Source: Neocallimastix lanati (nom. inval.)
Lineage: Eukaryota; Neocallimastigomycota; Neocallimastigomycetes; Neocallimastigales; Neocallimastigaceae
Direction of reading: 5' to 3'
Assembly (NCBI GenBank): GCA_016946835.1
Contig: JACVTC010000014.1
Coordinates: 1,806,501-1,870,500, forward strand
Length of the DNA stretch: 64,000 bases
Shown here one piece after another: positions 1 through 64,000 of this stretch (positions are counted from its first letter, which is position 1; the number at the start of each line of letters is the position of its first letter). Both the position numbers and the translations under genes were made by a program. The notes beneath the pieces are model-generated. The model did not search any database and was not told the DNA's origin. It saw only the letters and a list, made by a program, of their open reading frames with translations.

Positions 1-477
1 AAATCTTTTTATCACTGAATTAAACCGAGAATAATATTGTGGATTTTTATTAGCATTTTTATTAATTTTGTTATAAAAGTGAGAATCTAAATAAGAATAT
101 AGGAAGTTTTTATTATAATCGTAATGAATATGAAACTTCCTCATAAATTGATTTCCAAAAAGTAATTTTGTTGGAATACAATTCGAAATTAAAAATTTTT
201 CTTTAAAATTTTTAAAATAAACTTTTTTATTTTCATTAATTTTAATTTGAAATTTTAGCCAAACATAATTCTTTATCTGGGTTGTATCACCAGAAATTCC
301 TTTGACTAAAATTTTTGATTTTAAATTATATTTTTTCAAGTTTAAAGTTTTTACTAAATCTTCTGTAATAAAATTACAGAAGGAGCCTGAATCTAACATA
401 GATTCAGTTTTTAATTTATTATTATCATTTTTAATATTTTTTATATTATTTGAAAATGATGTTGGAATATATGTATC
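1..477 (-). pseudogene. Retropepsin-like segment of element Z
   Basis: Minus-strand coding sequence running off the window edge. It contains the aspartic protease signature Met-Leu-Asp-Ser-Gly-Ser (385-399), then a hydrophobic region ending near a Leu-Leu-Phe-Gly-Asn motif, as expected for a retropepsin of a Ty3/gypsy polyprotein. Retropepsin cleaves the Gag and Pol polyproteins inside the virus-like particle. It lies downstream of the Z gag gene in the expected gag-PR order. Treated as part of an old, probably broken copy. Confidence 0.65.
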
Positions 478-594
478 AAATAAAAGGAAAGTTGAAGGTA
501 ATTTTTTTATTTACTACATTATTAAATGTAGGAAAATTATAATGAAGAATTCTTGTGTTTTTTATTATATTGGACTTCTGTTGAAGTCCATTGT

Positions 595-1671
595 TTAGTT
601 TTTTGTTTTATTATTATTGCTACTAGTTTTATTACTATTATAATTGTTATTATTGTAATTATTATTATAATTACTTTTGTTATTATAATTGTTATTAGAA
701 TTATAATTTTTATCATGATTAATATGGGTACTAGCGTGTTTTGAATGTTTATTATTACTGCTTCTAGAAAGTTTTGAATTACCATTATTTGATTTTATTT
801 GATTTTTTGTTTTTAATGTATTTTCAAGTAAAATACATTTAGTATAAATAGTACCAAGATCAACAGGGAATTCTTCCATTTCTTCAATTACTTCTTGGAA
901 TTTTGAATGTAACCCATTATAGAAAATTAAAACTAAGGCTTCTTCACTGAATCCAAGACCATTCGAAAGAGTTCTAAATTGTTCAATATAATCATTTATT
1001 TTCCCATAGTTATGTTTAAATTTTATTAATTGAATCTTAGCTAATTTTTTGCTTGCAACATTGGAAAATGCTTTTCTTAATTCAGTAGTCAATTCAGGAA
1101 GAGTTTTTGGGTTAGTATCCTTGTACGTAGCTAGATACCAATTACGAGCGCCATCTCTTAAACGGGATTTAATAAAGTTAATTTTGATATCTTCTGTAGC
1201 TTCTGAATTTGGATATGTTTTAAAGGTATCTTCACAAAGTTGACAGAATAGATCAGTTTCTTTAGTATCTCCAGAGAAAAATCCAGGTTCAGGAACTTGT
1301 TGTAAACGGTTTGAAAAAGCATTCCTCATAATAACATCATTGTCATCATCACGTCTAGTAATGGTAGATACATTATCCTCTTGTGTTCGACTAGTAGAAG
1401 GAATATCATTTGTAGCAATATTTATATTTAACTTTTCATCTAAAATTTTTGTTAAATTAGATAATTGATTAATAATATTTTTATTATCTTTGTAAAGTGT
1501 ATAAAGTTTTTTTTGTAAGTCCTTGTTATATTCATTAAAATCTTCTTTTAATAAAAAACTATCATTAACAGAAGAAGCCAATTCGGATACAGTAACTTGG
1601 GCGTCAGACCTTAATTTATTAACTTCTGACATTGGAGCAATGTCAGCCCTTACATTATTGTAAAAAGACAT
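595..1671 (-). CDS. gag: Gag-like capsid protein of element Z
   Basis: A 358-residue protein. Residues about 125-280 match the general Ty3/gypsy retrotransposon Gag (capsid) pattern: a Phe-Ser-Gly-Asp segment, a helix with a conserved Trp (…ARNWYL…), and a Leu-Arg-Lys-Ala-Phe region followed by a helix ending in …YIEQFRTL…. The C terminus is low-complexity Asn/Ser/Lys. No CCHC zinc knuckle is seen. The start at 1671 is the first ATG after the LTR, only about 35 nt inside the element, so the leader is unusually short. Gag would assemble the particle and bind RNA through its basic tail. Function is inferred from family pattern only. Confidence 0.75.
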   Translation of the reverse strand: MSFYNNVRADIAPMSEVNKLRSDAQVTVSELASSVNDSFLLKEDFNEYNKDLQKKLYTLYKDNKNIINQLSNLTKILDEKLNINIATNDIPSTSRTQEDNVSTITRRDDDNDVIMRNAFSNRLQQVPEPGFFSGDTKETDLFCQLCEDTFKTYPNSEATEDIKINFIKSRLRDGARNWYLATYKDTNPKTLPELTTELRKAFSNVASKKLAKIQLIKFKHNYGKINDYIEQFRTLSNGLGFSEEALVLIFYNGLHSKFQEVIEEMEEFPVDLGTIYTKCILLENTLKTKNQIKSNNGNSKLSRSSNNKHSKHASTHINHDKNYNSNNNYNNKSNYNNNYNNNNYNSNKTSSNNNKTKN

Positions 1672-1705
1672 ATTAAAGTAGTAACCAAAACTAGGGTAAG
1701 GTTAT

Positions 1706-2445
1706 TGTTAAAATTAAGATATAAAATAGTTTTATGATTAATAACGTTACTAGGTTAATATGTTGAATTATATATTAATAATCCAACAATAATTAATTAA
1801 TAATAATATAAAAATAATATAAGATAAATAGTTAAGTTATTTAAACACTTAATATCTAAGAATATTTTAAATAATAATTTCTTTGAAGGATTTATGAAAA
1901 TATTTATTTATTGAATTATTAGTATATAATTATTGTAAATACAATAACCTTACAAAGAACATAAAAGATAGATTTTTACATCTTTCTTTTATACTTTGTA
2001 AGTTACATAATAATAGTATTTAATTATAAGATAATAATAATATAGTAAAATGAATATTAATAAAATATTAAAATAATAACAATATCGATATGTTTAAAAT
2101 ATTTAATATAATTAAATAAATTTAATTTGTATAATTAATTTGAATAATTAAAAATAGTAATTAATATATATGATATAAACATATATATAAACATAATATA
2201 AATAAATACATGTGACGTCATATGTAAATAATTGAAATTATTAATATAAATCTTATTTATTAATATTTTCAGAATTATTAGGCCTAAGATAATTCTTTAA
2301 ATACTAAATAAGAATTTATATTAATTATTAATTAAATGTATATTGAAATGTGAATAACTGAAATTGAGATTTCAATTCAGTTATAATTTCAACAAATATT
2401 TTCTTTAAATAGTTTAATTTTTCTTTATTTAATTGTACCGTAACA
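1706..2445 (-). repeat. 5' LTR of element Z
   Basis: About 740 bp, TG…CA in the element's sense (TGTTACGG at 2445 inward, …TTAACA at 1706). The inner edge is placed by the self-priming match: the 13 nt at 1696-1708 are complementary in the element RNA to an internal LTR segment (1941-1953). Only one LTR is in the window, so the edge could not be confirmed against a partner copy. Confidence 0.65.
1941..2001 (-). promoter_or_regulatory. TATA box, inverted repeat and self-primer of element Z
   Basis: In sense order: TATAAAAG (1993-1986), inside a long inverted repeat with outer arms TTACAAAG/CTTTGTAA (1950-1957 and 1994-2001), then GTAAGGTTATTGT (1953-1941), which starts 40 nt after the TATA box. 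That last segment is the exact reverse complement of the 13 nt at the LTR/leader border (1696-1708). This is the arrangement of Tf1-type self-priming, in which the 5' end of the mRNA anneals to a site beside the 5' LTR. Confidence 0.65.
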
Positions 2446-2449
2446 CAAT

Positions 2450-2955
2450 TGATACGATATTTTTATTAAACATCAATATCAATATTTATTTTATTTTATT
2501 TGGACGATAACAGTAGGGAATAATTGACAAAATAATATATTCTAATATTATATAGAATAATACACACAATAATAATATTCACACTTTAATATTTAGTTTA
2601 TTTATTTTATTTATTTATTATCATTCATCAATAAAAATACATCATCAATATAAATAGTTGTTAATTAGTTAAAATATAATTAAATCATTCAATAAAATAT
2701 AATTAATTACTAAAATCTCTCATATTATTAATGTAAACTAAATATAAAACTACACTAAACTATACTAATAAACATGTTTATAGGTTAAATTATTAATAAA
2801 CTAAATTAATATTAATAAAAGAACCATTCTTTAAATTATTATTATTTACTAACTATATATAATATTACTAAATTATTATTAACCAATAAGATTTTATCAA
2901 ATAATTCCTAACCTAAGTTTCATTAAATTATGGTATTTATGGTGGTACCGTATCA
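2450..2955 (-). repeat. 3' LTR of element A
   Basis: 506 bp with terminal inverted repeat TGATACG…CGTATCA. It repeats almost identically at about 5877-6338. Preceded in sense by a G-rich polypurine tract (2956-2968). Confidence 0.85.
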
Positions 2956-3114
2956 AAATGCCCCCACTGAAATTAGACTTCGTCCCTTGAAGTCACCAAA
3001 ATTTAGTTACTTTCATAAATTTTTTTTTTTTTTTTTTTAATAAATTTTATTTTTTTTAATAACTAATTAATAATGATTTATAAAATATATATATATATTT
3101 ATACGTTATATATT

Positions 3115-5952
3115 TTATTCTTCATCATCTTCTATATTTATTTCCGTGAAGTATGGAATAATGTTCTTCAAATGGATGTTTCTATCAGCAACTTCTCCTG
3201 TAATTGGGTCACAAACGGATACAGTGTTTAATTCTTGTTTTATAATCTTCAAAGGACCTGTAAAGAATGGGTCGAGTTTTCTTCTGTTAAACACCTTCAC
3301 TAGTACCAAGTCACCAGGTTTATAATTGCTCTTTAAACGTCTAATTTGTTTTCTTCTGTCCATCCAAAGTTTATTCGCGGTCTCAATGTTTCTAATAGCT
3401 TCCCGGATCCATCTATCATGGGTAATGAACTTCCTTAATATATATTCTTCTTCGTTTTCGAATTCGTTTCTCCGGTCTATATTCAAAGATAATTCAAAAG
3501 GCTGAAGATCTCTACGGCCATACAATAATTCGAAACTACTGTGTTTCGTAACTTCGCTTTTGCTCGTTCTTAGTGCCCATAACGCGCTATATAGTGTTTC
3601 ATCCCATTGTTTATCGTTCTCACCCAGTAGTCTAAGGTATTTACAGATCTCACGGTTGCGGTTTTCCACCTCCCCGTTTGAGGCAGGATGATATGTTGCA
3701 ATGTATTGCACATATACATCATGCAAATCCAAAAATGCTTTTGTCCTATCCGATACGAATTGTGGACCATTATCCGTAACCAAAACTTCAGGAATTCCAT
3801 GACGCGAGAATACCGACTTTAAAAACCTAATAACGTCTTCGGATTCAGTAGATTTAAGTGGCTCAGCTTCAGTCCACTTTGTAAAATAGTCTACAAGTAC
3901 AATTATATATTTATTTCCGTTTTTGGTGAGAGGAAGGGGCCCAACCAGATCTAATCCAACTCTGGAGAATGGATATCCTGGTGGTGTCGCAATATTTTCA
4001 GTGTAGTGGTTAAGTGGTTGTCGTCGACAAGTTTGACACTTATGACAACATTTAATGAAGTTAGTTATATCTTGTTTCATGTTCATCCAGTAATAGTCTC
4101 TCATTAAACGATAATAAGTCTTATAAATTCCTTCATGTCCTATGTTATGTGCTGCATTAATAAGTTTTATTTGTTCAGTTTTATCTTTAATAATCCTTCT
4201 GAGCTTACCACCTTGTTTATAATACTCAATACCATTTATATTAATAATTTTCTTTTTAATAAATTCTCTCATATATGTGTTAATAGTATCAGAGTCTGAA
4301 TCCGCAACAACATTAGAAGGTAAATTATTATTAGTAGTAATTATATTAATAGTTTCTACAGGTTGATCCGAAGCAGGTTTGTAAGAAGAAATATTATTCA
4401 TAATTAAATCATTATTATTAATATTATTATTATCATCATTATTAACTGCTACCATTCTTGATAGTGCATCAGCAACAAAATTATTTTTGCCTTCTTCATA
4501 TGCTACTTGAACATTTAAAATACTGAGTTCAGTAATCCATTTCAAGTGACGGCTGTTGGTTGGTTCTCTCTTAGCAAATATATATACAAGTGGTTTATGA
4601 TCAGTATAAACCATTGTATTAAACGGGCTTCCAGAAATATATGGTTTAAACTTTTGAACACAGTGATAAACTGCTTTTCCTTCAAGATCTGTTATGCTAT
4701 AGTTAAGTTCTGAGTTGGATAAGGTACGACTTTCAAAGTAAATTGGGACTTCTATACCATCTTGGTTCTTTTGTAACAATACACCTCCTAGACCATCACG
4801 AGAAGCGTCAGTTCTAATAATAAACGGTTTTGAATAATTAGGAGCTGTTAAAATAGGTGCTTCAATTAGCTTATTCTTTAATAAATGAAATGAATTAGTG
4901 CAATCTTCAGTCCAACAAAAAGGTGCGTCTTTCTTCAATAGTTGATATAAAGGCTTTGCAATCATGGCGAAATTTTTAATAAATTTTCTATAATACGAAA
5001 CTGCTCCTAAAAACGACCTTACCTGTTTCAAATTCTTCGGAGGTAGCCATTGTGATATAACCTTTACCTTGTCATTTAAAGGAGATAATCCTTTTGTCGA
5101 AAGCAAATGCCCTAAGATTTTGACTTCAGTTTTAAAGAAAGAACATTTTTCTAAATTTATTTTTAATTCATTTTCTTGTAAAATTGTAAATACCTTATGT
5201 AAGTGACAAATATGTTCATCTAAAGACTTTGAAAATATAATTAGATCATCAATATACACGAACATGCAGTCTCCTATTAAATCGAAGAAGATACGATTCA
5301 TCTCTCTTTGAAAAGTGGCGGGGGCATTGCAAAGTCCAAAAGGCATTACACGGAAGTTGTAGTTGCCAAACATAGTTGTAAAAGCGGTTTTATCCTTATC
5401 GGCTGTATCCATGGGAATCTGGTGATACCCAGAGTACAAATCAATAGTGGATAGAATTTTTATGTTATCACCAGCTAATGATAGAATATCGTCAATAAGA
5501 GGTAAAGAATACGAATCTTTTATAGTTAAATCATTTAATTTCCGATAATCTACACATAACCTCCAATCTTTATTCTTTTTTGGGACTAAAACAATAGGTG
5601 AAGACCATTGGGAAGAGGATGGTTCGATAAGCCAGTCTCTAATTAGTTTCTTCAATATTTTCTTTAAAGCTATTGTTTGATTTTTGGTTAATCGATAGGC
5701 TCTTTGTTTTATGGGTCTTGACCCAGGTAATAAATTTATTTTATGTGGGAATAACTTTGATTTTCCCAATTCGTCGGTTTTTAAAGCTAATATATTAATA
5801 AATTTTTGAAACATTTCTTTAACTTCTTTTTGAACATTAGATGGTAATGAATTAACAATTTTATCAATTATTTCATTTTTATTTGGACGATAACAGTAGG
5901 GAATAATTGACAAAATAATATATTCTAATATTATATAGAATAATACACACAA
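3115..5952 (-). CDS. pol: Pol (RT, RNase H, integrase) of element A
   Basis: The open frame of 945 codons runs into the 5' LTR; the first 20 or so codons are LTR-derived and there is no ATG at the frame start. The recognisable part is reverse transcriptase (SSPIVLVPKK, VDYRKLN, MPFGLCNAPATFQR, YIDD near residue 234), RNase H (TDAS near 379, ADALSR), integrase zinc finger (His-x-x-x-His … CHKC, residues about 600-650), integrase core (DLVGPL, TDNGPQF, Glu in NGEVEN) and an SH3-like C-terminal segment ending in …NIHLKNIIPYF. No chromodomain. RT has the canonical Tyr-Ile-Asp-Asp box, unlike its B and E relatives. Gag and protease are absent, so this copy is a fossil. Confidence 0.85.
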   Translation of the reverse strand: MCVLFYIILEYIILSIIPYCYRPNKNEIIDKIVNSLPSNVQKEVKEMFQKFINILALKTDELGKSKLFPHKINLLPGSRPIKQRAYRLTKNQTIALKKILKKLIRDWLIEPSSSQWSSPIVLVPKKNKDWRLCVDYRKLNDLTIKDSYSLPLIDDILSLAGDNIKILSTIDLYSGYHQIPMDTADKDKTAFTTMFGNYNFRVMPFGLCNAPATFQREMNRIFFDLIGDCMFVYIDDLIIFSKSLDEHICHLHKVFTILQENELKINLEKCSFFKTEVKILGHLLSTKGLSPLNDKVKVISQWLPPKNLKQVRSFLGAVSYYRKFIKNFAMIAKPLYQLLKKDAPFCWTEDCTNSFHLLKNKLIEAPILTAPNYSKPFIIRTDASRDGLGGVLLQKNQDGIEVPIYFESRTLSNSELNYSITDLEGKAVYHCVQKFKPYISGSPFNTMVYTDHKPLVYIFAKREPTNSRHLKWITELSILNVQVAYEEGKNNFVADALSRMVAVNNDDNNNINNNDLIMNNISSYKPASDQPVETINIITTNNNLPSNVVADSDSDTINTYMREFIKKKIININGIEYYKQGGKLRRIIKDKTEQIKLINAAHNIGHEGIYKTYYRLMRDYYWMNMKQDITNFIKCCHKCQTCRRQPLNHYTENIATPPGYPFSRVGLDLVGPLPLTKNGNKYIIVLVDYFTKWTEAEPLKSTESEDVIRFLKSVFSRHGIPEVLVTDNGPQFVSDRTKAFLDLHDVYVQYIATYHPASNGEVENRNREICKYLRLLGENDKQWDETLYSALWALRTSKSEVTKHSSFELLYGRRDLQPFELSLNIDRRNEFENEEEYILRKFITHDRWIREAIRNIETANKLWMDRRKQIRRLKSNYKPGDLVLVKVFNRRKLDPFFTGPLKIIKQELNTVSVCDPITGEVADRNIHLKNIIPYFTEINIEDDEE

Positions 5953-6338
5953 TAATAATATTCACACTTTAATATTTAGTTTATTTATTTTATTTATTTA
6001 TTATCATTCATCAATAAAAATACATCATCAATATAAATAGTTGTTAATTAGTTAAAATATAATTAAATCATTCAATAAAATATAATTAATTACTAAAATC
6101 TCTCATATTATTAATGTAAACTAAATATAAAACTACACTAAACTATACTAATAAACATGTTTATAGGTTAAATTATTAATAAACTAAATTAATATTAATA
6201 AAAGAACCATTCTTTAAATTATTATTATTTACTAACTATATATAATATTACTAAATTATTATTAACCAATAAGATTTTATCAAATAATTCCTAACCTAAG
6301 TTTCATTAAATTATGGTATTTATGGTGGTACCGTATCA
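5877..6338 (-). repeat. Incomplete 5' LTR of element A
   Basis: About 460 bp nearly identical to 2494-2955. Its outer end CGTATCA abuts CAAT and then the LTR of B1. The near identity of the two LTR copies suggests an insertion that is not very old despite the missing parts. Confidence 0.8.
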
Positions 6339-6342
6339 CAAT

Positions 6343-6830
6343 TGATAAGAATGTACTAAATAATGCATTCTTAATTAAATCTACGATTTATTTCTAATAC
6401 ATTATGTGTACATTATTATTTTTGTACTTTAATAAATTTTTAAATTCAAAGATTAAAAATTAGATCAAAAATTATATTAAACTTTATAATTTTTATATTA
6501 AATCTTATATTAATAGTAATATTTTTATATATTTAAAACTTATATTAACAATATTAATAATAAATCTTATTTTTTTTATTTTTATATTAATAATGAAAAT
6601 TTGTATTAATAATATTTTTATATATTGATAATTAAAAATTTATATATTATATTTTAACTTTTATTATAAAATTTTATATCGAAATGTTTTATTTTATATT
6701 GAAAAATATTTTATTTTATTAAAAACCTTTATATTAGAATAGTATTTTTATTTTTATTTGAATATTTTAACAGAGTGTAATAAAAATTTTAGCCAATTAA
6801 ATAAATTCTTATTAGTAATATTTTAGATAG

Positions 6831-6868
<38 letters not shown>

Positions 6869-7210
6869 TTTTATTAATATTATAAATGTATTTTATTTAT
6901 ATTGTTATAATTAAATTTTATATAATTGATTATAAAAATCAATTTAAATTTAATAGTTTTTATATATAAAAAGAAAAATAATAATAAAATGTAATTTAGT
7001 GGCAAGAACAACTTTTATGCCTTGGAAAAAAAGTATAAATAGTTGTAAATTTTGCTACTAATTTTTAAATATCAAAAAAATAAAATAAAATCAAATCAAA
7101 TAAAATAAAATAAAATAAAATCAAATAAATTTATAAATAAAAATAATAAATAAATAAATAAAATTTGTGTTTCTTACTTTATTTTTATTTAATTCTCTAA
7201 AACCTTAACA
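6343..7210 (+). repeat. 5' LTR of B1
   Basis: 868 bp, TGATAAG…CCTTAACA. Contains an A homopolymer of about 30 nt (near 6836-6866) and a TATA-like GTATAAATAG near 7033. AT content is above 85 percent by eye. The partner is 13529-14391. Confidence 0.9.
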
Positions 7211-7216
7211 TTTATA

Positions 7217-7234
7217 TGGTGGCGATATCGGGGA
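7217..7234 (+). promoter_or_regulatory. tRNA-type primer-binding site of B1
   Basis: TGGTGGCGATATCGGGGA starts 6 nt after the LTR. The TGG start and the complement ending …CCACCA fit a tRNA 3' end. B2, D, E and I have TGGTGGAGATATCGGGGA, so B1 differs at one base. The implied primer tRNA would begin near GGAGATA; its isotype cannot be named from this. Confidence 0.75.
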
Positions 7235-7429
7235 ATTAAATAGAAATAATAGTAAATAACATAGATTTTTTTTTTAATTTTTTTTTATTTTATATTGATA
7301 AACAAGTAAGTCGTTAATCCTTTGATTAACCTATGGCGCTTGTTTGATATATATATAAAAAAAAATTTTTTTTAAATAAGTAAAATTAAGATTCAAAAAA
7401 AAAAACAAATTTTGTAAAATTATAACAAG

Positions 7430-7659
7430 GAGCGGATAGAGCTCATACACAGTGTATTCTCAGATAGCAACAAATTAACTCTATTCATAGTAGGTTATTG
7501 AATAGTAGTTAATTTGGAGATTAATTGGAAAGTAGACGAAGGTATTTGGTTACCGACCCGGTAATAATAGTTCAGCCTTCAACGTTTCAACACACGAAGG
7601 TGCGGGTACTTTCCAAGCACTGGCGAATAAGGAGCTTACGTCACCGAAGGCGTAAGATT
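7430..7659 (+). ncRNA. Conserved leader RNA block 1 (B1)
   Basis: Begins GAGCGGATAGAGCTCATA and ends in a 40-nt block (7620-7659) that is identical in B2 (21113-21152), D (37954-37993) and the unrelated chromodomain elements C (24138-24177) and G (55883-55922). The end block contains a hairpin CTTACG/CGTAAG. AGCTC in the 5' part can pair with GAGCT in the 3' part, closing a domain of roughly 200 nt. The middle is not alignable by eye between B and C. No known RNA family recognised; a role in packaging, dimerisation or translation is possible. Confidence 0.55.
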
Positions 7660-7904
7660 GTTTTTTTTTATATATATTTTTTTTTACTTTTCTTTGTGCT
7701 AGTTATAAGGCACTTTATTATATAAAGTATCAGACTTTGGCTAACTTCGCCATTTAAATTTTTTTTATTTTTTTTTATTACTGATACTTTATTTGTTTAA
7801 TAATTCCTGTAAAAGAATCTTAATTTACTTTGAAAATATTGTGTTTTTAGTTAATTTTTATTAGTTAATAAAAATATTATTGAATACTTTTAAAATTTTT
7901 TTAT

Positions 7905-8070
7905 TCCGTACATAGATTATCGGATTAAGTTTATCCTACATAGTAATTGGGCTAGTGGGCTCTGAACTGCTATATTTTATATTGAATATAGTAATCGTGG
8001 CACACGCGTGGCATGACACCATTAGGTAAGCTGCACGTCAGACAGTGTGTACTATCAGATTGTACGACAA
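7905..8070 (+). ncRNA. Conserved leader RNA block 2 (B1)
   Basis: About 165 nt shared nearly base for base with B2, D and E although the E family's LTR is different. Contains GTGGCACACGCGTGGCATG, then GACACC-loop-AGGTAAGCTG with GT at 8026-8027. The loop between ACC and GGT differs in B, E and I while the pairing is kept. AG|GTAAGC is also a good splice donor, so a leader intron is an alternative explanation. Confidence 0.5.
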
Positions 8071-8237
8071 TAAAGATTATTTTTTTGTATTTAATAATTA
8101 TAATTAATTAATAATTTTATTAGCTATAACAATACAATATTTATCGTTTAAAAAGAAAAATTTTTGAAAGGTGAAAATAATAAATAAAACTTTGCTTCTA
8201 AATTTATTACTACAAATATACTAAATTACAAAATTCA

Positions 8238-8426
8238 AGTGGTCGATAAAGATTTCGAGCTTGAAAAATATTCTATTAAGTTGTCGATAAAGATTTCGAA
8301 CTTAAAATTATTCTATTAAGTTGTCGATAAAGATTTCGAACTTAAAATTATTCTTAAAAAAGTAGTCGAAAAGAACCTCGTGCTTTATAATTTCTACTAA
8401 GTTGTCGATAAGGATTTCGAGCTTAT
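8238..8426 (+). repeat. Tandem hairpin repeats in the B1 leader
   Basis: About five units of roughly 40 nt, each with the core GTCGATAAAGATTTCGAAC; one unit is divergent. TCGA…TCGA and AAGTT…AACTT within each unit can form a small hairpin. B2 has the same number (20350-20540) and D about eight (37062-37373). Confidence 0.75.
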
Positions 8427-8606
8427 ACTTACTAAAGAAAGCAAATAAAATTATTATTTTCAAAAATTACTAAGATATATTGTTTTAAAATTTGATTCGA
8501 TATTAAATTACTTGTTAAATTATATTTTTAAAGTTGGACTTTCAAATTTATTCGTATTTAATAACCTCGTTAATTTACAATAAAAAAATTATTAACTAAA
8601 AACGAA

Positions 8607-9512
8607 ATGTCTACTAAAAGTACTTTAAGTTTTAAAGAATTAAAGAAAGAATTACGAGACATAGTGAAGCTTAGCAAGGACAATTTAGATATAAAGTCCT
8701 GGGCTACTGAATTAAAACTTTGGATCAAGATACAAGGTATCACAGATCCGGAAACAATATTTAATGCTTGTTTACTTACCAGCTCTGGTGAAGTACAACG
8801 CGTTATTGAAGATTTGGGAGAAGATAGTGATGATGAAAGTGATGATTCATCAGATGAAGAAGAAGATGATGAAGAAGAAAATGTTGATGATGATAAATTT
8901 CCTTCTCTTGAAAAAATTATTTCAAGTCTTGAAAATTTTTACGGTATTAAAGAAGACCAAAATTTACTTCTTAAAGAACTTCGTGCAATGCGAATTAAAA
9001 GAAACGAAAAGATTAAAGACTTTAATGTAAGATATAGAACTTTGTACACTAAACTTGATAAAAAGAGAAGAAAGCGAATTGGTGTACTAGATTATATTGA
9101 TTCTATTCAAAATAATTATGAAGCCTGGAAGAAATTATCCCTTAAAGATGATATAAGTATGGATAAAGCTTTCAAAATTGCCGAGAAAGTAGATAGACTT
9201 TCTGTAAGGAACAATAATATTAATACCTATAATGTTAATAATTCCCAACATAATCAAAATAATCAAAACAGTACTACTTCAAGACTTTATCCTAAAAGAA
9301 GAAACGAAACTTTCCAAACAAATCAAACAAATAATAAACCGAAACCTCAAGATATTATAGAAGAATCAACCCAGAAAATGAGAAATTTATCCGTTAAAAC
9401 TTGCTTCTTCTGTAAGGAAGAAGGTCATTACTCATACTATTGCCCTCAATTAAATAAGATTATGGAAAAAAATAAAAAAGAAATATATTCCAAAAAGTCT
9501 TTAAACTTCTAA
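8607..9512 (+). CDS. gag: Gag of B1
   Basis: 301 residues from ATG 8607. Capsid-like region, then an Asp/Glu tract (residues about 72-99), a segment resembling the Gag helix bundle (LRAMRIKRNEKIKDFNVRY), a low-complexity Asn/Gln stretch, and a zinc knuckle CFFCKEEGHYSYYC (CX2CX4HX4C, residues 266-279) for RNA binding. Gag would form the particle and package element RNA. It ends …Leu-Asn-Phe-stop, where the Leu-Asn codons form a frameshift heptamer. The same start is used in B2 and D. Leader before it is about 1.4 kb. Confidence 0.88.
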   Translation: MSTKSTLSFKELKKELRDIVKLSKDNLDIKSWATELKLWIKIQGITDPETIFNACLLTSSGEVQRVIEDLGEDSDDESDDSSDEEEDDEEENVDDDKFPSLEKIISSLENFYGIKEDQNLLLKELRAMRIKRNEKIKDFNVRYRTLYTKLDKKRRKRIGVLDYIDSIQNNYEAWKKLSLKDDISMDKAFKIAEKVDRLSVRNNNINTYNVNNSQHNQNNQNSTTSRLYPKRRNETFQTNQTNNKPKPQDIIEESTQKMRNLSVKTCFFCKEEGHYSYYCPQLNKIMEKNKKEIYSKKSLNF

Positions 9513-9533
9513 ATGGGAGCAGAAGCACTCCCA
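9500..9533 (+). promoter_or_regulatory. Programmed -1 frameshift signal, gag/pol of B1
   Basis: T TTA AAC (9500-9506) sits in the gag frame, followed by a 7-nt spacer containing the gag stop and a hairpin with stem TGGGAG/CTCCCA (9514-9519, 9528-9533). Pol lies in the -1 frame. The heptamer and hairpin are kept in D, B2 and in the divergent E family. U UUA AAC plus a downstream structure is the classic -1 signal, and -1 frameshifting between gag and pol is known in the Ty3/gypsy group. Confidence 0.85.
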
Positions 9534-9694
9534 ATGACAAAACAATAGCTTCATTAAATAATTTACAAAATAATACTTTTACTAAGAATACTCCAATTGA
9601 TAATAATTCCTTTAACGAAGAATCTGAAGAATCTGATTTTAGTGACACAACTGAAAGTGAGGATGATATCATTATAAATGCTGTAAAAAGAAAA

Positions 9695-12600
9695 ATGAAT
9701 GATAATAACAGCGAAAAAGAAGAAAATAATTCCAAGAAAGTACATAAAAGTTTAAAAGATAATCCACGTCCTTTTGCAACTCCTGCTTTAAGAAAGAAGA
9801 AAGAAAATGAGCTGCATAATAAACCAAATAAAGTTTATAAAAATCAAATACTTCCTTCAATTTTAACTCAACCAAATATTAACAAAGAAAAACAAAAAGA
9901 AAAGGAATTAAGAAATATGACAAGAGTAAGAGAAAGTAAAGAAGAAAACAACAATTATTCATCAAAAGGAAAGGAAAAAGTTGAATCTGAAGATATACTT
10001 GTAATCGATAATGAAATAGAAGATCTAGAAATGAATAAAGATAATCAACAAAATAAAACTAATACTTTGGAAAAATTAATTTCAACAAAAACTAAGGAAA
10101 CTAATAATGGAAATACTCAATTAGTAAAAAGGAATATCAAAATGATGAATAATAAAGAACCTTACAATATTATGGATGATTTAAATAATCTTAAATCCAG
10201 TATTACGATAGGTCAACTCTTGAATGCATGTCCTAAAATTCGTTCACAATTAACTCAAGGTTTAAAGTTAGAAAAGTCTAAAATAATTGGAACTGTAGAC
10301 AATGTAATAGCACGAACTTTATTAGTAAATAACTATGACCATAGCTACATAAGTAAAAGTAATGAAGTAGCCGAAGAAGACTTAGCAATGGTTGATGCAA
10401 GTGTTGACGGAGTACTAGGAAAACTTTTAATTGATTCTTGTAGTAACCTAAGCATCGTTACTAAGCAGTATTTTGATAAATTACCTGGTGAATATGAAAC
10501 AGTTGGAAAAAGTCGTGGAAGAATCCAACTAGCAACACAAGATGAAGAATACTCGGAAGGAATTATTGTTCGATTACCAGTAAAAATTAATAATTATGAA
10601 TTTAATGCGGACTTTAGAATTATTGAGAAAGAAGACTCATTTTATGATATGTTAATAAACTTTAAAACTCAAATCGATCATTGTTTATTTATTCATCCAA
10701 CCTTAAACAGTCTATGTAAACTTTTGTCAGAAAGTGAATACGAAGAAATAGCTAAAATAAATAATCAATATTATGATGAAGAAAGTATAATCTGCACTAT
10801 TAGAAAAGTTGAAGAAACGAATAATGAAAAGGAAATTATAAAGGAATTAACTCCAATGGAATTTATTGAGAGTGATGAATTTTTAAGTACCTTAAATAAA
10901 GATTATAAAGAACAAATTATTAAAATTCTCAAAGAAATGATTGACATAGTTGCCACTTCAACAGAAGAACTAACTCCTTCTAAACTTTCACCACATAAGA
11001 TCCGTTTGAAAGCAAATGCAAAGCCAGTAAAATTAAGAAGTTATAGGTTAACTAAATTAAAATCAGATATCTTAAAAGAAGAACTTACAAAGCTTATTAA
11101 GAAAGGATTGATAGAACCATCCTGTTCAGAATGGTCATCTCCAGTAGTACTCATTCTAAAACACAATGGAAAGTGGCGCTTGTGCATTGACTACCGAAAA
11201 GTCAATGATATGACAGAAAAAGATTCTTATTCAGTTCCATATATAGATGAAATTTTTGATAGTCTCGGAGGAGCTAAAATATTTACAACTCTTGATTTAT
11301 TTTCTGGTTTTCACCAAATCTTAATGGATGAAGAAAGCGTTGAAGTAACCACTTTCACTACTAAGTTTGGAAATTATCAATTTAAGGTTATGCCTTTTGG
11401 ACTTACTGGAGCTCCCTCAACCTTCCAAAGAGAAATGAATAAAATTTTATTCCCTTTTATTGGTGAATTTGTTTATGTATTTATTGATGATGTTTTGATC
11501 TATTCAAAAAGTATCGAAGAACATTTAATTCATATTAAACAAGTATTAGAAGTATTTAAAGAAAACAAGTTAAAAATTAATATTGAAAAGTGCCATTTTC
11601 TTCAAACTGAAGTTGATGTATTAGGTCACAAACTTACTACTAAAGGATTAAGTCCCATGGAAAGTAAGATAACAGCTATTAAGAAGTGGGAAGCCCCTTC
11701 ATCACTTCATGAATTAAGATCATTTTTAGGAGCAGTGGGATATTATCGTGATTTTATTCCTAAATATGCTCAAATTACCTCACCTTTATGTAAATTATTG
11801 AAAAAGAATACCAAATATGAATGGAATAAAGAACAACAAGAAAGCTTTGAACTCCTAAAAGAAAAATTAATCAATGCACCTATTCTAAAATTTCCGTCAT
11901 TTGACAAACCTTTTATCATTAGAACTGATGCTTCGTATAATGGAATTGGTGGAGTTCTTTTACAAAAAGAAGAAGAAACCGGTAAGGAGCATCCAATACA
12001 CTTTATAAGTAGAAGTTTAAAGAAAGCTGAAAAGAATTATGGTATTACCGATTTAGAAGGAACCGCTTTGTTTTACTGTATGACTAAATTTAAATCTTAT
12101 ATTGAAGGAAATCCATTACCTACAACTATTTACACAGATCATAAACCATTAGTTGGTTTATTTAAGAATAAAGAACCTTTGAATGCAAGGCAAACAAGAT
12201 GGTGTCTAACCGCTAGTATGCTCGGAATTAATATAAAATATGAATCAGGCAAAAAGAATGTGTTAGCTGATGCTCTTTCAAGAATGAAAAGTAAGGAAGA
12301 GAGAAAGATATTATTAACAAAAATTACTAATGGAAATAATGAAGAATTATTATCTAAAGTTATAAAGGAATTTATTAATGAAAAGTTTACTGTTATTGAT
12401 GGTGAAGATTATTTTATCGACAATGGAAATTATAGAAAATTAATAACGGACGAAAATGAAAGGTTTAAATTAATTTTAGAAGCTCATAATATTGGCCACG
12501 AAGGATATTACAAAACATATCAAAGACTTAAGAAAAACTTTTATTGGAATCATATGATTAAAGATATCAAAAGAATTGTTAGTAATTGTGAAAAATGCCA

Positions 12601-13510
12601 GTTAAATCGTCCTCAACCATATCCAGAACCAACCGAAAACCATCCAACTAAAGTGGAGGGTCCCTTTGTGCATTTAGGATTAGATATTATAGGACCGTTA
12701 CCAAAAACAAGAAATAATAATCAATATATTATAGTAACTGTTGATTACTTTACCAAATGGGTTGAAGCCGAACCCACTGAAAACATAACTTCCTCTGATA
12801 TAATTAAATTTTTAATAAACGTTTTTGCAAGACATGGTGTGCCTCAAGTTATTACTACAGATAATGGAGTCCAATTCACTTCTGATATGACTAAAATCTT
12901 TCTTGATCTTTATGATGTTTATGTAAAATTCATAGCTACCTATCACCCTGAATCCAATGGTCTCACTGAAAACCGAAATAAAGAAATTGGAAAATTACTT
13001 CGTTTATTAGGAAGGAAAAATCAAGATTGGGATGAAGTTTTACCTTCTGCTTTATGGGCACTTCGAACTACCAAAAACACAGCTACCGGACATTCTAGTT
13101 TTGAATTAGTATATGGAAGAGAAGACCAACAGCCTTATGATATAGCCATAAGAACAATTGAAAATGCAGGTAAATCGTATGATGAAATTTTAATGGAAAA
13201 ATTTGTTCGTCATTATCAATGGACTAGAGAAGCATGCGAAAATGTGAAGAATGCTAACAAGTATTGGGCAACAAGACGAGAAGAACAAATAAGTATGAAA
13301 AAAGGAAAAGAATTAAAAGCTGGTGATCTTGTTCTTGTTAGAAACTTTAGCCGCACTAAGCTAGAACCATATTACAATGGACCATTTAAAATTTTAAAAA
13401 TTCAATTCAACACGGCAACCTTAATCGATCAGAAAACTGGGAAACAACTCGATAGGAATGTTCATTTTAAAAATTTAGTAAAGTTTAACTCCGCTTACAG
13501 AGAAGCTTGA
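9695..13510 (+). CDS. pol: Pol (protease, RT, RNase H, integrase) of B1
   Basis: 1271 codons from the first ATG. The frame is open upstream as far as the gag end, so translation is expected by frameshifting rather than from this ATG. Order: Lys/Glu-rich linker; retropepsin with LIDSCSN (about residue 245; Asp-Ser-Cys instead of Asp-Ser/Thr-Gly); RT with CIDYRKVN, MPFGLTGAPSTFQR and VFIDDV (about 595; Phe instead of Tyr in YxDD); RNase H (TDAS about 743, ADALSR); integrase zinc finger (His/His near 930, CEKC) and core (LDIIGPL, TDNGVQF, NGLTEN); C-terminal SH3-like segment with GPF. No chromodomain. All catalytic Asp/Glu residues expected for RT, RNase H and integrase are seen. Confidence 0.92.
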   Translation: MNDNNSEKEENNSKKVHKSLKDNPRPFATPALRKKKENELHNKPNKVYKNQILPSILTQPNINKEKQKEKELRNMTRVRESKEENNNYSSKGKEKVESEDILVIDNEIEDLEMNKDNQQNKTNTLEKLISTKTKETNNGNTQLVKRNIKMMNNKEPYNIMDDLNNLKSSITIGQLLNACPKIRSQLTQGLKLEKSKIIGTVDNVIARTLLVNNYDHSYISKSNEVAEEDLAMVDASVDGVLGKLLIDSCSNLSIVTKQYFDKLPGEYETVGKSRGRIQLATQDEEYSEGIIVRLPVKINNYEFNADFRIIEKEDSFYDMLINFKTQIDHCLFIHPTLNSLCKLLSESEYEEIAKINNQYYDEESIICTIRKVEETNNEKEIIKELTPMEFIESDEFLSTLNKDYKEQIIKILKEMIDIVATSTEELTPSKLSPHKIRLKANAKPVKLRSYRLTKLKSDILKEELTKLIKKGLIEPSCSEWSSPVVLILKHNGKWRLCIDYRKVNDMTEKDSYSVPYIDEIFDSLGGAKIFTTLDLFSGFHQILMDEESVEVTTFTTKFGNYQFKVMPFGLTGAPSTFQREMNKILFPFIGEFVYVFIDDVLIYSKSIEEHLIHIKQVLEVFKENKLKINIEKCHFLQTEVDVLGHKLTTKGLSPMESKITAIKKWEAPSSLHELRSFLGAVGYYRDFIPKYAQITSPLCKLLKKNTKYEWNKEQQESFELLKEKLINAPILKFPSFDKPFIIRTDASYNGIGGVLLQKEEETGKEHPIHFISRSLKKAEKNYGITDLEGTALFYCMTKFKSYIEGNPLPTTIYTDHKPLVGLFKNKEPLNARQTRWCLTASMLGINIKYESGKKNVLADALSRMKSKEERKILLTKITNGNNEELLSKVIKEFINEKFTVIDGEDYFIDNGNYRKLITDENERFKLILEAHNIGHEGYYKTYQRLKKNFYWNHMIKDIKRIVSNCEKCQLNRPQPYPEPTENHPTKVEGPFVHLGLDIIGPLPKTRNNNQYIIVTVDYFTKWVEAEPTENITSSDIIKFLINVFARHGVPQVITTDNGVQFTSDMTKIFLDLYDVYVKFIATYHPESNGLTENRNKEIGKLLRLLGRKNQDWDEVLPSALWALRTTKNTATGHSSFELVYGREDQQPYDIAIRTIENAGKSYDEILMEKFVRHYQWTREACENVKNANKYWATRREEQISMKKGKELKAGDLVLVRNFSRTKLEPYYNGPFKILKIQFNTATLIDQKTGKQLDRNVHFKNLVKFNSAYREA

Positions 13511-13528
13511 GTCTTCGTCGGGGCATCT

Positions 13529-14015
13529 TGATAAGAATGTACTAAATAATGCATTCTTAATTAAATCTACGATTTATTTCTAATACATTATGTGTACATT
13601 ATTATTTTTGTACTTTAATAAATTTTTAAATTCAAAGATTAAAAATTAGATCAAAAATTATATTAAACTTTATAATTTTTATATTAAATCTTATATTAAT
13701 AGTAATATTTTTATATATTTAAAACTTATATTAACAATATTAATAATAAATCTTATTTTTTTATTTTTATATTAATAATGAAAATTTGTATTAATAATAT
13801 TTTTATATATTGATAATTAAAAATTTATATATTATATTTTAACTTTTATTATAAAATTTTATATCGAAATGTTTTATTTTATATTGAAAAATATTTTATT
13901 TTATTAAAAACCTTTATATTAGAATAGTATTTTTATTTTTATTTGAATATTTTAACAGAGTGTAATAAAAATTTTAGCCAATTAAATAAATTCTTATTAG
14001 TAATATTTTAGATAG

Positions 14016-14053
<38 letters not shown>

Positions 14054-14391
14054 TTTTATTAATATTATAAATGTATTTTATTTATATTGTTATAATTAAA
14101 TTTTATATAATTGATTATAAAAATCAATTTAAATTTAATAGTTTTTATATATAAAAAGAAAAATAATAATAAAATGTAATTTAGTGGCAAGAACAACTTT
14201 TATGCCTTGAAAAAAAGTATAAATAGTTGTAAATTTTGCTACTAATTTTTAAATATCATAAATAAAATAAAATAAATCAAATAAAATAAAATAAAATAAA
14301 ATCAAATAAATTTATAAATAAAAATAATAAATAAATAAATAAAATTTGTGTTTCTTACTTTATTTTTATTTAATTCTCTAAAACCTTAACA
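13529..14391 (+). repeat. 3' LTR of B1 with polypurine tract
   Basis: 863 bp, partner of 6343-7210. Preceded by the G-rich GTCGGGGCATCT (13517-13528), a likely plus-strand primer. Ends CCTTAACA, then CATA, then the 3' LTR of B2 in reverse. Confidence 0.9.
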
Positions 14392-14395
14392 CATA

Positions 14396-14696
14396 TGTTA
14401 AGGTTTTAGAGAATTAAATAAAAATAAAGTAAGGAAACACAAATTTTATTTATTTATTTATTATTTTTATTTATAATTTATTTGATTTTATTTGATGATA
14501 TTTAAAAATTAGTAGCAAAATTTACAACTATTTATACTTTTTTTCAAGGCATAAAAGTTGTTCTTGCCACTAAATTACATTTTATTTATTTTTTTTTTTA
14601 TATAAAAACTATTAAATTTAAATTGATTTTTATAATTAATTATATAAAATTTAATTATAACAATATAAATAAAATACATTTATAATATTAATAAAA

Positions 14697-14752
<56 letters not shown>

Positions 14753-15240
14753 CTAATCTATCTAAAATATTACTAATAAGAATTTATTTAATTGGCTAAA
14801 ATTTTTATTACAATCTGTTAAAATATTCAAATAAAAATAAAAATACTATTCTAATATAAAGGTTTTTAATAAAATAAAATATTTTTCAATATAAAATAAA
14901 ACATTTCGATATAAAATTTTATAATAAAAGTTAAAATATAATATATAAATTTTTAATTATCAATATATAAAAATATTATTAATATAAATTTTCATTATTA
15001 ATATAAAAAAAAAATAAGATTTATTATTAATATTGCTAATATAAGTTTTAAATATATAAAAATATTACTATTAATATAAGATTTAATATAAAAATATAAA
15101 GTTTAATATAATTTTTGATTTAATTTTTGATCTTTGGATTTAAAAATTTATTAAAGTACAAAAATAATAATGTACACATAATGTATTAGAAATAAATCGT
15201 AGATTTAATTAAGAATGCATTATTTAGTACATTCTTATCA
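14396..15240 (-). repeat. 3' LTR of B2
   Basis: 845 bp, TGTTAAGG…CTTATCA on the plus strand, with a T homopolymer of about 52 nt (14699-14752). U3 half of the solo-LTR subtype. Confidence 0.9.
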
Positions 15241-15258
15241 AGATGCCCCGACGAAGAC

Positions 15259-18200
15259 TCAAGCTTCTCTGTAAGCGGAGTTAAACTTTACTAAATTTTT
15301 AAAGTGAACATTCCTATCGAGTTGCTTTCCAGTCTTCTGATCGATTAAGGTTGCCGTGTTGAATTGAATTTTTAAAATTTTAAATGGTCCATTGTAATAT
15401 GGTTCTAGCTTAGTGCGGCTAAAGTTTCTAACAAGAACAAGATCACCAGCTTTTAATTCTTTTCCTTTTTTCATACTTATTTGTTCTTCTCGTCTTGTTG
15501 CCCAATACTTGTTAGCATTCTTCACATTTTCGCATGCTTCTCTAGTCCATTGATAATGACGAACAAATTTTTCCATTAAAATTTCATCATACGATTTACC
15601 TGCATTTTCAATTGTTCTTATGGCTATATCATAAGGCTGTTGGTCTTCTCTTCCATATACTAATTCAAAACTAGAATGTCCGGTAGCTGTGTTTTTGGTA
15701 GTTCGAAGTGCCCATAAAGCAGAAGGTAAAACTTCATCCCAATCTTGATTTTTCCTTCCTAATAAACGAAGTAATTTTCCAATTTCTTTATTTCGGTTTT
15801 CAGTGAGACCATTGGATTCAGGGTGATAGGTAGCTATGAATTTTACATAAACATCATAAAGATCAAGAAAGATTTTAGTCATATCAGAAGTGAATTGGAC
15901 TCCATTATCTGTAGTAATAACTTGAGGCACACCATGTCTTGCAAAAACGTTTATTAAAAATTTAATTATATCAGAGGAAGTTATGTTTTCAGTGGGTTCG
16001 GCTTCAACCCATTTGGTAAAGTAATCAACAGTTACTATAATATATTGATTATTATTTCTTGTTTTTGGTAACGGTCCTATAATATCTAATCCTAAATGCA
16101 CAAAGGGACCCTCCACTTTAGTTGGATGGTTTTCGGTTGGTTCTGGATATGGTTGAGGACGATTTAACTGGCATTTTTCACAATTACTAACAATTCTTTT
16201 GATATCTTTAATCATATGATTCCAATAAAAGTTTTTCTTAAGTCTTTGATATGTTTTGTAATATCCTTCGTGGCCAATATTATGAGCTTCTAAAATTAAT
16301 TTAAACCTTTCATTTTCGTCCGTTATTAATTTTCTATAATTTCCATTGTCGATAAAGTAATCTTCACCATCAATAACAGTAAACTTTTCATTAATAAATT
16401 CCTTTATAACTTTAGATAATAATTCTTCATTATTTCCATTAGTAATTTTTGTTAATAATATCTTTCTCTCTTCCTTACTTTTCATTCTTGAAAGAGCATC
16501 AGCTAACACATTCTTTTTGCCTGATTCATATTTTATATTAATTCCAAGCATACTAGCGGTTAGACACCATCTTGTTTGCCTTGCATTCAAAGGTTCTTTA
16601 TTCTTAAATAAACCAACTAATGGTTTATGATCTGTGTAAATAGTTGTAGGTAATGGATTTCCTTCAATATAAGATTTAAATTTAGTCATACAGTAAAACA
16701 AAGCGGTTCCTTCCAAATCGGTAATACCATAATTCTTTTCAGCTTTCTTTAAACTTCTACTTATAAAGTGTATTGGATGCTCCTTACCGGTTTCTTCTTC
16801 TTTTTGTAAAAGAACTCCACCAATTCCATTATACGAAGCATCAGTTCTAATGATAAAAGGTTTGTCAAATGACGGAAATTTTAGAATAGGTGCATTGATT
16901 AATTTTTCTTTTAGGAGTTCAAAGCTTTCTTGTTGTTCTTTATTCCATTCATATTTAGTATTCTTTTTCAATAATTTACATAAAGGTGAGGTAATTTGAG
17001 CATATTTAGGAATAAAGTCACGATAATATCCCTACTGCTCCTAGAAATGATCTTAATTCATGAATTGATGAAGGGGCTTCCCACTTCTTAATAGCTGTTA
17101 TTTTACTTTCCATGGGACTTAATCCTTTAGTAGTAAGTTTGTGACCTAATACATCAACTTCAGTTTGAAGAAAATGGCACTTTTCAATATTAATTTTTAA
17201 CTTGTTTTCTTTAAATACTTCTAATACTTGTTTAATATGAATTAAATGTTCTTCGATACTTTTTGAATAGATCAAAACATCATCAATAAATACATAAACA
17301 AATTCACCAATAAAAGGGAATAAAATTTTATTCATTTCTCTTTGGAAGGTTGAGGGAGCTCCAGTAAGTCCAAAAGGCATAACCTTAAATTGATAATTTC
17401 CAAACTTAGTAGTGAAAGTGGTTACTTCAACGCTTTCTTCATCCATTAAGATTTGGTGAAAACCAGAAAATAAATCAAGAGTTGTAAATATTTTAGCTCC
17501 TCCGAGACTATCAAAAATTTCATCTATATATGGAACTGAATAAGAATCTTTTTCTGTCATATCATTGACTTTTCGGTAGTCAATGCACAAGCGCCACTTT
17601 CCATTGTGTTTTAGAATGAGTACTACTGGAGATGACCATTCTGAACAGGATGGTTCTATCAATCCTTTCTTAATAAGCTTTGTAAGTTCTTCTTTTAAGA
17701 TATCTGATTTTAATTTAGTTAACCTATAACTTCTTAATTTTACTGGCTTTGCATTTGCTTTCAAACGGATCTTATGTGGTGAAAGTTTAGAAGGAGTTAG
17801 TTCTTCTGTTGAAGTGGCAACTATGTCAATCATTTCTTTGAGAATTTTAATAATTTGTTCTTTATAATCTTTATTTAAGGTACTTAAAAATTCATCACTC
17901 TCAATAAATTCCATTGGAGTTAATTCCTTTATAATTTCCTTTTCATTATTCGTTTCTTCAACTTTTCTAATAGTGCAGATTATACTTTCTTCATCATAAT
18001 ATTGATTATTTATTTTAGCTATTTCTTCGTATTCACTTTCTGACAAAAGTTTACATAGACTGTTTAAGGTTGGATGAATAAATAAACAATGATCGATTTG
18101 AGTTTTAAAGTTTATTAACATATCATAAAATGAGTCTTCTTTCTCAATAATTCTAAAGTCCGCATTAAATTCATAATTATTAATTTTTACTGGTAATCGA

Positions 18201-19075
18201 ACAATAATTCCTTCCGAGTATTCTTCATCTTGTGTTGCTAGTTGGATTCTTCCACGACTTTTTCCAACTGTTTCATATTCACCAGGTAATTTATCAAAAT
18301 ACTGCTTAGTAACGATGCTTAGGTTACTACAAGAATCAATTAAAAGTTTTCCTAGTACTCCGTCAACACTTGCATCAACCATTGCTAAGTCTTCTTCGGC
18401 TACTTCATTACTTTTACTTATGTAGCTATGGTCATAGTTATTTACTAATAAAGTTCGTGCTATTACATTGTCTACAGTTCCAATTATTTTAGACTTTTCT
18501 AACTTTAAACCTTGAGTTAATTGTGAACGAATTTTAGGACATGCATTCAAGAGTTGACCTATCGTAATACTGGATTTAAGATTATTTAAATCATCCATAA
18601 TATTGTAAGGTTCTTTATTATTCATCATTTTGATATTCCTTTTTACTAATTGAGTATTTCCATTATTAGTTTCCTTAGTTTTTGTTGAAATTAATTTTTC
18701 CAAAGTATTAGTTTTATTTTGTTGATTATCTTTATTCATTTCTAGATCTTCTATTTCATTATCGATTACAAGTATATCTTCAGATTCAACTTTTTCCTTT
18801 CCTTTTGATGAATAATTGTTGTTTTCTTCTTTACTTTCTCTTACTCTTGTCATATTTCTTAATTCCTTTTCTTTTTGTTTTTCTTTGTTAATATTTGGTT
18901 GAGTTAAAATTGAAGGAAGTATTTGATTTTTATAAACTTTATTTGGTTTATTATGCAGCTCATTTTCTTTCTTCTTTCTTAAAGCAGGAGTTGCAAAAGG
19001 ACGTGGATTATCTTTTAAACTTTTATGTACTTTCTTGGAATTATTTTCTTCTTTTTCGCTGTTATTATCATTCAT
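15259..19075 (-). pseudogene. pol: pol region of B2
   Basis: Protease, RT, RNase H and integrase segments in the normal order, nearly identical to B1 pol, including the Asp-Ser-Cys protease site and the Phe-Ile-Asp-Asp RT box. Not a single open frame, so this copy is treated as broken, with about one break in pol. High identity to B1 and D indicates a recent copy. Confidence 0.88.
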
Positions 19076-19236
19076 TTTTCTTTTTACAGCATTTATAATG
19101 ATATCATCCTCACTTTCAGTTGTGTCACTAAAATCAGATTCTTCAGATTCTTCGTTAAAGGAATTATTATCAATTGGAGTATTCTTAGTAAAAGTATTAT
19201 TTTGTAAATTATTTAATGAAGCTATTGTTTTGTCAT

Positions 19237-19270
19237 TGGGAGTGCTTCTGCTCCCATTTAGAAGTTTAAA
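19237..19270 (-). promoter_or_regulatory. -1 frameshift signal of B2
   Basis: The same heptamer TTTAAAC (plus-strand GTTTAAA 19264-19270) and TGGGAG/CTCCCA hairpin (19237-19256) as in B1. Confidence 0.8.
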
Positions 19271-20168
19271 GACTTTTTGGAATATATTTCTTTTTTATTT
19301 TTTTCCATAATCTTATTTAATTGAGGGCAATAGTATGAGTAATGACCTTCTTCCTTACAGAAGAAGCAAGTTTTAACGGATAAATTTCTCATTTTCTGGG
19401 TTGATTCTTCTATAATATCTTGAGGTTTCGGTTTATTATTTGTTTGATTTGTTTGGAAAGTTTCGTTTCTTCTTTTAGGATAAAGTCTTGAAGTAGTACT
19501 GTTTTGATTATTTTGATTATGCTGGGAATTATTAACATTATAGGTATTAATATTATTGTTCCTTACAGAAAGTCTATCTACTTTCTCGGCAATTTTGAAA
19601 GCTTTCTCCATACTTATATCATCTTTAAGGGATAATTTCTTCCAGGCTTCATAATTATTTTGAATAGAATCAATATAATCTAGTACACCAATGCGCTTTC
19701 TTCTCTTTTTATCAAGTTTAGTGTACAAAGTTCTATATCTTACATTAAAGTCTTTAATCTTTTCGTTTCTTTTAATTCGCATTGCACGAAGTTCTTTAAG
19801 AAGTAAATTTTGGTCTTCTTTAATACCGTAAAAATTTTCAAGACTTGAAATAATTTTTTCAAGAGAAGGAAATTTAATATCATCATCAACATTTTCTTCT
19901 TCATCATCTCTTCTTCTTCATCTGATGAATCATCACTTTCATCATCACTATCTTCTCCCAAATCTTCAATAACGCGTTGTACTTCACCAGAGCTGGTAAG
20001 TAAACAAGCATTAAATATTGTTTCCGGATCTGTGATACCTTGTATCTTGATCCAAAGTTTTAATTCAGTAGCCCAGGACTTTATATCTAAATTGTCCTTG
20101 CTAAGCTTCACTATGTCTCGTAATTCTTTCTTTAATTCTTTAAAACTTAAAGTACTTTTAGTAGACAT
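19258..20168 (-). pseudogene. gag: gag region of B2
   Basis: Capsid, acidic tract and CCHC zinc knuckle (CFFCKEEGHYSYYC) as in B1, with about one break. Starts MSTKSTLSFKEL at 20168, which supports the start chosen for B1. Confidence 0.85.
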
Positions 20169-21555
20169 TTCGTTTTTAGTTAATAATTTTTTTATTGTAA
20201 ATTAACGAGGTTATTAAATACGAATAAATTTGAAAGTCCAACTTTAAAAATATAATTTAACAAGTAATTTAATATCGAATCAAATTTTAAAACAATATAT
20301 CTTAGTAATTTTTGAAAATAATAATTTTATTTGCTTTCTTTAGTAAGTATAAGCTCGAAATCCTTATCGACAACTTAGTAGAAATTATAAAGCACGAGGT
20401 TCTTTTCGACTACTTTTTTAAGAATAATTTTAAGTTCGAAATCTTTATCGACAACTTAATAGAATAATTTTAAGTTCGAAATCTTTATCGACAACTTAAT
20501 AGAATATTTTTCAAGCTCGAAATCTTTATCGACCACTTGAATTTTGTAATTTAGTATATTTGTAGTAATAAATTTAGAAGCAAAGTTTTATTTATTATTT
20601 TCACCTTTCAAAAATTTTTCTTTTTAAACGATAAATATTGTATTGTTATAGCTAATAAAATTATTAATTAATTATAATTATTAAATACAAAAAAATAATC
20701 TTTATTGTCGTACAATCTGATAGTACACACTGTCTGACGTGCAGCTTACCTAATGGTGTCATGCCACGCGTGTGCCACGATTACTATATTCAATATAAAA
20801 TATAGCAGTTCAGAGCCCACTAGCCCAATTACTATGTAGGATAAACTTAATCCGATAATCTATGTACGGAATAAAAAAATTTTAAAAGTATTCAATAATA
20901 TTTTTATTAACTAATAAAAATTAACTAAAAACACAATATTTTCAAAGTAAATTAAGATTCTATTACAGGAATTATATAACAAATAAAGTACCAGTAATAA
21001 AAAAAAATAAAAAAAATTTAAATGGCGAAGTTAGCCAAAGTCTGATACTTTATATAATAAAGTGCCTTATAACTAGCACAAAGAAAAGTAAAAAAAATTA
21101 TATAAAAAAAACAATCTTACGCCTTCGGTGACGTAAGCTCCTTATTCGCCAGTGCTTGGAAAGTACCCGCACCTTCGTGTGTTGAAACGTTGAAGGTTGA
21201 ACTATTATTACCGGGTCGGTAACCAAATACCTTCGTCTACTTTCCAATTAATCTCCAAATTAACTACTATTCAATAACCTACTATGAATAGAGTTAATTT
21301 GTTGCTATCTGAGAATACACTGTGTATGAGCTCTATCCGCTCCTTGTTATAATTTTACAAAATTTGTTTTTTTAGAATCTTAATTTTACTTATTTAAAAA
21401 AAATTTTTTTTTATATATATATATCAAACAAGCGCCATGGGTTAATCAAAGGATTAACGACTTACTTGTTTATCAATATAAAATAAAAAAAAAATTAAAA
21501 AAAAAATCTATGTTATTTACTATTATTTCTATTTAATTCCCCGATATCTCCACCA
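20169..21555 (-). other. Leader of B2 with primer-binding site
   Basis: No gene. Holds tandem hairpin repeats (20350-20540), leader block 2 (about 20700-20865), leader block 1 ending in the 40-nt identical motif (21113-21152), and the primer site TGGTGGAGATATCGGGGA on the minus strand (21538-21555), 6 nt from the LTR. The rest is A/T-rich filler. Confidence 0.75.
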
Positions 21556-21561
21556 TATAAA

Positions 21562-21861
21562 TGTTAAGGTTTTAGAGAATTAAATAAAAATAAAGTAAGG
21601 AAACACAAATTTTATTTATTTATTTATTATTTTTATTTATAATTTATTTGATTTTATTTGATGATATTTAAAAATTAGTAGCAAAATTTACAACTATTTA
21701 TACTTTTTTTCAAGGCATAAAAGTTGTTCTTGCCACTAAATTACATTTTATTTATTTTTTTTTTTTATAAAAACTATTAAATTTAAATTGATTTTTATAA
21801 TTAATTATATAAAATTTAATTATAACAATATAAATAAAATACATTTATAATATTAATAAAA

Positions 21862-21914
<53 letters not shown>

Positions 21915-22406
21915 CTAATCTATCTAAAATATTACTAATAAGAATTTATTTAATTGGCTAAAATTTTTATTACAATCTGTTAAAATATTCAAATAAAAAT
22001 AAAAATACTATTCTAATATAAAGGTTTTTAATAAAATAAAATATTTTTCAATATAAAATAAAACATTTCGATATAAAATTTTATAATAAAAGTTAAAATA
22101 TAATATATAAATTTTTAATTATCAATATATAAAAATATTATTAATACAAATTTTCATTATTAATATAAAAATAAAAAAATAAGATTTATTATTAATATTG
22201 TTAATATAAGTTTTAAATATATAAAAATATTACTATTAATATAAGATTTAATATAAAAATTATAAAGTTTAATATAATTTTTGATCTAATTTTTAATCTT
22301 TGAATTTAAAAATTTATTAAAGTACAAAAATAATAATGTACACATAATGTATTAGAAATAAATCGTAGATTTAATTAAGAATGCATTATTTAGTACATTC
22401 TTATCA
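21562..22406 (-). repeat. 5' LTR of B2
   Basis: 845 bp, TGTTAAGG…CTTATCA on the plus strand, with a T homopolymer of about 50 nt. U3 half matches B1 LTRs, unlike its own 3' LTR. Confidence 0.9.
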
Positions 22407-22421
22407 ACAATTAGTAAAATT

Positions 22422-22498
22422 AGAACTTTAGTTCAATGGTTAGTTACATTAACCATGACCAATACTTCATGGGTTCGACTCACACCTCAACCCATTTT
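22422..22498 (+). ncRNA. tRNA-like Pol III unit in 5' LTR of C
   Basis: A box TAGTTCAATGG (22429-22439) fits TRGYNNARNNG. B box GGTTCGACTCA (22472-22482) fits GGTTCGANTCC at 10 of 11. The gap is 32 nt, and TTTT (22495-22498) begins 13 nt after the B box, where a tRNA gene would terminate. The acceptor arms do not pair, so it is tRNA-derived rather than a working tRNA. CAATT, where B2 ends, lies 17 nt upstream of the A box, about where Pol III would start. Confidence 0.72.
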
Positions 22499-22788
22499 GC
22501 ATAAATAATTATTTTATTAATTATTTTATTAATTATTAATAATATCTTCTTGAATATTCTTTCTGTATAAAATTATAGAAAGTTAAAGATTCTTTCGGTT
22601 CGTAATTCAACCGAAATGAATTTAGAAATTCTTATTATATAAATTATTTTATTCTTTTTTGATAAGATTCATTTTCATCAATTAAAATCAATATTCTAGA
22701 AACTTTACATTATTAATTATTACAAACATATTTCTAAATATTTCTTTAAAATTATTTTTACATGTTAAAACTGTTTTTCCGTTAAAAG

Positions 22789-22840
22789 TATAAATAGTGC
22801 GAACTTCACGAATGAAAATATTTTTCTTCGTGCTTTTATT
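22789..22840 (+). promoter_or_regulatory. TATA box, inverted repeat and self-primer of C
   Basis: TATAAATA (22789-22796), inverted repeat CACGAATGAAAA/TTTTTCTTCGTG (22807-22818, 22821-22832), then GTGCTTTTATT (22830-22840), starting 41 nt after the TATA box. GTGCTTTTATT is the exact reverse complement of AATAAAAGCAC at the LTR/leader border (23038-23048). This is the Tf1 self-priming arrangement; no tRNA-type primer site is present. Confidence 0.72.
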
Positions 22841-23038
22841 AATAATAATTAACGTATAAGTAATTCGAAATATTACCTTGTTGATTAATATTAATAATTA
22901 TTTTAAATTTTATAATTAATAAAAAAATATTTCTAATAAAACGAATTATTTATACAGATAGTGTAAACCTATTGAGTTTTCTCCTTTCTGTGTTTCTATA
23001 TCTCATCCCGCCTTTACAATAGAAGCACCTCCGTTACA

Positions 23039-23516
23039 ATAAAAGCACCTGCTAATCCAAGCCCTCAATACCTTTACGCTATTTCTCAGACATTCTACCG
23101 TACTTTTAGGAATTCTACCTTCTCAATATCTTTTGGCAATCGTTGGGTTTCTACTTTTACTATTCTACTATTAAAGAACAAATACTTATTCTTCCGGTTC
23201 TCTCTATCTTAGTCTAATAATCTTTGAATAAATCTTCTTATCTACTATCTCTTTAATACCGGACTTCTATATCTTTTAATCTCGGATTTTATCTCTTCCC
23301 AGACGAATAATTACTGCCTATTGATTCCTATTCCAATTATCACCTTGTCTGTTCTAAGTTACCTTCACTATTATATAATTTAACCCTTTGAATCTATTAT
23401 ATTACCGGATAATCCTAATCCTATGGTTGTTGAAATTAATTCTTATACTACCCGATCAAATAATTCAAATTAAATTTGTGCTACCCTATTAAGATAAAAC
23501 TTGCATTACCTTAACC

Positions 23517-23564
<48 letters not shown>

Positions 23565-23818
23565 GATAATATTAAATTAATCTTGTATTACCTTAACCCT
23601 TCAAAATTAATTCTAATATTTACCCAACAAAATTAATTAATAATTAGATAAATAATATTAAATTAATTTAATAAGAAAAAAATTTTTAATTTTTAGATAA
23701 ATATTTTAGATTAATTTAGTGAATAAATCAATTAGTTCTAGATAAATAAAAAAAAAAAAAAAAAAAAAATTTTTTTTCAATTTATTACAAAAATAATAAA
23801 TTTTTTAAATTAGCTTAG

Positions 23819-23863
<45 letters not shown>

Positions 23864-24898
23864 ATAATATTAATAATTGTAATAATAATTTTTTTATTTT
23901 TAATTATTTTAATAAATTACTCGCTTGAAATAATAGCAAGAAAAACCTGTGCAATTTTATTTTTTATTTATTTATAAAGCGTTTATACGAGCGAATAGAG
24001 CTCATATACAGAGTTAGAAGAATTATCTTCTTTAGTGTTGCACTCGACGAATAGATTTGGTTCTAGACTAGGTAAAACTCTATAAGAGAGCACCGTAGCC
24101 TATTATAAAGGAAAACGGTTCTAGGTTTGCAACAACTCTGGCGAATAAGGAGCTTACGTCACCGAAGGCGTAAGATTAAAATTATATAGTATTTTAAAGT
24201 TTTATTTCGTGCTTACTCGCGGCACTAGTTATAATAGTACTGACGGTTTTTTCTATAGTTGTGAGTCAATAGTACTATTCTATTTTATCAATTAATAATT
24301 TTATAATTGAATATTTTTATTTTATAATTAAGAAAACAAAGATTAAAATATAAATATAAGGTTTATACGACTTCCAAAGCGACAGAAGTTGGTCTCTGTT
24401 TTCGTAACATTTTAGTGTTCAGGTACTATTGATATAGGGGAAAATAATTTGTTTTATTCTTTTCAGCTAACAATAAGTTAGACATAATAAAGAATCTAAC
24501 AATATTACTTCCTTTTGTTTATAAGACATTAACAATCGATTTTATCTGCGTTATCACTAAAAGGCTAAAGGAACTTATCGTATAAAACTTTGATAGATTA
24601 TATATTTAGTTGGTCCAATACTATATAATCTAGTTTATATTTCAGTAATTTTTGATAAATAATTATAAAATAGAAATATTTAATTATAAATATTATAAAG
24701 TGTTATTAAAATTTTGTGTTCTTATCCATTAACCTTGGAAACCTACCAATAAACAATTTTTGAACTCTCGGAATTTTGCTACCTATATACTACCTTTTGG
24801 ATTATTGGAATCTCTACTACCACTTTGGGAACTTCTGGATTCTACCGCCTATTCTTTACCTTTGAAAACTTATTCTACTCTACCTTATTTATTTCAAT
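23039..24898 (+). other. Leader of C
   Basis: No gene. In order: self-priming site (23038-23048), a pyrimidine-rich stretch (23050-23520), several long A homopolymers (about 23521-23860), leader block 1 (23989-24177, ending in the 40-nt motif shared with family B), a stem ACTTC/GAAGT near 24370, a TTCTTTTCAG that resembles a 3' splice site near 24470, and short degenerate repeats of TTGGAATCTCTACTACC just before the ATG. Function of the leader is unknown. Confidence 0.6.
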
Positions 24899-27343
24899 AT
24901 GGACAACTATAACCAAGAAAATCCTACCTTTAAGGACGGTTTTGCTGGTGATCGTCGATTCTTTAAAGGATTTCTAGCTAAAATGGAACTTATTTTTATG
25001 ATTCAACCGGAAAGATTTGCAAACGATGAAGCTAAAGTAATCTATATCATTTCTCGTTTGTATGGAAACGCCATGAATTGGGCTTCTACCCTTATTGAAA
25101 ACCAAGATCCTTGTCTCCTTAATTATAATCAATTCATTGCTAGACTAAAATCAGTATTTGGAAGCTACGACTCTACCTTTATTGCCAACCAGAAATTAAG
25201 AACAATCAAACAAAAACGAATTGGTGAAGTCAGAAATTATATTTTAGAATTTAATAAATACGCCGATGAATCTTCTTGGAATGAAGAAGCCAAGATGGAC
25301 GCCTTTCTTGCCGGTCTACATGACCATATTGCTACTAGAATTTTAGAAATGTTTCCTGGACCTCAAACCCTCTTTGCTATGCAAACAATTGCATCTAGAA
25401 TCGATAATCGTATCTCTACTCATAGACAATTCTCCAATCTTCAAGGTCAAAATTCAAATAATAGTAATAATAATAAAAATAAAAAGAGCAAAAAATCATT
25501 CTTTTTCCAAAAGCAATTTAAATCCAAACCTCATGGACCTCTATCTCAAGAAGAAAAAGAAAGAAGAAGAAGAGAAAATCTTTGTTTATATTGTGGATCC
25601 TCTGAACATTCTCTCGACAATTGTCCACTTAAAAATAAATATAAAAATAAAAATAAACCTTCATCAAGTAGCACTTACGTTTCTAATCCCGAATCAAAAC
25701 CTATTTCTAGACCTAGAGTCTCTGACTCAAATCTTCCTATTTACGAATTTTCTTTGAGTATTGATAATACAAATTCTACCGCTAAAATTCTTCTCGATAC
25801 TGGTTCTCAAATTAATCTAATAGATATCTACTATGTTAAAGAAAATAATATCCCGTATTCAACTAAAACTAATTTCCCTAAGGTATCTGGCATTGGTGGA
25901 AAGCAAACTATTCTTGGAAAAACTCTTCCTATTTCCATCACTTATAATAACCATAAATGTAAGACTCAATTCTATGTGGTTGACCTTCCTTCTTATTGTG
26001 CTATTTTAGGTTTCGAATGGATTTCTACTCACAATCCTGATATTGACTTCAAAAATAAAGTCTTAAGATTTAATTCCAATTATTGCGTTGAAAATTGTTT
26101 AATCATCCCTAACTCCTTTACTTCTTATGTTCCTCTAAATACTACTAAACAAAATGACAAAAATGAAAATGAAGAAATCAATAATAAAATAAGCAAATCA
26201 TTACCAAAAAAATTACTTCCATTTATAGACACTTTCAGTGAAATATACACTAATCAATCACCTCCTTATTGTCCTTTTGATAGCGAGATTAAACCCAAAC
26301 AAAATGAAAAACTTCATTATGACCCAATCTACTCCTTAACTAAAAATGAATCTCTAGCTTCGAAGAAATATATTAAAGAAAATGAAGACAAAAAATTTAT
26401 TAGAAAATCTAAATCTCCAGCTGCTGCTTCTGTTTTATTTGTTCCCAAGAAAGACATAAATGACCTCTTCCGTATTCATAAACCACCCTCCGATTTTTTT
26501 TCCGATAAAGATTCTCAATTCACTTCAAAATTTTGGTCAGCTATTTGTAAATCCTTCAATATTACAACGAAACTTGCTTCTCCCTTCCATCACCAAACCA
26601 ATGGTTTAACGGAGAGGGTGAACTCCGTTATTGAACAATACTTAAGATGTTATTCAAACTTTAAAGGTTCTGATTGGTATAATTTTTTATTCCTAGCAGA
26701 ATTCAGTTATAATAATTCAATTCAAGAATCAATTAAGCACTCACCTTTTTATGCAAACTATGGATATAATCCAAGATATTCACCATCAATTCCAAACAGT
26801 ACAGATGTTCCTAGAGCTGATGAATTTACAAAAGATTTTTCAGAATTATTTAAAACACTTAGTGAAAATTTACAACAAGCAAGAAAAAAGCAAGAAGAAT
26901 TTGCAAACAAACATCGTATTGAAGCTCCAAACTTTAAACCTGGTGATAAAGTGTGGATTAATAGTTCACTTATAATTCATAATGGAAATAAAAAACTTAA
27001 ACCTAGAAAACTTGGTCCATATAAAATCATTAAGAAAATTTCTCCCGTTTCATATAAGTCAGACTTACCAAAAGAAATCAGAATCCATCCTGTAATACAT
27101 GTTTCTGAACTTGAACCATTTTATGAAGATCACTTTGGACGAAAGAAAGAACCACCACCACCGATAATTATTGACAATGAAGAAGAATACGAAGTTGAAA
27201 AAATTCTTGATAAAAGGAAACATTATGGCAAAACCCAATATCTTATTAAATGGAAAGGTTATCCTTTATCTGAAGCATCTTGGGAACCCGAAGAAAATTT
27301 AAATTGCCCCAAACTCTTAAAAGAATTTAACAAAAATAACTAA
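24899..27343 (+). CDS. Gag-protease-integrase C-term-chromodomain protein of C
   Basis: 814 codons from ATG 24899. Gag capsid region (residues about 1-170, with [12 protein letters not shown] and a typical LRTIKQ…YILEFNKYA segment), basic Lys-rich stretch, zinc knuckle [14 protein letters not shown] (about 229-242), retropepsin with [12 protein letters not shown] (about 299), then the distal integrase region ([21 protein letters not shown]) and a GPY/F-like segment ([14 protein letters not shown]), then a chromodomain [10 protein letters not shown]…YLIKWKGY…SWEPEENL (about 763-810). No RT or RNase H motifs. The frame is open throughout. The chromodomain is known in chromoviruses to direct integration to marked chromatin. 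Confidence 0.85.
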
Positions 27344-27675
27344 AATTAAAATTTGAAAATGAATCTTTACTTTATTAATATTAAACTTATATTAATTTAT
27401 TAATATCAATATTACTAAATATTATTTTATATTATTAAATATTATTAATATTCATGTATTCTTATTATATATTATATTCATGTAACTTTATTAATATCAT
27501 GTAATTTTATTCAAAAAAGTTCGTACTATAAAATGGTTAATTATTATTTTTATTTTATTTTATTTTAGTTTAGTTTAGTTTAATTTAGTTTAGTTTAGTT
27601 TAGTTTGCTTAATTTTAGTATAAGTTATGCCTAATTGTTAGATTCGTCTGGTATCCGAATCCTGGAGGCGGACCA
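27344..27675 (+). other. 3' untranslated segment and polypurine tract of C
   Basis: AT-rich, with direct repeats of TTTAGTTTAG (near 27565-27605). The G-rich CCTGGAGGCGGACCA (27661-27675) just before the LTR is the likely plus-strand primer. Nothing else seen. Confidence 0.6.
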
Positions 27676-28320
27676 TGTAACGAAATCTTCAGTTAGTAAA
27701 ATTAGAACTTTGGTTCAATGGTTAGTTACATTAACCATGACCAATACTTCATGGGTTCGACTCACACCTCAACCCATTTTGCATAAATAATTATTTTATT
27801 AATTATTTTATTAATTATTAATAATATCTTCTTGAATATTCTTTCTGTATAAAATTATAGAAAGTTAAAGATTCTTTCGGTTCGTAATTCAACCGAAATG
27901 AATTTAGAAATTCTTATTATATAAATTATTTTATTCTTTTTTGATAAGATTCATTTTCATCAATTAAAATCAATATTCTAGAAACTTTACATTATTAATT
28001 ATTACAAACATATTTCTAAATATTTCTTTAAAATTATTTTTACATGTTAAAACTGTTTTTCCGTTAAAAGTATAAATAGTGCGAACTTCACGAATGAAAA
28101 TATTTTTCTTCGTGCTTTTATTAATAATAATTAACGTATAAGTAATTCGAAATATTACCTTGTTGATTAATATTAATAATTATTTTAAATTTTATAATTA
28201 ATAAAAAAATATTTCTAATAAAACGAATTATTTATACAGATAGTGTAAACCTATTGAGTTTTCTCCTTTCTGTGTTTCTATATCTCATCCCGCCTTTACA
28301 ATAGAAGCACCTCCGTTACA
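27676..28320 (+). repeat. 3' LTR of C
   Basis: 645 bp with 7-bp terminal inverted repeat TGTAACG/CGTTACA. Complete. Position 27690 reads CAGTT where the two 5' LTRs of C and G read CAATT. Confidence 0.88.
27704..27780 (+). ncRNA. tRNA-like Pol III unit in 3' LTR of C
   Basis: A box TGGTTCAATGG (27711-27721, fits the consensus fully), B box GGTTCGACTCA (27754-27764), TTTT at 27777-27780. No element is inserted upstream of this copy. Confidence 0.72.
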
Positions 28321-28405
28321 GTTAATAATATTAATATTTACTTTATTTCAAACACTCTGTTCGACAATAAAGAAAGAAAACTTTTGTTCAAAAAAAAAAT
28401 TATTA

Positions 28406-28443
<38 letters not shown>

Positions 28444-29387
28444 TGAGTAAATAATATAAGTACTATACCCGGAGAATCAATAATTATTTCATATGCATAT
28501 ATTATAAATTTAAATCGTTTTTCAAACCCCCAAGTGAAGTTACTGCGTCGTTCGACCTCGTTCTAAAGACCGTCAGTTAGATACTCTTGATATATCGTAA
28601 CCTTATCTTTAAAACCTCTACTACCCCGCTTCAATGCAACCTCACTCTGTTTTACTTCGCGAATTTAAAATTATTTTTATATCTTTATAACCTCTACTAC
28701 GTATATCGTTATCTAGATACTATATGCAGGTATATAATTACGCCGGATACCTAAAAAAATTTTGTTGGAATAAATATTTACTCAAAGAAAAATATTTTAA
28801 TGCGTATATTTTTAAAAAAAAATTTTTTTTTTTTTTTTTTTTTTTATAATTTATAATTAATAACAATTTTAATATATACTAATAACTTAAAAATTAAATA
28901 TTTTAAAATTAATTATTATAATCAAATAGCATTTCCAGCTACTTTCCAATAGTATTGTTAGGATTAGTAAAAATCGTTTACGTTTTACACAGCTTACCTA
29001 TTACGGTGTCATGGATAAAACGCACAGAGTACAATTATTCTCAAACGAATATTGTAGCACATTGCCTTACAATATAAAAATTGTTAAGGATATACTTACG
29101 TCGATTATTTTTACTCCTACAATCCCAACAATAGTACTGCTTCTGAAGCGTACTAATTCAATTTAATTATAACAATTAAAATAAAATAACTTAATCAAAA
29201 GTTATTTAATTAAAGCTTCATTAATAAATTTTAAAAAAAAAAAAATTTATCTATCACTTTAATTTTTAAAAAAAGGTTTTAGAAAAAAAAAAATATGTTT
29301 TATAAAAAAAAATTTTCATAAAAAAAATTTTAAATTAATAACTAATATTTTAAATAATTATCTAATGTAATATTAAAATTTTGTTTT
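28321..29387 (-). other. Leader of element I
   Basis: No gene. T homopolymers (28410-28441, 28818-28845), AT-rich filler, and a diverged copy of leader block 2 (about 28950-29060) in which CATGACACC…AGGTAAGCTG is kept while surrounding bases differ from B and E. Confidence 0.55.
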
Positions 29388-29405
29388 TCCCCGATATCTC
29401 CACCA
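29388..29405 (-). promoter_or_regulatory. Primer-binding site of element I
   Basis: TGGTGGAGATATCGGGGA on the minus strand, 7 nt from the LTR, identical to B2, D and E. Confidence 0.75.
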
Positions 29406-29412
29406 AAACTTA

Positions 29413-29653
29413 TGTTATGGTTCATTGGGAAAAACAAAATTTTTACACACAAAAGATAAAGATTTAAAATATTTATTTACACAATAACAATTTTATAATT
29501 TATTTATTTATTTAATTTTTAAAGTAATTACATTATTTATTAAACTAATTAAATTTTATTAGCTAAATTATTACTATTCCTAATATTAATATTAATACTA
29601 TTACTTATATTATTACTAATATTATTACTATTTTTATTTTATTATTATTATTA

Positions 29654-29688
<35 letters not shown>

Positions 29689-31117
29689 TTTATTATTGTT
29701 TTGTGTTATTTTATTTTTTTTTTTTTTTTTAGAAGAAGTTATTTTCTTCAGATATTTATATTCGATTTCATTTTTAAAGTTTAATATCTTGGAAATGAAA
29801 AAGAATTTAAGTATTTAATTAAAAGAATTATTAATTCATTCTTAATTAAATGTTAAATAAAATTATTAATAATATGTTTAATATAAATTCCATAAAGGAA
29901 TAAAAAAAATTATTATTTAAAAAGATATTATAAAGATTTTAATTAAATAATATCTGGAGTAAATAATTAAAAAGTTTTTAATAAAATTTTTAATTAAAAG
30001 TTTACAAAAATATTAATTGAATTTGGTAAAAGATAATAAATTATTTAATGATAATTTATTTTAAGTTTAATAAAAATTAATATTAATTTATAATGTTATT
30101 GAAAGTTAATAATAATTAATTTGATAAAAATATAATAAAAATATAAAATAATTTTAATATAGATTCAATAAAGAATTTGTTAATATAAATTTTTGAAGAG
30201 TTTATATGTATTTTAATATTAATTTAATTAAGATTCAGTAATGATTTTATAAAAAATATTTTTATAAAAATTTTAATTAATATTATAATAATTTTAATTA
30301 ATTTATAATACTATATAATAAAATTTTTAATTTAATTCAGGGAAGAATATAAGAAAGTTCCATTAGTAAAGAATATAAACTTAATTATGGTTAAGTTATG
30401 TCTAAACATAACAAAATAAGTAATTTATAATCATTCTTTACCATTCAATTGGTACAGGACTTTTCATTTATTTATTTTCAATAATAATATATTCTAATTA
30501 ATTCTAATTAAACTTATTTAATTATTTCCGAATATTATCTAAACTAATTAAACTCAACATTAATATTCTAATGTTTTTAAATATTAACTAAGCTCTCTTT
30601 TATTTTATTTTAAACCCCTTAACTAACTTAATTATTATTTAAACTTAAAACTATTATATTAACAACACAGCTTAACACTAAATTAAAACACCCTTAATTT
30701 ATTTTACCTTATTTTATTCTAAAATTTAATTTATAAAATTTTGAGAGAGAGTTTTTAATATTTTTTGATTTTACAAGTTATTTATAGAATTTAATGAAGT
30801 TTTTTTATTGGTTCAAATAAATTTTTAATTAATTAAAATAAAATATAAAAAATAATAAAATAATATATAAAAATAATAAAAATTAAAGTAAAAATAAAAG
30901 TAAAAGTAAAAATAAAAATAAAAATATAAAATAAAAATAAAATATGAGATAAAAATAATATAATAAAAATTAAAATAAAAATAAAGTAAAAGTAAAAATA
31001 CAAATAAAAATTTAAAATAAAAATAAAGATATAAAATAAAAATAATATAAAAGAAATAAAAACAAATATAAAATAATAAATTCAATAATATAAGCAATAT
31101 TAGATTGTTCCGTATCA
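29413..31117 (-). repeat. Long 5' LTR of element I
   Basis: About 1.7 kb, twice the length of its relatives' LTRs, from TGTTATGG (29413) to CCGTATCA (31117) on the plus strand. Contains ATT-type microsatellite (29625-29700) and a TAAAAATAAAA-type low-complexity stretch (30830-31090) that may explain the extra length. No partner LTR in the window, so the limits rest on the primer site on one side and the CAAT junction on the other. Confidence 0.6.
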
Positions 31118-31121
31118 CAAT

Positions 31122-31418
31122 TGTTAAGGTTTTAGAGAATTAAATAAAAATAAAGTAAGGAAACACAAATTTTATTTATTTATTTATTATTTTTATTTAT
31201 AAATTTATGATTTTATTTGATGATTTTTTAAAAATTGGTAGCAAAATTTACAACTATTTATACTTTTTTTCAAGGCATAAAAGTTGTTCTTGCCACTAAA
31301 TTACATTTTATTTATTTTTTTTTATAAAAACTATTAAATTTAAATTGAATTTTATAATCAATTATATAAAATTTAATTATAACAATATAAATAAAATACA
31401 TTTATAATATTAATAAAA

Positions 31419-31472
<54 letters not shown>

Positions 31473-31959
31473 TATCTAAAATATTACTAATAAGAATTTA
31501 TTTAATTGGCTATAAATTTTATTACAATCTGTTAAAATATTCAAATAAAAATAAAAATACTATTCTAATATAAAGGTTTTTAATAAAATAAAATATTTTT
31601 CAATATAAAATAAAACATTTCGATATAAAATTTTATAATAAAAGTTAAAATATAATATATAAATTTTTAATCATCAATATATAAAAATATTATTAATACA
31701 AATTTTCATTATTAATATAAAAAATAAAAAAATTAAGATTTATTATTAATATTGCTAATATAAGTTTTAAATATATAAAAATATTACTATTAATATAAGA
31801 TTTAATATAAAATTATAAAGTTTAATATAATTTTTGATTTAATTTTTAATCTTTGAATTTAAAAATTTATTAAAGTACAAAAATAATAATGTACACATAA
31901 TGTATTAGAAATAAATCGTAGATTTAATTAAGAATGCATTATTTAGTACATTCTTATCA
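31122..31959 (-). repeat. 3' LTR of D
   Basis: 838 bp, TGTTAAGG…CTTATCA on the plus strand, with a T homopolymer of about 45 nt. G-rich polypurine tract follows at 31960-31971. Confidence 0.9.
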
Positions 31960-31977
31960 AGATGCCCCGACGAAGAC

Positions 31978-34900
31978 TCAAGCTTCTCTGTAAGCGGAGT
32001 TAAACTTTACTAAATTTTTAAAGTGAACATTCCTATCGAGTTGCTTTCCAGTCTTCTGATCGATTAGGGTTGCCGTGTTGAATTGAATTTTTAAAATTTT
32101 AAATGGTCCATTGTAATATGGTTCTAGCTTAGTGCGGCTAAAGTTTCTAACAAGAACAAGATCACCAGCTTTTAATTCTTTTCCTTTTTTCATACTTATT
32201 TGTTCTTCTCGTCTTGTTGCCCAATACTTGTTAGCATTCTTCACATTTTCGCATGCTTCTCTAGTCCATTGATAATGACGAACAAATTTTTCCATTAAAA
32301 TTTCATCATATGATTTACCTGCATTTTCAATTGTTCTTATGGCTATATCATACGGCTGTTGGTCTTCTCTTCCATATACTAATTCAAAACTAGAATGTCC
32401 AGTAGCTGTATTTTTGGTAGTTCGAAGTGCCCATAAAGCAGAAGGTAAAACTTCATCCCAATCTTGATTTTTCCTTCCTAATAAACGAAGTAATTTTCCA
32501 ATTTCTTTATTTCGATTTTCAGTAAGGCCATTTGATTCAGGGTGGTAAGTAGCTACAAATTTAACATATACATCATAAAGATCAAGAAAGATTTTAGTCA
32601 TATCAGAAGTGAATTGGACTCCATTATCAGAAGTAATAACTTGAGGCACACCATGTCTTGCAAAAACATTTATTAAAAATTTAATTATATCAGAGGAAGT
32701 TATGTTTTCAGTGGGTTCGGCTTCAACCCATTTGGTAAAGTAATCAACAGTTACTATAATATATTGATTATTATTTCTTGTTTTTGGTAACGGTCCTATA
32801 ATATCTAATCCTAAATGCACAAAGGGACCCTCCACTTTAGTTGGATGGTTTTCGGTTGGTTCTGGATATGGTTGAGGACGATTTAACTGGCATTTTTCAC
32901 AATTACTAACAATTCTTTTGATATCTTTAATCATATGATTCCAATAAAAGTTTTTCTTAAGTCTTTGATATGTTTTGTAATATCCTTCGTGGCCAATATT
33001 ATGAGCTTCTAAAATTAATTTAAACCTTTCATTTTCGTCCGTTATTAATTTTCTATAATTTCCATTGTCGATAAAGTAATCTTCACCATCAATAACAGTA
33101 AACTTTTCATTAATAAATTCCTTTATAACTTTAGATAATAATTCTTCATTATTTCCATTAGTAATTTTTGTTAATAATATCTTTCTCTCTTCCTTACTTT
33201 TCATTCTTGAAAGAGCATCAGCTAACACATTCTTTTTGCCTGATTCATATTTTATATTAATTCCAAGCATACTAGCGGTTAGACACCATCTTGTTTGCCT
33301 TGCATTCAAAGGTTCTTTATTCTTAAATAAACCAACTAATGGTTTATGATCTGTGTAAATAGTTGTAGGTAGTGGATTTCCTTCAATATAAGATTTAAAT
33401 TTAGTCATACAGTAAAACAAAGCGGTTCCTTCCAAATCTGTGATACCATAATTCTTTTCAGCTTTCTTCAAACTTCTACTTATAAAATGTATTGGATGCT
33501 CCTTACTGGTTTCTTCTTCTTTTTGTAAAAGAACTCCACCAATTCCATTATACGAAGCATCAGTTCTAATGATAAAAGGTTTGTCAAATGACGGAAATTT
33601 TAGAATAGGTGCATTGATTAATTTTTCTTTTAGGAGTTCAAAGCTTTCTTGTTGTTCTTTATTCCATTCATATTTAGTATTATTTTTCAATAATTTACAT
33701 AAAGGTGAGGTAATTTGAGCATATTTAGGAATAAAGTCACGATAATATCCTATTGCTCCTAGAAATGATCTTAATTCATGGATTGATGAAGGGGCTTCCC
33801 ACTTCTTAATAGCTGTTATTTTACTTTCCATGGGACTTAATCCTTTAGTAGTAAGTTTGTGACCTAATACATCAACTTCAGTTTGAAGAAAATGGCACTT
33901 TTCAATATTAATTTTTAACTTGTTTTCTTTAAATACTTCTAATACTTGTTTAATATGGACTAAATGTTCTTCAATATTTTTGGAATATATTAAAACATCA
34001 TCAATAAATACGTAAACAAATTCACCAATAAAAGGGAATAAAATTTTATTCATTTCTCTTTGGAAGGTTGAGGGAGCTCCAGTAAGTCCAAAAGGCATAA
34101 CCTTAAATTGATAATTTCCAAACTTAGTAGTGAAAGTGGTTACTTCAACGCTTTCTTCATCCATTAAGATTTGGTGAAAACCAGAAAATAAATCAAGAGT
34201 TGTAAATATTTTAGCTCCTCCGAGACTATCAAAAATTTCATCTATATATGGAACTGAATAAGAATCTTTTTCTGTCATATCATTGACTTTTCGGTAGTCA
34301 ATGCACAAGCGCCACTTTCCATTGTGTTTTAGAATAAGTACTACTGGAGATGACCATTCTGAACAGGATGGTTCTATCAATCCTTTCTTAATAAGCTTTG
34401 TAAGTTCTTCTTTTAAGATATCTGATTTTAATTTAGTTAACCTATAACTTCTTAATTTTACTGGCTTTGAATTTGCTTTTAAACGGATCTTATGTGGTGA
34501 AAGTTTAGAAGGAGTTAGTTCTTCTGTTGAAGTGGCAACTATGTCAATCATTTCTTTGAGAATTTTAATAATTTGTTCTTTATAATCTTTATTTAAGGTA
34601 CTTAAAAATTCATCACTCTCAATAAATTCCATTGGAGTTAATTCCTTTATAATTTCCTTTTCATTATTCGTTTCTTTAACTTTTCTAATAGTGCAAATTA
34701 TACTTTCTTCATCATAATATTGATTATTTATTTTAGCTATTTCTTCGTATTCACTTTCTGACAAAAGTTTACATAAACTGTTTAAGGTCGGATGAATAAA
34801 TAAACAATGATCGATTTGAGTTTTAAAGTTTATTAACATATCATAAAAAGAGTCTTCTTTCTCAATAATTCTAAAGTCCGCATTAAATTCATAATTATTA

Positions 34901-35793
34901 ATTTTTACTGGTAATCGAACAATAATTCCTTCCGAGTATTCTTCATCTTGTGTTGCTAGTTGGATTCTTCCACGACTTTTTCCAACTGTTTCATATTCAC
35001 CAGGTAATTTATCAAAATACTGCTTAGTAACGATGCTTAGGTTACTACAAGAATCAATTAAAAGTTTTCCTAGTACTCCGTCAACACTTGCATCAACCAT
35101 TGCTAAGTCTTCTTCGGCCACTTCATTACTTTTACTTATGTAGCTATGATCATAGTTATTTACTAATAAAGTTCGTGCTATTACATTGTCTACAGTCCCA
35201 ATTATTTTAGACTTTTCTAACTTTAAACCTTGAGTTAATTGTGAACGAATTTTCGGACATGCATTCAAGAGTTGACCTATCGTAATACTGGATTTAAGAT
35301 TATTTAAATCATCCATAATATTGTAAGGTTCTTTATTATTCATCATTTTGATATTCCTTTTTACTAACTGAGTATTTTCATTATTAGTTTCTTTAGTTTT
35401 TGTTGAAATTAATTTTTCCAAAGTATTAGTTTTATTTTGTTGATTATCTTTATTCATTTCTAGATCTTCTATTTCATTATCGATTACAAGTATATCTTCA
35501 GATTCAACTTTTTCCTTTCCTTTTGATGAATAATTGTTGTTTTCTTCTTTACTTTCTCTTACTCTTGTTATATTTCTTAATTCCTTTTCTTTTTGTTTTT
35601 CTTTGTTAATATTTGGTTGAGTTAAAATTGAAGGAAGTATTTGATTTTTATAAACTTTATTTGGTTTATTATGTAGCTCATTTTCTTTCTTCTTTCTTAA
35701 AGCAGGAGTTGCGAAAGGACGTGGATTATCTTTTAAACTTTTATGTACTTTCTTGGAATTATTTTCTTCTTTTTCGCTGTTATTATCATTCAT
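31978..35793 (-). CDS. pol: Pol of D
   Basis: 1271 codons, almost identical to B1 pol with a handful of substitutions, for example in the linker and around the RT connection. Retropepsin Asp-Ser-Cys, RT Phe-Ile-Asp-Asp, RNase H, integrase HHCC and DDE, and SH3-like C terminus are all present. Expressed by -1 frameshift from gag, by the conserved signal. Confidence 0.92.
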   Translation of the reverse strand: MNDNNSEKEENNSKKVHKSLKDNPRPFATPALRKKKENELHNKPNKVYKNQILPSILTQPNINKEKQKEKELRNITRVRESKEENNNYSSKGKEKVESEDILVIDNEIEDLEMNKDNQQNKTNTLEKLISTKTKETNNENTQLVKRNIKMMNNKEPYNIMDDLNNLKSSITIGQLLNACPKIRSQLTQGLKLEKSKIIGTVDNVIARTLLVNNYDHSYISKSNEVAEEDLAMVDASVDGVLGKLLIDSCSNLSIVTKQYFDKLPGEYETVGKSRGRIQLATQDEEYSEGIIVRLPVKINNYEFNADFRIIEKEDSFYDMLINFKTQIDHCLFIHPTLNSLCKLLSESEYEEIAKINNQYYDEESIICTIRKVKETNNEKEIIKELTPMEFIESDEFLSTLNKDYKEQIIKILKEMIDIVATSTEELTPSKLSPHKIRLKANSKPVKLRSYRLTKLKSDILKEELTKLIKKGLIEPSCSEWSSPVVLILKHNGKWRLCIDYRKVNDMTEKDSYSVPYIDEIFDSLGGAKIFTTLDLFSGFHQILMDEESVEVTTFTTKFGNYQFKVMPFGLTGAPSTFQREMNKILFPFIGEFVYVFIDDVLIYSKNIEEHLVHIKQVLEVFKENKLKINIEKCHFLQTEVDVLGHKLTTKGLSPMESKITAIKKWEAPSSIHELRSFLGAIGYYRDFIPKYAQITSPLCKLLKNNTKYEWNKEQQESFELLKEKLINAPILKFPSFDKPFIIRTDASYNGIGGVLLQKEEETSKEHPIHFISRSLKKAEKNYGITDLEGTALFYCMTKFKSYIEGNPLPTTIYTDHKPLVGLFKNKEPLNARQTRWCLTASMLGINIKYESGKKNVLADALSRMKSKEERKILLTKITNGNNEELLSKVIKEFINEKFTVIDGEDYFIDNGNYRKLITDENERFKLILEAHNIGHEGYYKTYQRLKKNFYWNHMIKDIKRIVSNCEKCQLNRPQPYPEPTENHPTKVEGPFVHLGLDIIGPLPKTRNNNQYIIVTVDYFTKWVEAEPTENITSSDIIKFLINVFARHGVPQVITSDNGVQFTSDMTKIFLDLYDVYVKFVATYHPESNGLTENRNKEIGKLLRLLGRKNQDWDEVLPSALWALRTTKNTATGHSSFELVYGREDQQPYDIAIRTIENAGKSYDEILMEKFVRHYQWTREACENVKNANKYWATRREEQISMKKGKELKAGDLVLVRNFSRTKLEPYYNGPFKILKIQFNTATLIDQKTGKQLDRNVHFKNLVKFNSAYREA

Positions 35794-35954
35794 TTTTCTT
35801 TTTATAGCATTAATAATGATATCATCCTCACTTTCAGTTGTGTCACTAAAATCAGATTCTTCAGATTCTTCATTAAAGGAATTATTATCAATTGGAGTAT
35901 TCTTAGTAAAAGTATTATTTTGTAAATTATTTAATGAAGCTATTGTTTTGTCAT

Positions 35955-35988
35955 TGGGAGTGCTTCTGCTCCCATTTAGAAGTTTAAA
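35955..35988 (-). promoter_or_regulatory. -1 frameshift signal of D
   Basis: Heptamer TTTAAAC (plus-strand GTTTAAA 35982-35988) in the gag frame, stop at 35976-35978, hairpin TGGGAG/CTCCCA at 35955-35974. Confidence 0.85.
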
Positions 35989-36887
35989 GACTTTTTGGAA
36001 TATATTTCTTTTTTATTTTTTTCCATAATCTTATTTAATTGAGGGCAATAGTATGAGTAATGACCTTCTTCCTTACAGAAGAAGCAAGTTTTAACAGATA
36101 AATTTCTCATTTTCTGGGTTGATTCTTCTATAATATCTTGAGGTTTCAGTTTATTATTTGTTTGACTTGTTTGGAAAGTTTCGTTTCTTCTTTTAGGATA
36201 AAGTCTTGAAGTAGTACTGTTTTGATTATTTTGATTATGCTGGGAATTATTAACATTATAGGTATTAATATTATTGTTCCTTACAGAAAGTCTATCTACT
36301 TTCTCGGCAATTTTGAAAGCTTTCTCCATACTTATATCATCTTTAAGGGATAATTTCTTCCAGGCTTCATAATTATTTTGAATAGAATCAATATAATCTA
36401 GTACACCAATGCGCTTTCTTCTCTTTTTATCAAGTTTAGTGTACAAAGTTCTATATCTTACATTAAAGTCTTTAATCTTTTCGTTTCTTTTAATTCGCAT
36501 TGCACGAAGTTCTTTAAGAAGTAAATTTTGGTCTTCTTTAATACCGTAAAAATTTTCAAGACTTGAAATAATTTTTCCAAGAGAAGGAAATTTAATATCA
36601 TCATCAACATTTTCTTCTTCATCATCTTCTTCTTCTTCATCTGATGAATCATCACTTTCATCATCACTATCTTCTCCCAAATCTTCAATAACGCGTTGTA
36701 CTTCACCAGAGCTGGTAAGTAAACAAGCATTAAATATTGTTTCTGGATCTGTAATACCTTGTATCTTGATCCAAAGTTTTAATCCAGTAGCCCAGGACTT
36801 AATATCTAAATTGTCCTTGCTAAGTTTCACAATATCTCTTAATTCTTTTTTCAATTCTTTAAAGCTCAAAGTTGTTTCCTTGGACAT
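35976..36887 (-). CDS. gag: Gag of D
   Basis: 303 residues. The frame is open to 36953, but the first ATG is at 36887 (MSKETTLSFKEL), which aligns with the B1 start. Acidic tract, Asn/Gln-rich linker and zinc knuckle CFFCKEEGHYSYYC as in B1. Confidence 0.88.
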   Translation of the reverse strand: MSKETTLSFKELKKELRDIVKLSKDNLDIKSWATGLKLWIKIQGITDPETIFNACLLTSSGEVQRVIEDLGEDSDDESDDSSDEEEEDDEEENVDDDIKFPSLGKIISSLENFYGIKEDQNLLLKELRAMRIKRNEKIKDFNVRYRTLYTKLDKKRRKRIGVLDYIDSIQNNYEAWKKLSLKDDISMEKAFKIAEKVDRLSVRNNNINTYNVNNSQHNQNNQNSTTSRLYPKRRNETFQTSQTNNKLKPQDIIEESTQKMRNLSVKTCFFCKEEGHYSYYCPQLNKIMEKNKKEIYSKKSLNF

Positions 36888-38394
36888 TTTGTTTAAATAT
36901 TTCTTGTTGTATATTAATGAGGTGATTAAATAAGAATAAATTTGGAAATACAACTTTAAAAATATAATTTAATAGGTAATTTAATATCGAATCAATTTTT
37001 AAAACAATATATTTTAGTAACTTTTGAAAATAATAATTTTATTTGCTTTCTTTAGTAGATATAAGCTCGAAATCTTTTTCGACAACTTAGTAGAAATTAT
37101 AAAGCACGAGGTTCTTTTCGACTACTTTATTAAGAATAACTTTTAAGTTCGAAATCTTTATCGACAACTTAATAGAATAATTTTTAAGTTCGAAATCTTT
37201 ATCGACAACTTAATAGAATAATTTTTAAGTTCGAAATCTTTATCGACAACTTAATAGAATAATTTTAAGTTCGAAATCTTTATCGACAACTTAATAGAAT
37301 AATTTTAAGTTCGAAATCTTTATCGACAACTTAATAGAATATTTTTCAAGCTCGAAATCTTTATCGACCACTTGAATTTTGTAATTTAGTATATTTGTAG
37401 TAATAAATTTAGAAGCAAAGTTTTATTTATTATTTTCACCTTTCAAAAATTTTTCTTTTTAAACGATAAATATTGTATTGTTATAGCTAATAAAATTATT
37501 AATTAATTATAATTATTAAATACAAAAAAATAATCTTTATTGTCGTACAATCTGATAGTACACACTGTCTGACGTGCAGCTTACCTAATGGTGTCATGCC
37601 ACGCGTGTGCCACGATTACTATATTCAATATAAAATATAGCAGTTCAGAGCCCACTAGCCCAATTACTATGTAGGATAAACTTAATCTGATAATCTATGT
37701 ACGGAATAAAAAAAATTTTAAAAGTATTCAATAATATTTTTATTAACTAATAAAAATTAACTAAAAACACAATATTTTCAAAGTAAATTAAGATTCTTTT
37801 ACAGGAATTATTAAACAAATAAAGTATCAGTAATAAAAAAAAAATAAAAAAAATTTAAATGGCGAAGTTAGCCAAAGTCTGATACTTTATATAATAAAGT
37901 GCCTTATAACTAGCACAAAGAAAAATAAAAAAAAATATAAAAAAAAAAAAAACAATCTTACGCCTTCGGTGACGTAAGCTCCTTATTCGCCAGTGCTTGG
38001 AAAGTACCCGCACCTTCGTGTGTTGAAACGTTGAAGGCTGAACTATTATTACCGGGTCGGTAACCAAATACCTTCGTCTACTTTCCAATTAATTCCCAAA
38101 ATAACTATTATCCAATAACCTACTATGAATAATAGATATTTTGTTGTTTTCTGGAAATACACTGTGTATGAGCTCTATCCGCTCCTTGTTATAATTTTAC
38201 AAGATTTGGTTTTTTTAGAATCTTAATTTTACTTATTTAAAAAAAAATTTTTTTTATATATATATCAAACAAGCGCCATAGGTTAATCAAAGGATTAACG
38301 ACTTACTTGTTTATCAATATAAAATAAAAAAAAATTAAAAAAAAATCTATGTTATTTACTATTATTTCTATTTAATTCCCCGATATCTCCACCA
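36888..38394 (-). other. Leader of D with primer-binding site
   Basis: No gene. Tandem hairpin repeats, about eight units (37062-37373), leader block 2 (about 37540-37705, donor-like GT at 37584-37583), leader block 1 with the 40-nt motif (37954-37993), and the primer site TGGTGGAGATATCGGGGA (38377-38394). Confidence 0.75.
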
Positions 38395-38400
38395 TATAAA

Positions 38401-38702
38401 TGTTAAGGTTTTAGAGAATTAAATAAAAATAAAGTAAGGAAACACAAATTTTATTTATTTATTTATTATTTTTATTTATAAATTTATTTGATTTTATTTG
38501 ATGATTTTTAAAAATTGGTAGCAAAATTTACAACTATTTATACTTTTTTTCAAGGCATAAAAGTTGTTCTTGCCACTAAATTACATTTTATTTATTTTTT
38601 TTTTTTTATAAAAACTATTAAATTTAAATTGAATTTTATAATCAATTATATAAAATTTAATTATAACAATATAAATAAAATACATTTATAATATTAATAA
38701 AA

Positions 38703-38739
<37 letters not shown>

Positions 38740-39227
38740 TATCTAAAATATTATTAATAAGGATTTATTTAATTGGCTATAAATTTTTATTACAATCTGT
38801 TAAAATATTCAAATAAAAATAAAAATACTATTCTAATATAAAGGTTTTTAATAAAATAAAATATTTTTCAATATAAAATAAAACATTTCGATATAAAATT
38901 TTATAATAAAAGTTAAAATATAATATATAAATTTTTAATCATCAATATATAAAAATATTATTAATACAAATTTTCATTATTAATATAAAAAATAAAAAAA
39001 TTAAGATTTATTATTAATATTGCTAATATAAGTTTTAAATATATAAAAATATTACTATTAATATAAGATTTAATATAAAATTATAAAGTTTAATATAATT
39101 TTTGATTTAATTTTTAATCTTTGAATTTAAAAATTTATTAAAGTACAAAAATAATAATGTACACATAATGTATTAGAAATAAATCGTAGATTTAATTAAG
39201 AATGCATTATTTAGTACATTCTTATCA
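38401..39227 (-). repeat. 5' LTR of D
   Basis: 827 bp, partner of 31122-31959. Ends CTTATCA, then CAAT and a solo LTR. Confidence 0.9.
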
Positions 39228-39231
39228 CAAT

Positions 39232-39530
39232 TGTTAAGGTTTTAGAGAATTAAATAAAAATAAAGTAAGAAACACAAATTTTATTTATTTATTTATTTAT
39301 TTTATTAAATTTATTTGATTTTATTTGATTTTTTTTTAAAAATTGGTAGCAAAATTTACAACTATTTATACTTTTTTTCAAGGCATAAAAGTTGTTCTTG
39401 CCACTAAATTACATTTTATTTATTTTTTTTTTTTTATAAAAACTATTAAATTTAAATTGAATTTTATAATCAATTATATAAAATTTAATTATAACAATAT
39501 AAATAAAATACATTTATAATATTAATAAAA

Positions 39531-39569
<39 letters not shown>

Positions 39570-40053
39570 TATCTAAAATATTATTAATAAGGATTTATTT
39601 AATTGGCTATAAATTTTTATTACAATCTGTTAAAATATTCAAATAAAAATAAAAATACTATTCTAATATAAAGGTTTTTAATAAAATAAAATATTTTTCA
39701 ATATAAAATAAAACATTTCGATATAAAATTTTATAATAAAAAGTTAAAATATAATATATAAATTTTTAATTATCAATATATAAAAATATTATTAATATAA
39801 ATTTTCATTATTAATATAAAAAAAAAATAAGATTTATTATTAATATTGCTAATATAAGTTTTAAATATATAAAAATATTACTATTAATATAAGATTTAAT
39901 ATAAAAATATAAAGTTTAATATAATTTTTGATTTAATTTTTGATCTTTGGATTTAAAAATTTATTAAAGTACAAAAATAATAATGTACACATAATGTATT
40001 AGAAATAAATCGTAGATTTAATTAAGAATGCATTATTTAGTACATTCTTATCA
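39232..40053 (-). repeat. Solo LTR of family B/D
   Basis: 822 bp, TGTTAAGG…CTTATCA, with CAAT on each side (39228-39231 and 40054-40057). This indicates a separate insertion reduced to one LTR by LTR-LTR recombination, not a third LTR of D. Its U3 half is the subtype found in the 3' LTR of B2. Confidence 0.88.
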
Positions 40054-40057
40054 CAAT

Positions 40058-40845
40058 TGTTATGGTTCATATAATTTTAGGAATATAATAATAACTAACA
40101 CAAATAATAAAATTACAATAAAAAAAATAATTTGTTTTAAAATCAATATTTATTTATTTAAATTTATAAAAGAAAAATAATAATATAATTATTTATTTAA
40201 TAAAAAGAAAGTTATTGATTATATTTTATTTCACTAAAAATTACATGTATTTATATTTTTTTATCAAATTAAAATTTGTAAAGCCTAACTATTTCTTAAT
40301 AAACTAATTACTAATTATTTTAATAAATAAAACATTTAAATTGAAATTGAATTATTATTTTAGTTAATAATATTATTGTTATAAATATTAGTTTTATATT
40401 ATTGAATTATTAATTATTTAATAATAGTTTAATATTAATATATATAAAATAAAAATAAAGAGATTATACAGAATATTTTAATTGTGGTTTAGTTAAATTT
40501 AGTAATTAAAAATAAATTTAAATTGATAACGAAAATTGTAATAACTAATTAAATAGATTTGATTATTTTCAATATATCATATTACAAAAGAAATATAATA
40601 TTAATATATTAAGTGGGCAAGGACAATATTCTTGGCTAAAGATTTTTAATACATTATAATGGAATCGGATCGATAATTCAAAAAGGAATTATAAGTTAAT
40701 TGGTGATTTATTAACATAAGATTTCTATTTAGTAATATTTGAAGAATATTGGAAAGTTCCAATTATATAGAATAGAATAATCTATAAGGTTAGAATAATT
40801 TATATTATTCTAGCACAATTAGTATTATTTGTTCATTCTGTATTA
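40058..40845 (-). repeat. 3' LTR of E
   Basis: 788 bp, TGTTATGG…CTGTATTA on the plus strand; in sense it starts TAATACAG, not TG. Confidence 0.9.
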
Positions 40846-40868
40846 AGATGCCCCCGCTAAGACTCAAG

Positions 40869-43800
40869 CTAGGTAGAAGCTGAGTTAAACTTGACAATAT
40901 TTTTCAAATGAACATTACGATTCATTTGTATATTAGTAGCAGGGTCCGCTAAAGTGACTGTATTGAATTGTTTCTTTACCACTTTCATAGGTCCAACAAA
41001 GTAAGGTTCTAATTTAGCTCGATTAAAGTTTCTTACTAGTACTAAATCACCTGGTTTTATTCTTTTAGCTTGATTCATACTGGTCTTTTCTTCTCTCCTA
41101 GTAGCCCAATATTTCGAAGCATTTTTGATATTAGATGCGGCCTCCATTACCCATTGGTAGTGTGATACAAATTTTTCCAGTAGAATTTCGTCAGAAGACT
41201 TATTTATACCCTTAGTTGGTCTGGCAGCAATGTCAAAAGGTTGTTGGTCCTCCCTTCCATAAACTAATTCAAAACTTGAATGGTTGGTGATTGAGTTTTT
41301 AGTAGTTCTTAAAGCCCAAAGTGCAGATGGTAAAATTTCATCCCATTCTTTGTGTTGTTGTCCTAGTAATCGTAATAATTTTCCAATTTCTTTATTACGA
41401 TTCTCAACTAAACCATTGCTTTCAGGATGATATGGAGTGATAAATTTAACATATACATCATATAAATCAAGGAAGATTTTTGTCATATCTGATGTAAATT
41501 GTGTTCCATTATCAGTAGTGATAATTTGAGGTACACCGTGTCGAGCAAATACATTAATTAAAAATTTTATCACATCCTGAGAAGTAACATTTTCAGTGGG
41601 CTCTGCCTCAACCCATTTAGTAAAATAATCAACAACAACGATTATATATTGATTATTATTTCTGGTTTTACTTAGAGGTCCTATAATGTCCAATCCTAAG
41701 TGTGTAAATGGTCCTTCCACTTCAGTTGGTTTATCTTCCGTTGGTTCAGGGTATGGTTGAGATTTATTTAATTGACATTTTTCACATTTACCTATAATTC
41801 GCTTAATGTCATTAACCATATTGTTCCAATAGTAGCTCTTTTTCAAACGTTGGTATGTCTTGTAATAGCCTTCGTGTCCTATACTGTGTGCTTGAAAAAT
41901 TAATTGAAGTTTTTCTTTTGTATCTGTAACTAATTTTCTATAATTATTGCCATCAACAAAGTAGTCCACACCATCAATTGTCGTAAATTTTTCTTCAATA
42001 AATTCCTTAATGGTTCTTGAAAGCAGGTTTTCATCTTGTTCCTTGATAATTTGTGTTGTTAAGACAACTTTTTCTTTTTCATTTTTCATTCTTGATAAAG
42101 CATCTGCGACAACATTATTCTTTCCAGTTTCATATCGTAAATCAATTCCTAACATACTGACAGTCAAACACCATCTAGTATGACGAGAATTTTGTGGTTC
42201 CTTACTTTTAAGTAATCCGATTAATGGTCTATGATCTGTATATACTATAGTTTGCTTAGGATTTCCCATAATATAAGATTTTAATTTATTAATACAGTAA
42301 ATTAGAGCAGCACCTTCTAGATCCGTAATTCCATAATTCTTTTCCGATTTAGATAAACTTCTACTAATATAATGAACCGGATGCTCCTTTCCAGTTTCAT
42401 CATCCTTTTGTAAAAGCACACCGCCTATTCCATCATAGGAAGCATCTGTTCTTATAATAAATTCTCTATCAAATCTAGGAAATCTTAATATTGGGGCATT
42501 GATTAATCTTTCCTTAAGAATTTTAAAACTTTCTTCTTGTTCCTTTTTCCATTCAAACTTAACACCTTTTCTTAATAGAGTGCAAAGAGGAGCAGTAACT
42601 TTTGCAAAGTCCTTAATAAAGTTTCTATAATATCCAATGGCTCCTAAAAATGATCGAAGTTCATGAATGTTAGAGGGAACCTTCCATTCTTTAATAGCTT
42701 CAACTTTGTTTTCCAATGGACTTAAACCTTCTGAGGATACTTTATGTCCAAATACTTCTACTTCAGTTTGCATGAAAGAACACTTTTCGATATTGATTTT
42801 TAACTTATGTTCCTTGAATATTTCTAAGACTTGTTTAAGATGTTCTAGGTGTTCTTCTTCAGTTCTTGAGTAGATTAAAATATCATCGATAAAGTTATAG
42901 GCACATTTTCCTATTAAGGGAAATAGTATACGGTTCATTTCTCTTTGGAATGTAGCTGGAGCACCTGTTAAACCGAAGGGCATTACCTTGAATTGGTAGT
43001 TTCCGAACTTAGTTGTAAAGGTAGTGATTTCAACACTATCATCATCCATTAATATTTGATGATATCCGGAATAAAGATCTAATGATGAGAAGATTTTTGC
43101 TCCATCTAAGCTATCAAAAATTTCCTCAATATTTGGTAAAGAATAAGAATCCTTCTTAGTTGCTTCATTTACTTTCCTATAGTCAATACACAGGCGCCAT
43201 TTACCGTTCTTTTTAGGCACAAGTACTACTGGTGATGACCATTCTGAACATGAAGGTTCAATTAATCGTTTATATATGAGTTTGGTTAATTCTTCTTTTA
43301 AGATATCTGTTTTTAATTTACTAAGTCGATAAAATTTTTGTTTAATAGGTTTAACTCCTTCCTTAAGAATAATTTTGTGTGGTGATAAATCTGAAGGTGT
43401 TAATTCTTCAGAAGAAGTTGCAATTATATCAATATATTCTTCAAGTAATTTAGTAATAGCTTCTCTATAATTTGAATTAATTGTACTTTGAAAAACTGTG
43501 TCATATATATATTTTATGGGTGGTAATCCTTCAATCGTTTTCAATTGTTGCTTAGCTTCTTGGTGATTCAATGCTTTGATTACACATAATAATTTTTCTT
43601 CGTCATCATATTCATTATTAATAGGTGCAATTTCTTCAATTAAACCTTGATCATTAAATCGACAAAGACTATATCTAATTGGATGTATAAATAACTGGTT
43701 ATCAATTTGAGTTTTGAGGTTGATTAATATATCATAGAATGGATCCTCCTTGTCTATAATTCTACACGTAACAAGTAGTTCTAGTTCATTAATTTTTACG

Positions 43801-44690
43801 GGAACTTTGATTAACACATCTTCTGAGTAATCATCATTCATCGTTGCTAAACGTATTCGTCCTGCACTAACTCCTATAGGTTCATACTGATAAGGTAATT
43901 TATCTAAAAATTGCTTTGTGATAATACTTAAGTTGCTACATGAATCTATTAAAGCCTTACCACGAACTCCATCTACTATTACATCAACCATAGCAATATC
44001 ATCTTCTTGTGGTTCATGATGTTTACTTTTATATGTATGATCTATATTGTTCGTTATTATTGTAGTAGCACACATATTATCCACTGCACCTGAAATTTTA
44101 GTATTATTCTTTTCTAATTTAAGTCCTTGTGATACTTGAGACCGTATCTTTGGAGCAACGTCCAATAATTGTCCAAATGTAATATTGCAATTACTGGAGT
44201 TTAAATCTTTGATCACGTCATAACTATCACAATCAGTTTGCATTTGTATTCTTCTTGGAATTCTAGTTGGCATAATTTCAGTTGACTTTTCTGATGATTT
44301 TTCTTGAATTAATTTATTTAAAGTTTGTTTAGAATTATTTTCTTCCTGAGAAGTTTCTTCATTAATAACATTAACATTACTATTATTATTATTATTTTCC
44401 ACAGAAGTACTAGTACTAGCTCTTTCCTTATCTCTTAGCTCTTTCTCAATTCTCTTTTCTTTTTCTATTCTAGGTTGAACCATAATCGAAGGATATAATT
44501 GAGTTGTTGGCTTTTTGACTGGTCGCGATGTTCCCCTTAATTGATTTTCTTTTTGTTTTCGTAAACCTGGAGTAACTATTGGCTTAGGATCATCTCTTAG
44601 ACTACGGTGAACCCTCTTTTCTCTTTGGTCACTAGTCTCTTCATCTTTATGATTTGCCTTTCTCTTTATAACGTTTACTAAGTAATTCAA
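40869..44690 (-). CDS. pol: Pol of E
   Basis: 1273 codons from the first ATG; expected to be reached by -1 frameshifting from gag. Basic/acidic linker, retropepsin LIDSCSNLS (Asp-Ser-Cys, about residue 248), RT with CIDYRKVN, MPFGLTGAPATFQR and NFIDDILIY (about 600; Phe in place of Tyr), RNase H (TDAS, ADALSR), integrase zinc finger (HSIGHEG, CEKC) and core (LDIIGPL, TDNGTQF, NGLVEN), SH3-like end with GPM. No chromodomain. Confidence 0.92.
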   Translation of the reverse strand: MNYLVNVIKRKANHKDEETSDQREKRVHRSLRDDPKPIVTPGLRKQKENQLRGTSRPVKKPTTQLYPSIMVQPRIEKEKRIEKELRDKERASTSTSVENNNNNSNVNVINEETSQEENNSKQTLNKLIQEKSSEKSTEIMPTRIPRRIQMQTDCDSYDVIKDLNSSNCNITFGQLLDVAPKIRSQVSQGLKLEKNNTKISGAVDNMCATTIITNNIDHTYKSKHHEPQEDDIAMVDVIVDGVRGKALIDSCSNLSIITKQFLDKLPYQYEPIGVSAGRIRLATMNDDYSEDVLIKVPVKINELELLVTCRIIDKEDPFYDILINLKTQIDNQLFIHPIRYSLCRFNDQGLIEEIAPINNEYDDEEKLLCVIKALNHQEAKQQLKTIEGLPPIKYIYDTVFQSTINSNYREAITKLLEEYIDIIATSSEELTPSDLSPHKIILKEGVKPIKQKFYRLSKLKTDILKEELTKLIYKRLIEPSCSEWSSPVVLVPKKNGKWRLCIDYRKVNEATKKDSYSLPNIEEIFDSLDGAKIFSSLDLYSGYHQILMDDDSVEITTFTTKFGNYQFKVMPFGLTGAPATFQREMNRILFPLIGKCAYNFIDDILIYSRTEEEHLEHLKQVLEIFKEHKLKINIEKCSFMQTEVEVFGHKVSSEGLSPLENKVEAIKEWKVPSNIHELRSFLGAIGYYRNFIKDFAKVTAPLCTLLRKGVKFEWKKEQEESFKILKERLINAPILRFPRFDREFIIRTDASYDGIGGVLLQKDDETGKEHPVHYISRSLSKSEKNYGITDLEGAALIYCINKLKSYIMGNPKQTIVYTDHRPLIGLLKSKEPQNSRHTRWCLTVSMLGIDLRYETGKNNVVADALSRMKNEKEKVVLTTQIIKEQDENLLSRTIKEFIEEKFTTIDGVDYFVDGNNYRKLVTDTKEKLQLIFQAHSIGHEGYYKTYQRLKKSYYWNNMVNDIKRIIGKCEKCQLNKSQPYPEPTEDKPTEVEGPFTHLGLDIIGPLSKTRNNNQYIIVVVDYFTKWVEAEPTENVTSQDVIKFLINVFARHGVPQIITTDNGTQFTSDMTKIFLDLYDVYVKFITPYHPESNGLVENRNKEIGKLLRLLGQQHKEWDEILPSALWALRTTKNSITNHSSFELVYGREDQQPFDIAARPTKGINKSSDEILLEKFVSHYQWVMEAASNIKNASKYWATRREEKTSMNQAKRIKPGDLVLVRNFNRAKLEPYFVGPMKVVKKQFNTVTLADPATNIQMNRNVHLKNIVKFNSAST

Positions 44691-44840
44691 TTCTTTGGAA
44701 CCATCCGACTTATCATCAAAATCTTCGTAATAATCCGTAGTAGTACCTTCTTGGAAATCAGCAGTTTCTTCATAATCATCATCTTCTTTTAAGTCAACTA
44801 TTTTGGGACGATGGCAGACTGAAGCAATTTTTTTGACGAT

Positions 44841-44873
44841 GGGAGTGCTTCTACTCCCTTTTAGTGGTTTAAA
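44841..44873 (-). promoter_or_regulatory. -1 frameshift signal of E
   Basis: Heptamer TTTAAAC (plus-strand GTTTAAA 44867-44873) in the gag frame, stop at 44861-44863, and hairpin GGGAG/CTCCC (44841-44858). The signal is conserved with family B although the codons around it and most of Gag have diverged. Confidence 0.85.
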
Positions 44874-45778
44874 TGATTTTCATAAAACTTCTTGCGGTTA
44901 TTTTCCAATATAGAATTTAATTTAGGACAGTTTCGTTTGGTATGTCCTTCATTGCTACAAAACCAGCAAGTACTAATTTTCATTTCTTTCATCTTGTTAG
45001 TGATATTTTCTATAGATACATTTTTGTGGGTTTTTGGTTTGTTAAAATCATTTGAAATGTTCTTATTAAAATTACTTTTAGAGTTAAGGAGATTGTAATG
45101 AGTCTTATCATAATATTCAGTACTATTTTTAATAGATAAACGATCAACTTTTTCGGCTATAGCGAACGCTTTGGTAATAGAAATATGGTCTTTAAGCATA
45201 ACCTTTCTCCATGCGTCAGGATTATTGGTTAAGGAATCTGCATAATCTAAAACACTAATTTTTCTTCTTCTCTTTTTATCCAATTTATGGTACAAAGATC
45301 TATAACGGACATTAAAATCTTTAACTTTCTCGTTCTTCTTTATTTTCATGGAACGCAATTCTCGCAACAAGTTGGTTTGATCTTCTTTAAGTCCATAAAA
45401 AGTCTTCAGATGATTTATTATTTCATCAAGGCTTGGGTAGGTGGTAGTAGATTCACTTTCTTCATCATCTTCTCCTTCACTATCGCTATCGAAATCAGAA
45501 TCTTCATCTTCAGTAAGGTCATTTCCATCTTCTAGTTCTTGGATAATTTCTCTTGGTTCTCCAGAAGCCGTTAATATACAAGCAGTAAAAATAGTTTCAG
45601 GATCCTTGATATGTTGGTATTTTATCCATGCCTTTAACTCATTTGCCCAGGAGTTGATGTCAAGGTTTTGTTTAGTAAGCTTTTCAAAATCTTTTAATTC
45701 TTTCTTTAATTCTCTGAAGCTAAGCTTACTTTCTGGAGTACTCTCTGTTGGAGTACTGGAAGTACTGGATGTTCTCAT
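44861..45778 (-). CDS. gag: Gag of E
   Basis: 305 residues from ATG 45778. N-terminal LSFRELKKELKDFEKL is shared with family B. Acidic tract (EDEDSDFDSDSEGEDDEE), helix bundle LRSMKIKKNEKVKDFNVRY, and zinc knuckle CWFCSNEGHTKRNC (residues 271-284). Ends Leu-Asn-His-stop, the Leu-Asn codons being the frameshift heptamer. Confidence 0.88.
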   Translation of the reverse strand: MRTSSTSSTPTESTPESKLSFRELKKELKDFEKLTKQNLDINSWANELKAWIKYQHIKDPETIFTACILTASGEPREIIQELEDGNDLTEDEDSDFDSDSEGEDDEESESTTTYPSLDEIINHLKTFYGLKEDQTNLLRELRSMKIKKNEKVKDFNVRYRSLYHKLDKKRRRKISVLDYADSLTNNPDAWRKVMLKDHISITKAFAIAEKVDRLSIKNSTEYYDKTHYNLLNSKSNFNKNISNDFNKPKTHKNVSIENITNKMKEMKISTCWFCSNEGHTKRNCPKLNSILENNRKKFYENHLNH

Positions 45779-46283
45779 AAAATAAAATTTATTGTATCTA
45801 TAGAATGCTAAACCTCGTAATGTGTAAATTGTTATAAAAAAGTAAAAATAAAAAAAATTAAAAAAAATAAATCTTTTAACTAATAAAATTATTAATTATT
45901 TATTATTATTAATCACTTATTAAATTATAATAATCGTGCAATCTGATAGTACACACTGTCTGACGTGCAGCTTACCTCTTGAAAGGTGTCATGCCACGCG
46001 TGTGCCACGGTTACTATTTTCAATATAAAAAATAGCAGTCCAGAGCCTACTAGCCCAATTACTATGTAGGATAAACTTAACCCGGAAATCTATGCACGAA
46101 TATTAGTTTAATTTAATATTAATTAATATTTTTAACAATTAATAATAATTAGTTAAAAATATAAAAATTGTTTTCTTTTTTAAAAAAAATATTTTTTTTG
46201 TTTTATTAGAAAAATTATTTATTAATATTATAATTTATCCCTAATGTATTAATTTATTATTATATTCCCCGATATCTCCACCA
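45779..46283 (-). other. Leader of E with primer-binding site
   Basis: No gene. Only about 0.5 kb, against about 1.4 kb in family B. Contains leader block 2 (about 45932-46100) but neither block 1 nor the tandem hairpins. Primer site TGGTGGAGATATCGGGGA at 46266-46283. Confidence 0.75.
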
Positions 46284-46291
46284 ATTTTTCA

Positions 46292-47079
46292 TGGTATGGT
46301 TCATATAATTTTAGGAATATAATAATAACTAACACAAATAATAAAATTACAATAAAAAAAATAATTTGTTTTAAAATCAATATTTATTTATTTAAATTTA
46401 TAAAAGAAAAATAATAATATAATTATTTATTTAATAAAAAGAAAGTTATTGATTATATTTTATTTCACTAAAAATTACATGTATTTATATTTTTTTATCA
46501 AATTAAAATTTGTAAAGCCTAACTATTTCTTAATAAACTAATTACTAATTATTTTAATAAATAAAACATTTAAATTGAAATTGAATTATTATTTTAGTTA
46601 ATAATATTATTGTTATAAATATTAGTTTTATATTATTGAATTATTAATTATTTAATAATAGTTTAATATTAATATATATAAAATAAAAATAAAGAGATTA
46701 TACAGAATATTTTAATTGTGGTTTAGTTAAATTTAGTAATTAAAAATAAATTTAAATTGATAACGAAAATTGTAATAACTAATTAAATAGATTTGATTAT
46801 TTTCAATATATCATATTACAAAAGAAATATAATATTAATATATTAAGTGGGCAAGGACAATATTCTTGGCTAAAGATTTTTAATACATTATAATGGAATC
46901 GGATCGATAATTCAAAAAGGAATTATAAGTTAATTGGTGATTTATTAACATAAGATTTCTATTTAGTAATATTTGAAGAATATTGGAAAGTTCCAATTAT
47001 ATAGAATAGAATAATCTATAAGGTTAGAATAATTTATATTATTCTAGCACAATTAGTATTATTTGTTCATTCTGTATTA
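46292..47079 (-). repeat. 5' LTR of E
   Basis: 788 bp, partner of 40058-40845. Ends CTGTATTA, followed by CAA and the LTR of F. Confidence 0.9.
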
Positions 47080-47082
47080 CAA

Positions 47083-48061
47083 TGTAAGAAATAATAATTA
47101 TTTACTAATAAATAATTATTATTTCTTAGTCTTTATAATTATTGATAATAATTATAAATTTATTTAAATTATAATTAATTCATACATTGAGATATTATTA
47201 TCAAATTTATTATAATTGTAATTATTCATACACTTAAATAATATTAGAAAATTTATTTAAATAATTATTATATGTACACTTATTAATATTATTAATTTTA
47301 TTTAGTTATTCATTTAATTATCAAGTTAATGTAAACATTAGTTTTATTTATTTTTTACATTGTACATTTAAAAGAACAATTAATAAGTTTCTGTATTTTT
47401 TATAATTCTGTATTCTAGTTTAAAGATAGTTTTATGTTAATAAGTTTAGATTAGATTTTAAAAATAATATTTAGAAAGATAGAATAGAATAATTTAGATC
47501 ATTCCGGTTATTATTGATTTTTCCTTTTATTAGATGATCTAAATTAAAATTTAGGAAATCGATATATTAAGGTTTTATCCAAATATAAAATAATATATTT
47601 GGTTTTACTTAATATATACGATGATCGATATGAATAGAATATCGATCAAAAAACTTATCTAGTTTTTTCTTCTAATCTTTTTCTAGATAAGATATTTTTT
47701 AAGATTAGAAAACCTTTTTATTTAACCTTATTTCCATAAAAAAATATAAATAAGGCTCTTGATTTCCCTTTAAGAAATCAAGAGTTATTATTATAAAAAT
47801 ATAGTTATAATAATAGCAATTTTATATTTTAAATTTTAATAAATTAATAAAACATTTTATTCAAAAAACATATTTCTTAAAACCAAATTTATCTAAATAT
47901 TCCTTCTTTTACTTTTTGTGTTGTTATTATAATTAATTTTATAATAAACTCTCTTTTTAGGTAAAGTTTTTATTTTTATTTTATTTCTCAACTTAATGAA
48001 TTAGTCATTAAGTTGAAGTTAATAATCATATTTAGTGATAGAACTTAGTATGATTATTACA
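47083..48061 (+). repeat. 5' LTR of F
   Basis: 979 bp, TGTAAGAA…ATTACA. Begins with an 18-bp perfect inverted repeat (47085-47102 and 47111-47128). Confidence 0.93.
47745..47792 (+). promoter_or_regulatory. TATA box, hairpin and self-primer of F
   Basis: TATAAATA (47745-47752), perfect 11-bp inverted repeat CTCTTGATTTC/GAAATCAAGAG (47756-47766, 47774-47784), and AGAGTTATTATT (47781-47792), starting 36 nt after the TATA box. Its reverse complement is at the LTR/leader border (48061-48072). Same plan as in C, G and Z. Confidence 0.75.
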
Positions 48062-48291
48062 ATAATAACTCTTCTAGATTAGATTAGTTTAGGGTTAGAT
48101 AAAATGTGGAAAATTTTTAGAATAGTGTAACATTGGAATAGTGAATTAGTCTATTAAAAATATATATATTAGAATAAAATAATAATATATAGCTAGAGTG
48201 GCGTAAAAAAAAAAAAAAAAAAAAAAAATTTTTTTTTTTTGGCAATTTTGATTGGAAAAAAAAAAAAAAATTAGTTTTAATTAATAATTTT

Positions 48292-48338
<47 letters not shown>

Positions 48339-49055
48339 AAGTAAATAATTAAATAAATAAATAAAATTAGTAAATAAAATTAGTAAAAAAAATTAGTAAA
48401 TAAATAAATTAAATAAATTAATGATTTAATAAATGGATAAGTCAATTATAGAAAAATAAATAAATTAAATAATTATTAAATAGATAAATCAATTATAGAG
48501 TAATAAATGAATGAAATAATTAGTAAATAGATAAATTGAATAAATTAATAATTTAAAAAAAAAAAAAAAAAAAAATTAATTGAGTATCAACGAATTGATA
48601 TAAAAAATAAATAAACAAAATATAAAATAAAACAGTTAGTAAATTAAATAAATTATTAGATAAATATAGTTAATGATAGAAAATTATAATTTTTAAAAAT
48701 AATAAGTTATTTAATAATTATTTCAGAGAGAAAATTTTATAATTGAATAATTAAGGAAAGTCTTGTTTATTTTGTTTTGAGCCTCTTATTAATAAAATTT
48801 TTTGCATCCTGGCCCTCGCTGGTAGAACTGAAATCTACATTCAGCTCATCGACCAAGCCGGTTGGTGAACAGCAGCATGCAAAATAATTTTTTTTAATAA
48901 AACTTAAAATATTAATAATCAATTCAGAAGCTTAATTATAAAATTATAATAATTTTGCTGTTATAATTATTTATATTTACTTGTCAAATATTACATATTA
49001 CACTTATCTTTATTTTATTATTTATTTTATCAATTTAATTTTTAGATTTAGGAAG
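48062..49055 (+). other. Leader of F with a GC-rich structured segment
   Basis: Mostly A homopolymers and AT filler (48205-48600). At 48800-48884 an unusually GC-rich stretch folds on paper into an outer stem TTTTGCAT/ATGCAAAA enclosing a hairpin GCTG-GTAGA…TCTAC…CAGC (48818-48845) and a hairpin CATCGACC/GGTTGGTG (48847-48854, 48860-48867, two G-U pairs). A TTTTTAG just before the ATG could be a splice acceptor. Confidence 0.6.
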
Positions 49056-52000
49056 ATGGAATTCAATAGTGATATCTCAAATAATCTCACTGTAGAGGAT
49101 GATAATCCAAATAATCTCCTTATTAATAATAACCCAAATAATCTCACTACAAATCACATCACCCAGAACAGCAGTGCTTCCAAACTCATTACAGCTATTA
49201 CTGATTTCATTCCTGCATTCTTTTCTCCAGGAGGAATATTAGTTAAAGAAAACAAGGGAAAAAGTAAACCAACTGTCCTCGAAACCATCATTCAAAGCGA
49301 AGATTTCTTTAAGGAACACCCAGAATCCTTTAGAAGCGACGAATCAAAAAATTCATTTGTAATAAATAAGCTTGCAGGGACTGCAAGAAGATGGGGTCTC
49401 TCTTTACTTGGTGACGGTACTTTAAAATCCCTAAGATTTGATGAATTCAAAGCTCTTCTTTTGGAAAATTTTGATTCGGGTAGTGAGAAAAAACAAAAGT
49501 ATGTAATTATGGACAAACTTTGGAGATTAAAACAGCTTCGTCTTGGTGAAGCTGCCGAATACACTATTGAGTTCCGAAGGTTAGCTGGACGTTTGGGATG
49601 GCCTGACGAAGTACTAATCGATATCATTGGAAAGGGTCTCGTTGATCGGGTTCGAGAAGAATTTGATAAACTTAATAAACCCGATACCTTGTTTGAAGCT
49701 ACCAATACGATTATCGGCATTGACAAAAAATGCTATCTTGAAAGCTGCATTCGTCATAAATCCGATAATAAGAGTAAAGCTAGTAAGTCTTTCCATAGAA
49801 AAAGAAAAGAACTTACAAAAACGGAGAACCGCTTTAAGAAATCTAAATTCAGAAAAAACAAGCCAAATAAGGAAATCTTGTCAGCTAATTACACTCCTTC
49901 GGGAAAATTAACAGTAACAACTACATTCTTCATCTCCTGTAATAATAAAAACCTTAGAGCTAACATTCTTATTGATTCTGGTTCCGGCAGAAGTTTCTTG
50001 TGCAAGAATTTTGTTAATGCTAATAAAATCCCTACTTCTGGTCTCTCTTCTCCAATTAAGATTCAGTTGCCTAATGACAAATGCATGACCATTAAGCAAA
50101 CCACTAAACCACTTAAATTGAAGACTTTGGATCACTCTGAGAATTTTGAATTTTGCATTGGAAATATATCACTTGAAGGAGTCAATGGTATCTTGGGTAG
50201 AGATTGGCTACGAAAACACAATCCTTTCATTGACTATGAAAGGAATAAAATCTACTTTTTGGGAAAACATTGTAAATCTCATTGTCCTTCATCAAGGAAA
50301 AACAAATTTATTATTCAAAATTCTAATATTACAGCTCCAATGCTGGATGAGGACTCTTATACTGCTAAAGAAACTTTGGATTCCATAATTCCTACTACTA
50401 TTTCTGAAGATGAACTCTACGAGGATGTCTGTGCTGCAATGGATACTTCTACTGAAGGCAACAAAGAAAAATCAAGAAATGAATCGATTATTAAAAAATT
50501 TTATTCTGATCTCAAAATTGTTTTTGAAAAGAAAGAAGCTGAGAAACTTCCTCCACACAGGAAGTATGATATTTCTATCGATCTTATTGTTGGAGGACAA
50601 CTCTACTATGGCCCGATTTACTCGTTAACCGTTAAAGAATTAAAGGCTTTAAGGAAATACATTAAAGAAAACTTGAAGAAAAAATTTATAAGAAAATCTA
50701 AATCTCCCGCAGGTGCTCCAATTCTTTTTGTTATGAAGCATGATGGAACTTTAAGGCTTGTCGTTGATTACAGAAGACTCAATGCTATTACAATCCGTAA
50801 TAGTTATCCTATCCCAAGAATCAGTGATTTGATTGAGTCTTTCAAAGGAGCTTCAAGATTCACTCGGCTAGATCTCAGATCCGCTTACAATCTAGTCAGA
50901 GTAAAAGAAGGTAATGAATATTTAACTGCATTTAGAACTCCTCTTGGTCATTATGAATATCTCGTAATGCCATTTGGTCTTCGTAATGCCCCTTCGGTTT
51001 TCCAACGTTTTATTCAAGACGTTCTTGATGAAGTCATTGGAACTTGCGCTCAAGTTTATTTAGATGACATTATAATTTACTCAAAGAACTTAGAAGATCA
51101 CGTTAAGCATGTCAGATTAGTGCTTTCTCTTTTAATTAAGAATGGTCTTTATGCAAAATTGGAAAAGTGTGAGTTTCATGTTAAAGAAACCACTTTTCTT
51201 GGCTTCGTAGTATCTATTAATGGATTAAGAATGGATAGAAACAAGGTAAGATCGGTTTTGGAGTGGCCAATCCCTAAAAATTTAAAGGAACTTCAAAGTT
51301 TCCTGGGTTTGTGCAATTTTTACAGAAAATTTATTAAAAACTTTGCAAAAAACATGGAACCATTAAGGAAGCTACTCAAAAAAGAAAATCAGTTTATTTG
51401 GAACGATGAAGCTGATTCTGCATTTAATAAATTAAAGAGTGCCTTTGAAACTGATGAAGTCTTAATATTCCCAGACCATGATAAAGAATTCATAGTTGAA
51501 ACGGATGCTAGTGACTTTGCTGTTGGCTGCGTCCTTTCTCAGGTTTGCGATAAGGATAATTTACTTCATCCAGTTGCTTTCCACTCCAGGTCCCTTAATA
51601 AAGCTGAGTTAAATTACACTATTTATGACAAGGAACTCCTTGCAATTATTACTGCTTTTGATACCTGGAGGCACCATCTAGAAGGTGCCAAGTTCCCTGT
51701 GCAAGTCCTGACCGATCATAAAAATCTGTTATATTTAAAGAAGCCCCAACACTTAAATCAAAGGCAAATTCGTTGGAGCTTATTCCTTTCCAAGTTTGAT
51801 TTCAGGGTAGCTTATAGACCCGGTGCTAAAGGTGGTAAACCAGATGCACTCTCAAGAAGGCCGGATTATAAAAAAGATATTCCGGTTGTTTCGCAGTCAG
51901 TTATTAGTGAAAAAGCTTTCTGTTACACAATTAGCGATAATATTAGAGGTTTAATTGAAGCCCAAAAAGCTGATAAATACTGCAATGAAATTCTTAAAAA

Positions 52001-53168
52001 AATCAAACAACATGATAAAAAGTTAAAAAGTTCTTTGTTCAGTTACATTGAAGGTGTACTTCACTTTCAAAAACGTATTATTGTCCCATCCGCGTTAAAG
52101 GCCAGGCTATTAAAATCGTTCCATGACGCACCAACTAGTGGGCATCAGGGGGTAGATAGGACTTTTGAAAAACTTCAAAGGTACTACTGGTGGCCCAATA
52201 TGAAGAAAGACGTACAGAATTATGTTGCATCGTGTGATGTTTGTTGTCGAAGTAAAATCCGCAGGCATAAACCCTATGGTAAGTTACAACCACTTCCTAT
52301 TCCTTCTAAACCCTGGGAAGTAATAGGGGTCGACTTTATTGTCTACCTGCCAACTTCGCAAAACTGTACTTGCATAATGGTGGTGTCTGACCATTTAACA
52401 AAAATGGTTCATTTAATGCCTTGTGCCGACGTCCCTTCTGCTGATCTTACTGCCAAGCTCCTATTGTTTAATGTTTTTAAATATCATGGTTTTCCAAAAA
52501 CCATCGTATCCGATCATGGTTCCCAGTTTTCATCCGAATTTTGGACTTCTCTTTGCTCCGCTGTTCGTGCTAAACCAAGACTTGCTACAGCTCATCATCA
52601 GCAATCAAATGGTCAAGTGGAAAGAGCTAATGCAGTCATTGAACAATATCTTAGATGCTACTGTTCTTCTGCTCAAAGTGAATGGTGCTTCTACTTACCC
52701 CTCTGTGAATTTGCTTATAATAATTCGATGAACAAGTCTATTGGTCATTCTCCTTTCTTTGCTAATTATGGCTTTCATCCTAATGCTGTTATTGATTCTC
52801 CTCCTATTTTACTTAAGGATAATGCTTCAGTTCTTACAAGAGACTGGGCTGCTCATTTTGATGCTCTTCGTCAACATTTAAGCAAAGCCAAAGAAGATTT
52901 TAAAAAATATGGTGATACAAGAAAATCTACTGGCCCCAATTTTCAAGTCAATGATTTAGTTTATCTTAAACGACATTATTTTACAAATGAATCAGCTAAG
53001 AAATTATCCTCTCAATATTTAGGCCCGTTTAAAATAATCGAAAAGAGGGAAAGAATGAACTACCGTTTGGAACTCCCGGAAAATTTACGACTCCATCCGG
53101 TATTTCATATCTCACAGTTGGAGCCTTACGTAAAAAGAAATAAAGAACTGGAAGAACCATCATTATAA
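49056..53168 (+). CDS. gag-pol: Gag-Pol polyprotein of F
   Basis: 1370 codons from the first ATG (MEFNSDISNN); the frame is open about 25 codons further upstream but has no ATG there. Gag capsid region (about 35-220), Lys/Arg-rich tail without a clear zinc knuckle, retropepsin LIDSGSGRS (about 306), RT with VVDYRRLN, MPFGLRNAPSVFQR and VYLDDI (about 668), RNase H (TDASDFAVGC about 816, PDALSRRP), integrase zinc finger (His…His, CDVCC) and core (GVDFI, SDHGSQF, NGQVERAN), GPF segment and the chromovirus-type end RLHPVFHISQLEP. No chromodomain. Gag and Pol are in one frame, as in Tf1, so no frameshift is needed. Confidence 0.92.
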   Translation: MEFNSDISNNLTVEDDNPNNLLINNNPNNLTTNHITQNSSASKLITAITDFIPAFFSPGGILVKENKGKSKPTVLETIIQSEDFFKEHPESFRSDESKNSFVINKLAGTARRWGLSLLGDGTLKSLRFDEFKALLLENFDSGSEKKQKYVIMDKLWRLKQLRLGEAAEYTIEFRRLAGRLGWPDEVLIDIIGKGLVDRVREEFDKLNKPDTLFEATNTIIGIDKKCYLESCIRHKSDNKSKASKSFHRKRKELTKTENRFKKSKFRKNKPNKEILSANYTPSGKLTVTTTFFISCNNKNLRANILIDSGSGRSFLCKNFVNANKIPTSGLSSPIKIQLPNDKCMTIKQTTKPLKLKTLDHSENFEFCIGNISLEGVNGILGRDWLRKHNPFIDYERNKIYFLGKHCKSHCPSSRKNKFIIQNSNITAPMLDEDSYTAKETLDSIIPTTISEDELYEDVCAAMDTSTEGNKEKSRNESIIKKFYSDLKIVFEKKEAEKLPPHRKYDISIDLIVGGQLYYGPIYSLTVKELKALRKYIKENLKKKFIRKSKSPAGAPILFVMKHDGTLRLVVDYRRLNAITIRNSYPIPRISDLIESFKGASRFTRLDLRSAYNLVRVKEGNEYLTAFRTPLGHYEYLVMPFGLRNAPSVFQRFIQDVLDEVIGTCAQVYLDDIIIYSKNLEDHVKHVRLVLSLLIKNGLYAKLEKCEFHVKETTFLGFVVSINGLRMDRNKVRSVLEWPIPKNLKELQSFLGLCNFYRKFIKNFAKNMEPLRKLLKKENQFIWNDEADSAFNKLKSAFETDEVLIFPDHDKEFIVETDASDFAVGCVLSQVCDKDNLLHPVAFHSRSLNKAELNYTIYDKELLAIITAFDTWRHHLEGAKFPVQVLTDHKNLLYLKKPQHLNQRQIRWSLFLSKFDFRVAYRPGAKGGKPDALSRRPDYKKDIPVVSQSVISEKAFCYTISDNIRGLIEAQKADKYCNEILKKIKQHDKKLKSSLFSYIEGVLHFQKRIIVPSALKARLLKSFHDAPTSGHQGVDRTFEKLQRYYWWPNMKKDVQNYVASCDVCCRSKIRRHKPYGKLQPLPIPSKPWEVIGVDFIVYLPTSQNCTCIMVVSDHLTKMVHLMPCADVPSADLTAKLLLFNVFKYHGFPKTIVSDHGSQFSSEFWTSLCSAVRAKPRLATAHHQQSNGQVERANAVIEQYLRCYCSSAQSEWCFYLPLCEFAYNNSMNKSIGHSPFFANYGFHPNAVIDSPPILLKDNASVLTRDWAAHFDALRQHLSKAKEDFKKYGDTRKSTGPNFQVNDLVYLKRHYFTNESAKKLSSQYLGPFKIIEKRERMNYRLELPENLRLHPVFHISQLEPYVKRNKELEEPSL

Positions 53169-53177
53169 ATGGAGCAA

Positions 53178-54156
53178 TGTAAGAAATAATAATTATTTAC
53201 TAATAAATAATTATTATTTCTTAGTCTTTATAATTATTGATAATAATTATAAATTTATTTAAATTATAATTAATTCATACATTGAGATATTATTATCAAA
53301 TTTATTATAATTGTAATTATTCATACACTTAAATAATATTAGAAAATTTATTTAAATAATTATTATATGTACACTTATTAATATTATTAATTTTATTTAG
53401 TTATTCATTTAATTATCAAGTTAATGTAAACATTAGTTTTATTTATTTTTTACATTGTACATTTAAAAGAACAATTAATAAGTTTCTGTATTTTTTATAA
53501 TTCTGTATTCTAGTTTAAAGATAGTTTTATGTTAATAAGTTTAGATTAGATTTTAAAAATAATATTTAGAAAGATAGAATAGAATAATTTAGATCATTCC
53601 GGTTATTATTGATTTTTCCTTTTATTAGATGATCTAAATTAAAATTTAGGAAATCGATATATTAAGGTTTTATCCAAATATAAAATAATATATTTGGTTT
53701 TACTTAATATATACGATGATCGATATGAATAGAATATCGATCAAAAAACTTATCTAGTTTTTTCTTCTAATCTTTTTCTAGATAAGATATTTTTTAAGAT
53801 TAGAAAACCTTTTTATTTAACCTTATTTCCATAAAAAAATATAAATAAGGCTCTTGATTTCCCTTTAAGAAATCAAGAGTTATTATTATAAAAATATAGT
53901 TATAATAATAGCAATTTTATATTTTAAATTTTAATAAATTAATAAAACATTTTATTCAAAAAACATATTTCTTAAAACCAAATTTATCTAAATATTCCTT
54001 CTTTTACTTTTTGTGTTGTTATTATAATTAATTTTATAATAAACTCTCTTTTTAGGTAAAGTTTTTATTTTTATTTTATTTCTCAACTTAATGAATTAGT
54101 CATTAAGTTGAAGTTAATAATCATATTTAGTGATAGAACTTAGTATGATTATTACA
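53178..54156 (+). repeat. 3' LTR of F
   Basis: 979 bp, partner of 47083-48061. Preceded by the short purine run AAATGGAGCAA. Confidence 0.93.
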
Positions 54157-54161
54157 TACAA

Positions 54162-54786
54162 TTACTAAAATTAGAACTTTGGTTCAATGGTTAGTTACAT
54201 TGACCATGACCAATACTTCATGGGTTCGACTCACACCTCAACCCATTTTGCATAAATAATTATTTTATTAATTATTTTATTAATTATTAATAATATCTTC
54301 TTGAATATTCTTTCTGTATAAAATTATAGAAAGTTAAAGATTCTTTCGGTTTGTAATTTAACCGAAATGAATTTAGAAATTCTTATTATATAAATTATTT
54401 TATTTTTTTTTGATAAGATTCATTTTCATCAATTAAAATCAATATTCTAGAAACTTTACATTATTAATTATTTAAACATATTTCTAAATATTTCTTTAAA
54501 ATTATTTTTATGTTAAAACTGTTTTTCCGTTAAAAGTATAAATAGTGCGAACTTCACGAATGAAAATATTTTTCTTCGTGCTTTTATTAATAATAATTAA
54601 CGTATAAGTAATTCGAAATATTACCTTGTTGATTAATATTAATAATTATTTTAAATTTTATAATTAATAAAAAAATATTTCTAATAAAACGAATTATTTA
54701 TACAGATAGTGTAAACCTATTGAGTTTTCTCCTTTCTGTGTTTCTATATCTCATCCCGCCTTTACAATAGAAGCACCTCCGTTACA
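54162..54786 (+). repeat. 5' LTR of G
   Basis: 625 bp, missing only the outermost bases at the point where the stack ending in F begins. Self-primer GTGCTTTTATT at 54578-54588; its complement directly follows the LTR. Confidence 0.88.
54173..54249 (+). ncRNA. tRNA-like Pol III unit in 5' LTR of G
   Basis: A box TGGTTCAATGG (54180-54190), B box GGTTCGACTCA (54223-54233), TTTT (54246-54249). CAATT (54159-54163), next to the end of F, lies 17 nt before the A box, the same distance as in C. Confidence 0.72.
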
Positions 54787-55278
54787 ATAAAAGCACCTGC
54801 TAATCCAAGCCTTCAATACCTTTACGCTATTTCTCAGACATTCTACCGTACTTTTAGGAATTCTACCTTCTCAATATCTTTTGGCAATCGTTGGGTTTCT
54901 ACTTTTACTATTCTACTATTAAAGAACAAATACCTATTCTTCCGGTTCTCTCTATCTTAGTCTAATAATCTTTGAATAAATCTTCTTATCTACTATCTCT
55001 TTAATACCGGACTTCTATATCTTTTAATCTCGGATTTTATCTCCTCCCAGACGAATAATTACTGCCTATTGATTCCTATTCAAATTATCACCTTGTCTGT
55101 TTTGAGTTACCCTCACTATTATATAATTCAATCCTTTGTATTTATTATATTACCGGATAATCCTAATCCTATAGTTATTGAAATTAATTCTTATAACAAA
55201 AATTCTTGTACTACCCGATCATATAATTCAAATTAAACTTGTACTACCCTATTAAGATAAAACTTACATTACCTTAAC

Positions 55279-55315
<37 letters not shown>

Positions 55316-55492
55316 GATAATATTAAATTAATCTTGTATTACCTTAACCCTTCAAAATTAATTCTAATATTTACCCAACAAAATTAATTAATAATTAGAT
55401 AAATAATATTAAATTAATTTAATAAGAAAAAAATTTTTAATTTTTAGATAAATATTTTAGATTAATTTAGTGAATAAATCAATTAGTTTTAG

Positions 55493-55532
<40 letters not shown>

Positions 55533-56642
55533 TCATTTAATTTATAACAAAAATAATAATTTTTTAAATTAGCTTAGTATAAAAAAAAAAAAAAAAAAAA
55601 ATACTAATAATAATATTAATAATTATAATAATTTTTATTTTTAATTATTTTAATAAATTACTTGCTTGAAATAATAGCAAGAAAAACCTGTGCCATTTTA
55701 TTTTTTATTTATTTATTTAAAAAGCGTTTATACGAGCGAATAGAGCTCATATACAGAGTTAGAAGAATTGTCTTCTTTAGTGTTGCACTCGACGAATAGA
55801 TTTGGTTCTAGACTAGGTAAAACTCTATAAGAGAGCACCGTAGCCTATTATAAAGGAAAACGGTTCTAGGTTTGCAACAACTCTGGCGAATAAGGAGCTT
55901 ACGTCACCGAAGGCGTAAGATTAAAATTATATAGTATTTTAAAATTTTATTTCGTGCTTACTCGCGGCACTAGTTATAATAGTACTGACGGTTTTTTCTA
56001 TAGTTGTGAGTCAATAGTACTATTTTATTTTATCAATTAATAATTTTATAATTAATATTATAATTTTATAATTAAGAAAACAAAGATTAAAATATAAATA
56101 TAAGGTTTATACGACTTCCAAAGCGACAGAAGTTGGTCTCTGTTTTCGTAACATTTTAGTGTTCAGATACTATTGATATAGGGGAAAATAATTTGTTTTA
56201 TTCTTTTCAGCTAACAATAAGTCAGACATAATAAAGAATCTAACAATATTACTTCCTTTTGTTTATAAGACATTAACAATCGATTTTATCTGCGTTATCA
56301 CTAAAAGGCTAAAGGAACTTATCGTATAAAACTTTGATAGATTATATATTTAGTTGGTCCAATACTATATAATCTAGTTTATATTTCAGTAATTTTTGAT
56401 AAATAATTATAAAATAAGAAATATTCAATTATAAAATATTATAAAGTGTTATTAAAATTTTGTGTTCTTATCCATTAACCTTGGAAACCTACCAATAAAC
56501 AACTTTTGAACTTTTGGAATCTCTACTACCTATCTACCTTTTGGATTATTGGAATCTCTACTACCACTTTGGGAACTTCTGGATTCTACCGCCTATTCTT
56601 TACCTTTGAAAACTTATTCTACTCTACCTTATTTATTTCAAT
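54787..56642 (+). other. Leader of G
   Basis: No gene. Same order as in C: self-priming site, pyrimidine-rich stretch, A homopolymers (55285-55310, 55497-55527, 55581-55600), leader block 1 ending in the 40-nt motif (55883-55922), and degenerate TTGGAATCTCTACTACC repeats before the ATG. Confidence 0.6.
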
Positions 56643-59080
56643 ATGGACAATTATAATCAAGAAAATCCTACCTTTAAGGACGGTTTTGCTGGTGATCGTC
56701 GATTCTTTAAAGGATTTCTAGCTAAAATGGAACTTATTTTTATGATTCAACCGGAAAGATTTGCAAACGATGAAGCTAAAGTAATCTATATCATTTCTCG
56801 TTTGTATGGAAACGCCATGAATTGGGCTGCTACTCTCATTGAAAACCAAGATCCTTGTCTCCTTAATTATAATCAATTCATTGGTAGATTAAAATCAGTA
56901 TTTGGAAGCTACGATTCTACCTTTATTGCGAACCAGAAATTAAGAACAATCAAACAAAAACGAATTGGTGAAGTCAGAAATTATATTTTAGAATTTAATA
57001 AATACGCCGATGAATCTTCTTGGAATGAAGAAGCCAAGATGGACGCCTTTCTTGCCGGTCTACATGACCATATTGCTACTAGAATTTTAGAAATGTTTCC
57101 TGGACCTCAAACCCTCTTTGCTATGCAAACAATTGCATCTAGAATCGATAATCGTATCTCTACTCATAGACAATTTTCCAATCTTCAAGGTCAAAATTCA
57201 AATAATAGTAATAAAAATAAAAAGGGCAAAAAATCATTCTTTTTCCAAAAGCAATTTAAATCCAAACCTCATGGACCTCTATCTCAAGAAGAAAAAGAAA
57301 GTAGAAGAAGAGAAAATCTTTGTTTGTATTGTGGATCCTCTGAACATTCTCTCGACAATTGTCCACTTAAAAATAAATATAAAAATAAAAATAAACCTTC
57401 ATCAAGTAGCACTTATGTTTCTAATCCCGAATCAAAACCTATTTCTAGACCTAGAGTCTCTGACTCTAATCTTCCTATTTACGAATTTTCTTTAAGTATT
57501 GATAATACAAATTCTACCGCTAAAATTCTACTCGATACTGGTTCTCAAATCAATTTAATGGATATCTACTATATTAAAGAAAATAATATCCCGTATTCAA
57601 CTAAAACTAATTTCCCTAATGTATCTGGCATCGGTGGAAAGCAAACTATTCTTGGAAAAACTCTTCCTATTTCCATCACTTATAATAACCATAAATGTAA
57701 AACTCAATTCTATGTGGTTGACCTTCCTTCTTATTGTGCTATTTTAGGTTTCGAATGGATTTCTACTCACAATCCCGACATTGACTTCAAAAATAAAGTC
57801 TTAAGATTTAATTCCAATTATTGCGTTGAAAATTGTTTAATCATCCCTAACTCCTTTACTTCTTATGTTCCTTTAAACACTACTAAACAAAATGACAAAA
57901 ATGAAAATGAAGAAATCAATAATAAAATAAGCAAATCATTACCAAAAAAATTACATCCCTTTATAGACACTTTCAGTAAAATATACACTAATGAATCACC
58001 TCCTTATTGTCCTTTTGATAGCGAGATTAAACCCAAACAAAATGAAAAACTTCATTTTGACCCAATCTACCCCTTAACTGAAAAAGAACTTCTAGCTTCG
58101 AAGAAATATATTAAAGAAAATGAAGACAAAAATTATATTAGAAAATCTAAATCTCCAGCTGCTGCTTCTGTTTTATTTGTTCCCAAGAAAGACCTAAATG
58201 ATCTCTTTCGTATTCATAAACCACCCTCCGATTTTTTTTTGATAAAGATTCTCAATTCACTTCAAAATTTTGGTCACCTATTTGTAAATCTTTCAATATC
58301 ACAACGAAACTTGCTTCTCCCTTCCATCACCAAACCAATGGCTTAACGGAGAGGGTGAACTCCGTTATTGAACAATACTTAAGATGTTATTCAAACTTTA
58401 AAGGTTCTGATTGGTATAATTTTTTATTCCTAGCAGAATTCAGTTATAATAATTCAATTCAAGAATCAATTAAGCACTCACCTTTTTATGCAAACTATGG
58501 ATATAATCCAAGATATTCACCATCAATTCCAAACAGTACAGATGTTCCTAGAGCTGATGAATTTACAAAAGACCTTTCAGAATTATTCAAAACACTTAAT
58601 GGAAATTTACAACAAGCAAGAAAAAAGCAAGAAGAATTTGCAAACAAACATCGTATTGAAGCTCCAAATTTTGAACCTGGTGATAAAGTGTGGATTAATA
58701 GTTCACTTATAATTCATAATGGAAATAAAAAACTTAAACCCAGAAAACTTGGTCCATATAAAATCATTAAGAAAATTTCTCCCGTTTCATATAAGTTAGA
58801 CTTACCAAAAGAAATCAGAATCCATCCTGTAATACATGTTTCTGAACTTGAACCATTTTATGAAGATCACTTTGGACGAAAGAAAGAACCACCACCACCG
58901 ATAATTATTGACAATGAAGAAGAATACGAAGTTGAAAAAATTCTTGATAAAAGAAAACATTATGGCAAAACCCAATATCTTATTAAATGGAAAGGCTATC
59001 CTTTATCTGAAGCATCTTGGGAACCCGAAGAAAATTTAAATTGCCCTAAACTCTTAAAAGAATTTAACAAAAATAACTAA
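56643..59080 (+). pseudogene. Gag-protease-integrase C-term-chromodomain region of G
   Basis: Nearly identical to the protein of C: capsid, zinc knuckle [14 protein letters not shown], retropepsin [10 protein letters not shown], distal integrase and chromodomain [10 protein letters not shown]…SWEPEENL. No RT or RNase H. Starts at ATG 56643 as in C. Not one open frame in this copy; about one break. Confidence 0.85.
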
Positions 59081-59422
59081 AATTAAAACTTGAAAATGAA
59101 TCTTTACTTTATTAATATTAAACTTATATTAATTTATTAATATCAATATTACTAAATATTACTAAATATTATTTTATATTATTAAATATTATTAATATTC
59201 ATGTATTCTTATTATATATTATATTCATGTAACTTTATTAATATCATGTAATTTTATTCAAAAAAGTTCGTACTATAAAATGGTTAATTATTATTTTTAT
59301 TTTATTTTATTTTAGTTTAGTTTAGTTTAATTTAGTTTAGTTTAGTTTAGTTTGCTTAATTTTAGTATAAGTTATGCCTAACTGTTAGATTCGTCTGGTA
59401 TCCGAATCCTGGAGGCGGACCA
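59081..59422 (+). other. 3' untranslated segment of G
   Basis: AT-rich, TTTAGTTTAG repeats and the polypurine tract CCTGGAGGCGGACCA just before the LTR, as in C. Nothing else seen. Confidence 0.6.
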
Positions 59423-59917
59423 TGTAACGAAATCTTCAGTTAGTAAAATTAGAACTTTGGTTCAATGGTTAGTTACATTGACCATGACCAATACTTCATG
59501 GGTTCGACTCACACCTCAATCCATTTTGCATAAATAATTATTTTATTAATTATTTTATTAATTATTAATAATATCTTCTTGAATATTCTTTCTGTATAAA
59601 ATTATAGAAAGTTAAAGATTCTTTCGGTTCGTAATTTAACCGAAATGAATTTAGAAATTCTTATTATATAAATTATTTTATTTTTTTTTGATAAGATTCA
59701 TTTTCATCAATTAAAATCAATATTCTAGAAACTTTACATTATTAATTATTTAAACATATTTCTAAATATTTCTTTAAAATTATTTTTATGTTAAAACTGT
59801 TTTTCCGTTAAAAGTATAAATAGTGCGAACTTCACGAATGAAAATATTTTTCTTCGTGCTTTTATTAATAATAATTAACGTATAAGTAATTCGAAATATT
59901 ACCTTGTTGATTAATAT
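59423..59917 (+). repeat. 3' LTR of G, interrupted by H
   Basis: Starts TGTAACG, matches 27676 onward in C, and stops where the LTR of H begins. The remainder should be on the far side of H, outside the window. Confidence 0.85.
59451..59527 (+). ncRNA. tRNA-like Pol III unit in 3' LTR of G
   Basis: A box 59458-59468, B box 59501-59511, TTTT 59524-59527, as in the other copies. No element inserted upstream of it. Confidence 0.7.
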
Positions 59918-60558
59918 TATAACAAAATATTATAATAAATATAATAACACTCAAAAAAAACAAAAATTATTTTATTTTTTATTTATTTTTTTTCTTTTAT
60001 TATAATTATTTTATTAATTATATTTATTATAATACTATAAGCCGCAAGGGTTGATATAGTATTAATATTAAAAAAAGTTTTATTAAAAAATTAAGTTTTA
60101 TTAACTAAACAAAATTAAAATAAAAAACACAAAGAAAAGAATATTTGTTAATAAGAATTTTACTCATATTTATATTTTTTTCAAAAGTTAAAGTTATTAA
60201 AAAATAAAAATAAAAGTTTCTAAAAAGTTCTTAAAAATCGAAAAATTTAGAAAAAATAGAAAACAATAGAATTAAGAATTTAATAGAATAAATTTTAATT
60301 AATTAAACACAAGAATTATCAAGAAATTCTAGTAATTTCTTGAACTATAAAGAATCTTCTAGATATTTTTTAGAATAAAACTATAAAATAATAATAAATG
60401 TGAATCGAACCCTAAGTAGTTTGATTCATGGTATTAGTTACTAACAACTATACCAGAAATAATATTTTTTAAATTTAATTATTTGTTTTAAAACTTTATT
60501 GAAAATAATACTAAATATTAAAATAATAAAATAATTGTAATTATTAATTCTGTTATAA
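59918..60558 (-). repeat. 3' LTR of H
   Basis: 641 bp with terminal inverted repeat TATAACA/TGTTATA rather than TG…CA. Contains the tRNA-like unit, a TATA box (60167-60174 in minus sense) and a hairpin AATACTATA/TATAGTATT with a GC-rich loop (60031-60063). A purine-rich tract (60559-60580) adjoins it. Confidence 0.8.
60385..60462 (-). ncRNA. tRNA-like Pol III unit in LTR of H
   Basis: In minus sense: A box TGGTATAGTTG (60455-60445, fits TRGYNNARNNG), B box GGTTCGATTCA (60411-60401), TTTT (60388-60385). The A-B gap is 33 nt and the TTTT starts 13 nt after the B box, as in C and G. The body aligns with the C/G copy (…GTTAGT.AC…ACCATGA…GGGTTCGA.TCACA). Confidence 0.7.
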
Positions 60559-60567
60559 CTCTCTCCT

Positions 60568-63500
60568 TTAGAGACGGATTCCAGACGTCTTAGGTTTTGG
60601 TTTATTTGGAAACTTTTTGTGGAATTCGGCAAGAAGTTTATTGCAATGAAGATTCTCAAAAGGTTCCCATGAGTTTTTAGAATCATCATAACCTTTCCAA
60701 TGAATTAAATATTTAATTTTGTTATGAAATTTCTTTGAATCAAGAATAGATTCAACTTCATATTCTTTTTCTCCATTAAGTATAATAGGTTTTGGAGTTG
60801 GGATATTTCTTTCTGTAAATTCATTTTCATAGGCTGGCTCAAGAAGTGAAACGTGGAAAACTGGAAAGACCCTAAAAGAGTTTGGTAACTTTAATTTATA
60901 ACTTACATCTGAAATTTTCTTTAAAATAGTAAATGGACCAGATTTCTTAGGAGCAAGTTTACCTTTTTTATTATTTATTAAATCATTCCTTAACAGCCAA
61001 ACTTTTGAGCCAACTTTAAACTCAGGCGGAGACATATGTTTATCATCATAATATTTTTTTTGAAAATTAACTGCACTTTGAAGATTTTCTTTAAGTACAT
61101 TTCTTAATTCTTTTAAGTCTTTAGCAATAATTTCAGCACGAGGGACAATAGAAACATCTGGAGTAGAAGGATCAAATTTAGGATTGAACCCATAATTAAG
61201 AAAGAAAGGAGTAGCATTTGCAGATTCTTGTATTGTGTTATTGTAAGCAAATTCTGCAAGAGATAAATATTCTATCCAATTATTTTGTTGATAATTAACA
61301 TAACATCTTAAGTATTGTTCAAGTATTGCGTTTACCCTCTCCGTTTGACCATTAGTTTGCTGATGATGAGCAGATGATAAACAAAGATCAACATGAAGTA
61401 AATTAAATAATCTATTCCAAAATTTAGAAGTAAACTGAGTACCTCTATCCGACACAATATCCTTTGGCAGACCATGAAGTTTGAAAATAGAATTAAGAAA
61501 TTGTTCAGCACAATCCTCAGCAGAGGGAACTGATTTAAAGGGAACAAAATGAGCCATCTTCGTAAAGCGATCAACTACGACAAGAATACAAGACATACCA
61601 TTGGAAGAGGGAAGATCTGTTATAAAATCCATTGAAATTGATTCCCAAGGATTATTGCCAATGGGTAAAGATTTAAGTAAACCGTAAGGTTTATGACGAG
61701 GAGCTTTTGAAGCGCAGCACACATTACAAGTACGAATATATTTTTTAATATCCTTATGCATACCAGGCCACCAATAATTTCTAGAAACTAAGTCAGAGGT
61801 TTTATTTATGCCAAAGTGGCCAGCAGTAGGAGAATCATGACAAGAACAAAGAATTTTAAATCTAAGGCATTCAGGAATATAAATAAGATTGTCATATAAA
61901 AGAATACCATTGGAGAACGAAAGGAGATCAACCGAAGCAATGGGTTTCTCATTAGCAGAAGGCTTTTCAAAATATATCTTAACATTATTAAAGAAAGGAT
62001 CCTTGGAGTAACACTTTTTAATTTCATCTTGTAGATTTGATTCAATAGAGATCCTTGAAGTAAAACAAAAATTTTCCGGTTTAAGTACTTGGTAAGGTTT
62101 AGCAGGTTCATGATTATCATAATCAGGACGGCGAGATAAAGCATCTGGCTTACCACCGCGAGAACCTGGACGATACTCAATTTGAAAGTCAAATCGAGTA
62201 AAGAACATTGACCATCTAATTAAACGTTGTGAAAGCTGTTCTGGTTTCTTAAAGTAGAGTAGATTTCTATGATCAGTAAGAACTTTAATAGTATTCTTAG
62301 CACCTTCTAAATAGTACCTCCAAGTTTCAAAAGCAGTCTTAATAGCAAGTAACTCTTTATCATAAATTGGATAATTGCATTCAGCAGAGGTAAAAGCTCT
62401 AGAATAGAAAGCAATTGGATGAAGCTTATTATCTTTAGAGCTAACTTGGGATAAAATACATCCAAGCGCAAAATTACTTGCATCCGTTTCAACAAAAAAT
62501 TGAGAATTAGGATCAGCAGGAATAAGGATGGGAGCAGAAGTAAAAGAACGTTTAAGAAGTTCAAAGGAGTCATTAGCATCTTTTGACCAAACAAAAGGAA
62601 CATTTTTTCTTGTAAGTTTATTAAGAGGATAAGCAATTTTAGCAAAATTTTTTATAAAGCGTCTGTAGAAATTGGCTAGGCCAAGAAACGATTGAACTTC
62701 TTTAACTGTAGTTGGAGCAGGCCAATCTAAAATAGCTGAGACTTTCTTAATATCCATCTTAAGACCATCTGAAGATACATAATATCCTAAAAATTTAACT
62801 TCGAACTTATCAAACTCACATTTTTCAAGGTTAACATGTAAATGAAATTTCCTAAGTTGTAATAGTACTTTTTTAACGTGTAAATGATGTTCAGAAAGAT
62901 CATCAGAAAAAATGATAATATCATCAATATAGGCATAACAAAATTTACCTAAATAGTCACTTAATGCAGTATCAATCATTCTTTGAAAACAGGCAGGTGC
63001 ATTCTTGAAACCGAAAGGCATAACTCTAAATTCAAAGTGTCCTAAGCTACATACAAAAGCTGTTTTGTATTCATCTCCAGACCTGATACGAATTTGGAAG
63101 TAAGCAGATTTTAAATCAAGCTTTGAGTAATACTTATGACCAGGAGCTTTATTAAAAATAACAGTTGTTAAAGGCATAGGATAACTATCTCTAATGGTGA
63201 TTTCATTAAGTTTCCTAAGATCAATATACATACGTAACTCACCATTATCTTTTGGAGCAAATAAAATTGGATGACCAGCTTCTGATTTTGACCTAACAAT
63301 AAAACCGTATTTTAAATAGTCTTTAATAATTTTTTCTAAAGCTATTTCTTCGGGAATTGTAAGGGGATAAATTGCACTATAATATAACTTAGTATTAGGT
63401 TTAAGGTCAATAGCACAATCAAAACTAGAATGAGGAGGTAAGATTTTAGCTTCTTCTTCACTAAATACATCAGAGAATTCTAGATAAATGGCGGGAAGTG

Positions 63501-64000
63501 TTTTATTTGGAGTATCCATGTTTGGGGAAGAGGCAATTGAATTCTTCAACACGGAAGGAGAAATAGAAGAATTATCAAACAAAGAATTATTAGGGGTGCA
63601 TGAACTGGAATAGGCTGGTTTCGAAGAGATAGAGTCGGAAGTATTCGAAGTAAGAGAAAGTGAAGTAGAGTTAACCGAGGTCGAGGGTACTGATTCAACA
63701 AAGGAAGAATCTGACGCATTGTTATTACTATTGCAAAAGCTTAAAATATTATTGTTGAAATCAATTGATGATTTATTTTTTTTAAGAAATCTAGAACCAA
63801 TTAAGCACTCAAATTTGTCGTTCAAATCAATAACAAAAAATTCTGTTAAGACCTGAAGGTTACTAACTTTAAATAATATTGGTATAGTTTTACCAACAAC
63901 GTCTTTGCCACCACCAATACCAGTAATGTTATCAGCTTCTAAATTATCATGTACAAGCTTAAAATTATTAATTTTAGCAAAATTACTATCCATAAGATTC
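60568..64000 (-). CDS. pol: Pol with chromodomain of H (partial)
   Basis: Over 1140 codons, open to the window edge. Starts inside retropepsin (flap region, GIGGGKDVVGKTIPI; the active site is beyond the edge), then an unstructured Ser-rich linker, RT with YIDLRKLN, MPFGFKNAPACFQR and AYIDDI (about residue 354 of the visible part), RNase H (TDASNFALGC about 501, PDALSRRP), integrase zinc finger (HDSPTAGH, CNVCC) and core (MDFITDL, SDRGTQF, NGQTERVN), GPF segment, VFHVSLLEP, and a chromodomain YEVESILDSK…YLIHWKGY…SWEPFENL (about 1080-1120). RT carries the usual Tyr-Ile-Asp-Asp. Confidence 0.92.
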   Translation of the reverse strand, partial: NLMDSNFAKINNFKLVHDNLEADNITGIGGGKDVVGKTIPILFKVSNLQVLTEFFVIDLNDKFECLIGSRFLKKNKSSIDFNNNILSFCNSNNNASDSSFVESVPSTSVNSTSLSLTSNTSDSISSKPAYSSSCTPNNSLFDNSSISPSVLKNSIASSPNMDTPNKTLPAIYLEFSDVFSEEEAKILPPHSSFDCAIDLKPNTKLYYSAIYPLTIPEEIALEKIIKDYLKYGFIVRSKSEAGHPILFAPKDNGELRMYIDLRKLNEITIRDSYPMPLTTVIFNKAPGHKYYSKLDLKSAYFQIRIRSGDEYKTAFVCSLGHFEFRVMPFGFKNAPACFQRMIDTALSDYLGKFCYAYIDDIIIFSDDLSEHHLHVKKVLLQLRKFHLHVNLEKCEFDKFEVKFLGYYVSSDGLKMDIKKVSAILDWPAPTTVKEVQSFLGLANFYRRFIKNFAKIAYPLNKLTRKNVPFVWSKDANDSFELLKRSFTSAPILIPADPNSQFFVETDASNFALGCILSQVSSKDNKLHPIAFYSRAFTSAECNYPIYDKELLAIKTAFETWRYYLEGAKNTIKVLTDHRNLLYFKKPEQLSQRLIRWSMFFTRFDFQIEYRPGSRGGKPDALSRRPDYDNHEPAKPYQVLKPENFCFTSRISIESNLQDEIKKCYSKDPFFNNVKIYFEKPSANEKPIASVDLLSFSNGILLYDNLIYIPECLRFKILCSCHDSPTAGHFGINKTSDLVSRNYWWPGMHKDIKKYIRTCNVCCASKAPRHKPYGLLKSLPIGNNPWESISMDFITDLPSSNGMSCILVVVDRFTKMAHFVPFKSVPSAEDCAEQFLNSIFKLHGLPKDIVSDRGTQFTSKFWNRLFNLLHVDLCLSSAHHQQTNGQTERVNAILEQYLRCYVNYQQNNWIEYLSLAEFAYNNTIQESANATPFFLNYGFNPKFDPSTPDVSIVPRAEIIAKDLKELRNVLKENLQSAVNFQKKYYDDKHMSPPEFKVGSKVWLLRNDLINNKKGKLAPKKSGPFTILKKISDVSYKLKLPNSFRVFPVFHVSLLEPAYENEFTERNIPTPKPIILNGEKEYEVESILDSKKFHNKIKYLIHWKGYDDSKNSWEPFENLHCNKLLAEFHKKFPNKPKPKTSGIRL

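Follow-up and report, generated by a model that had tools for sequence, protein, structure and literature searches.

Retrotransposon LTRs carrying a tRNA-like unit are frequent targets of other LTR retrotransposons

In the genome studied here, probably that of a gut fungus, other LTR retrotransposons insert into the LTRs of chromodomain elements at a point just upstream of a short tRNA-like unit, at the same distance from its boxes as they keep from real tRNA genes. The insertion spot remains usable after the first insertion, so that elements pile up in stacks, with the first ~16-19 nt of the LTR on one side and the unit on the other. It is highly probable, in our judgement, that a Pol III start complex forms on the unit and is exploited by tRNA-homing elements of the Ty3 type. 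The analysis started from a window of 64,000 nucleotides, which is the whole stretch of DNA analysed and holds the chromodomain elements C, G and H together with two such stacks (Table 1).

Table 1. Features of the two stacks and of the chromodomain elements (positions in the window).
Feature	Position	Strand	Remarks
D0, stack 1, RT/RNase H/integrase ORF	2450..6338	-	no chromodomain match; left boundary approximate
E1, inserted LTR element, pol ORF	6343..14391	+	LTR pair 0.12% diverged
E2, inserted LTR element, ORFs on minus strand	14396..22406	-	5' LTR toward C; LTR pair 0.59% diverged
Right part of C 5' LTR (LTR nt 15-645)	22408..23038	+	99.7% to C 3' LTR; start ~35 kb upstream, outside window
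A box, C 5' LTR (TAGTTCAATGG)	22429..22439	+	pattern
B box, C 5' LTR (GGTTCGACTCA)	22472..22482	+	pattern; GTTCGA core invariant
TTTT run directly after C 5' LTR unit	22495..22498	+	candidate Pol III terminator, putative function
TATAAATAG, downstream of insertion point	22789..22797	+	candidate Pol II TATA box of C LTR, putative function
C ORF, 814 aa	24899..27343	+	gag/capsid, protease-like, SH3, chromodomain (Pfam)
C 3' LTR, 645 bp, TGTAACG...CGTTACA	27676..28320	+	uninterrupted; then GTTAA 28321-28325
Right-hand LTR of E5	29413..30443	.	99.3% to -19257..-18217; 2 mismatches in 1028 aligned bases; TTCA at 30444-30447
Element or remnant TGGTACAGG...CGTATCA	30450..31117	.	CAAT flanks
E3, inserted LTR element, pol ORF	31122..39227	-	CAAT both sides
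E3b, extra E LTR without own internal part	39232..40053	-	CAAT both sides
E4, inserted LTR element, pol ORF	40058..47079	-	LTR pair 0.13% diverged
F, inserted LTR element, SH3	47083..54156	+	no chromodomain match; zero LTR-LTR substitutions; TACAA both sides
Right part of G 5' LTR	54159..54786	+	probable left part at about window -19261
A box of unit, G 5' LTR	54180..54190	+	pattern; B box 54223-54233
G 3' LTR	59423..59922	+	intact at hot spot; broken later in LTR by H
tRNA-like unit, H 3' LTR	60401..60455	-	uninterrupted; B box 60401-60411, A box 60445-60455

Split LTRs and stacked elements in the window

The 3' LTRs of C and G start with TGTAACGAAATCTTCAGTTAG (27676 and 59423), and relative to these starts the first ~14 nt are absent from the 5' LTRs of both elements. 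For C, the missing left part was found outside the window at a coordinate of about -12980, with GTTAA before it, and GTTAA occurs on the other side of C as well, directly after the 3' LTR. It is thus confirmed that the two parts of the C 5' LTR are separated by a ~35 kb stack of elements. The G 5' LTR is probably split by ~73 kb, its left part being the copy at about -19261; the left-hand LTR of E5 follows directly, from about -19245. Since left halves and target duplications are both present, the elements were inserted into the LTR. The 3' LTR of G was entered by H away from the hot spot, in line with the expectation from the sequence-only reading that only elements without a chromodomain use it, and no clear continuation of this LTR beyond H was found up to the contig end.

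C spans 5.28 kb from LTR to LTR, has an LTR pair divergence of 0.16% and is located within the retrotransposon E5. Its chromodomain follows the integrase SH3 (PF00385, E 4.7e-18; PF24626, E 2.5e-17), as in chromoviruses. The C ORF has no RT, RNase H or integrase-core match in Pfam, and because a complete pol is absent from it, C is non-autonomous; related proteins with full pol exist. The probable assignment to a gut fungus comes from protein hits labelled Orpsp1_1, a label for Orpinomyces.

The unit lies near the start of the C/G LTR, where a pattern search found an A box and a B box with TTTT nearby. The GTTCGA core of the B box was unchanged in all seven units aligned. Diverged units are present in four LTR families related in sequence to C/G, which are also interrupted, and in the LTRs of H, which is targeted too: in its 5' LTR unit near 66.66 kb the insertion precedes the A box by 23 nt and is ~80 nt away from the LTR start (as read here). 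The C/G unit gave no tRNA match with ARAGORN, nor with Rfam up to E 10, which rules out a real tRNA gene with a cloverleaf.

The sequence-only reading had placed CAATT (22408-22412 and 54159-54163) and the two A boxes of Table 1 correctly. E2 ends 22 nt before the A box of C, and F ends 23 nt before that of G. In the Pfam search, E, E4, D0 and F have RT, RNase H and integrase in Ty3/gypsy order, and the integrases of E, E4 and D0 stop about 40 aa past the GP(F/M/L)K motif. The best PDB sequence match of the E polyprotein, the only one compared, is Ty3 (7q5b, 359.8 bits). None of these four inserter families has a Pfam chromodomain match, so the suggestion that the inserters lack a chromodomain stands for this part of the up to 21 sequence groups distinguished by their upstream sequence. 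The target duplications are mostly 4 bp for E and others (CAGT at L123/L084, TTCA at L119/L114, and CAAT, which is repeated between stacked elements); F fits 5 bp with TACAA, and C itself has GTTAA. The LTR ages agree with insertion into young C and G copies; they give no order for stack 1, where the values are 0.12% for E1, 0.59% for E2 and 0.16% for C. The TTCTTATCA terminus is the 5' end of E according to its ORFs, and E therefore points away from the unit, as it does in 20 of 21 junctions at C LTRs.

Insertion sites across the genome

The observation of stacks at the LTR holds and extends genome-wide. Among the first 100 of 282 C/G LTR copies listed, 48 are interrupted, in at most 21 upstream-sequence groups. 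When 30 loci (L031-L060) were taken without regard to full-length match, 15 were broken at the hot spot, against 2 over the rest of the LTR (~590 nt). In a different set, consisting of 48 distinct interrupted C LTRs, the distance from the terminus of the inserted element to the A box is 20-25 nt in every case (4 junctions at 20 nt, 11 at 21, 13 at 22, 16 at 23, 3 at 24 and 1 at 25), with terminus motifs derived from these same junctions. This is the sharp peak upstream of the A box that the sequence-only reading had predicted. On the other side, 41 of the 45 left halves fetched leave the LTR at the hot spot, 34 of them after LTR nt 16-18. Exact matches to the left 16-mer number 229, against 142 intact LTR starts (up to 2 mismatches). 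Sequence duplicates were removed from the junction, unit and flank sets. An assembly artefact as sole cause is ruled out by the many loci with right parts, left parts and duplications.

Insertions beside host tRNA genes

The E family was surveyed at its 5' termini. From 777 termini, of which 100 were listed, 40 were fetched; outer ends on contigs C1-C32 were identified by the distance of ~7.2 kb between paired LTRs, excluding C3:694221, C19:2336 and 3216, and C24:1084942. Five of the 40 (L128, L140, L150, L158 and L159) were dropped as E internal sequence follows. Among the remaining 35 outer ends, 10 face tRNA genes (8 by ARAGORN and 2 by Rfam), 6 face LTR units, 2 face a GC-rich A/B-box unit, 15 have an apparent LTR terminus 3-5 nt on, and 2 are unclear. 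The share of C is understated by these counts, as five ends known beside C LTRs were also excluded (four seen in L039, L041, L043 and L048, and one by coordinates only). The E terminus lies 21-22 nt from the A box in 9 of the 10 tRNA genes (11 nt in tRNA-Met) and 21-25 nt in the 6 LTR units; for the B box it is 64-65 nt in 8 of 10 and 64-69 nt, respectively. As a control, a B box was found at the matching range in none of 32 C-family outer ends and in 122 of 20,000 random stretches.

A second sample was taken from the side of the tRNA genes. It consists of 20 of 63 listed loci, excluding most of the C555 cluster; all are tRNA-Arg(TCT), ten have tRNA-Asn upstream, and L076 and L080 are identical. 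In 17 of the 20 loci, motifs show an LTR-like terminus no more than 34 nt from the A box; 11 of these are firm by homology, and in 11 of the 20 the upstream LTR family is also found at C-LTR junctions. The expected insertions near genuine tRNA genes were thus found, by the same families and at the same distance as at the LTR units. The proposal that the LTR units spare the host tRNA genes is not supported at these tRNA-Arg/Asn loci, since 17 of the 20 carry such a terminus upstream.

3' LTRs and alternative explanations

Within the C family, insertions at the unit are nearly confined to LTRs that are not 3' LTRs. It is interrupted in 2 of 78 C 3' LTRs and in 48 of 70 other copies, and since the 3' LTR units are nearly unhit, the boxes alone are insufficient for targeting. 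This sparing had no place in the sequence-only reading.

We propose that the A box, the B box and the T run form a short Pol III promoter of tRNA type in the C/G LTR and in the LTRs related to it in sequence. As on a tRNA gene, TFIIIC would sit on the boxes and position TFIIIB ahead of a transcription start that would lie some 17-20 nt before the A box. Pol III factors are thus predicted to bind the unit, and a role of the unit as a decoy is putative. The chromodomain "ruler" of Ty3 was not found in E, E4 and D0, so that their recognition surface would differ from that of Ty3. In 3' LTRs the unit would be silenced, most simply by the element's own Pol II transcript crossing it. The pad would then serve where its cost to C is small, since in the replication of LTR retrotransposons the U3 of new copies comes from the 3' LTR.

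Two alternatives would do without a Pol III complex. If C and G had integrated beside older elements, nothing would have been inserted into C and CAATT would simply be the LTR edge, where the stack does adjoin the LTR almost at its start. We give this practically no credence, because the start of the C LTR is found beyond the stack with C's own GTTAA, the left 16-mers stand at 229 versus 142 intact starts, and 41 of 45 left halves have no unit next to them; the split C LTR with matching GTTAA on both sides rules out CAATT as a plain edge. The inserters could also read a local DNA motif in the LTR (TTCAGTTAG or CAATT), which would agree with an insertion point fixed within a few nucleotides and with the CAAT repeats of the stacks. 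Such motif reading is very improbable, as the same families adjoin tRNA genes of unrelated sequence at equal box distance, the H 5' LTR is interrupted 23 nt from its A box in unrelated sequence, and the identical motif in 3' LTRs is scarcely targeted.

Two other alternatives leave the Pol III complex in place. The 3' LTRs may be spared by a GC-rich polypurine tract (GGAGGCGGACCA) at the TBP/TFIIIB position and not by Pol II read-through, and the 20 nt ahead of the 3' LTR indeed have 65% GC, compared with mean values of 19% for the flanks of hit copies and 22% for those of unhit other copies. We regard this as possible but unlikely: flank GC is similar in hit and unhit copies (last 20 nt of 41 versus 33 flanks, p = 0.52, with L178, whose flank resembles a 3' LTR variant, counted among the unhit copies), and one GC-rich flank, that of L120, is interrupted, though few flanks reach the GC of the polypurine tract. 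The purpose of the unit is a separate matter. It might be kept for the benefit of C, as a heterochromatin barrier or insulator or as a means of keeping chromatin open at the LTR, with the landing pad as a side effect. We hold the chances of this to be about even; the boxes are retained in diverged LTRs, the full element RNA is unlikely to be driven from the unit given the T run that follows it, and C sits inside a retrotransposon, E5. Such a benefit to C is compatible with the Pol III start complex as the best explanation and alters only why the unit exists.

The start complex at the LTR unit can be extended to a more speculative proposal, in which the chromodomain lineage keeps a mimic of a tRNA gene near the LTR edge as a lightning rod. 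It would be on in 5' and solo LTRs, whereas in 3' LTRs transcription of the element itself would switch it off, and tRNA-homing elements would be drawn to the one place where copying of the chromovirus continues. We regard the lightning rod as rather unlikely. If it were true, one transposon clade would provide many others with a target niche that is renewable and spreads by itself, and judging by the E sample this niche would have received insertions on the scale of host tRNA genes.

The set of LTRs is a natural, replicated assay of the targetability of a Pol III unit, with hundreds of near-identical targets that are hit or unhit and in 5', 3' or solo position. That 3' LTRs are spared suggests a context rule for targeting, and the stacks bear on how transposons can absorb transposons.

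Comparison with known systems

Several known elements share part of this behaviour, as far as the available text of the cited sources describes them. Ty3 of Saccharomyces cerevisiae integrates within a few bp of Pol III start sites and also at the tRNA relic ZOD1 (PMC8632968, PMC5911963). Integration near a Pol III unit is common to both genomes, and Ty3 is the best solved-structure match of E. Ty3 proper differs in its vestigial C-terminal chromodomain that contacts TFIIIB, while E, E4 and D0 have no chromodomain extension, and in its 5-bp target duplication, which here is mostly 4 bp and fits 5 bp in F. Unlike Ty3, the present case has stacks of many families, and insertions often land in an LTR that belongs to another retrotransposon.

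DGLT-A of dictyostelids (PMC5006619) is of gypsy type, has no chromodomain and inserts about 15 bp upstream of tRNA genes, a description that fits E. Here, in contrast to DGLT-A, the host is probably a fungus, two lineages (E/E4/D0 and F) are involved, and tRNA mimics carried in LTRs add a second class of target. Tj1 of Schizosaccharomyces japonicus also inserts just upstream of Pol III genes; it does so in the direction of the gene, whereas E at C LTRs points away from the unit, and the available text of PMC4600332 reports no LTR-borne targets. The TRIMp3 elements Helenus, Ajax and Cassandra (PMC10886601) resemble C in that their LTRs have a tRNA- or 5S-like Pol III promoter with conserved boxes and unlikely tRNA function. 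They are short and non-coding, unlike C with its gag-chromodomain ORF, T run and TATA-like box, and the available text of that source says nothing of other elements targeting them. At the B boxes of Dictyostelium rDNA, TRE5-A (PMC5391098) likewise shows a tRNA-targeting element marking Pol III-like sites outside tRNA genes; it is a non-LTR element with an rDNA target, and here the targets are retrotransposon LTRs. No precedent for an LTR as target of tRNA-homing retrotransposons was found in the open-licence literature. Retrotransposons that target Pol III genes and LTRs that contain a Pol III promoter are each known; here the two come together, the LTR of one retrotransposon being frequently hit by others that home on tRNA genes.

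Insertions at the tRNA-like unit

The tRNA-like unit (A box, B box and T run) near the start of the LTRs of the chromodomain elements C and G occurs 282 times, at up to 2 mismatches, in the 199 Mb, 762-contig genome searched; the exact left 16 nt of the C LTR occurs 229 times, and at 142 sites the LTR start and the unit are joined. Of the 100 units listed first, 52 are intact; the 48 interrupted ones fall into 21 upstream-sequence groups, in which the two ends of a single family may have been counted separately. The sequence-only reading had predicted a sharp insertion peak upstream of the A box. Such a peak is present: in 48 distinct interrupted sites (duplicates removed and loci added, hence a different 48) the distance from the foreign terminus to the A box downstream is 20-25 nt, the terminus motifs for this measurement being drawn from the junctions themselves. 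In 30 loci picked without regard to full-length match (L031-L060), 15 are interrupted at this hot spot and 2 in the other ~590 nt of the LTR. Among 45 left halves fetched, 4 are intact variants; in the other 41 the unit does not follow, and most of these lead to a sequence that starts with TG.

The window, at positions 1806501-1870500 of its contig, has 25% GC. Comparing it with itself shows two series of LTR elements terminating at the 5' LTRs of C (D0, E1, E2) and G (E3, E4, F), and the coordinates proposed earlier for the stack ends and A boxes are correct. At most stack junctions CAAT, whole or partial, separates the adjoining LTR ends. The LTR pairs are young, with divergences of 0.00 (F), 0.12 (E1), 0.13 (E4), 0.16 (C), 0.24 (E3), 0.59 (E2) and 0.62% (G). 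The LTR start is absent from the 5' LTRs of both C and G. The piece absent from C is found 35 kb upstream, at window coordinate about -12980 (negative values lie upstream of the window start), where TTGTTAA and then TGTAACGAAATCTTCAGT are directly followed by an E-type LTR. Since GTTAA occurs at this far left piece and also directly after the C 3' LTR, C's own 5-bp duplication encloses the whole split element. At about -19261 a second LTR left part is continuous with E5, the element within which C is located. This left part is probably G's, in which case 73 kb of nested elements would lie between the two parts of the G 5' LTR.

Positions of features in the window and of breaks outside the hot spot
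Feature	Position	Remark
C ORF	24899-27343	gag and protease-like parts joined directly to SH3 and chromodomain
C 3' LTR	27676-28320	start TGTAACGAAATCTTCAGTTAGTAAAATTAG, end CGTTACA
E5, other LTR	29413-30443	
G 3' LTR	start 59423	begins TGTAACGAAATCTTCAGTTAGTAAAATTAG, as C 3' LTR
H (chromodomain element)	59922 to about 66690	within G 3' LTR, away from hot spot
Break in L039	LTR nt 84	
Break in L058	LTR nt 558	

The C ORF gave no match to RT, RNase H or integrase core. LTR starts about 7.0 kb apart on other contigs (e.g. C554, C268, C446) may represent fuller copies of C. Named relatives of the element proteins include several labelled Orpsp1_1, a label of Orpinomyces, so that the host is probably an anaerobic gut fungus.

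Position and divergence of the target LTR

Left ends of C-family 3' LTRs, identified by C internal sequence in front, are intact in 75 of 78 cases; two are interrupted (L210, L229) and a third (L230) has a small deletion. L210 and L229, each on a short contig of its own, are identical in sequence and are perhaps one event seen twice. Among the first 100 listed units, 48 of the 70 not recognised as 3' LTRs are interrupted, whereas the 30 recognised ones are all intact; an interrupted 3' LTR is unrecognisable from the right side, and the left-side count genome-wide gave only the 2. Where C internal sequence follows a 5' LTR, 9 such LTRs are interrupted and 7 intact. Flank GC does not account for which non-3' LTRs are hit. 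The cause we favour is that Pol II, reading through the 3' LTR, would spare it.

The LTRs of L164/L165, L166, L167 and L168 are 68-76% identical to the C LTR over the longest aligned parts (123-394 nt), and the sequence that follows on from that of L168 is 93% identical to H, whose own LTRs carry a diverged unit. GTTCGA is kept in all seven aligned units, which are otherwise divergent. In the H 5' LTR the unit is placed about 80 nt inside, by our own reading of the LTR start, yet the insertion is 23 nt from the A box, and so distance from the box, not the LTR edge, fixes the place. Per-column variation over 44 C LTR copies is 0.002 in the A box, 0.004 in the B box, 0.016 between the boxes and 0.006 elsewhere, which is weak evidence of box conservation because the copies are young.

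Insertions at genuine tRNA genes

From 63 listed tRNA-Arg loci, 20 were fetched. By motif, an LTR-type terminus lies no more than 34 nt from the first A box in 17 of them; in 11, homology of at least 80% connects the upstream sequence with a junction at a C LTR and stops near the same point, although in L077 the alignment extends past the junction and in L070 it covers only 62 nt. As chance motif matches are possible in AT-rich DNA, 11 of 20 is the firm figure. In this sample host tRNA genes do not escape insertion, and the counts do not support the earlier proposal that the LTR decoy spares them. Dozens of tRNA-Arg matches with equal scores cluster on one contig (G000:C555, about 170-400 kb); outside this cluster, 10 of the 20 sampled loci are paired with a tRNA-Asn(GTT) just upstream.

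The inserter family E has 777 LTR termini in the genome; 40 were fetched, of which 5 ran into E internal sequence, leaving 35 outer ends. Ten face tRNA genes, 8 by ARAGORN (Val, Thr, Thr, Glu, Gly, Met, Ser, Pro) and 2 more by Rfam, and six face tRNA-like LTR units, of C type (L148) or in related LTRs (L125, L145, L132, L142, L131). Opposite two further ends (L141 via L169; L162) lies a GC-rich unit that has A- and B-like boxes and a T run but no Rfam match, perhaps a so far unrecognised Pol III gene. Fifteen have another LTR terminus 3-5 nt on, judged by eye, and L124 and L135 face no clear target class. The E terminus is 21-22 nt from the A box in nine tRNA genes, 11 in Met and 21-25 in the six LTR units; the B box is 64-65 nt away in eight tRNA genes, 76 in Ser and 64-69 in LTR units, and none was found in the Met gene. 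A B-box match at target range occurs in 15 of the 35 ends, compared with 122 of 20,000 random stretches and none of the C-family outer ends used as a control (21 right, 11 left). The ORFs of E1 lie on the plus strand and those of E2 and E3 on the minus strand, so the terminus facing the unit is the 5' end of E. Among the first 100 listed units, E is directed away from the unit at 20 of 21 junctions, and F has the opposite orientation.

In a tree of 29 rows, E, E4 and D0 form one clade, while F groups with H and relatives of C (support 85/82, or 100/99 with one more row). Pfam finds no chromodomain in the four inserter families checked (E, E4, D0, F); the integrases of E, E4 and D0 stop about 40 aa past the GP(F/M/L)K motif. 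Two lineages therefore share the Pol III-site habit without a Ty3-type chromodomain.

Discussion

On the proposed mechanism, TFIIIC and TFIIIB would occupy the LTR unit. Retention of the unit as a decoy is one way to read these results; it is at least as likely that the unit serves as a barrier or keeps chromatin open, and that landing is a by-product. Short non-coding elements whose LTRs have tRNA-like promoters (TRIMp3) are known, according to the part of PMC10886601 available, and no paper in the literature searched describes other elements targeting LTRs of this kind.

In the portions of the reports at hand, the insertion geometry at the unit agrees with that for Ty3 (PMC8632968), DGLT-A (PMC5006619) and Tj1 (PMC4600332). 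Ty3 differs in having a chromodomain, as described in the same portion of PMC8632968, whereas E, E4, D0 and F have no Pfam chromodomain match. Tj1, in the accessible part of its report, inserts at Pol III genes in the direction opposite to that of E, which faces the unit with its 5' end, 20 to 1.
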